Positions 1 through 32,448 of a stretch of 32,448 nucleotides of DNA are shown here, in pieces. The position numbers were made by a program, and so were the translations under genes. This DNA comes from an uncultured Colwellia sp. (GTDB taxonomy: Bacteria > Pseudomonadota > Gammaproteobacteria > Enterobacterales > Alteromonadaceae), in contig CAJXUT010000012.1 in assembly GCA_913061365.1 (NCBI GenBank), forward strand, positions 1 to 32,448, written 5' to 3'. The notes under the pieces are model-generated. The model was not told the DNA's origin. It searched no databases and saw only the letters and a list, made by a program, of their open reading frames with translations. The first letter of the stretch is position 1, and every line of letters starts with the position of its first letter.

Positions 1-50
1 GATCTACACTATCCTCTTCGTCGGCAGCGTCAGATGTGTATAAGAGACAG
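1..50 (+). other. Illumina Nextera/P5 adapter (non-genomic)
   Basis: Bases 1-9 are the end of the P5 oligo (GATCTACAC), 10-17 an i5-type index (TATCCTCT), 18-31 the Nextera read-1 sequence (TCGTCGGCAGCGTC) and 32-50 the Tn5 mosaic end (AGATGTGTATAAGAGACAG). The exact order of these library parts makes a biological origin implausible. The ATG at 34 lies inside the mosaic end and would give a false MCIRDR N-terminus to the first gene. Confidence 0.98.
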
Positions 51-51
51 G

Positions 52-1434
52 AGTGGTGGAGTAAAAGGAAGCTTTTTTCAAGCAGTACCAATGGCAAAAC
101 TAACGCCAGAACTTTCAATGGTTTTAAAGATTGGCGATTTTGAATTTACAGCGGGTAAAGACTTTACTGCCCGTACCGAACTAATTAATGAAGAAATTAA
201 TTTAGCTAACTCAGATTTAGTATTTGTTGGCTATGGGATTAATGCTCCTGAATATCAATGGAATGATTATCAAGGTATTGATGTAAAAGATAAAACAGTC
301 GTTGTTTTAGTTAATGATCCAGGCTTTGCCACTCAAGATGAAGAGCTATTTACTGGCAATGCTATGACTTACTATGGACGTTGGACTTATAAATATGAAG
401 AAGCAGCAAGACAAGGAGCGAAGGCTGTTTTGATTATTCATGAAACGGCACCAGCGGCTTACCCTTGGAGTGTGGTTGAAAGTTCAAATACGGGTAGTAA
501 ATATACCTTAGTTGATGAGCATAGAAATCGTAGTAAATTACCTATTATGGGGTGGTTACACTATAACGCAACGCAAAAAATACTGTCGTCAGTAGGTCTT
601 GATTATTCTGCATTAAAGCAACAAGCGTTATTGCCAAGTTTTAAAGCTATACCATTAAATTTACAGGCTAATTTAAGCTTAAAAAGCGCTATAGAAAATG
701 CAGAGTCAAACAATGTAGTTGCTCTTCTTGAAGGCAGCACTAAAGCAGATGAATATATAATAGTTAGTGCTCACTGGGATCATTTTGGTACGAAGCAAAC
801 ACCAACGGGACCTAAAATTTATAATGGTGCTATTGATAATGCCACTGGAACTGCAGCCACTATAGAAATTGCACGTATGCTATCAGAGCAACATAAAATA
901 AAGCCTTTTGAACGTTCAATTTTATTCGTTAACTTTACTGCTGAAGAAACAGGTTTAATAGGCTCTGAATTATTTGCACGAGGAGACGTTATTCCAACAA
1001 AGCAAATGGTCGCTCTATTGAATATTGATGGAATGAATGCTTTAGAAGGGGTTGATTATATATTGCAATATGGCAAAAACATGTCAGAAATGGAAGATTA
1101 TTTGGTTCTATCTGCAGCTAAGCAACAACGCAACGTTAAACTTGATCCTAGACCTCAAAATGGTTTGTTTTTCCGCTCTGATCATTTTTCACTCGCGAAA
1201 CAAGGTGTCCCTAGCTTACTGTTTATGAGCCTTGGCGATACCGATCCTGATTATATTACTCATAAATATCACAAAGAAGAAGATGACTATTCGCCTCTTT
1301 GGCCTTTAGGGGGAGTAGAGCAGGATATATCTTTGATTATTGATATTGTGAGTGAATTAGCAATGAATGATGATTGGCCTAAATGGAAAACTAATTCTGA
1401 TTTTAAGAAAAAACGAATTGCAGATAGAAATTAA
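52..1434 (+). CDS. M28 family metallopeptidase with PA domain, 5'-truncated
   Basis: The last 460 residues of a zinc-dependent exopeptidase of family M28 (aminopeptidase type), probably exported. The N-terminus, including any signal peptide, is lost at the contig edge. The first genomic codon is AGT at 52; everything before it in this frame is adapter. The first part (VFVGYGI, then VKDKTVVVLVNDPG) matches the protease-associated domain inserted in this family. The zinc site is visible as SAHWDHFG (His codon at 772), NGAIDNATGTAA (bridging Asp codon at 835), FTAEETGLIGSE (catalytic and metal Glu pair), LLNIDGMN (Asp) and FRSDHFSLAKQGVPS (His), all in the family order. The ending DWPKWKTNSDFKKKR looks natural. 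The family call is firm; the substrate cannot be told. Confidence 0.9.
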   Translation, partial: SGGVKGSFFQAVPMAKLTPELSMVLKIGDFEFTAGKDFTARTELINEEINLANSDLVFVGYGINAPEYQWNDYQGIDVKDKTVVVLVNDPGFATQDEELFTGNAMTYYGRWTYKYEEAARQGAKAVLIIHETAPAAYPWSVVESSNTGSKYTLVDEHRNRSKLPIMGWLHYNATQKILSSVGLDYSALKQQALLPSFKAIPLNLQANLSLKSAIENAESNNVVALLEGSTKADEYIIVSAHWDHFGTKQTPTGPKIYNGAIDNATGTAATIEIARMLSEQHKIKPFERSILFVNFTAEETGLIGSELFARGDVIPTKQMVALLNIDGMNALEGVDYILQYGKNMSEMEDYLVLSAAKQQRNVKLDPRPQNGLFFRSDHFSLAKQGVPSLLFMSLGDTDPDYITHKYHKEEDDYSPLWPLGGVEQDISLIIDIVSELAMNDDWPKWKTNSDFKKKRIADRN

Positions 1435-1445
1435 CTTAGATAATG

Positions 1446-1510
1446 CAATCTTATGGCATGTACTATTAATATCAGCATTTTATTACTAGTACATGTTTGT
1501 TATAAGATTG
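1446..1510. terminator. Long two-part hairpin after the M28 gene
   Basis: Two nested perfect 9-bp stems are visible: CAATCTTAT (1446-1454) with ATAAGATTG (1502-1510), and CATGTACTA (1457-1465) with TAGTACATG (1487-1495). The terminal loop is 21 nt and an asymmetric internal loop separates the stems. It starts 12 nt after the M28 stop codon. Only a weak T-rich tract (TTATAG) follows, so termination is the likely role but RNA processing or a small repeat element is possible. Confidence 0.5.
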
Positions 1511-1553
1511 TTATAGTATTCGCTCGCCATTATCCTAAATTCAAAAAACCTAT

Positions 1554-2018
1554 ATGTGTCATATTCAAATAATCCCTTTTAAAGAAGCATTTGCACAACA
1601 AACCTTAAGCTTGATGAAGTCTTCTAACGACATTGATCACCACACTGATTACACTTTATGGCAGGCATCGCACTTTGACCGTGAGCTGTTTTTTATAGCG
1701 CTGGTAGGTAATCGAGTTGTCGGCTATATTTTTGGAAGAAGCATAGATGATGGTGTTTTATTATGGCAAATAGCGGTAGATAAAACACAGCAAGGTAAGG
1801 GGATAGGAAAAAATCTCGTTGCATCACTCATTAATTCAGCCAAACATAAAAATGTTCGTGCTATCACTACTACGATCTCTGCGGATAACCATAGTTCAAA
1901 GGCTACAATATTTTCAGCAGCAAAAGCATGTGGACTATCTACTCATAAAGTAGGGATGACATCGGATTTTGGCGGAGCAATGAAAAAAGAGATTATTTAT
2001 GAATTGCTATTTGATTAG
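1554..2018 (+). CDS. GNAT N-acetyltransferase, EctA-like
   Basis: A 154-residue single-domain acetyl-CoA-dependent N-acetyltransferase. Motif A is clear at about residues 69-85: LLWQIAVDKTQQGKGIGKNL, with the acetyl-CoA pyrophosphate loop QQGKGIG. The middle (NDIDHHTDYTLWQASHF, then NRVVGYIFG) and the end (TTTISADNHSSKATIFSAAK, then FGGAMKKEIIYEL) follow the order of diaminobutyrate acetyltransferase EctA, where LETTVTPDN-like and FGG-like segments occur. No ectB or ectC is adjacent. It could be an EctA-type enzyme working on diaminobutyrate or another diamine, or simply a relative. The GNAT fold is confident; the EctA link is tentative. No strong ribosome-binding site precedes the ATG. Confidence 0.8.
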   Translation: MCHIQIIPFKEAFAQQTLSLMKSSNDIDHHTDYTLWQASHFDRELFFIALVGNRVVGYIFGRSIDDGVLLWQIAVDKTQQGKGIGKNLVASLINSAKHKNVRAITTTISADNHSSKATIFSAAKACGLSTHKVGMTSDFGGAMKKEIIYELLFD

Positions 2019-2092
2019 CGGTTCATGTATAGCTATTAGCGGTTAATTATTGTAAATAAAACTAGCATTATCTTATGAAAGCAAATTAACTT

Positions 2093-2115
2093 GAGACAAC
2101 TCGTATGACTGTCTC
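2093..2115. terminator. Weak hairpin between convergent genes
   Basis: GAGACA (2093-2098) pairs with TGTCTC (2110-2115) across an 11-nt loop, between the convergent acetyltransferase and PagL-like genes. No clear T-run follows, so this is only a weak terminator candidate. Confidence 0.25.
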
Positions 2116-2186
2116 GAATTAATAAATAGATACTGCATTTTCATTAAGTTCTTGTAAAATTGGCAAGAGCATTAATGGGGATCATT

Positions 2187-2705
2187 CTACCAAAGGTAAC
2201 TGTAGTTAATATACCAAATGCTTAGACCATCATTTTCAGAGGCTAAATTTGCGTTAGAGTAGTGATTAAAACTAACAGATAGTCGATGGTGATCTAAAAA
2301 CTGAGTACCTAATACAAACTTATCTTCAAACAACCATTCAGATCCTAACTTTCGACTGCTTAACCTATCAGCACTCAGCTTTGTTGCACCAACGCCACCA
2401 CCAGCAAAAATAGTAAAGCTATCGTGCTCCCAGACATAGTGAAATATAGGTGTAAGAGAAATAGCATGTATGTCAGGGAAATACTCATTGTTCCAATGAG
2501 ATGAAGCTAACTCTAGTTGCCATGTTAAATAAGTTTCTTTTTCATCAAACCATTTATGATCAAATGTCCAAAATAAACCGTGCCGACTGGCTGTGGTTTT
2601 TAGATAACCTGCACTTAAATTTCCGCCTGCGACCATAACGCCAATATTGGCTAAAGAAGGTAAGGGAATAAGTAATAATGTTAAACATAATATAAGGGCT
2701 TTCAC
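2187..2705 (-). CDS. PagL-like lipid A 3-O-deacylase / acyloxyacyl hydrolase family protein
   Basis: A small outer-membrane beta-barrel of about 172 residues. The chosen start is GTG at 2705: GGAAG lies 7 nt upstream and translation then opens directly into a signal peptide (VKALILCLTLLLIPLPSLA). A longer reading would need a TTG at 2756 and an unlikely hydrophilic extension. The C-terminal segment FNHYSNANLASENDGLS carries the HYSN motif that holds the catalytic His and Ser of PagL, and the protein ends in an aromatic residue (YSYLW), as outer-membrane barrels do. PagL removes the 3-O-linked acyl chain of lipid A. From memory, the third PagL active-site residue is a Glu two residues after the NDG motif. 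Here that position is Ser, so activity is uncertain although family membership is fairly clear. It is convergent with the acetyltransferase gene. Confidence 0.75.
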   Translation of the reverse strand: MKALILCLTLLLIPLPSLANIGVMVAGGNLSAGYLKTTASRHGLFWTFDHKWFDEKETYLTWQLELASSHWNNEYFPDIHAISLTPIFHYVWEHDSFTIFAGGGVGATKLSADRLSSRKLGSEWLFEDKFVLGTQFLDHHRLSVSFNHYSNANLASENDGLSIWYINYSYLW

Positions 2706-2881
2706 GTTAAAACTTCCATCTGGTGTGTTTAATTTTGTAGTTATAACTATACCCAAGTATTAATTATTTAATAGTTCTACTTTAGTACTTAAAAAGCTTT
2801 ATAAATAGTAAGGGTATTATTGAAAGCACGATAAAAATAGTATTTAAGCACGATGAAAAGTGTCAGGAGAGAATAATAGCA

Positions 2882-2917
2882 ATGCTATCGCTCTATAAGT
2901 CTTTTACACAAAAATGA
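2882..2917 (+). CDS. Possible 11-residue leader peptide upstream of the diguanylate cyclase
   Basis: An 11-codon frame (MLSLYKSFTQK) is preceded by AGGAGA at 2865-2870, the best Shine-Dalgarno sequence in this interval. It ends in a TGA that overlaps the ATG at 2914 as ATGA. The cyclase itself has no clear ribosome-binding site, so translational coupling from this leader is possible. The spacing of 11 nt is long and such short frames arise by chance. Confidence 0.3.
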   Translation: MLSLYKSFTQK

Positions 2918-4119
2918 AGATGCTTTTGATTTGCTGGTCTATAGTTAATTTTAATAGATTTTTTCTTCTGCACAAAATGATAACAATGACGAAAAGATTT
3001 AAAACCTCCATATTTTTTATATTAAGTACCATTATTATTATTATATTGGCCATAAGTATATTTAGGCTTCATTACTCAACCCTTTATCAAAATTCAAATG
3101 ATAGGCTCTATTTATTAAAAGTATTGTCAGATGAAATTGTTTATCACGATGAAGTTCTTTCTATGTCTGCGTTAGCATATCTTTTAACAGAAGAAAGAAG
3201 GTGGATAAACAGATATCAAAAGCATGTGATTTTACTTGATAATGCGCTCTTAAGTGCGATGTCAGGTAAGCCTGAAATCAGAGAATTAATCAAAAAAACT
3301 AGCGTAGTCAATGATAAGTTATTAAAAATGGAAGAAAAATCATTTGAATTACTCAAACAAGGTGAAAAAGCACGTGCCTTAGCATTATTGCATAATGAAG
3401 AATATGGATTGTTGAAACAAGAATATATGCAATCAATTAACAGTGGTATTGAGCTTATACATGAGTACGAAACTAATATAAAAGATAAAACGATAAATAA
3501 TGCTTTTTATTTATCGGTATTACTTATTAGTTTTATTCTTTTTTTTATTATTATTTGGTTGTTTTTAATTCATTATTTAAGTTTTTCTGATAAATACTTA
3601 CACAACTTAGTTGTGATAGATACGCTGACTGGTTTGCATAATCGAAGAACATTCAATAAAACGTTAAATCGAGAGCTTAACCGGAATAAGCGAGAAGGAA
3701 GAATATTACTTTTGGCTATTTGTGATGTTGATAACTTTAAACTGTACAATGATACGTACGGACATCCTGCAGGTGATAAAGTCTTAAAGTCTATTGGAGA
3801 AGTTATTAGTCAAAAAAGTAAAAGAACCACTGAATTTTCATACCGTATTGGAGGTGAAGAGTTTGCACTAATAAATAGCGTTGACACCCTCGAAGAAGGT
3901 AAGCAATGGATTCAATCAATCATCACAATAATTGAATTGCTAGATATAAAGCACGAAAATAACCCTCCTTCAAACCTTGTAACAATTTCGGCAGGAATTA
4001 CCTTTTCTTTTAAAGATGATGAGAGCTCTTGCAACGAGCTATATCATCAAGCTGATATGGCTCTTTATAAAGCAAAAAGTAAAGGTAAGAATAGCTTTGT
4101 CGAGTTTTCTTGTATCTGA
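2914..4119 (+). CDS. Membrane-bound diguanylate cyclase (GGDEF)
   Basis: Makes cyclic di-GMP from two GTP. A basic stretch and a transmembrane helix lie at about residues 31-51, an extracytoplasmic, largely helical sensor segment at about 52-196, and a second helix at about 197-224. The GGDEF domain follows, with DTLTGLHNRRTF, CDVDNFKLYND (metal Asp), the active-site motif GGEEF at 313-317 and DMALYKAKSKGKN near the end. The inhibitory I-site reads RTTE (304-307) instead of RxxD, so feedback inhibition may be weakened. The start is uncertain: ATG 2914 overlaps a short leader frame, but ATG 2977 or 2986 (MTKRFKTSIFF) would give a more normal N-terminus just before the first helix. It stands alone, with no EAL domain or partner beside it. 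Confidence 0.88.
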   Translation: MKMLLICWSIVNFNRFFLLHKMITMTKRFKTSIFFILSTIIIIILAISIFRLHYSTLYQNSNDRLYLLKVLSDEIVYHDEVLSMSALAYLLTEERRWINRYQKHVILLDNALLSAMSGKPEIRELIKKTSVVNDKLLKMEEKSFELLKQGEKARALALLHNEEYGLLKQEYMQSINSGIELIHEYETNIKDKTINNAFYLSVLLISFILFFIIIWLFLIHYLSFSDKYLHNLVVIDTLTGLHNRRTFNKTLNRELNRNKREGRILLLAICDVDNFKLYNDTYGHPAGDKVLKSIGEVISQKSKRTTEFSYRIGGEEFALINSVDTLEEGKQWIQSIITIIELLDIKHENNPPSNLVTISAGITFSFKDDESSCNELYHQADMALYKAKSKGKNSFVEFSCI

Positions 4120-4185
4120 CAATGAATATTGTTTTATAACTGAAGCTAAATAATTTACCTTAACAATGAGAGTAAAACATTTAAT

Positions 4186-5025
4186 CTACTCTGTAACTAT
4201 TTGTGTAAGTGTATAATGACTTTCAATATTACCTAATTTAGTTTTCATGTAAGGTAATATATCTTCAAGCTGTTGAGCTAATTGCCATGGAGGGTTAACG
4301 ATAAAGAGTCCAGTACCTGTCATGCCGTATTCATCAGTATCACTTTTTAAGCAAAACTCAGCTTGTAATACATTTTTGACAGCACTCTTACAGAAGGTAT
4401 CACTCATTTGTGTAACAAGTTCACGCTTAACAACAGGGTACCATAGGATGTAAGTTCCCGTTGCAAACTTGCTATATGCTTTAACTATTGTATTAACAGC
4501 TTTTTGGTAATCTTCTTTAAGTTCGTAAGGAGGGTCTATTAATACAACACCACGACGGCTTGGTGGTGGTAATAATCCTAATACACCTTGATAGCCATCA
4601 GATTGCTTAATAAACACTTTACGCCAACGTTGACAAAAGTCTTCTAGGTGTTGAATATCTGTTGGATGTAGTTCAAATAAATGGCTACTGTCTTGGCGAC
4701 GAACAAAAGCTTTAGCAATCCCCGGAGAACCTGGATAAACTTCAAGTTCACTATTGAGATTTAAACTTTTGATGAGTGATAAATAACAATCCAGTGATTC
4801 AGGTGCAGTATCATCATTAATTATTTTTTCAATACCATCTTTATATTCACCTGTTTTTTGTGCGTATTCATCAGCTAATTGATACATTCCAGCACCTGAA
4901 TGACTGTCTATGTAGCAAAACCCTTTTTCCTTGCGGGTCATATAATCTAAAACAAGTGATAACACACTATGTTTTAGTACATCGGCAAAATTTCCAGCAT
5001 GAAAAGCGTGACGGTAACTTAACAT
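4186..5025 (-). CDS. rlmJ: 23S rRNA (adenine(2030)-N6)-methyltransferase RlmJ
   Basis: Methylates N6 of A2030 in 23S rRNA using S-adenosylmethionine. Length is 279 residues, the usual size (about 280). The N-terminus MLSYRHAFHAGNFADVLKHS and the following SHSGAGMY segment are characteristic, and the catalytic DPPY motif sits in LIDPPYELKEDYQ. GTGLFIVNPPW near the C-terminus also fits the family. AAGGAT lies just before the ATG. It follows ybiT on the same strand, with a hairpin in the 123-nt gap, so it may be transcribed separately. Confidence 0.95.
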   Translation of the reverse strand: MLSYRHAFHAGNFADVLKHSVLSLVLDYMTRKEKGFCYIDSHSGAGMYQLADEYAQKTGEYKDGIEKIINDDTAPESLDCYLSLIKSLNLNSELEVYPGSPGIAKAFVRRQDSSHLFELHPTDIQHLEDFCQRWRKVFIKQSDGYQGVLGLLPPPSRRGVVLIDPPYELKEDYQKAVNTIVKAYSKFATGTYILWYPVVKRELVTQMSDTFCKSAVKNVLQAEFCLKSDTDEYGMTGTGLFIVNPPWQLAQQLEDILPYMKTKLGNIESHYTLTQIVTE

Positions 5026-5085
5026 ATAAATCCTTAGGTATTAGGGGAATACATAGTGTATTAAAGGGCTTGAAGAGAAAAACAG

Positions 5086-5125
5086 AACTCAAGACAGAAG
5101 AATTTTATACCTTGTATCTTGAGTT
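5086..5125 (-). terminator. Hairpin between ybiT and rlmJ
   Basis: AACTCAAGA (5086-5094) pairs with TCTTGAGTT (5117-5125) with a 22-nt loop. Read on the minus strand, downstream of the ybiT stop, the stem is followed by CTGTTTTTCT, a moderate U-tract. The plus-strand reading is followed by TTT as well. A terminator after ybiT is plausible. Confidence 0.45.
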
Positions 5126-5148
5126 TTTAAAGGAAGTAACTTTGAGTA

Positions 5149-6741
5149 TTAAGCCTGACTAGCTAAATATTCATCGTAAGTTCCAGCAAAATCATTATAA
5201 CCTTCTTGAGTTAATTCGATAATACGTGTTGCAATGGTAGAAACAAACTCTCGGTCATGACTTACAAATAATAAAGTACCTTCGTAAGTTTCAAGTGCCA
5301 TATTTAATGATTCAATTGACTCCATATCCATATGGTTAGTTGGTTCATCAAGCACTAAAATATTTGGTTTTTGCATCATTAGCTTGCCAAATAACATACG
5401 GCCTTTTTCACCACCAGAGAGAACATGAATTGATTTTTTAATATCATCAGCAGAGAAAAGTAAACGGCCTAAATAACCACGAACCGCTTGTTCATCATCT
5501 GTTGGTTGACGCCATTGGCTCATCCATTCAAATAGTGTCATATCGGTTTCAAACTCGTATTCATGATCCTGAGCATAGTAACCAATGCTTACATTCTCAG
5601 ACCAAGTTATTTCGCCAGAACTGGCTTCATAACCAACGTCATTCATCAGTGAACGTAAGAAAGTTGTTTTACCAATACCGTTCTCACCAATGATAGCAAT
5701 ACGTTCACCAACCTCAATTAATGCAGAAACATCTTTCAAGATATGAGCGTCTTCAAAGCTTTTATTTAAGCTTTCAATAACAAGTGCGTTACGAAATAGT
5801 TTCTTCTCTTGTTCAAAGCGAATAAATGGATTACTACGACTAGAAGCTTTTACTTCGTCTAGTTGTATTTTATCAATTCGTTTAGCACGAGAGGTCGCTT
5901 GTTTTGCTTTTGATGCATTGGCAGAAAAACGTGCAACGAAGGCTTGTAATTCGCCTATTTGCGCTTTTTTCTTCGCATTATCAGCTAATAAACGTGCTCT
6001 TGCTTGTGTTGCAGCTAGCATGTACTCATCGTAATTACCTGGGTATACACGTAGTTCACCATAATCTAAATCAGCCATGTGGGTACAAACACTGTTTAAG
6101 AAGTGTCTATCATGCGAGATGATAATCATGGTTGAATCACGTTCATTTAAGGTGTCTTCTAACCATTGAATAGTATGAATATCCAAGTTGTTGGTTGGCT
6201 CATCCAATAATAAAATATCAGGATCTGAAAATAACGCTTGGGCTAATAGAATACGTAATTTAAAACCTGGAGCAATCTCGCTCATTAAGCCGTAGTGTTG
6301 CTCAACAGGAATACCAACGCCCATTAATAATTCACCCGCGCGACTTTCTGCAGAATAACCGTCCATTTCAGCATATTCAGATTCTAAATCGCCCACTTTC
6401 ATGCCATCAGCTTCACTCATTTCAGGCAAAGCATAAATACGATCACGTTCTTCTTTTACCGCCCATAATTCGGTGTGACCCATAATAACCGTATCAATGA
6501 CACTGTATGCTTCAAAAGCAAATTGATCTTGACGTAACTTACCTAAGCGCTCACCAGTATCTAAACTAACATTACCTGAAGTTTGGTCTAAATCGCCGCC
6601 TAAGATTTTCATGAAGGTTGATTTACCACAACCATTAGCGCCAATTAAACCGTAACGATTACCGCCACCAAATTTTTGTGAAATGTTTTCAAACAGTGGC
6701 TTAGCGCCAAACTGTTGAGTGATATTATTAGCTGTTAGCAT
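5149..6741 (-). CDS. ybiT: ABC-F family ATPase YbiT
   Basis: A soluble twin-ATPase ABC-F protein (530 residues) that acts on ribosomes rather than in transport. The first ATPase domain has Walker [10 protein letters not shown] (near residue 34), a degenerate signature [18 protein letters not shown] and [19 protein letters not shown]. The second has [18 protein letters not shown] and [17 protein letters not shown]. Between them is the basic helical ABC-F linker ([19 protein letters not shown], then [13 protein letters not shown]). The unusual first signature and the [18 protein letters not shown] segment match Escherichia coli YbiT as I remember it, rather than Uup, EttA or YheS. A CAGGA ribosome-binding site precedes the ATG, with its own consensus-like promoter upstream. 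Confidence 0.93.
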
Positions 6742-6780
6742 AAGTTATTCCTGAGCAGTGCCAATTGGGCAATGATTAAT

Positions 6781-6816
6781 GCGCGCGATTATACAGAATC
6801 GTAGAAAAGAAGTTAA
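6781..6816 (-). promoter_or_regulatory. Sigma-70 promoter of ybiT
   Basis: On the minus strand TTAACT (6816-6811) and TATAAT (6793-6788) are separated by exactly 17 nt, placing the transcript start near 6781, 40 nt before the ybiT ATG. The -10 box is a perfect consensus. Confidence 0.7.
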
Positions 6817-7226
6817 TGGTTAATTAATAGGGGCTGAAAAGTTAATGCGTTTGTTTGAGTATTATCTATCTAGGTTATTTTACTTACCTTTTGTAGTTGT
6901 AAACGATTTTCTCAAGTTTTGGTTGTAGATTACCTGAATAATTTAAATTTTATAAAGAGAAAAAGACTAGTATTAATAAAACCTTTAATTAAGCCTTCCA
7001 GTGACGGTTAAAGGAAATTGCTTCACTCATTTAGATAGAATAAAAATAATATTTGTAGTGTCTAAAAATTTGAAATCATGTGATATTAACAAAAGTTTAA
7101 TAAACTTTGCGGTACTGACAAATCTAAAAGTTCAAAGAGATTTAAGATGGGTGAACGGTATAGCTAATAATTATTCCTCTTAAATAGGTATTTAAATTTA
7201 ATCATATGAACTTAAGGTAACATTAG
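6817..7226. other. Intergenic stretch without a supported gene
   Basis: The AT-rich gap between the ybiT promoter and the small membrane protein gene. A 60-codon frame starting at GTG 7001 has no ribosome-binding site and no recognisable domain. I see no strong hairpin, tRNA-like or repeated structure here. Confidence 0.5.
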
Positions 7227-7418
7227 ATGAACTGTAAAAAAGCTAGATTGGCAAACATTTTGATTTCGTTATTTTTTGCTTTAGTTATGCTCGTTTCTTC
7301 ATATTTTATTGCAGACAAAGATTTATCTGAAAAAGTGCTATTGATACTTATCACGGTATGGTTAATACTATTTTTATATTTAAGTAAGGAAAGTAAGGAA
7401 AGTAAGCGAGACTGCTAA
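7227..7418 (+). CDS. Small two-helix inner-membrane protein, unknown function
   Basis: A 63-residue protein with a short basic N-terminus (MNCKKAR), two hydrophobic helices at about 8-27 and 36-53 separated by a short charged turn (ADKDLSEK), and a basic/serine-rich tail (KESKESKRDC). A ribosome-binding site AAGG lies 9 nt before the ATG, and an excellent intrinsic terminator begins inside its last codons. Both support it being a real gene. I do not recognise the family. The tail contains a short direct repeat (AAGGAAAGT twice). Confidence 0.6.
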   Translation: MNCKKARLANILISLFFALVMLVSSYFIADKDLSEKVLLILITVWLILFLYLSKESKESKRDC

Positions 7419-7440
7419 CAACTAGCTCAGTTTCGCTTTT
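7404..7440 (+). terminator. Rho-independent terminator of the small membrane protein gene
   Basis: AAGCGAGACTG (7404-7414) pairs with CAGTTTCGCTT (7428-7438), an 11-bp stem with one G-T pair and a 13-nt loop, continuing into TTTT. It overlaps the stop codon region and may also slow transcription arriving from the response regulator on the other strand. Confidence 0.8.
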
Positions 7441-7495
7441 TATAGAAAGAAGTGCTTAGATAGAGATTTAATCTACGATTACTTTTCGTGTAACT

Positions 7496-8152
7496 TTAAC
7501 GTTTTAGGTATTGGTTGAAGTCAATATCGCTACAGCCTACAACCACTTTAACGCGGTTGGATGCACCGAGCTTTTTAAGAATAGAAGAAACATGAGATTT
7601 TACGGTTGTTTCAGAAATATTTAAGTTAAATGCTATCTGCTTATTTGCTTCGCCTTTTGTTAAATGCTGTAACACCATTAACTCTCTACGTGTTAATAAA
7701 AACATTTTCTCAGGTGACACTTCAAATTCTTTTACTGTATTAACGGTTGCTTGCGTGCGAATGATATCAGCAGGCAAATAAACATTGCCTTCAAATATAC
7801 TTTTAAGTGCTTCACCAATCGTGTCTTTTGCCGAGGATTTTGCAATAAAACCAACAGCGCCATAAGCAATTGTTTGTAGAATTACTTGTTTTTCTGTTTC
7901 AGCCGAAATAATAACAACAGGAGTGGTTGGATGTTGATTACGCAGATCAAGTAAACCTGTAAGACCAGACATTCCTGGCATGTTTAGATCGAGTAAAATA
8001 AGATCAATATCAGAAGTGCATTTTATAATCTCAAAAGTTGATTCAATATCTTGTGATTCAAAAATTTCGGACTCTGGAAATGTTTGTGAAATAATGTTTA
8101 TTACGGCATCCCTAAACAAAGGATGATCATCAGCGACTAAAATTTTATACAT
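7496..8152 (-). CDS. NarL/LuxR-family response regulator (ErbR/ExaE-like candidate)
   Basis: A 218-residue two-component regulator. The receiver domain occupies about 1-120, with the acidic pair in ADDHPLF, phospho-acceptor Asp55 in LILLDLNMPG and the conserved Lys in FIAKSSAK. A LuxR-type helix-turn-helix occupies about 150-212 (LTRRELMVLQHLTKGEANKQ, then SETTVKSHVSSILKKLGASN). Regulators of this kind (ExaE, ErbR/AgmR) control quinoprotein ethanol oxidation in pseudomonads. Its place as the last gene of the PQQ-linked block, which also holds an ErcS'/NahK-like kinase, supports such a role by context only. It is the natural candidate to bind the GTAGGA elements found upstream of pqqA, the porin and the TonB receptor genes. 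Confidence 0.9.
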   Translation of the reverse strand: MYKILVADDHPLFRDAVINIISQTFPESEIFESQDIESTFEIIKCTSDIDLILLDLNMPGMSGLTGLLDLRNQHPTTPVVIISAETEKQVILQTIAYGAVGFIAKSSAKDTIGEALKSIFEGNVYLPADIIRTQATVNTVKEFEVSPEKMFLLTRRELMVLQHLTKGEANKQIAFNLNISETTVKSHVSSILKKLGASNRVKVVVGCSDIDFNQYLKR

Positions 8153-8303
8153 GGTATTGCCTATTGAAATGAATCCACCGTTATACTCTAGCAGACTGAA
8201 TTTAAGTATTTAATCATCCCTTAGTTGTAAGAATCTCATCTTTAAGTCATAAAATATACAATTATAACTTTTTATATTTAATAATTAGTTTTAGTGCAAT
8301 AAA

Positions 8304-8335
8304 AAAGGAGTGAAAAGTAAACTCTTCACTCCTTT
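8304..8335 (-). terminator. Rho-independent terminator of the porin gene
   Basis: AAAGGAGTGAA (8304-8314) pairs perfectly with TTCACTCCTTT (8325-8335) across a 10-nt loop. On the minus strand the stem runs into TTTTTTATT, and it begins 15 nt past the porin stop. This separates the porin transcript from the response regulator gene. Confidence 0.85.
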
Positions 8336-8349
8336 CATCAACTATGAAC

Positions 8350-9504
8350 TTAGAAAGTTACAACAGCACCAATTGAGAAAACGTTATTCTCTTCTGCTGT
8401 CATATCTGAAGCATCATTATTATCTATTTCAGTTTTATTCAATTCAGCTACAAGAGTAACTCCAGGAATAACTGTTCTGAAATAAGAAATGTTGGTGTTA
8501 CTACTTTCAGTCTCTACTGCACTATCATCTACTGTAGATTGACCGTAAGAAACTACAAAGCGGTTATCACCCATAGTGTAAGATGCTTGCACTAAGTAAC
8601 CATCGGTTTCGGTTGTATCAGCGGTAACAAATTGATCTAAACCTGCAACATGACCTACACCTTCAGCGCTAAAACCAGAAGCGGTTAGTGATACGCCTGA
8701 GAACTTAACGTTAACACCGTAGCCAACACCAGATTGATCTTGGTCAGCACCAGCTACTTCGCTTGATTGTGACATACCGTTTACCCAACCTTTTACTGAA
8801 CCACCATCAAAGGTAGTGTCGTAGGTTAGTTCTGCTTCGAAACGCGGCATATCTTCATCTGAATCTGCAGATACTTTATTCGGATCCATAATACCAACGG
8901 CTAATTTAAAGCCGCTCATATCAGGTGTTCTATAAGTAATTTGTGCTTTTGGAAATGCGTAGGTATAACCTGTAGCAATGTTACCAAAAGATACGTTACC
9001 GCCATCAACTAAACCGACAGTGTTAGATGTTTGACCATAACCAAGTAATAGTTCATCACCAAAAATATTAGAGCGATTAAATAGGCCAAAATCTTTACCT
9101 AATAATACTTCACCAAAATCGCCACTTACTGTTGCATAAAATTGACGAATATCTATTCCTGTTTGCGTACCTGCAGCTGTTGCACCGCGATTAGCATCTG
9201 TATCACTAAGGGTAACCCAAAATGAAGAACGCGTAGCTACTTTATAGTCACCTACTTGGTTAGAAGAGTTTAAACCAATGTAGCTTGGTAAAAAGCCAGT
9301 TCTTACACGTGCTTGTTTGCTGTTTGTTTCTACGCCAGCTGCATCAGTCATGTCAGTATCACTGCTAGAGTAAAATATATTGATTAGACCATCAGCAGTA
9401 AAAGTCATACCTTCATTGTTATTATACAATTCAACAGCGGCGCTAGCATTAAATGCTGTGGTGCAGGCAAGAGCAACTGCAGCTAATTTAAATTTTGTAG
9501 TCAT
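8350..9504 (-). CDS. Gram-negative general porin
   Basis: A 384-residue outer-membrane porin. A signal peptide (MTTKFKLAAVALACTTAFNASA) is cut before AVELYNNNEGM. The mature protein has alternating beta-strand patterns, a DIRQFYATVSGDFGEVLLGK segment typical of the trimeric porin family (loop 3 region follows), and a final strand ending in aromatic Phe (VFSIGAVVTF), the outer-membrane assembly signal. The ribosome-binding site AAAGGA precedes the ATG. It lies downstream of the ABC transporter genes but has its own promoter carrying a GTAGGA element, so it is probably a regulated porin for the substrate oxidised by this locus. The substrate itself cannot be read from the sequence. Confidence 0.9.
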   Translation of the reverse strand: MTTKFKLAAVALACTTAFNASAAVELYNNNEGMTFTADGLINIFYSSSDTDMTDAAGVETNSKQARVRTGFLPSYIGLNSSNQVGDYKVATRSSFWVTLSDTDANRGATAAGTQTGIDIRQFYATVSGDFGEVLLGKDFGLFNRSNIFGDELLLGYGQTSNTVGLVDGGNVSFGNIATGYTYAFPKAQITYRTPDMSGFKLAVGIMDPNKVSADSDEDMPRFEAELTYDTTFDGGSVKGWVNGMSQSSEVAGADQDQSGVGYGVNVKFSGVSLTASGFSAEGVGHVAGLDQFVTADTTETDGYLVQASYTMGDNRFVVSYGQSTVDDSAVETESSNTNISYFRTVIPGVTLVAELNKTEIDNNDASDMTAEENNVFSIGAVVTF

Positions 9505-9583
9505 GTTTTATTTCCTTTATGTGTAATGGTTTTTATCGGTTTTGTTGTAATGTCATTAATGATAAAAAACTTGATGACAAAGC

Positions 9584-9652
9584 AGTATTGGTAATGCTGT
9601 TGAAATAAAACATCACTTAGTCCTACGCCAATTGCCTAATGCTTAAGTAGGA
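9584..9652 (-). promoter_or_regulatory. Porin promoter with TCCTAC...GTAGGA dyad
   Basis: On the minus strand a dyad TCCTAC (9652-9647) / GTAGGA (9626-9621) lies upstream of TGTTTT (9612-9607), a 17-nt spacer and AATACT (9589-9584). This places the transcript start near 9577, about 73 nt before the ATG. The -35 is poor, as expected for an activator-dependent promoter. The TGTTTT-N17--10 layout and the sequence GATGTTTTATT are shared with the pqqA promoter. Confidence 0.55.
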
Positions 9653-9677
9653 GAAAATAAAAAAAGGATGAGATAAA

Positions 9678-10430
9678 TTACTCTGTAGTTTTTAGAATAC
9701 CTGACAGAATATCAGGGTGTTGTTGCAGAAGTTTTGTTTGCCAGGCTAGCTCATTGCAACCAGATTCTTTTCTTGGTTTAGGTAGTTCTACGTTCACTTG
9801 ATGAACAATAGAAGAAGGCGAGTCACTCATAAATATTATGCGATCAGCGAGATAAATTGCTTCACTTAAATCATGAGTAACCAAAATGACGGTACTATTA
9901 CAGCTCTTGCATAGCTCAACGAGTAGCAGTCGTAACTTAGCTGCGGTTGGCGCATCAAGAGAATTGAAGGGTTCATCAAGTAAAATTAATTCAGGATTAA
10001 CGGCAAATGCTCTGGCAATAGCAACGCGTTTTTGCATACCGCCGGATAGCTGTTTTGGATAATAGTTTTCTTTACCTTTTAAACCGACTTGCGCTAACAG
10101 GTGACTGATTTTGGTTTGCTGAATTGTAGGTAATACTAGCTGTATATTTTCTTGAACTGTTAACCAAGGCATTAACCGTGGTTGTTGAAATATATATCCT
10201 AGTTGAAGTTCTTTGCAATCTTCAATAGGTTGCGCATTACATAATATTTTTTGTGTTGTGGCCTCTTCAAGACCCGAAAGCATATTTAATAAGGTCGTCT
10301 TTCCTGAGCCAGATGGGCCTATAATGGCAACGAATTCTCCGGGTTTTACGGTAAATTTTATATCTTTTAATACCACAGAAGAGCTATTGTCGTATTGCTT
10401 GTCATTAATGGCAATATCAAGTGCGATCAT
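9678..10430 (-). CDS. NitT/TauT-type ABC transporter ATP-binding protein
   Basis: The cytoplasmic ATPase of a binding-protein-dependent importer (250 residues). Walker A GPSGSGKTT is near residue 40, followed by a Q-loop in LGYIFQQPRLMPWLTV, the signature LSGGMQKRVAIARAFA, Walker B LILLDEPFNSLD and the switch His in VILVTHDLSEA. PRLMPWLTVQENI and DLSEAIYLADRIIFMS are typical of the SsuB/TauB/NrtD group. The ATG is preceded by GGAAG and overlaps the 3' end of the permease gene by 14 nt, showing cotranslation with it. Substrate unknown. Confidence 0.92.
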   Translation of the reverse strand: MIALDIAINDKQYDNSSSVVLKDIKFTVKPGEFVAIIGPSGSGKTTLLNMLSGLEEATTQKILCNAQPIEDCKELQLGYIFQQPRLMPWLTVQENIQLVLPTIQQTKISHLLAQVGLKGKENYYPKQLSGGMQKRVAIARAFAVNPELILLDEPFNSLDAPTAAKLRLLLVELCKSCNSTVILVTHDLSEAIYLADRIIFMSDSPSSIVHQVNVELPKPRKESGCNELAWQTKLLQQHPDILSGILKTTE

Positions 10431-11169
10431 GATGACTTCCTCTAGCTATTAATTTATCTAAGGGTCTAAAGAGTAAATTTTCTATGGCCAATACAATGGA
10501 AATAAACGCAAAGGTATAGGCAAGAATACCGGCAATATCAAAAAACTGAAATAATGTGTTTAAAGCAAAACCAACACCATCACTTCGTCCTAATAATTCA
10601 ACCACTAAAACAATTTTCCAAATTAGCGATAAACCTGCACGTGCTGAGGCCATGATGTAAGGATATAACTGAGGTAAAAACACCTTAAAAAATGTTTTAG
10701 TTATTGATAACTTATAGACCTTAGCAACATCGAGTAAATCTTCATCAACTACACGAGCGCCTTCTCTAATCATCACAACAACTGTTGGCACTTTGTTAAT
10801 GACAACAGCCAATATCGCCGCTGATTCAACCAAGCCAAACCAGATATAGCAAAGTAAAATGGTAACAAGAGCAGGAACATTAAGGACTATGATTAATAAG
10901 GTGTCAGACAATTGATTTAATCGCTTACTTGTCCCCATTAAAATACCAATGATAACGCCTAATATCATGGCAATAATGAAACTAAGTAGCACACGTTTAA
11001 GGGTGACAGTAAGGTTAACAAGCATATCACCTTGAAAAAAATGATAATGAAAGCTTTCCATAACGGTTAAAAGAGAAGGAAAATCAGAGCTATTTACAAG
11101 CCACGCTACAAGTTGCCATATACTCGCTAAAATAAATAATATTATGACTCTGCCGTATATTGGTGACAT
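10417..11169 (-). CDS. NitT/TauT-type ABC transporter permease
   Basis: An inner-membrane permease of the SsuC/TauC type (250 residues). About six hydrophobic helices are visible, beginning with IILFILASIWQLVAWLV. The cytoplasmic coupling motif is represented by EDLLDVAKVYKLSITKTFFK and the following VFLPQLYPYIMASARAGLSL, which matches the EAA-loop position. The 80-nt gap to the upstream binding-protein gene and the overlap with the ATPase gene indicate one operon. Confidence 0.9.
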   Translation of the reverse strand: MSPIYGRVIILFILASIWQLVAWLVNSSDFPSLLTVMESFHYHFFQGDMLVNLTVTLKRVLLSFIIAMILGVIIGILMGTSKRLNQLSDTLLIIVLNVPALVTILLCYIWFGLVESAAILAVVINKVPTVVVMIREGARVVDEDLLDVAKVYKLSITKTFFKVFLPQLYPYIMASARAGLSLIWKIVLVVELLGRSDGVGFALNTLFQFFDIAGILAYTFAFISIVLAIENLLFRPLDKLIARGSHHDRT

Positions 11170-11249
11170 TAATGCCGCGTTTAAACAACCTAATAGCTTA
11201 TTTTGTGGTGCTTGTTTATTAGATAACGTCTTAATAATTTATTGTCCTA

Positions 11250-12290
11250 TTAAGGCGAGCATATCGCATGGCGGTTTGAAGGGTTTTTTGTAGATTTACT
11301 TTTAATAGGATGGTTATTTTGACTTTTCCAAAATGTTTTTTCAGCTAACGTGGTTGCTTTCCCAACAAGATCACGTCCTCCTTGCTTAGCTAAAATAGTA
11401 AAAACTTGCTGACTCGCATTTAGTTCTTCGGTGCTAAATTTTTTAAGTAATCTATTTCTATACTCATTTTTTAATGCGATAAAAACGTCATCGTTGTCGG
11501 CTTTTGTTAAATGACGGATACGTTGCCATTCTTCATCACATAGCAGTAATCGTTGTTTTGCTTCTTTTGAGGCTTGTAGAAAAGCCGTTAATGCTTCATT
11601 TTGCTCAGTTGCCCATTGACGATCGAAAATCCAGCCTAATAAAGGAACTTGACCAGAAATGCCGAGTTCAGACAACATCTGAGGAACACTAATTAATAGC
11701 TGATATCCATTGGCACTTAATCTTGCATTGTAATGCCAAAAATTTATCGCTGAATCAACATTGCCTTGTAACATTAAACGATTTAATAAAGGAGGTGTTG
11801 CAAAAACTAACTCTGCATTTTTTTTAATTTCTATCTGATGAATTTTTTTCGTATACGCTTGTAATAACAACCAGTTCTTGTCCACAGAGCCTCCGGCAAT
11901 ACCTATTTTAGTTTGCTTGAGATCTTGTACTGATTTGATGTCAGATTTCTCCTCGATATATAAGCCGCCTGAGGCAATAGATGTGGGAAATAAGGTATAA
12001 TTTTTACCGTTAAAGCGTTGGCGGTTTACCCACAGCCAATCACCTAAAATAATATCAACAGCGTTACTTTGTAGTGCTACTGCCGAGGCATTTTTATTAC
12101 TAAGCGGTGTTATTTGTAAGTTGAAATTATATTTTTTGTCTAATTGATAATGCTTTATTACCTCTATTTCCCAATTAACTGTGCCGTATTTTAGAACACC
12201 TACACGAACATCAGCTAAGTTTTTAGCGGGTGCAGCATTAGCGATAATACTGTTAGAACATATAATGAAAAGAAAAATAAAGATACGCAC
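11250..12290 (-). CDS. ABC transporter substrate-binding protein (NMT1/SsuA-like)
   Basis: The periplasmic solute-binding component, about 346 residues. The start chosen is GTG at 12290, with AGGTG 9 nt upstream; the GTG at 12302 would overlap that ribosome-binding site. The protein then begins with a signal peptide (VRIFIFLFIICSNSIIANA). The mature part has the family features VRVGVLKYGTVNWEIEVIKH, DIILGDWLWVNRQRF, LKQTKIGIAGGSVDKNW and DSAINFWHYNARL, typical of NitT/TauT/Thi5-type binding proteins. Family members bind sulfonates, nitrate, thiamine precursors or other small anions and heterocycles. Context (PQQ locus, TonB receptor upstream) does not settle which. A hairpin separates it from the TonB receptor gene. 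Confidence 0.87.
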   Translation of the reverse strand: MRIFIFLFIICSNSIIANAAPAKNLADVRVGVLKYGTVNWEIEVIKHYQLDKKYNFNLQITPLSNKNASAVALQSNAVDIILGDWLWVNRQRFNGKNYTLFPTSIASGGLYIEEKSDIKSVQDLKQTKIGIAGGSVDKNWLLLQAYTKKIHQIEIKKNAELVFATPPLLNRLMLQGNVDSAINFWHYNARLSANGYQLLISVPQMLSELGISGQVPLLGWIFDRQWATEQNEALTAFLQASKEAKQRLLLCDEEWQRIRHLTKADNDDVFIALKNEYRNRLLKKFSTEELNASQQVFTILAKQGGRDLVGKATTLAEKTFWKSQNNHPIKSKSTKNPSNRHAICSP

Positions 12291-12317
12291 TATAAAATAC
12301 ACCTAATAAATGATGGG

Positions 12318-12350
12318 AAAGATATTTGCTCCAGTAGAGCAAATATCTTT
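12318..12350 (-). terminator. 14-bp hairpin between TonB receptor and ABC genes
   Basis: AAAGATATTTGCTC (12318-12331) and GAGCAAATATCTTT (12337-12350) form a perfect 14-bp stem with a 5-nt loop, just after the TonB receptor stop. On the minus strand only CTTTCCC follows, so it is more likely a partial terminator or an mRNA-stability element inside an operon. On the plus strand it would end in TTTTT. Confidence 0.6.
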
Positions 12351-12356
12351 TTATTG

Positions 12357-14669
12357 CTAAAACGTATAGTTAATTCCTACAGAAAAAGATCTTGGTCTTG
12401 CAGGGCCAACGAAATACTCAGATTCTACATCAGGATAAAAATCTTCTAATACTTCATCTGCTTCGCCATAAGTACCAAATGTTTCATATTCATGATCAAA
12501 TACATTATCTATTTTGGCTGTTAATCTGAAATTATCATTTATCTGGTAAGCAAAATAAGCATTAACTAACGAATAAGATGATATCTTCTTATTTTCATTC
12601 GCTTCATCGCCACGATAGTACGAGTCAGAGGCATATAAGAACTCAGTACCAATGCTCATGTCTTGCGTTATTTGCCAATCAGCATGAAGTTTAACTTGGT
12701 GTTGAGGTTGACCAGGAATCACATCTCCCGGTGTCACTTGACGATTTGCGCCTAAAGGGTTTACTGGGCTAAAAGAAACAAAAGGAGACTCAAATGTTGC
12801 TTTTAAGTAATTGTAGCTAGTACCAATGGTTACATCGTTAAAGGCAACAGTGTAGGCTAACTCAACCCCTTGACGCTGTACTTTATCAATATTGACAAAG
12901 TAACCTTCAGAAGAGGTAGATCCGGCTTGTTGAAAAATAATGTCATCAACCGTTTTAGTTGTAAATACAGTTGCAATGGCTGATACAGAATCAGTATTGT
13001 ATAGTAATGACGCCTCAACTGTTTTGGCTACCACTTGCTCAAGCGGTGGATCAGCAACAAAGCCATTAGGTAATTTACATGGGTCGTCTTCATCAGCACA
13101 ACTTAATTCAGCAGGGCTTGGCACACGTGATGATTCGCTATAACTTAGTTTAGCGCTAAATTCATCATTAATTTTATAATCTAAACCAACGGCTGGGTTA
13201 AAACGATTAAATTTATGATTACCATCTAATGAGCCTTCACCGTCATCAATCAGATCGTTCATAATAATATGGCTGTTATTGTAACGACCAGCAATATTTA
13301 GCGTAAGACCGTATTCAAAAGCCATTGAATATGAAGCAAATACAAATTGTTGCTCTGTGGTTACATCTAAGCGTACTTGGGATTCGCTATCAAAAACCCC
13401 TGTTGGTGATACTGAACGATCATCTAGCGCTGAATCGTTATGTAGAATACCGAACTGCGTATTACTGTTAAAACTGATGTCAGCTTTATCCATGCCCAAA
13501 CCAAAAATCATTTCTTGATCATAGTTATCAAAGCTTGATAAATGAACAAGTTGCGTGGCAAAACCGTAGCTTGTATTGTCAGTAGCGCCATCATTTAATG
13601 TGCCATCAACTTCATCTGGATCAATGGTTGAGATTTCACTAAATAATGCATCTTCGTCATAACCAACAAACTCAACCCTTTCTAGTGAATCGTCTTCTTC
13701 ATCTTCTTCACATAAGGTTACGCCTGCACCAAAATCACATTCTTCATAATCGCTATCATCACCATTTAAAGAATTAATTTTATTTTGACGGTAATAAGCA
13801 TTTGCTTGTAACGATAAGTTACTATTAATTATCGAGTCGCTCGCAATACTAACGAGTTTATAGTCAGTGTTTGTTCTATCAGGGTGAGTATAAACCGCTT
13901 CTCTACCTTCAATTGCTATTAGCTCTTCTGGCGCTGCGCCATTACCAGTCATCTCATTATCATTAGCAGCAAGTAATAATTCTACAAAGTGAGTATCATC
14001 TTGATAACTAAGCGAAGCTAGCGCTTGTTTTAATTCACTTTGAGAGAAGTCACGCCAGCCATCTTCTTTATAGCTGTTAGCAAGAAAGTAATAGCCCCAA
14101 TTCCCCTTGTTACCGCCAGACTGAATAGTGTATTGTTTTTGTCCAAAGCTACCAAAATTCACATCAATTTCGTTTTTAGTATAATTAAAACCATTTTTTG
14201 TTTTCAGGGATAAAGCACCACCTAAGGTGTTTTGACCAAAAGCTGGGTTAGAGCCTGAATACAAAGCAACGCTATCAAGTGCAGCTAAAGGAATCAGATC
14301 CCAGTTAACAGTATCACCAAAAGGTTCGTTAAATCGAACGCCATTTAAATAAACAGAAATACCTTGAGGTAAACCTAGTAATGGTGACGCAGTAAACCCA
14401 CGATATTGCACATCAGGTTGAAAAGGGTTGTTTTGAACATCATTGATATGCACACTGACTAGTTGATTTCTCATATGATCAGCAAGTGATATTGCTTGTG
14501 CTCGAGTGATATCCTCAACGCTAACATACTGCGCACTACCAATAATATTTTCATCTGTAGAAAAGTTACTTGATAACGGTGTTTGACCAATAACACTGAT
14601 TTTTTCAATGTCATCAGCTAATGCTGGTAAGGCGCATAGCGTACTTAATAATAAAGTAATACGGTTCAT
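12357..14669 (-). CDS. TonB-dependent outer-membrane receptor
   Basis: A 770-residue ligand-gated importer. The signal peptide is MNRITLLLSTLCALPALA, followed at once by a TonB-box-like EKISVIG. The plug domain follows (ISLADHMRNQLVSVHINDVQ, VQYRGFTASPLLGLPQGISV, SGSNPAFGQNTLGGALSLKT), then a 22-strand-type barrel ending in FSVGINYTF. An unusually acidic region at about 304-360 contains CEEDEEDDSLE and a Cys pair (311, 320). A second Cys pair sits in SCADEDDPC. AAGGA lies before the ATG. It is transcribed with or just before the ABC transporter genes, pointing to a shared import route. The ligand is unknown; a metal or metal complex is suggested only by the acidic loop and the quinoprotein context. 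Confidence 0.9.
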   Translation of the reverse strand: MNRITLLLSTLCALPALADDIEKISVIGQTPLSSNFSTDENIIGSAQYVSVEDITRAQAISLADHMRNQLVSVHINDVQNNPFQPDVQYRGFTASPLLGLPQGISVYLNGVRFNEPFGDTVNWDLIPLAALDSVALYSGSNPAFGQNTLGGALSLKTKNGFNYTKNEIDVNFGSFGQKQYTIQSGGNKGNWGYYFLANSYKEDGWRDFSQSELKQALASLSYQDDTHFVELLLAANDNEMTGNGAAPEELIAIEGREAVYTHPDRTNTDYKLVSIASDSIINSNLSLQANAYYRQNKINSLNGDDSDYEECDFGAGVTLCEEDEEDDSLERVEFVGYDEDALFSEISTIDPDEVDGTLNDGATDNTSYGFATQLVHLSSFDNYDQEMIFGLGMDKADISFNSNTQFGILHNDSALDDRSVSPTGVFDSESQVRLDVTTEQQFVFASYSMAFEYGLTLNIAGRYNNSHIIMNDLIDDGEGSLDGNHKFNRFNPAVGLDYKINDEFSAKLSYSESSRVPSPAELSCADEDDPCKLPNGFVADPPLEQVVAKTVEASLLYNTDSVSAIATVFTTKTVDDIIFQQAGSTSSEGYFVNIDKVQRQGVELAYTVAFNDVTIGTSYNYLKATFESPFVSFSPVNPLGANRQVTPGDVIPGQPQHQVKLHADWQITQDMSIGTEFLYASDSYYRGDEANENKKISSYSLVNAYFAYQINDNFRLTAKIDNVFDHEYETFGTYGEADEVLEDFYPDVESEYFVGPARPRSFSVGINYTF

Positions 14670-14780
14670 TATTATTCCTTAGTTGTAAACTTAGTCATAA
14701 TGTAACGCGAATAATTGAGTAATGGTATATGAAGAAAAATTCACCAAGTGAATAGGGTTAAATTAAAATCTTTTGAAAAC

Positions 14781-14839
14781 ATACTGTTAGTGTTACTTTG
14801 TTGCAAACACCTCCTACTAAGGTAGGAGGTGTTTGCAAC
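14781..14839 (-). promoter_or_regulatory. Perfect 18-bp dyad and promoter candidate of the TonB receptor gene
   Basis: GTTGCAAACACCTCCTAC (14800-14817) and its exact inverse (14822-14839) are separated by TAAG. The inner arms are TCCTAC/GTAGGA, the element also found before pqqA and the porin. On the minus strand TGTTTG (14809-14804), 17 nt, then CAGTAT (14786-14781) gives a weak promoter in the same layout. The dyad lies 40 nt after the kinase stop but has no T-run on either side, so an operator explains it better than a terminator, though both could apply. Confidence 0.5.
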
Positions 14840-14878
14840 TAATTTTATTAGCAAAAACTAGCATTTATTTGCTAAAAC

Positions 14879-17428
14879 CTATCTTAACAAATGTAACATA
14901 GTGGTTTTTAGTTTCATTGGTTTAACAGGTTTGTTTAGCAGTAAAATACCGGTGTTTTCAACTTCATTTTTTAGTGATTTACTGTAGTTTGCCGTAATCA
15001 TTAAAGTTGGTATGGCTAGATCTCTTTTGGTATTGATAAGGTTAGCCGCTGTTAGACCTGTTTCGTCATTATCTAAATGGTAATCGACAATTAAAATATC
15101 AGCGTGATCTTGAGAGACATCAACTTGCTGTTCTAAATCTTCAAGGCTAAGCGCAGTTATTACAATACAGTCCCAACCACCAAGTAAGCGAGCCATACCG
15201 TCACATATGTTGGCATCATTATCGATAACCCAAATAGTGCGCTGGGCTAGAATAGTGTTTTGTAATATTTGTGAGGGCAGGGAGTTTTGTGTAGATACTT
15301 TGTCAATTGTTCCTACGGGTACTTGAATGGCAAACATAGAGCCTTTGCCTTGAATGGAGTTCACTTTTATTGAATGGTCGAGTACTTTGGCTATTTTATC
15401 TACAATAGCTAAGCCTAGACCTAAACCATTTCTAAAAGATATTTTAGATGACTGAAGTCGTTTAAACTCTTGAAAAATTTCATTGATTTTTTCTTCAGCT
15501 ATACCAACACCATTATCCCAAACTTCAATAGAAACAAAGTTTCCATGCCTTCTACAACCAAATAAAACTTTGCCATTGTCGGTATATCTAAAGGCGTTAG
15601 AAAGAAAATTACGTAATACGCGCGCTAATAAAACGCTATCGCTATGTACGACTATATCGGTTGTCACGTAGTGTAATTTGACATCATATTGGCTTGCTTG
15701 TTGTTGATATTCATTTGCCAAGTTATCCAGTAAATCAGCCAGTTTAAAAGAGGATTTATCAGCTCGAACAACACCCGCATCAAGCTTAGAAATATCAACT
15801 AAGGTACAAATTAAGTTTTCTAGATCACTAAGAGAAGCGTCTACAGAATTAACAATAGGCGCTAGTGCAGTATCTTGAACTTGCTCTGATAATGAGCTAT
15901 TAAATAGCTGGGCAGCATTTAGGGGCTGTAATAAATCATGGCTAACTGCAGCAAGAAACTTTGTTTTAGACATATTTGCCTGATCAGCTTCTTTAATTGC
16001 TTTCACTAAATCATTTTGTGCCTGTTGATGTCCTTGTATTTCTGTTTGTAGTTGAGAAGTACGTTCATGTACTCTAATTTCTAATAAATCATGCGCTTTT
16101 TGTAAGGCTAATGCATTTTTTCTTCGTTCAGTAATGTCTCTAATGAGTACAAAAAATCCAAGGACTTGACCTTCAGCATCAATATTAGGAACATAAGATT
16201 TTAATAGGTAGGATATTTCACCCGTTAAACTTTGCTCTTCTGTCTCAAAACTAACACTCTCACCAGAAAGTGCTTTATCTACGTATGGCTTTAGTTTATT
16301 AAAATCAATATTAGTTTTTGCTTTGAGATCTTCTAAACCATAAATTTTAGATTCAGAATGACCATACCAATCCATGTAAACTTGGTTAGTAAATTGAAAC
16401 TTTAGATCAGAGCCGACATAGGCAATCATTGCGGGTACATTATCGGTAATTAAACGTAACCAGCGTTCACTTTTTTTCAGTGACTCTGCGTAACGATGTC
16501 GTTCAGTAATATCGGTATAGGTTTTTATTAACTTACCATTTTGTAAATGATGATCTCTTATTTCGACCACAGTACCATTGGATAAGGTTTGAACGTAGTA
16601 AGCGTGCTCTTTTTTGGGTGCAAGGTCTAGCTCAGTTAAGTTACTGATATTAGAAAAGTAGGGCTTTTCTTTTAATAATATAGGCGAGAGCTGACTAATC
16701 TGGGCAAAACGATTATTCCACACTTCTATTTGTTGTTGACTACTAATTAACACCACACCTTGAGAAATATTATCAACTAAGCTTTGTAGTAAGAATGACT
16801 TTTTAGCCATACCTTGTTCATATCTAACATTCTCAGCATTTTTCAATGCGGTGATGTCGCTATAAAGCATTACCCAACCGCCTTCCATAGTGCGACGTTC
16901 ATTTAATTGAAACCATCGTCCATTTGATAGTTTATAAATAGGCTTAATATTATAGGCATCGCCAGGATGAACGTGACGAATAATACCTAGATTCTTTGCT
17001 CTGTCTTTTAAATCATTTAAGTTCACACCAACGTCAGTAGGTAAACCTAAGCCTTCCCAAAAGGAAGAAAAAGTACTGTTTTGAAGAATGATTCTGCCAT
17101 CACTATCCAGTAAAACAAAAGCCTCTGAGATACTTTCAATTGCATCAATAAAACGTTGCTGAAATAGGTTAGCTTTGTCATTTGCTTGTGTTAACGCGCG
17201 ATTGCTACGCTCTAATTTGGCAAGGGTATTTTTTAATTCTTGTGTTTTTTCTCTTACTTGTTCAGCTAAATATACTGAGCTTTCAAATGCATCATAGGGC
17301 GCAAAATGATTACCATGATTTTCTACTCGCTCCATTAAAGCGTGGTTAATTTTTTTTAAAACAGTATTTTGCTTTTTGAGTTGCTCAACTTGCTCTGCTA
17401 ATGAACTCTCTTCATTTATATCATTCAT
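14879..17428 (-). CDS. PAS-domain hybrid histidine kinase, NahK/ErcS'-like
   Basis: A soluble sensor kinase of 849 residues. ATG 17428 is chosen because GAGG lies 9 nt upstream; it overlaps the FIST gene stop by 8 nt. Numbered from there, it has an N-terminal coiled coil (about 5-90), three PAS-like domains (about 95-200, 220-310, 325-435), a second coiled coil, and a dimerisation/phosphoacceptor helix with His497 in KFLAAVSHDLLQPLNAAQLF. The ATPase domain has the N-box NFLSNAFRYTDNGK, then VWDNGVGI and GLGLGLAI. The C-terminal receiver has Asp781 in IVDYHLD. The HDLLQPLNAA sequence and this layout match Pseudomonas NahK (also called ErcS'), which acts with the FIST protein NosP and in ethanol oxidation. 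A separate Hpt protein would be needed for relay and is not in the window. Confidence 0.92.
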   Translation of the reverse strand: MNDINEESSLAEQVEQLKKQNTVLKKINHALMERVENHGNHFAPYDAFESSVYLAEQVREKTQELKNTLAKLERSNRALTQANDKANLFQQRFIDAIESISEAFVLLDSDGRIILQNSTFSSFWEGLGLPTDVGVNLNDLKDRAKNLGIIRHVHPGDAYNIKPIYKLSNGRWFQLNERRTMEGGWVMLYSDITALKNAENVRYEQGMAKKSFLLQSLVDNISQGVVLISSQQQIEVWNNRFAQISQLSPILLKEKPYFSNISNLTELDLAPKKEHAYYVQTLSNGTVVEIRDHHLQNGKLIKTYTDITERHRYAESLKKSERWLRLITDNVPAMIAYVGSDLKFQFTNQVYMDWYGHSESKIYGLEDLKAKTNIDFNKLKPYVDKALSGESVSFETEEQSLTGEISYLLKSYVPNIDAEGQVLGFFVLIRDITERRKNALALQKAHDLLEIRVHERTSQLQTEIQGHQQAQNDLVKAIKEADQANMSKTKFLAAVSHDLLQPLNAAQLFNSSLSEQVQDTALAPIVNSVDASLSDLENLICTLVDISKLDAGVVRADKSSFKLADLLDNLANEYQQQASQYDVKLHYVTTDIVVHSDSVLLARVLRNFLSNAFRYTDNGKVLFGCRRHGNFVSIEVWDNGVGIAEEKINEIFQEFKRLQSSKISFRNGLGLGLAIVDKIAKVLDHSIKVNSIQGKGSMFAIQVPVGTIDKVSTQNSLPSQILQNTILAQRTIWVIDNDANICDGMARLLGGWDCIVITALSLEDLEQQVDVSQDHADILIVDYHLDNDETGLTAANLINTKRDLAIPTLMITANYSKSLKNEVENTGILLLNKPVKPMKLKTTMLHLLR

Positions 17429-18578
17429 CGGCATCAACCTCATTATCAGCAATAAACACACCTGCAAAAGTCTGGTTCAAATTAATACCATTAATATGTT
17501 CACCGTAGCTATTAAAGCCTGCCATATTGTATTTTTGATATAAAGCTTTTGCTTGCTCACCTAAGTTTTTTTGTTCAATTTCAATACGACGTAGAAAACA
17601 ACAACAGCCAAGCACAAGGTTTGACTGTCCATAGCGCTCAGTAATATCTTCTAATTTATTATTTAATGAGTTAAAAATGTCATCCATTTCAACTGCAGTT
17701 AATACAATACCTACATCAACGGCACAATAAAAAGTTAAACTTAAATCGTCCATATTCACTTTTTGTATTGAGCGAATATAGTATTGACCACCCACCTTAA
17801 CAGCAAGGGGGTGTAGTGAAAATATTTCAGGGCTTAAGTCGTTGATGTCTATATTTAATAATTGAGCATACTCTATTGCTGCAGGCATTGCGTTGAGTTC
17901 ATAAACGGTTCTATTTTCAACATCTGCTGCGGTGACCACTAATTTCTCTATCGGGCATTTTATATGGTTGCAATTGAATACCTCAAAAGCACATTGGGTG
18001 TTAATCAAAATGACGATAGCAGCCTGTTGGTGGAATTTATTTTGATAGAAAACATGGGTATTAGCTAAATTGACATCATCGCCAGCTGAGCCTCCAAAAT
18101 GTGGAATACCGTAAGTAGCAGAGTTTAGTGTTTGTAAAAATTGCTCTTCTTTTGTAGATAGACCATCAAGTAATGTGAGTAAAAAACTATTGCCTTGTAT
18201 TGGGGCTAATTCTCTTGAGCGGCACTGTTCAATCAGCTCATTCATAGTATTTTGAGCATCAACAATATCAAAATTATCCATTGACTCTACTGGCTTAGCG
18301 CTAATAGAAAAGTACTTACTCGAAAAGCCTATTGCTATAATGGACTGTCGTTCACAGCCTTCACGGGTAAATTCACCCGCCGTAGTACAGCCAACAACCT
18401 CAACGCCTTTAAAAGATTGGGTCATTGCTGTTGCTAATTCGTCTAACTGATAAACGGTTGAACAATAAAACAGAACAAAATCAATATCAGGGTGGTTCAA
18501 TTGTTCTTTTATTTCTTTACTGGCTTTTGAAGGCTCAATTGATTTACTAACAGCGACTATTGTTTTTATATTTGTCAT
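17421..18578 (-). CDS. FIST-domain sensory protein, NosP-like
   Basis: A 385-residue protein with FIST_N and FIST_C domains, a ligand-sensing fold partnered with kinases. ATG 18578 (MTNIKTIVAVSKSIEPSKAS) is preferred over a TTG at 18623; a weak AGGCAGAG precedes it. Diagnostic segments are VLFYCSTVYQLDELATAM, FKGVEVVGCTTAGEFTREGC, GIPHFGGSAGDDVNLANTHV and, in the second half, LVLGCCCFLRRIEIEQ with MAGFNSYGEHINGINLNQTF. In Pseudomonas the FIST protein encoded beside NahK is NosP, a heme-containing nitric oxide sensor that controls that kinase. The same pairing and a translational overlap are seen here. Whether this protein binds heme cannot be read directly; candidate His residues lie in IPHFGG, NTHVFY and NHIKCP. 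Confidence 0.87.
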   Translation of the reverse strand: MTNIKTIVAVSKSIEPSKASKEIKEQLNHPDIDFVLFYCSTVYQLDELATAMTQSFKGVEVVGCTTAGEFTREGCERQSIIAIGFSSKYFSISAKPVESMDNFDIVDAQNTMNELIEQCRSRELAPIQGNSFLLTLLDGLSTKEEQFLQTLNSATYGIPHFGGSAGDDVNLANTHVFYQNKFHQQAAIVILINTQCAFEVFNCNHIKCPIEKLVVTAADVENRTVYELNAMPAAIEYAQLLNIDINDLSPEIFSLHPLAVKVGGQYYIRSIQKVNMDDLSLTFYCAVDVGIVLTAVEMDDIFNSLNNKLEDITERYGQSNLVLGCCCFLRRIEIEQKNLGEQAKALYQKYNMAGFNSYGEHINGINLNQTFAGVFIADNEVDADE

Positions 18579-18659
18579 AACTCTGCCTAATAGGGATATC
18601 ATTTTGAATGTTAATGCTAACAAATGCCTTATATCAACATCAGTTTATTTTAGCTGATG

Positions 18660-18707
18660 TAGACTAAGGTCTAGTGATATCTCGCTGCTCTACTTTAATA
18701 GGTAGGA
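18660..18707 (-). promoter_or_regulatory. Putative operator region upstream of the FIST/kinase operon
   Basis: On the minus strand TCCTAC (18707-18702) is followed by CTATTAAAGTAG, giving an imperfect dyad of the same CCTAC/GTAG type seen before pqqA, the porin and the TonB receptor. A second small dyad TAGAC-CTTA-GTCTA follows at 18673-18660. It shares CCTTAGT with the 14800-14839 palindrome. No confident -35/-10 pair is assigned. Confidence 0.35.
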
Positions 18708-18730
18708 CTCAGCTAACATTAGCAATACAT

Positions 18731-20869
18731 TCACGCGACATTTTTTATTTTAATAGAACGTTTACTGTATTTATTTACTACGCATAATTTAGGGCTTTCA
18801 ATGGTAACTAAGCACTCTAAACATTGAACACATTCACCATAATCAATAGAGCCATCTTGATTAATCGCATCAATGTCACATTTTTTATTACGGCACAATT
18901 GGCAAGGGCTACCACACTCTTTTCGTCTTCTTAACCATTTTAATAGTGGAAAGCGACCAAGTATGGCTAATCCTGCGCCTAACGGGCAAAGGTAGCGACA
19001 ATAGAATTTATGAATTTTTAAACTTAATAATAATAAAATAACAGCATATAAAACAAAGGGCCAATAACGAATGAAATTTAAGGTGATGCTGGTTTTAAAA
19101 GGCTCTATTTCGGCAAGTTGTTCAGCTAATGTAAGAGAGTAAAATGATACACCAACTAAGCCGAACAAAATTAGATATTTAATTTTTTGAGCATATTTGT
19201 GATGTTTTGGTGAAATTTTGATTTGCCTTATATTCAGTTTTTTGGCCAGTAATCCCATTATTTCTTGTAGCGCACCGAAAGGGCATAACCAACCACAAAA
19301 CAAACCTCGACCGAAAATAAATAAACTAATAAATACGAATACCCACAAGATGAATATAATTGGATCTAAAAGGAATACTTCAATTCTAAAGCCATTAACT
19401 AATGACAGTAGTAAGGTATAAATATTTACAACGGAAAGCTGCCCTTGCGTGTAATAACCGATATAACCAATGGTAAAAATCAACATTGCTAGGCGAGTTC
19501 TCTGAACCGCGTTAGCATGACGTGCAAATTGCTTTTGTTTAACAAAAAGAATAGATAAAGCAATAAGATATGCTGCAAGTATTGTGATTTCAATACTACG
19601 GTCTAGCCAAATTCTTAACCATAAAGGCAGTTTTTTTTCTACGATGACTTTTGGTGTATAAAATAATTTTTCTGGCAAAACAGTATCTGAGCTAAATTGG
19701 TATTGTTGTGTGCTTAAAAATGACTGACTGTAGTTGACCGCCAATGAAATACCGAAAGTTTGACTTATTTCAAAGCCAGATTGAGACTTTATGCGAAATA
19801 TATTTTGTTGGTCAAATGCTGGAATATCAATATCAAACGAAGGATCATAGTAACTATAAAAATCTATATCTTTTATATCTACCGGAAATTCTCCTTGAAC
19901 AATACTTAAACGGGTAGGAACAGTTTGTGGGATAAAATCTTCGCTAACATAAGAATAACTACCTTGATTAAACACCATTAGTGCGTGTTCACCAGGTTTT
20001 AAGCTTTCTAATAATCGTTGGTATTCAGCTTCTCCTAGAAGGTTCTTACCGATAATTGGAATATTCACAAAAGCAAAATATAAGTTAATAAAATCGCCTT
20101 CAATGCCATTATCTTCCGCTTCTTGTACTAAATCTTCAATGGCATTGACTAATTCATTAGATTCTTCGCTAGCTAACTGTAAACTTTGTTTTTTACTTAT
20201 TTGCCAGTGTGATATGTGGCCTTGTTCTACTAGCTGCTCAAAATTAAGTTTTTGAAAAAAATTGGTGTCAATTCTAACGGTTGACGCTGCGGCAAAGCCT
20301 TCTAATTTAGCTCTAGCAACTTTTAAAGCAGAAGCGATAATGGTGTCATTTATCACCATTACAGAAACTGTTGCTCTGGTAATGCCATCAAAATTAGTCA
20401 TGCCAGGGGTGTTGTCATTTTGAGCGCCAATAATGTAACGCTCTTTTATAGAGTGCCCCTTATATTGGTCAATAAAGTCGAACATAGGTTGTTCGCCAAG
20501 ACCATGTAAAAAAATGGGTTCGTGATGTTTAAGCACTTTAAAGCCAGCAAAGACGCCTTTAGTGTCGATGCCAATTAGAATATTAATTGTTTGACCAGAA
20601 AAACCAATAAAGTCGGTAAAATCGTCAGACTGGAAAACATAACCAAGTAATTGACTTAGTTGATAAACAGGGGTTATTGCTAATTCAGGATCAACATTGC
20701 CGATACGTGTAGCACTAGGAAAAATAGCAGTTATTTCTGCAGGAATTGCGGTGACATCACTATTTTTGAATGAGTTTGCATCATCAAAAGCGATGGCGGT
20801 TTGTAAAGAGGTAAATAACAGTAGGGAAAGGAGTAAAAAATGGAGTCTTAATAAGTAAACTAGATTCAT
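18731..20869 (-). CDS. NosR/NirI-like membrane flavo-iron-sulfur protein
   Basis: A 712-residue polytopic redox protein. It has a signal peptide or first helix (to about residue 27), a periplasmic FMN-binding domain (about 85-190) with the likely covalent FMN threonine in DGITRATVSV (Thr167), a long periplasmic segment, then five or six membrane helices from about 425. The cytoplasmic side carries CGWLCPFGA and CRYLCPLGA motifs and a C-terminal ferredoxin-like part with CGSPCQLCRNKKC and CVQCLEC, enough for two 4Fe-4S clusters. NosR passes electrons to, or is required for expression of, nitrous oxide reductase. No nos gene is present here, so a role in electron transfer for the quinoprotein pathway or in signalling is inferred. 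GGAG precedes the ATG. It lies 67 nt after the aldehyde dehydrogenase gene. Confidence 0.87.
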   Translation of the reverse strand: MNLVYLLRLHFLLLSLLLFTSLQTAIAFDDANSFKNSDVTAIPAEITAIFPSATRIGNVDPELAITPVYQLSQLLGYVFQSDDFTDFIGFSGQTINILIGIDTKGVFAGFKVLKHHEPIFLHGLGEQPMFDFIDQYKGHSIKERYIIGAQNDNTPGMTNFDGITRATVSVMVINDTIIASALKVARAKLEGFAAASTVRIDTNFFQKLNFEQLVEQGHISHWQISKKQSLQLASEESNELVNAIEDLVQEAEDNGIEGDFINLYFAFVNIPIIGKNLLGEAEYQRLLESLKPGEHALMVFNQGSYSYVSEDFIPQTVPTRLSIVQGEFPVDIKDIDFYSYYDPSFDIDIPAFDQQNIFRIKSQSGFEISQTFGISLAVNYSQSFLSTQQYQFSSDTVLPEKLFYTPKVIVEKKLPLWLRIWLDRSIEITILAAYLIALSILFVKQKQFARHANAVQRTRLAMLIFTIGYIGYYTQGQLSVVNIYTLLLSLVNGFRIEVFLLDPIIFILWVFVFISLFIFGRGLFCGWLCPFGALQEIMGLLAKKLNIRQIKISPKHHKYAQKIKYLILFGLVGVSFYSLTLAEQLAEIEPFKTSITLNFIRYWPFVLYAVILLLLSLKIHKFYCRYLCPLGAGLAILGRFPLLKWLRRRKECGSPCQLCRNKKCDIDAINQDGSIDYGECVQCLECLVTIESPKLCVVNKYSKRSIKIKNVA

Positions 20870-20898
20870 ATATTAGACTCCAAAACATTTAATTTAAG

Positions 20899-20925
20899 CC
20901 CTTCAGGGAATGGGAAGGGCTATTT
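20899..20925 (-). terminator. Hairpin between aldehyde dehydrogenase and NosR-like genes
   Basis: AGCCCTTC and GAAGGGCT form an 8-bp G/C-containing stem in the 67-nt gap. On the minus strand it is followed by TAAATTAAAT rather than a T-run. A partial terminator that lowers expression of the downstream gene is the best reading. Confidence 0.45.
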
Positions 20926-20936
20926 ATACTTACTAT

Positions 20937-22457
20937 CTAGAAGAAACCTAATGGGCTAGTGCTATAGCTCACTAATAAGTTTTTAGTCTGTTGGTAATGA
21001 TCCATCATCATTTTATGTGTTTCACGACCAATACCTGACTTCTTATAACCACCAAATGCAGCATGTGCAGGATATAAATGGTAACAGTTAGTCCATACAC
21101 GACCTGATTCAATACCACGACCCATACGGTGAGCAAGGTTTGCATCACGTGTCCAAACACCAGCACCTAAACCAAAAGCAGTATCGTTAGCTATTTGCAG
21201 TGCTTCTTCAGCATCTTTAAAGGTAGTAACAGAGATTACCGGACCAAATATTTCTTCTTGGAATACTCGCATTGAGTTATTGCCTTTTAGAATAGTTGGT
21301 TGGATGTAATAACCTGTTTCTAATGAACCTTCTAATGATTCATGGCTACCACCAGAAAGTACAACAGCACCTTCATCTTTACCTATTTGTAAGTAACCTT
21401 GGATTTTTTCGTATTGTTCTTTAGAAGCTTGTGCACCAACCATAGTTGTTACATCAAGTGGATTACCTCGAACGATGTTCTTAGTTTTCTCAAGTACTTT
21501 TTCCATGAATGCATCAAAGATATCTTCTTGTACAAGAGCACGAGAAGGACAGGTACATACTTCACCTTGGTTAAAGAAACCTAAAGCAAAACCTTCAGCA
21601 CACTTTTCAATGTAATCATCTTCTTGATTCATGATGTCACTAAAGAAAACATTTGGTGATTTACCGCCAAGTTCAACTGTAGAGGGGATAAGGTTTTCAG
21701 CAGCACATTTTAATATGTGTTGACCTACAGGTGTTGAACCAGTAAATGCAATTTTACCTATACGTGTGCTTGTTGCTAATGCTTCACCGGCTTCTTTACC
21801 GTAGCCGTTAACAATGTTTAAAACGCCAGCAGGAAGTAAATCAGCAATTAATTCCATAAAGACTAGAATACTTGCAGGTGTTTGTTCTGCAGGTTTAAGA
21901 ACAATACAGTTACCTGTAGCAAGTGCAGGAGCTAATTTCCAAGCTGCCATCAGCATTGGGAAGTTCCAAGGAATGATTTGGCCAACAACACCAATAGGCT
22001 CATGGAAGTGATACGCAACAGTATCATCATCTATTTGAGATAAAGAACCTTCTTGAGCACGGATACAACCAGCATAGTAACGGAAATGATCGACACAAAG
22101 TGGAATATCAGCATTAAGTGTTTCACGGATAGGCTTACCATTATCCCATGTTTCAGCAACGGCTAATACTTCAAGGTTAGCTTCGATGCGGTCGGCAATT
22201 TGTAATAAAATATTTGAACGTTCTTGTACTGAGGTTTTTCCCCAAGCTGCTTTTGCTGCATGTGCAGCATCAAGTGCTAAATCAATATCTTCGGCACTTG
22301 AACGTGGAATTTCACAAAATACTTCACCAGTAACTGGTGTTGAATTACCAAAGTAATTTCCTTTTACCGGAGCAACCCATTGACCGCCAATAAAATTTTG
22401 ATATTTTGATTTAAATGTAATAACTGAATTTTCGCTTCCCGGATTTGCATAGATCAT
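20937..22457 (-). CDS. NAD(P)-dependent aldehyde dehydrogenase, ExaC/AldB type
   Basis: Oxidises an aldehyde to its acid in the cytoplasm. At 506 residues it has the ExaC/AldB/AcoD length. Key features are [20 protein letters not shown] and VLKPAEQTP (cofactor binding), FTGSTPVGQ, the catalytic Glu in [12 protein letters not shown], the catalytic Cys in GEVCTCPSR (near residue 300; the second Cys is normal for this subgroup), [10 protein letters not shown] and the C-terminal [13 protein letters not shown]. In Pseudomonas aeruginosa exaC lies between the quinoprotein ethanol dehydrogenase genes and pqqA-E. Here the gene follows pqq and the peptidase by 147 nt, consistent with removal of acetaldehyde-like products. 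AGGTGA lies just before the ATG. The real substrate is inferred. Confidence 0.92.
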
Positions 22458-22536
22458 AATTCACCTCATATATTTACCCGCCAGAATTTGATCCTTTTTG
22501 GTGGGCTTATTTTTTTATTGCGTCATTAATTAAACA

Positions 22537-22587
22537 GTGTTTGTCTATGGATATAATAGGGGCTTATTGGCAAGTAAAACCATGCTC
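22537..22587 (-). promoter_or_regulatory. Weak promoter candidate of the aldehyde dehydrogenase gene
   Basis: On the minus strand GGTTTT, 17 nt (ACTTGCCAATAAGCCCC), then TATTAT lies about 90-115 nt before the ATG. The -35 is poor, as in the pqqA and porin promoters, but no GTAGGA element accompanies it. The assignment is tentative. Confidence 0.3.
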
Positions 22588-22604
22588 CCTTGGCATAAAA
22601 AAAC

Positions 22605-24071
22605 TCATACTTTAGGATGGGAACCGCTGGCGATCGTTTTTAAGTAGTTAGATATATCAGTGTCTGTAATATTTTCTAGCTGATTATCAGCTAGAAAATG
22701 CGTGTGGGAATATTTGTTTTTAGCCAGCGGTAAGCTGTTACGAATAAAGCGATAATCTTGGCTTAAAGAGAGTAAGCATTGAGGTGTTTCTTGTAAGTGT
22801 TTAGTTGGGTTTATATCAAAAGCACTGAAAATCACAAGGTGTGTTGAGTCATTTGAGTCGTCTATGGTTAAAGCTTGGGTAGCATAGCAATGTCCTTGGC
22901 AGCGTCGAGCCAAAAATGCAGGGTAGCCACTAATGATATAACTTGTGATATTTGCTAAGGCTTTATCAGCATTATTAATTTTAGTTAACCACACGGCATT
23001 AGATTGGTCATGTACAGCGCTAAAACAAAGTAAACCTTTTGCCTCACTTGTAATAAGCTCACTTTTGGCTTGCTGATATAAATTGGTAAATAAACCAGGC
23101 AGCGGTGCTTTCTTTACAAGGTTTTTTATCTTGTTATTAACCAGCTTATTTACAGTAGCCCGTGCAGTGAATAGGTTTGATAAGTTCACTAATGGGGGGA
23201 TTAAATTGTTAATCTCTGTAGACTCTTCAATTTCTTGGTGGTCATCTATTTCTTGGTGGTCATCTATTTCTTGGTAGTCATCTATTTCTTGGTAATAAGG
23301 ATCTTGTAACCATAGCTGGTAAGTTTCAATAAGCTTTTTAATTGATGAAGAATATTTTTTTTGATGTTGCTCTTTATCTTCAAAGGCTTGAGAGGATGTA
23401 TTTGCATCATTCAGCAGTATTCTTTCTTGCTTATATTGTGCACTTTGTTGAGGAATAAATGATATCAAGTTTGCAATTCTTTCAACATCAGCATTTGCAG
23501 TAACCAGAGTTATATTATTTGCTTGATAATATTGCTTATGGAAGTTTGTTAAGTCACTGAGTGTTAATGTTCCTATCGTTGCACTCATGCCTCCATAGCA
23601 AAAGTCGTTCTGTTTATTACCTTCTTTATGGCTTTTTTCATTCTTCGTATTTGCCTGTTCTATTCCTAGTAGCTCTCGAAAAATAACCCCGCTGTCATTA
23701 CCATTATGTACTTCATTACGTAAATCTTCGCCATCAAAGGTAGGCTTAAATAAGCCGTTAAGTAAATAATTTATTGCTAGTAAAAAGGTTTCAGGGCAAT
23801 GACTTTGACAATGAAAGTAAGTGGTGTTGGCAAATGTTGAAGCATTAATTTTTGCTTCAGTTAGTGATGTTATTTGAAATAACGTTTCTACTTCAGGAAA
23901 AGCTTCGCTGCGTCGAAAAACCATGTGTTCAACCGCATGAGCAACACCGCTATTGTCAAATACAGGTGTATTCACTACAAAAAGAGCGCTAAAGCCATCA
24001 CTATCGATTATGTTTATATGTTTCAAACCATTTTTATGGCGATAAATATTTTCAATCAATAGTGAAGCCAA
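22605..24071 (-). CDS. Short M16-family metallopeptidase, PqqF candidate
   Basis: A 488-residue zinc peptidase-like protein. The inverted zinc motif HAVEH (His45, Glu48, His49) is in GVAHAVEHMVFRRSEAFPE, with the third ligand probably Glu133 in GVIFRELLG. LTLSDLTNFHKQYYQANNIT also matches the N-terminal catalytic domain, in the style of the M16C/PreP group. A charged repeat linker at about 260-283 leads to a C-terminal domain with ARRCQGHCYAT, the counterpart of the M16 R/Y motif. It starts at TTG, 2 nt after the pqqE stop; no ATG exists before the active site. Classical PqqF is about 760 residues or more, so this is a reduced form. Position directly after pqqE suggests it trims modified PqqA. 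Confidence 0.78.
   Translation of the reverse strand: MASLLIENIYRHKNGLKHINIIDSDGFSALFVVNTPVFDNSGVAHAVEHMVFRRSEAFPEVETLFQITSLTEAKINASTFANTTYFHCQSHCPETFLLAINYLLNGLFKPTFDGEDLRNEVHNGNDSGVIFRELLGIEQANTKNEKSHKEGNKQNDFCYGGMSATIGTLTLSDLTNFHKQYYQANNITLVTANADVERIANLISFIPQQSAQYKQERILLNDANTSSQAFEDKEQHQKKYSSSIKKLIETYQLWLQDPYYQEIDDYQEIDDHQEIDDHQEIEESTEINNLIPPLVNLSNLFTARATVNKLVNNKIKNLVKKAPLPGLFTNLYQQAKSELITSEAKGLLCFSAVHDQSNAVWLTKINNADKALANITSYIISGYPAFLARRCQGHCYATQALTIDDSNDSTHLVIFSAFDINPTKHLQETPQCLLSLSQDYRFIRNSLPLAKNKYSHTHFLADNQLENITDTDISNYLKTIASGSHPKV
23231..23294. repeat. 18-bp in-frame tandem repeat in the M16 peptidase gene
   Basis: The unit TTTCTTGGTGGTCATCTA (plus strand) occurs three times at 23231-23284 with one base change, and a fourth partial copy follows. 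It encodes repeated (H/Y)QEIDD on the minus strand, forming an acidic linker between the two peptidase domains. Copy number could vary between strains. Confidence 0.85.
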
Positions 24072-24073
24072 GG

Positions 24074-25252
24074 TTATATTTTAATTCGGGTGATGTTTAA
24101 CTCAGTGTCTTTAGCATGCTTCATTGCTTTTTGGTTAACACGAGGCACTATAGGTTTTGACGGATTATTTGCACTATCAATTGCCTGTTGAATTAAATGA
24201 TGGTCTTCTGATTTACTACACACGGGATCTGTTTTATGCATATCACCTGTCATCATAAATGCCTGACAACGACAACCACCAAAATCTTTTTCCTTTTCAT
24301 CACAACCTTTACAGGGTTGTGGCATCCAGTCATCACCACGAAAGTATTCAAAAGAAAAGTCTTGCTGCCAAATGTCATTAATCGACTTATCTTTCACATT
24401 AGGGAAGGTTAGTGGTAACATTTTTGCACTATGACAAGGTAAAGCTGAGCCATCAGGTGTAATGGTTAAGAAGGTTGTTCCCCAACCATTCATACAAGCT
24501 TTTGGACGCGTTTCAAAGTAGTCAGGTGTAACAAAAATAAAATGTGGGCCTTTACCATCTTGTTCATCCCTAAACTTATTAACAATAGCCTCAGCTTCAA
24601 CTAATTGTTCTCTTGAGGGAAGTAAATGGTCACGATTTTGATAAGCCCATCCGTAATATTGTGCAGTTGCTAGCTCAACGTAATCAGCTTCAAGCTCACA
24701 ACTAAGTCGCATAATATCTTCAATTTGTTCAAGGTTTTGTTTTGAAAGCACAAAGTTAAGCACCATAGGGTAGCCTTGTGCTTTGACAGATTTCGCCATA
24801 TTAAACTTTTGTTGGTAAGCATTACCACGACCTGCTATGGCATCGTTTAGCTCTGGATCAGCACCTTGAAAACTGATTTGAATATGGTCTAAACCTGCTT
24901 CTTTTAGCTTGGTAATACGCTTTTCTGTTAAGCCTATGCCTGAGGTAATTAAGTTGGTATAAAAGCCTAATCCTCTGGCATGTTTTACTAATTCTTCAAG
25001 ATCTTTACGCAGTAAAGGCTCACCACCAGAGAAACCAAGTTGTACAGCCCCCATGTCTCTAGCTTCGCTAAATACTTTAAACCACTGCTCTGTGGTTAAT
25101 TCATTTTTTGTGTCGCTTAAGTCTGTAGGGTTTGAACAGTAAGGGCAGTGTAACGGACAATCATAAGTTAATTCTGCAAGCAGCCATAGTGGTGGGCCAA
25201 CAAGTGCATCACTGTCTTGTGCTGATATATCTGTTACCGTTTGATTAGTCAT
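24074..25252 (-). CDS. pqqE: PqqA peptide cyclase PqqE (radical SAM)
   Basis: Links the Glu and Tyr side chains of PqqA by a carbon-carbon bond, the first step of PQQ synthesis, using PqqD as peptide chaperone. ATG 25252 is chosen ([12 protein letters not shown]): it gives the usual family N-terminus, and an ATG 14 codons upstream has no ribosome-binding site. It contains [20 protein letters not shown] with the radical SAM CX3CX2C motif (Cys32, 36, 39), the SAM-binding [17 protein letters not shown], and C-terminal SPASM cysteines in [30 protein letters not shown] and [16 protein letters not shown]. It overlaps pqqD by 8 nt. Identification is firm. Confidence 0.97.
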
Positions 25253-25529
25253 GATTAAGCCATTTTTTTTCAATTGCAGTGGTGACAAATTCATTTACAT
25301 CGTCAGATAAGTCGCCAGCATCAGGAAACTTAGCATGTAGCGCCGCTGTAATTTGTTGTATGTTTGTTTGCCCGTCAATAAGCTGCATAATTTCGCCAGC
25401 ACCACCGTTAAGTTTTACCATACCCTCTGGAAATAATAATACAAAGCAGTTTTGTGCTTTTTCCCATTGAAAGCGAAACATGGCATTAAGTGATGGTGTC
25501 ATTTCAGGTGTTACTATTGGTGTATTCAC
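25245..25529 (-). CDS. pqqD: PqqA-binding protein PqqD
   Basis: A 94-residue winged-helix peptide-recognition protein that presents PqqA to PqqE. Typical features are [40 protein letters not shown] and the C-terminal [14 protein letters not shown]. The start codon is GTG at 25529, overlapping the pqqC stop as GTGA, so translation is coupled on both sides (pqqC before, pqqE after). Confidence 0.96.
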
Positions 25530-26293
25530 TTAAATAGTCCTTTGTGATAAATAGGATTGTTAACCGCCTCTTGACCAAGTATAGCTTGGTAAGGCGCTCT
25601 ATCTTGTTGATAAGCTAATGTCATTGAGTCTAACATGCTCCACAAAATATCCAGTTTAAATTGGAGAATATTTAACGCTTCTTCTTGTGCTTCTCGGCTA
25701 GTGAAGTGATCGAGTGTTATTTGCAATCCATGATTTACATCACGACGAGCTTGCGATAAACGCATTTGGAAATAACTTAATCCTTCTGGCTTTATCCATT
25801 GATAGTTTTGCGGCCAGCTGTCTAAACGGCTTTGATGAATTTCAGGCGCAAACATTTCAGTTAAAGATGAGCAAGCTGCTTGTTGCCAGTTAGCTTTTCT
25901 AGCAAAATTTACATAGGCATCTACGGCAAAACGAACACCGGGCAGTACAAACTTTTCATCTAGTAAATCTTGTCTATCTAAACCAACAGCTTCACCTAAA
26001 CGTAACCATGCTTCTATGCCACCTAAGGTTTCTTCACCTGCATTACCGTCGTGATCAAGAATACGTTGGATCCATAAGCGTCTAGTTTCCATATCGCGAC
26101 AATTAGCCATAATTGCGGCATCTTTAATTGGAATATTCACTTGATAATAAAAGCGGTTTGCAACCCAGCCTCTGATTTCTTCTTTGCTACATTCACCTTT
26201 ATGCATAGCAATATGGAAAGGGTGATGAATATGGTAAAGTTGGCCTTTGTCTCTTAACTTTTGTTCAAATTGTTCTCTGGTCCAAGCTTGCAT
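25526..26293 (-). CDS. pqqC: Pyrroloquinoline-quinone synthase PqqC
   Basis: The cofactorless oxidase that performs the final ring closure and eight-electron oxidation to PQQ. It is 255 residues, the standard length, in the all-helical TENA/THI-4-like fold. Recognisable segments are [87 protein letters not shown] and [17 protein letters not shown] lies 8 nt before the ATG, and the gene follows pqqB by 22 nt. Confidence 0.97.
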
Positions 26294-26315
26294 AAAATGG
26301 ATCCTATAAGTGAGG

Positions 26316-27233
26316 TTAAATCGTTATTTCCATGCCATCGGTGGCAATTTCTACACCATTGTCTAAAACAAACTGATGCTCGGAAGATTCTTCATTTAAA
26401 ATGGGGTTAGTGTTGTTTATATGGATTAGAATTTTGCGGTCTATGTTAAATTTATTTAATAGTGCCACAGTGCCATAGTCGCCATTAACTGGCATATGCC
26501 CCATTTCAGAGCCTAATTTAGTACCAACACCTTGAGCAATCATCTCATCATCAAGCCACAATGTTCCGTCAATGAGTACACAGCTAGCTTCTGCTAATAT
26601 ACTTTCAACTTCTGGCGTGCTTTCAACGATACCCGGTAAATAAAATAAGTACTTACCTGTGCTTTTATCGATAATTTTTAAACCGATATTATTGCCATCG
26701 ACTACTTTATCGCGATAGCGTGAATAAGGAGGAGCATTTGATTCAATAATAACAGGAACAAATTCAATGCCATCAACACCATTGACGCTAAACGGAGGGC
26801 GTTTTTCGGTATCAATTTGAGTAAAATTAAGACCGCCATGCCAATGCTTTAACATAGGAAATAATGGATAGGCGCTTGTTAAGTCTTCATAAACAACATC
26901 ACTACAATATACGTCAAGTGGTAGCCCTTCACGCAAAGTTATCAGCCCAGTAGTATGATCGATTTGGCTATCAGATAATATTGCTGCACGAATATTAGTA
27001 CCACGACTACCTTCTTCTGGCCAAAGCTGTGGGGATTGATTTATTTGTTGACGAATATCAGGGGAAGCATTAATTAATACCCAGTCTTTACCATTTGGGC
27101 TAACAGCAATAGATGATTGAGTACGCGCTGTTGCTTTAATTGTACCGTCACGCAAGCCTTTACAATTAGCACAGTGACAATTCCATTGAGGAAACCCACC
27201 ACCTGCAGCCGAGCCTAGAACTAAAATTTTCAT
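26316..27233 (-). CDS. pqqB: PQQ biosynthesis protein PqqB
   Basis: A metallo-beta-lactamase-fold protein (305 residues) of the PQQ operon, proposed from published work to hydroxylate the Tyr-derived part of the PqqA product. The N-terminus [19 protein letters not shown], followed by [11 protein letters not shown], is diagnostic; the two cysteines belong to a zinc site. Metal-site segments [24 protein letters not shown] and LIHINNTNP follow in family order. GAGG precedes the ATG. It follows pqqA across a 169-nt gap holding a hairpin. Confidence 0.96.
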
Positions 27234-27326
27234 ATGTGCCTCGAGATCAAGACAAAAGGGAAGTCAGTAATTAACGGGTGATAATTAAGACCATTTAAAA
27301 GAACACTTTATAAGTGTGATTGGTAT

Positions 27327-27367
27327 AATTACCTCAGTATTTAAGTTGAACTTTCACTGAGGTAATT
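27327..27367 (-). terminator. Intercistronic hairpin between pqqA and pqqB
   Basis: AATTACCTCAGT (27327-27338) and ACTGAGGTAATT (27356-27367) form a perfect 12-bp stem with a 17-nt loop. On the minus strand no T-run follows directly. A smaller hairpin ACACTT-ATA-AAGTGT followed by TCTTTT lies just downstream (near 27303-27317). Together they could terminate or stabilise most transcripts after pqqA, giving an excess of the precursor peptide. Confidence 0.6.
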
Positions 27368-27402
27368 TAATCTGAGTTTTGCTTTTTAGTGATGATATTG
27401 AA

Positions 27403-27474
27403 TTAACGGTTACTGATGTATAGTGTTACTTCAAATCCTAAACGCATTTCTTCAAAATTAGGCTTAATCCACAT
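27403..27474 (-). CDS. pqqA: PQQ precursor peptide PqqA
   Basis: The ribosomally made 23-residue substrate from which PQQ is cut. The whole product reads MWIKPNFEEMRLGFEVTLYI followed by SNR. It shows the MW-x-KP-x-F start and the crosslinked pair Glu15 and Tyr19 in the expected E-x3-Y spacing. AGGA lies 7 nt before the ATG (GAGGAATGAACT). The pqqB gene follows, then pqqC, pqqD and pqqE, all on this strand. It is too short for ordinary gene finders. Confidence 0.96.
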   Translation of the reverse strand: MWIKPNFEEMRLGFEVTLYISNR

Positions 27475-27540
27475 AGTTCATTCCTCGCTAGTTATTAATA
27501 TTGGTTTTCGGCATTCATTACTTTTCCTGAGTACCCTTTA

Positions 27541-27583
27541 ACTATATTTAATTTTAATTTAATAAAACATCCTACTTTAGATG
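27541..27583 (-). promoter_or_regulatory. pqqA promoter with GTAGGA element
   Basis: On the minus strand CATCTAAAGTAGGATG (27583-27568) contains GTAGGA (27575-27570). It abuts TGTTTT (27569-27564), a 17-nt A/T-rich spacer and TATAGT (27546-27541), placing the start near 27534 with a leader of about 60 nt. The weak -35 with an element directly upstream fits activation by a NarL-type regulator. The same layout precedes the porin gene. Confidence 0.6.
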
Positions 27584-27651
27584 GAAAAGAATAGGGCGCA
27601 GGCATGAAATAACGACTTAACTCAATTTCTGTTTGTTTAGGTTGTGGTAAA

Positions 27652-27900
27652 TTATTGATGTTTTAAAGCACAGGCTTTACATATGCATGTTTTGCCTTTA
27701 GTACCCGCGGGAACTTTATTTAATAATGCTTTAGAAAATTGTATTGCGGGATCATTGCACCAACAGTCTTGGCTTGAGGTACAAGTCATTACATTGCCAC
27801 AGTCATTACTTTCATGACATAAAGGGCAAAGGTTAGGATTGATATTATCTGAACTGTTAACGTGAGAGCTTTTAAATACTATTGGTTTTGTATTAGTCAT
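27652..27900 (-). CDS. Cysteine-rich CWC family protein
   Basis: An 82-residue protein with nine cysteines (25, 28, 34, 40, 46, 48, 72, 74, 77). The pattern CPLCHESNDCGN, then SQDCWCND and a terminal CICKAC, matches the small cysteine-rich CWC family, presumed metal-binding and of unknown role. AGGT lies upstream of the ATG. It sits on the same strand just upstream of pqqA, but a 177-nt gap with the pqqA promoter separates them. Involvement in PQQ chemistry is not indicated. Confidence 0.8.
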   Translation of the reverse strand: MTNTKPIVFKSSHVNSSDNINPNLCPLCHESNDCGNVMTCTSSQDCWCNDPAIQFSKALLNKVPAGTKGKTCICKACALKHQ

Positions 27901-27944
27901 TTTAGTACCTGACTGCTTTTTATTTATAATACACTTGTTTTATA

Positions 27945-27993
27945 AATCAAGATTATTATTTTGATTGCTAAAGCCTAAATAATAATCTTGATT
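27945..27993. terminator. Perfect 17-bp A/T-rich inverted repeat
   Basis: AATCAAGATTATTATTT (27945-27961) and its exact inverse (27977-27993) are separated by 15 nt. It lies between the end of the DUF1194 operon and the start of the CWC gene, both on the minus strand. No T-run follows on the minus strand. A terminator or mRNA 3'-end stabiliser for the DUF1194 operon is likely; an operator for the CWC gene is also possible. Confidence 0.5.
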
Positions 27994-28048
27994 ATTACAA
28001 CTAAGTTGCTCTATCGACTCGTTATAATAGAAAAACCTTATCTAAAAA

Positions 28049-28462
28049 CTATATTTCAGTAAGTAACTGGTATTCTATCGTTTTATAAAGCACTCCGTTG
28101 ATATATAACTCCATTGCATAATTACCTGGCATATCATCTTTTTGGGTTTTCATAAATACTGCACCTTTGCCATTTATGACCATTGTTTTACCCATTATTT
28201 TTTCGGTGTTTGATGGGTTTTTAGGTAATATGTGTACAGAGCCCACGGTAAAATTTTCTTGGCTATCTTTCGATATGATCAATCCATAGAGTGAGTTTTT
28301 ACCTGATTTATTAATCGGTACATAAGTTGTCTCTTTAAAACCAACAGGTGTGCCATATTCATTTTGCAAGACAATACCAAACTCTAAATTGTAATCAACC
28401 TCCATGGTATAAGCTGAAAAATGAATCAGTGATAAACTTAGCAATAGCATTAATGTTTTCAT
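28049..28462 (-). CDS. Small exported protein of unknown function
   Basis: 137 residues with a signal peptide (MKTLMLLLSLSLIHFSAYT) and a mature beta-rich domain that ends in MPGNYAMELYINGVLYKTIE, resembling periplasmic immunoglobulin-like or DUF3859-type proteins. I cannot name the family with confidence. Its ATG overlaps the stop of the PEP-CTERM gene as ATGA, and the ribosome-binding site AAGGAG lies within the end of that gene, so the two are translationally coupled and probably act together at the envelope. Confidence 0.75.
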   Translation of the reverse strand: MKTLMLLLSLSLIHFSAYTMEVDYNLEFGIVLQNEYGTPVGFKETTYVPINKSGKNSLYGLIISKDSQENFTVGSVHILPKNPSNTEKIMGKTMVINGKGAVFMKTQKDDMPGNYAMELYINGVLYKTIEYQLLTEI

Positions 28463-29244
28463 AATAGCTCCTTATGACTTTTATGTTTTCTACAGATAAC
28501 AAAACTAAGTGCAGTTAAAAATAAAACAATTGAATTTGGCTCTGGAATACTAACGACTACATTACCTGGAGGCGCTACTCCTTGTATTTCAGAAGCGATT
28601 TTAACTTCAATTGCAGATTGAAAATCTTCAAATGTTGCAGGGGCTAAAAGAAAAGCATTATTGCCAGCAACAACGTTATATTCATACTCATCAATCACTC
28701 TTTGATTTGACGTGATAACAATGCCATTAATTTTAGTTACGCCGGCATTTATTGCTTCATCTCTAGCATCCTCAGGATTCATACCACTATTATTAGTGCC
28801 ATCACCTGATACATCGATCACTTGTGAAAGACCTTGAAAACCATTTGCTTCAAACTGACTATAGCCATAGTTTATTGCTTCACCTATTGCTGTCATGCCG
28901 GAAAAAGGTCTCGCTAGGGTGTCAATTGTCGATGCAAATGCATTAGATGCTACAGGCGAGTCAACTAGGGTCCAATCAATCATAACTTCTTGCTGAGCAG
29001 CACCTGACCACATAATTAGTTGCACAGCTATTTTACCATTTGTACCATTTATTATGGCATTTTGAACATTGCTACTTTCAAATGCTGCTTTGTAGCCATC
29101 CATTTGTAATTGATATTCACTTGAGTTGACGCTACCTGATATATCTATAAGTAGCTGTAACTCTACATCAACGACTTCTATCGCTTTAACGGTAGGGCTT
29201 GTATAAAGCAATACTAAAAACCAAAGTAAGATGTTATGTCTCAT
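28459..29244 (-). CDS. DUF1194 / von Willebrand A-like protein with PEP-CTERM sorting signal
   Basis: A 261-residue exported protein. The signal peptide covers about 1-21. A von Willebrand A-like (DUF1194) domain occupies about 22-220: the MIDAS-type motif Asp34-x-Ser36-x-Ser38 is in LLIDISGSVNSSEY, with Thr118 in SGMTAIGEA and Asp148 in DVSGDGTNN. The C-terminus shows the exosortase signal: Pro-Glu-Pro at 234-236 (SIPEPNSIVLFL), a hydrophobic helix and a basic tail (CRKHKSHKELL). Such signals direct cleavage and surface sorting by an exosortase encoded elsewhere. GGGAGA precedes the ATG. A weak sigma-54-like site is present upstream. Confidence 0.88.
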   Translation of the reverse strand: MRHNILLWFLVLLYTSPTVKAIEVVDVELQLLIDISGSVNSSEYQLQMDGYKAAFESSNVQNAIINGTNGKIAVQLIMWSGAAQQEVMIDWTLVDSPVASNAFASTIDTLARPFSGMTAIGEAINYGYSQFEANGFQGLSQVIDVSGDGTNNSGMNPEDARDEAINAGVTKINGIVITSNQRVIDEYEYNVVAGNNAFLLAPATFEDFQSAIEVKIASEIQGVAPPGNVVVSIPEPNSIVLFLTALSFVICRKHKSHKELL

Positions 29245-29280
29245 AGCTGTTCTCCCTTTATTTAACTTTTTAAATTACAT

Positions 29281-29296
29281 TACATTTTTAATGCCA
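29281..29296 (-). promoter_or_regulatory. Weak sigma-54-like promoter of the PEP-CTERM operon
   Basis: On the minus strand TGGCATTAAAAATGTA has TGGCA at the -24 position and ATGTA instead of TTGCA at the -12 position, with correct spacing. A start near 29270 would leave 26 nt before the ATG. The -12 mismatch makes it tentative. Confidence 0.3.
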
Positions 29297-29345
29297 AATT
29301 TTAATTTGTTGATATAAAAGGTTTTTTTGTTTTTAATTGTTTCAG

Positions 29346-29385
29346 TGTTGCAATTTGCCAATGTGAGTTGTTGCAATATGCAACA
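29346..29385. promoter_or_regulatory. TGTTGCA half-sites and palindrome between divergent genes
   Basis: TGTTGCA occurs at 29346-29352 and 29369-29375, the latter facing TGCAACA at 29379-29385 to give a perfect 7-bp-arm palindrome with spacer ATA. The palindrome lies about 100 nt from the minus-strand and 130 nt from the plus-strand predicted starts, the usual distance for an enhancer-binding-protein site at sigma-54 promoters. Confidence 0.5.
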
Positions 29386-29480
29386 CATGACAATGAAAAA
29401 TATCACTTATCTCATTACTTTATAAATACAAAAATCATAATCGATTGTTTTATAAAGGTTTTATTTATTATCGAAAAGGT

Positions 29481-29496
29481 TGGCCACAAGTTTGCA
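29481..29496 (+). promoter_or_regulatory. Sigma-54 (RpoN) promoter
   Basis: TGGCCACAAGTTTGCA has the -24 TGGC and -12 TTTGCA elements with the exact 12-nt GG-to-GC phasing of RpoN promoters. The predicted start is near 29507, followed by GAGGT at 29524 and an ATG pair at 29533/29536. Confidence 0.65.
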
Positions 29497-29532
29497 ATAT
29501 CCTCGATATGATTGAACCGTTTCGAGGTAACA

Positions 29533-30363
29533 ATGATGAAGAACTCAGCCTATCGTAAAGACAAGTACATACATGGAACTGCACAAAAGAAAGAAAAGCT
29601 CTACATTATATTTGCTTGGATTATCATACTCTCACTGGCTTGCGCTATTTTTTTTGGTTGGAATGAAATGAGTAAACTGAATGCCAAAATTGATAATAAT
29701 AGAATGACCATTAAGTTATATGAACAAGAGCTATCTATTCTTCGTACAATAAATCCTTATCAAGGTGATAGTAATGATTTAGTACAAACGGCTATTAATA
29801 ACTCTGATGTATTTCCAGGGTGGGTAACGCGGGTATATCCGTTACCAACATCAAAAGACAGGTTGAATCAACAAAGTGACTTTGGTTCGTTCGTTATGAA
29901 CGGTACCCAATTTACATTAGCAAGTCACAAAATGCATGGTATTGATCAGCCAACTAAAAGTATGTACCGTCTTAGTGGTTTGCTACCAAGCTTGATTAAG
30001 GGGCGCCATCAAATAGGGGTTGAATTTAACTTTTTAGATACAGTGCAAGGTTACGCTAAAAGTAAAACAACTAAAATAGGATCATGTTTCGCTCAGATAG
30101 TGGTTAACCATAAGCGAGTCATTGATAAGCGCGTTAGTATGGTCACTCGTTTTGAAACGTCTAGTGTTGTAACTGGAGAAGTAGAGTTAGGAAGAGGTTT
30201 ATTTCCTATTGATGCAGTTATTTATTGTGATGAAAAATCAGACTTTAATAACAAAGATGTTGAGGTGTCATTCTCATTTAGAAACCCAGCTCAACAGCGA
30301 TTGACACGTACTAGTAACTCAATTTTTCACATTTATAGTCCTAAATTAGTGAGTGAACTTTAA
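29533..30363 (+). CDS. Single-pass membrane protein of unknown function
   Basis: About 276 residues. ATG 29533 or the adjacent ATG 29536 is the start: GAGGT lies 4 or 7 nt upstream and a TTG at 29512 falls too close to the predicted transcript start. A basic cytoplasmic N-terminus (about 1-24) precedes one hydrophobic helix (about 26-45, IIFAWIIILSLACAIFFGW), a short coiled-coil-like stretch and a periplasmic domain of about 200 residues rich in beta-strand patterns, with two Cys (in IGSCFAQ and VIYCDEK) that could pair. I do not recognise the family. Transcription from a sigma-54 promoter divergent to a PEP-CTERM gene suggests a role in exopolysaccharide or surface biology. Confidence 0.75.
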   Translation: MMKNSAYRKDKYIHGTAQKKEKLYIIFAWIIILSLACAIFFGWNEMSKLNAKIDNNRMTIKLYEQELSILRTINPYQGDSNDLVQTAINNSDVFPGWVTRVYPLPTSKDRLNQQSDFGSFVMNGTQFTLASHKMHGIDQPTKSMYRLSGLLPSLIKGRHQIGVEFNFLDTVQGYAKSKTTKIGSCFAQIVVNHKRVIDKRVSMVTRFETSSVVTGEVELGRGLFPIDAVIYCDEKSDFNNKDVEVSFSFRNPAQQRLTRTSNSIFHIYSPKLVSEL

Positions 30364-30371
30364 ACTTAAAA

Positions 30372-31838
30372 TTAGCAAGGGAATGCGAGTGTAAAGGTGC
30401 TGCCTTTACCCACTGAAGAGTCTACCGTAATTTTTGCATTGTGTTTAGTGATGATTGCATAGGAAACAGATAAGCCAAGCCCTGTTCCTTTGCTGTCATC
30501 TTTTGTTGTATAAAAGGGTTCAAAAATCCTGGTGATGGTGTCATTTTTCATGCCTATACCATTATCTTTAACTGTGATAATGGCTTCGTTATCGCTCCTT
30601 GATGTTTGAATTGATAACACGCCTTTTTCTGGCATGGCATCGATAGCATTGATAAAAAGGTTAACAAAAACTTGCTGTAGTTGACCAAAATTCCCTTCTA
30701 CGGTTAAGTTATCAGATTCATGATTGATATTAACGTCATACTTATATTTTATCTTATTGGTCACTATTGCTAAAGAATCGTCAATCACTTCAATTAAATT
30801 AGTAGGAGAAAATTCACTGCCATCTTTTTTAGAAAATTGTTTTAAATTGGTGACTATATCTGCAACGCGTTTTACACCATTTAAGCAGGCAGAAAGCAGA
30901 TCTTTACTGTCTTCTTTTAAGAAGTTTAATTCATCAAAGTCAGGTGAATTATTCGCATCATCAGTAACGTTCTTATCAATAATTGACTCGTATTGCGCAA
31001 TATAATCTTGCAGGGTTTCTAAATTGCTTGATAAATAACTTAAAGGATTATTGATTTCGTGAGCAACGCCGGCAGCTAACTGACCAAGTGAAACCATTTT
31101 TTCATTGTGTATAAGCTGCTGTTGAGTTTTCTTTAAAAGTTTTAGCGTTTTCTTCAATTGCGAATAGTTAGTTGAAAGCATTCTTTCTGTTGAAGTTTTT
31201 TGCACAATACCTGTAAATTGGTTTGCTGCAATTGCTAACGTTGATTTAAAGTCATCGCTATAACAGTAGTGCTCTATATTGATTAAAATAATTTTGTTCA
31301 CTTTTTGGTGTTGCGGAATCTTTAATGCCAAAAGCAAAGGTTCTTGCATAAAGGGGATTACTTCACCAACATTTGAGGTTAAATTTGTTCTTATCCAAGT
31401 AGAGGATTCTGCGGGAATAAAAGTATTTAATAAGGTTTGTACAGACTCTGTTAATTCTAATTGTTGCCAATCGACATCATCTTTTTTTATGGTTAATAGA
31501 TTACTGATTACGCCATCTTTACACTGAAAAACGATAGAGGTGTGTTGCCCTAAAAGTTGTAGAACGTTTTCAATAAAAAACTTAGTTAGTTCATCTATAG
31601 TTTTATTTTCTATATGCTCTCTATTTAAAAATGACAAAAACTCTAATTGAATCTCTCGCACTTTTGCAGTTTCATAAGACGCTAACAATTCTTTTGTTGA
31701 ATCAAATTGCACTTCATTTTTTTTCGCTATCTGCGCCTCTAACTGCTGACGAGCTAATTTCTCTCTTGCTAAAGCTTTGGTGAGAAGTGTTATGGTTTCT
31801 TCGGGAGAAGGCTCTATATTTTGATATTGATTAGACAA
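30372..31838 (-). CDS. Histidine kinase paired with H-NOX (HnoK-like)
   Basis: A 488-residue soluble sensor kinase. It has an N-terminal coiled coil (about 15-65), a GAF-like sensor domain (about 66-215), a second coiled coil (225-250) and a phosphoacceptor with His260 in LGQLAAGVAHEINNPLSYL. The ATPase domain has QVFVNLFINAIDAMP (N-box), VKDNGIGM and GTGLGLSVSYAI. There is no receiver domain. The start is TTG at 31838, inside the end of the H-NOX gene (25-nt overlap); no in-frame ATG exists before the coiled-coil kinase core. In Shewanella and Vibrio the kinase encoded beside H-NOX is inhibited by NO-bound H-NOX and feeds cyclic di-GMP control. The same role is inferred here from the pairing. 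Confidence 0.9.
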   Translation of the reverse strand: MSNQYQNIEPSPEETITLLTKALAREKLARQQLEAQIAKKNEVQFDSTKELLASYETAKVREIQLEFLSFLNREHIENKTIDELTKFFIENVLQLLGQHTSIVFQCKDGVISNLLTIKKDDVDWQQLELTESVQTLLNTFIPAESSTWIRTNLTSNVGEVIPFMQEPLLLALKIPQHQKVNKIILINIEHYCYSDDFKSTLAIAANQFTGIVQKTSTERMLSTNYSQLKKTLKLLKKTQQQLIHNEKMVSLGQLAAGVAHEINNPLSYLSSNLETLQDYIAQYESIIDKNVTDDANNSPDFDELNFLKEDSKDLLSACLNGVKRVADIVTNLKQFSKKDGSEFSPTNLIEVIDDSLAIVTNKIKYKYDVNINHESDNLTVEGNFGQLQQVFVNLFINAIDAMPEKGVLSIQTSRSDNEAIITVKDNGIGMKNDTITRIFEPFYTTKDDSKGTGLGLSVSYAIITKHNAKITVDSSVGKGSTFTLAFPC

Positions 31839-32353
31839 TACTTATCCCCACAATGAACACATTTTGACTGCGATATTTGGGCTGGCGTTTCAAAATGCTT
31901 TGCTGCGCCAATAATTAATCCTTCGGCAAAGTAGCACATACCTCTTTTTGACACGTACCGCATGACTAATTCGTTTTCACTTGGCTGATCATAAAAAAAG
32001 GCAGGAGTGTAAGCACTTGTATCAGACTTTTTTACTTCCACATGTATTACATCATCAACAGCTCTAAGAAAAGAAAAAAGTGTATCAATGTGTGCTATAT
32101 GATGGCTTGCTAAAGAAAAGAGTGTTTTGAAGAAAAATATGCCAAATTCTTTTTGAATTTCACTAGCAGGTTTTGATACCTTATCAGAGAGTATCGAAAC
32201 AAGGGAAAACATGTCTTGATCGTTATACGTGTCAGAAGCTAAATAAATTCCATTACATTCTGACTCGCTTGCTTCAATGAGTTGTTGCCAAATATGCAAA
32301 CCATATTGCTCTTCAACGTAACTTTCAAAGCCGTTAAATACACTTCCTTTCAT
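31814..32353 (-). CDS. H-NOX heme nitric oxide sensor
   Basis: A 179-residue stand-alone heme-NO/O2-binding domain. The N-terminus MKGSVFNGFESYVEEQYGLH is characteristic. The proximal heme ligand is His104 in DDVIHVEVKK, and the Tyr133-x-Ser135-x-Arg137 motif (RYVSKRG) that grips the heme propionates is intact. Four cysteines (140, 165, 168, 173, the last three in KCVHCGDKYC) resemble the zinc/thiol site described in Shewanella and Vibrio H-NOX, which adds redox sensing. It is the first gene of the pair with the downstream kinase. The gene is complete, but its upstream region is cut 44 nt before the ATG by adapter sequence. Confidence 0.93.
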   Translation of the reverse strand: MKGSVFNGFESYVEEQYGLHIWQQLIEASESECNGIYLASDTYNDQDMFSLVSILSDKVSKPASEIQKEFGIFFFKTLFSLASHHIAHIDTLFSFLRAVDDVIHVEVKKSDTSAYTPAFFYDQPSENELVMRYVSKRGMCYFAEGLIIGAAKHFETPAQISQSKCVHCGDKYCLINIKI

Positions 32354-32397
32354 CTTTAAGTTTTGTCTATTTTTAAATAGGTTATACTCATTAATGT

Positions 32398-32448
32398 CTG
32401 TCTCTTATACACATCTGACGCTGCCGACGAAGAGGATAGTGTAGATCT
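32398..32448 (-). other. Illumina Nextera/P5 adapter (non-genomic)
   Basis: The reverse complement of the left-end adapter: mosaic end CTGTCTCTTATACACATCT (32398-32416), read-1 sequence GACGCTGCCGACGA, the same index as AGAGGATA, then GTGTAGATCT. Genomic sequence ends at or just before 32397. Confidence 0.98.

Follow-up and report, generated by a model that had tools for sequence, protein, structure and literature searches.

A 16-bp palindrome is the predicted operator of an AgmR/ErbR-like regulator at a PQQ and alcohol-oxidation locus of Colwellia

INTRODUCTION

Do the genes for PQQ synthesis, alcohol oxidation and uptake that lie together in the genome of an uncultured Colwellia sp. share a regulatory site, and which protein would read it? 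The stretch of DNA analysed, called the window here, is 32,448 nucleotides long (contig CAJXUT010000012.1, assembly GCA_913061365.1). An initial annotation had proposed a shared pattern, GTAGGA followed by TGTTTT, a 17-nt spacer and a -10 box, with the NarL-type regulator encoded at 7496-8152 as its reader. In Pseudomonas, AgmR/ErbR (PedR1; PA1978, PP_2665) is a LuxR-type activator of PQQ-synthesis and alcohol-oxidation genes, and its gene lies beside those for a porin, NosP and NahK, according to the available part of PMC12997753; the regulator gene of the window has the same neighbours. The genes concerned are:

7496..8152, minus strand: NarL/FixJ-type response regulator, AgmR/ErbR-like (PF00072 and PF00196; tree)
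8350..9504, minus strand: porin (PF13609)
12357..14669, minus strand: TonB-dependent receptor (PF00593, PF07715)
14879..17467, minus strand: NahK/ErcS-family hybrid histidine kinase, candidate partner of the regulator (NF041832, 525.8 bits, cut-off 400)
17421..18623, minus strand: NosP (FIST) protein (NF041558, 550.7 bits, cut-off 450)
20937..22457, minus strand: ExaC acetaldehyde dehydrogenase (NF050026, 957.7 bits, cut-off 900)
27403..27474, minus strand: pqqA, 23 aa, first gene of pqqABCDE (ORF, with the peptide conserved in relatives)

RESULTS AND DISCUSSION

A conserved palindrome upstream of PQQ, alcohol-oxidation and uptake genes

Comparison with relatives revealed that the conserved unit is a 16-bp imperfect palindrome, TCMTWCTAARGTAKGA, of which GTAGGA is one half. 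Within the window, copies lie upstream of pqqA, exaC and the TonB receptor gene, with a weaker one upstream of the porin gene, and beyond it further copies precede the cytochrome c550 gene and exaA. A scoring matrix built from pqqA sites only (seven distinct 16-mers) was applied to held-out promoters of relatives at a threshold of at least 10. This was a repeat of an earlier matrix made from pqqA and exaC sites, whose training consensus was written after the TonB, porin and exaA alignments had been seen; the pqqA block had been seen before the other alignments. The threshold was reached by 46 of 63 promoters (exaC 11/12, TonB receptor 11/14, c550 7/12, exaA 8/13 and porin 9/12), against 17 of 306 other ORFs, and by only three of 12 regulator genes. 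At a stricter score of 12, the counts were 5/13 for exaA, 3/12 for the porin and 1/12 for the regulator gene, against 15/306 for the others. None of the 34 upstream regions of NosP, NosR and NahK genes reached 10 with the same matrix. A TCCTACC..AGTAG dyad that had been pointed out before the FIST gene was absent from the four near relatives aligned, and we do not retain it.

The palindrome also distinguishes genomes. Sites with one mismatch numbered 52 in the 11 genomes that carry the regulator and 37 in the 30 that lack it (Mann-Whitney p 2.9e-6; p 0.80 for the reversed control). Thirty-five of the 52 fall in regulon loci, where 0.74 would be expected by length, and 17 lie outside, a count to be read with the facts that some stretches taken as loci were fetched due to their matches and that the relatives are not independent. 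With three mismatches allowed, the consensus was no commoner in the whole genome than the reversed control (339 against 348), and the window showed no clear excess of it (7 against 3.8; 10 of 100 shuffles). Twenty-five sites with two mismatches in the Colwellia genome were inspected by eye; 14 were within ORFs, and among the intergenic ones an obvious PQQ gene followed only at exaC. A second locus with a quinoprotein and a TonB receptor (contig C40) had weak sites only. Two shorter strings were also tried as motifs and rejected. CTAAAGTAKGAT alone gave 86 matches in the window at three mismatches, with 81 expected, and of five exact genome matches to YTAAAGTAKGAT one was at pqqA and the remaining four were within ORFs.

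Since the palindrome is shared by the promoters of PQQ, alcohol-oxidation and uptake genes, these genes are likely to be co-activated.

The regulator and its distribution

The protein encoded at 7496-8152 consists of a receiver (PF00072) and a LuxR-type HTH (PF00196), and D55 is invariant in its 15 orthologues. In a tree these 15 close sequences and 34 distant ones formed one clade with a support of 0.69 under midpoint rooting, the Pseudomonas sequences having been taken as AgmR by gene neighbourhood. Its gene has porin, nosP and nahK genes nearby, and matches to all three were likewise present at 15 of 34 distant loci. The CrbR/ErdR model NF041830 was the top-scoring NCBIfam model for the regulator, yet its 164.5 bits are under the cut-off of 390. 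An orthologue was present in 11 of 41 genomes, which include every one of the 10 whose exaA-family match exceeds the cut-off (p 1e-8). Four further pqq genomes that bear the motif also encode an orthologue. Both genes of the NosP-NahK nitric-oxide signalling pair are in the window, NosP being over its NCBIfam cut-off. The hybrid kinase is the sole match of its genome over the cut-off to NF041832, which describes the NahK/ErcS C-terminal family, and it scores 950.7 of the 1500 bits of the NahK model NF041831.

A shared activator element at the PQQ locus, with this regulator as its candidate reader, has good support from footprints, held-out scoring, co-occurrence and the sites found at AgmR/ErbR-like regulators elsewhere. 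We consider it likely, from the sequence comparisons, that the palindrome is its operator. The regulator would be phosphorylated, with the NahK/ErcS-family hybrid kinase encoded in this locus as the probable phosphate donor, and would bind the palindrome as a dimer directly 5' of a poor -35, where it could touch RNA polymerase in class II activation. The predicted regulon comprises pqqABCDE, exaC and then nosR-nosP-nahK in a putative operon, cytochrome c550/exaA, the TonB receptor and the porin, with the regulator gene as a possible further member. The system would thus belong to the known AgmR/ErbR kind of regulon, with putative binding sites. With a defined operator and a fixed spacing, the regulon would be predictable from sequence. 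The operator would tie uptake genes to PQQ-dependent alcohol use.

It is unlikely that the palindrome, though real, is read instead by another NarL-family protein or by the CrbR/ErdR-like paralogue (contig C33 of this genome), which is 35–39% identical and widespread. The ACTU motif of CrbR/ErdR, in the portion of PMC5715377 available, is an imperfect inverted repeat immediately upstream of the promoter, occupying -52 to -36 at acs, and has a core similar to that of the palindrome, e.g. TACGACTAAAGTCTAAA. However, 22 of the 23 ACTU strings in its Table 4 have GTC, whereas most palindrome sites here have GTA. Genomes without the regulator orthologue showed no excess of sites (37, against 40 for the reversed control), even though 20 of these 30 have the paralogue at E 1e-40. 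ACTU sites precede acs, actP and others, while the palindromes here precede PQQ and alcohol genes, and the acs promoters of relatives (n=19) had matrix scores of at most 9.0. An acs match over the family cut-off was not found in the Colwellia genome. A CrbR-like reading of the acs promoters themselves was tried and set aside; a strict ACTU-like string was present in two of the 19 from relatives.

Promoter architecture

The AgmR/ErbR-like regulator would act at pqqA through a single strong site, ending 23 nt before the -10, and at exaC through two sites 22 bp apart, equivalent to two helical turns. The features of these promoters are:

27570..27585, minus strand: predicted pqqA operator, TCCATCTAAAGTAGGA, which includes the GTAGGA of the initial annotation (one mismatch to the consensus)
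27541..27569, minus strand: pqqA core promoter, TGTTTT-N17-TATAGT (-10 conserved in 13 alignable relatives)
22605..22620, minus strand: predicted exaC operator, distal site, CCATCCTAAAGTATGA (at most two mismatches in 12/12 genomes)
22583..22598, minus strand: exaC proximal site, TTATGCCAAGGGAGCA (22 bp past the distal site)
22553..22558, minus strand: exaC -10, TATTAT (best -10 gap analysis)

A site with at most two mismatches was found in 13 of the 14 pqq loci scanned, and in the alignment 13 of 15 loci have CTAAAGTA or a close form, with GTAGGA or GTATGA at the 3' end. The -10, which begins 23 nt past the operator, is TATAGT or TATATT in all 13 alignable relatives. The -35 region of the 13 loci is TGTTTT in five, TGTTTA in three and neither in five. 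The claim of a 17-nt -35/-10 pair is hence plausible at pqqA only, and even there just the -10 is conserved. At exaC, where the distal site overlaps the end of an M16 peptidase ORF, the second-site score had its maximum at an offset of +22 and the best -10 gap was 46 nt past the distal site (12 promoters each), which places the proximal site about 24 nt before the -10. Neither the distal exaC site (22605-22620) nor porin site 1 (9637-9652) was noticed in the initial annotation. The 22/23-nt spacing is followed in part at exaA and is not followed at the TonB and porin promoters, where the features are:

14812..14827, minus strand: predicted TonB-receptor operator, TCCTACCTTAGTAGGA (no mismatches when read on the plus strand)
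14800..14839, minus strand: long inverted repeat enclosing this operator (18-bp stem, 4-nt loop)
9637..9652, minus strand: porin site 1 (upstream), TCCTACTTAAGCATTA (three mismatches to the consensus)
9611..9626, minus strand: porin site 2, GTAGGACTAAGTGATG, the box noted originally (second-site scoring)
8214..8229, minus strand: possible weak site upstream of the regulator gene, TACAACTAAGGGATGA (three mismatches)

The TonB operator is the only site in the whole genome without a mismatch, and variants of it are present in nine of 10 aligned relatives. Its GTAGGA lies within the inverted repeat, whose perfect 18-bp stem (-32.6 kcal/mol, z -10.3) raises the question of whether the element serves chiefly as an RNA hairpin, terminating or protecting the nahK transcript, its likeness to an operator being coincidental. 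The arms differ in two relatives, yet their pairing is complete in G018 and largely kept in G019. Against this, four more distant genomes keep the 16-bp core while the outer arms pair poorly, no T-run follows the hairpin on the minus strand, and a coincidence would have to account for the genome's best operator match. We regard a hairpin role alone as very unlikely; hairpin and operator roles may coexist.

At the porin, site 1 is clear in 11 of 12 promoters, and the second-site score had its maximum at an offset of +27 (11 promoters). The weak site at the regulator gene is identical in G019, and different sites are found in G051 and G015.

The idea that the element is GTAGGA at a variable distance from TGTTTT-N17 and a -10 can hardly be sustained: the strings do exist, with GTAGGA on the minus strand upstream of pqqA (27570-27575), the TonB receptor gene (14812-14817) and the porin gene (9621-9626) and a 17-nt spacer in each case, but GTAGGA-N0-10-TGTTT has 29 matches in the genome (the reversed control has 15), exaC has GTATGA instead, and conservation of the parts is lacking at the porin and past the TonB site. 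GTAGGA as such occurs 11 times in the window, with 8.24 expected, and is thus not enriched there. Among 12 aligned genomes the porin GTAGGA is confined to the window's own, TGTTTT is present in four and the proposed -10 fails; the TGTTTG and weak -10 of the TonB promoter are not kept in aligned relatives. A shared element at the PQQ locus thus stands in the form of the palindrome, while GTAGGA plus TGTTTT-N17 is not a conserved unit. The varying distance from GTAGGA to the -35, conceded as a weakness, arises because half-sites of different copies were compared, the porin box being a second, weaker copy.

Related sites beside AgmR/ErbR-like regulators of other genera

Compared with Pseudomonas AgmR, the window brings together in one stretch the pqq genes, exaC, a nosR-like gene, nosP, nahK, the TonB receptor, an ABC importer, the porin and the regulator. 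The genes for exaA and cytochrome c550 lie apart from this stretch. A literature search turned up no operator for AgmR/ErbR. VraR is a LuxR/NarL-type regulator. Its DNA-binding part, from Staphylococcus aureus, was assayed on an oligonucleotide containing ACTAAAGTATGA, as described in the accessible part of PMC11323011; the core string alone is in common with the palindrome, and organism and regulon differ.

We tentatively suggest that the AgmR/ErbR regulators of Gammaproteobacteria share one operator, TAC/TCC..CYAARGTA.., in a fixed geometry, with the -10 about 23 nt past the near site and site pairs at 22 bp. CrbR would be separated by the outer base pair (GTA for AgmR/ErbR, GTC for CrbR), and in these marine bacteria the regulon may have recruited a TonB receptor and an ABC importer dedicated to PQQ-dependent alcohol oxidation. 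A defined operator would offer a direct test of site discrimination between these sister regulators.

A G+C-rich version of the palindrome recurs beside AgmR/ErbR-like regulators of other genera, the sites of the window being more A+T-rich. The distant AgmR/ErbR-like loci had 33 sites in 22 of 34, and the 46 loci of other regulators had none, by a TACTAC pattern that was selected after those distant loci were viewed. Genome-wide there was little excess of this pattern: the 17 AgmR-type genomes had 57 sites, compared with 45 for the 17 controls. Reversed TACTAC is not a neutral control because it was commoner than TACTAC itself in all 34 genomes. In the AgmR-type genomes 23 of the 57 sites fall in the 20-kb loci, where the pattern had been chosen, compared with none of those in the controls. 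The NosP genes of the Vibrio and Enterovibrio loci carry such a site, and a related site was found upstream of NosP in seven of 25 cases from the distant set, each of the seven belonging to Pseudomonadaceae.

Organization of the locus and a shared palindrome

The window is contig 12 of its 3.79-Mb draft host genome (G000), presumably that of a Colwellia-like marine bacterium. Its genes have the following order, in which the names pqqA to pqqE were assigned by reading the encoded proteins.

From 27474 downwards, minus strand: pqqA, pqqB, pqqC, pqqD, pqqE, M16 peptidase, exaC
After exaC, minus strand: NosR-like gene, nosP (FIST), NahK/ErcS-type hybrid kinase, TonB receptor
After the TonB receptor, minus strand, ending at 7496: ABC importer, porin, NarL-type response regulator

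The locus resembles the Pseudomonas ped/exa cluster, where porin, nosP, nahK and agmR/erbR adjoin (PMC12997753, available text). A search of 61 genomes for pqqB found a match in 15, including one weak match (G039, 24% identity). When the 15 pqqA upstream regions were aligned, a sequence resembling CTAAAGTAKGAT and a -10 box were common to 13; the block was absent from that of G053 (L043), and that of G031 (contig C87, L045) was truncated at the contig end. CTAA(A/G)GTATGA was common to the exaC upstream regions of 12 genomes, variants of TCMTACYTTAGYAKGA were found before the TonB receptor gene in 9/10, TCCYMCTWAAG together with a second block was found before the porin gene in 11/12, and TCMTMCTAARTGATGA was common to the exaA upstream regions. 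As read from these alignments, all these blocks fit one 16-bp imperfect palindrome, TCMTWCTAARGTAKGA, a predicted operator. It was found with at most two mismatches at 13/14 pqqA and 12/12 exaC loci, G053 having been removed from this count by a 60% identity filter. G053 had no regulator match and no good site near pqqB.

The initial annotation had proposed GTAGGA plus TGTTTT-N17 as the promoter pattern of a PQQ-locus regulon, on the basis of pqqA, the porin and the TonB receptor. The strings are present and all three spacers are 17 nt. GTAGGA alone is not enriched in the window (11 against 8.24 expected), and the combined GTAGGA-N0-10-TGTTT pattern occurs 29 times in the genome against 15 for a reversed control. 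GTAGGA is a half-site of the palindrome.

In G000, cytochrome c550, exaA and a divergent PQQ-type substrate-binding gene all scored above NCBIfam cut-offs. On contig C136 (7369–10622, L163) exaA and the genes for cytochrome c550 and a substrate-binding protein lie together on one strand; the opposite strand carries a pair of PQQ-type genes (ABC substrate-binding protein and beta-propeller), and one strong operator at 8782 is common to both groups. C40 (1812–8816, L164) encodes another TonB receptor, with 55% identity to that of the window, near a second quinoprotein dehydrogenase; only weak operator-like sites were found there.

Specificity of the predicted operator

At three mismatches the palindrome consensus had 7 matches in the window against 3.8 expected (10/100 shuffles reached 7) and 339 in the genome against 348 for the reversed control. 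Weak matches therefore carry no proof. At one mismatch or fewer, four sites were found in the genome. Three precede the TonB receptor gene, pqqA and the gene for cytochrome c550, which lies upstream of exaA; the fourth is within a coding region. Among 41 genomes, 52 sites at this threshold were found in the 11 with an orthologue of the regulator and 37 in the 30 without (Mann-Whitney p 2.9e-6, against p 0.80 for the reversed control), in a comparison in which related genomes are not independent trials. The pqq/exa loci, a set in which a few stretches were included on account of hits, hold 35 of the 52 against 0.74 expected by length, and in G003 and G009 all four sites lie within the locus.

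For held-out tests, a matrix was built exclusively from the pqqA sites (13 rows, of which 7 were distinct). Upstream regions scoring at least 10 and at least 12, respectively, numbered 11 and 11 of 12 for exaC, 11 and 11 of 14 for TonB, 7 and 6 of 12 for c550, 8 and 5 of 13 for exaA, 9 and 3 of 12 for the porin, 3 and 1 of 12 for the regulator gene, and 17 and 15 of 306 for other ORFs. None reached 10 for NosP (0/11), NosR (0/12) or NahK (0/11). With a matrix of pqqA plus exaC sites, the 15 other ORFs at 12 or more comprised three divergent neighbours of TonB genes, four second TonB receptors, four ABC permease genes with the site inside the preceding gene, and four unexplained. In G027 (C31, 65278) and G019 (C35, 4577) the operator-like TCAACCTAAAGTATTA lies within coding sequence directly before an ABC permease gene, with similar counterparts in G012 and G018; this may be coding conservation.

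Spacing to the promoter

The best mean offset from site to -10 start at pqqA was 23 nt, both in the 14 close and in the 5 distant promoters. A second site peaked at +22 in the 12 exaC promoters and the 19 distant c550 promoters, where the -10 gaps were 46 and 45, which places the box 23–24 nt past the nearer site. In the pqqA and TonB promoters an additional site scored best at -22, though with low means (-6.0 and -4.6), which hints at a weak partner. The two porin sites are 27 bp apart. With this matrix no second site was found for exaA; its -10 gap was 43 or 46 among the close promoters and 17 among the distant ones. The second site was weak for distant pedA1 and was not found for distant regulator promoters. 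The placement matches that of the CrbR motif, reported at -52 to -36 (PMC5715377, available text).

Distribution of the regulator and the predicted sites

An orthologue of the regulator (72% or more) was found in 11/41 genomes, and also in G026, G027, G031 and G032. Each of the 10 genomes whose exaA-family match exceeded the cut-off has the orthologue (p 1e-8). In the eleventh, G009 (C1, 905860–907531 and 913987–918677), the exaA match is in two pieces and no pqqB match was found. At this locus the TonB receptor match is short and the second receptor is split over several ORFs, while the regulator and sites persist; either the locus is decaying or there are assembly errors. In G003 (C131; L173, L238) exaA, the regulator and operator sites are present and no pqqB match was found; the organism may depend on outside PQQ or the genome may be incomplete.

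A contig scan of further genomes retained 80 regulator loci, the best 34 of which are 47–61% identical. In a midpoint-rooted tree these 34 and 15 close orthologues formed one clade (support 0.69), with the 46 other loci and 11 paralogues outside; the close orthologues join Vibrio and Enterovibrio (support 0.996). In Vibrio and Enterovibrio loci, sites scoring 15.8–21.1 were found before pqqA, exaC and nosP. The pqqA sites in three Pseudomonas loci scored 17.6, 14.2 and 12.2, and a sixth distant pqqA 7.4. A G+C-rich form, TACTACCAAGGGAGTA and similar, was found in Pseudomonas and Marinobacter repeatedly before c550 and pedA1 and in some cases exaA. The pattern TACTACYWWRGTAGTA, picked after inspection of the distant loci, many of them from one genus, gave 33 sites with at most two mismatches in 22/34 AgmR/ErbR-like loci against 0 in 46 other-regulator loci. 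Whole-genome totals differed little (57 in 17 AgmR-type genomes, 45 in 17 controls). A related site was found in 7/25 NosP upstream regions, all Pseudomonadaceae, with a TACACT, TAAACT or TAGAAT box 22–23 nt downstream (counted by eye).

Proposed mode of action

Most likely, we infer, the phosphorylated regulator binds the palindrome adjoining a poor -35 box and activates transcription in the class II manner. Its kinase may be the NahK/ErcS-type protein of the locus, the sole G000 match above the NF041832 cut-off; this identity is likewise what we infer. For P. putida, the connection between kinases and AgmR is itself described as unresolved (PMC12997753, available text). For VraR, another response regulator, the DNA-binding part was assayed on DNA with ACTAAAGTATGA (PMC11323011, available text).

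The AgmR/ErbR regulon is already known. No published operator was found in the literature searched, which included the available text of PMC12997753, PMC9023270 and PMC4686015, a citation of a 2004 AgmR regulon study, and part of the papers that match three site strings. The system described here would therefore be a further example of this regulon type, with a predicted operator.

The TonB operator lies inside a perfect 18-bp hairpin (14800–14839) between nahK and the receptor gene, with no T-run after it on the minus strand. The arms vary among relatives, yet their pairing is complete in G018 and largely preserved in G019, and because of this the hairpin may also function as RNA.
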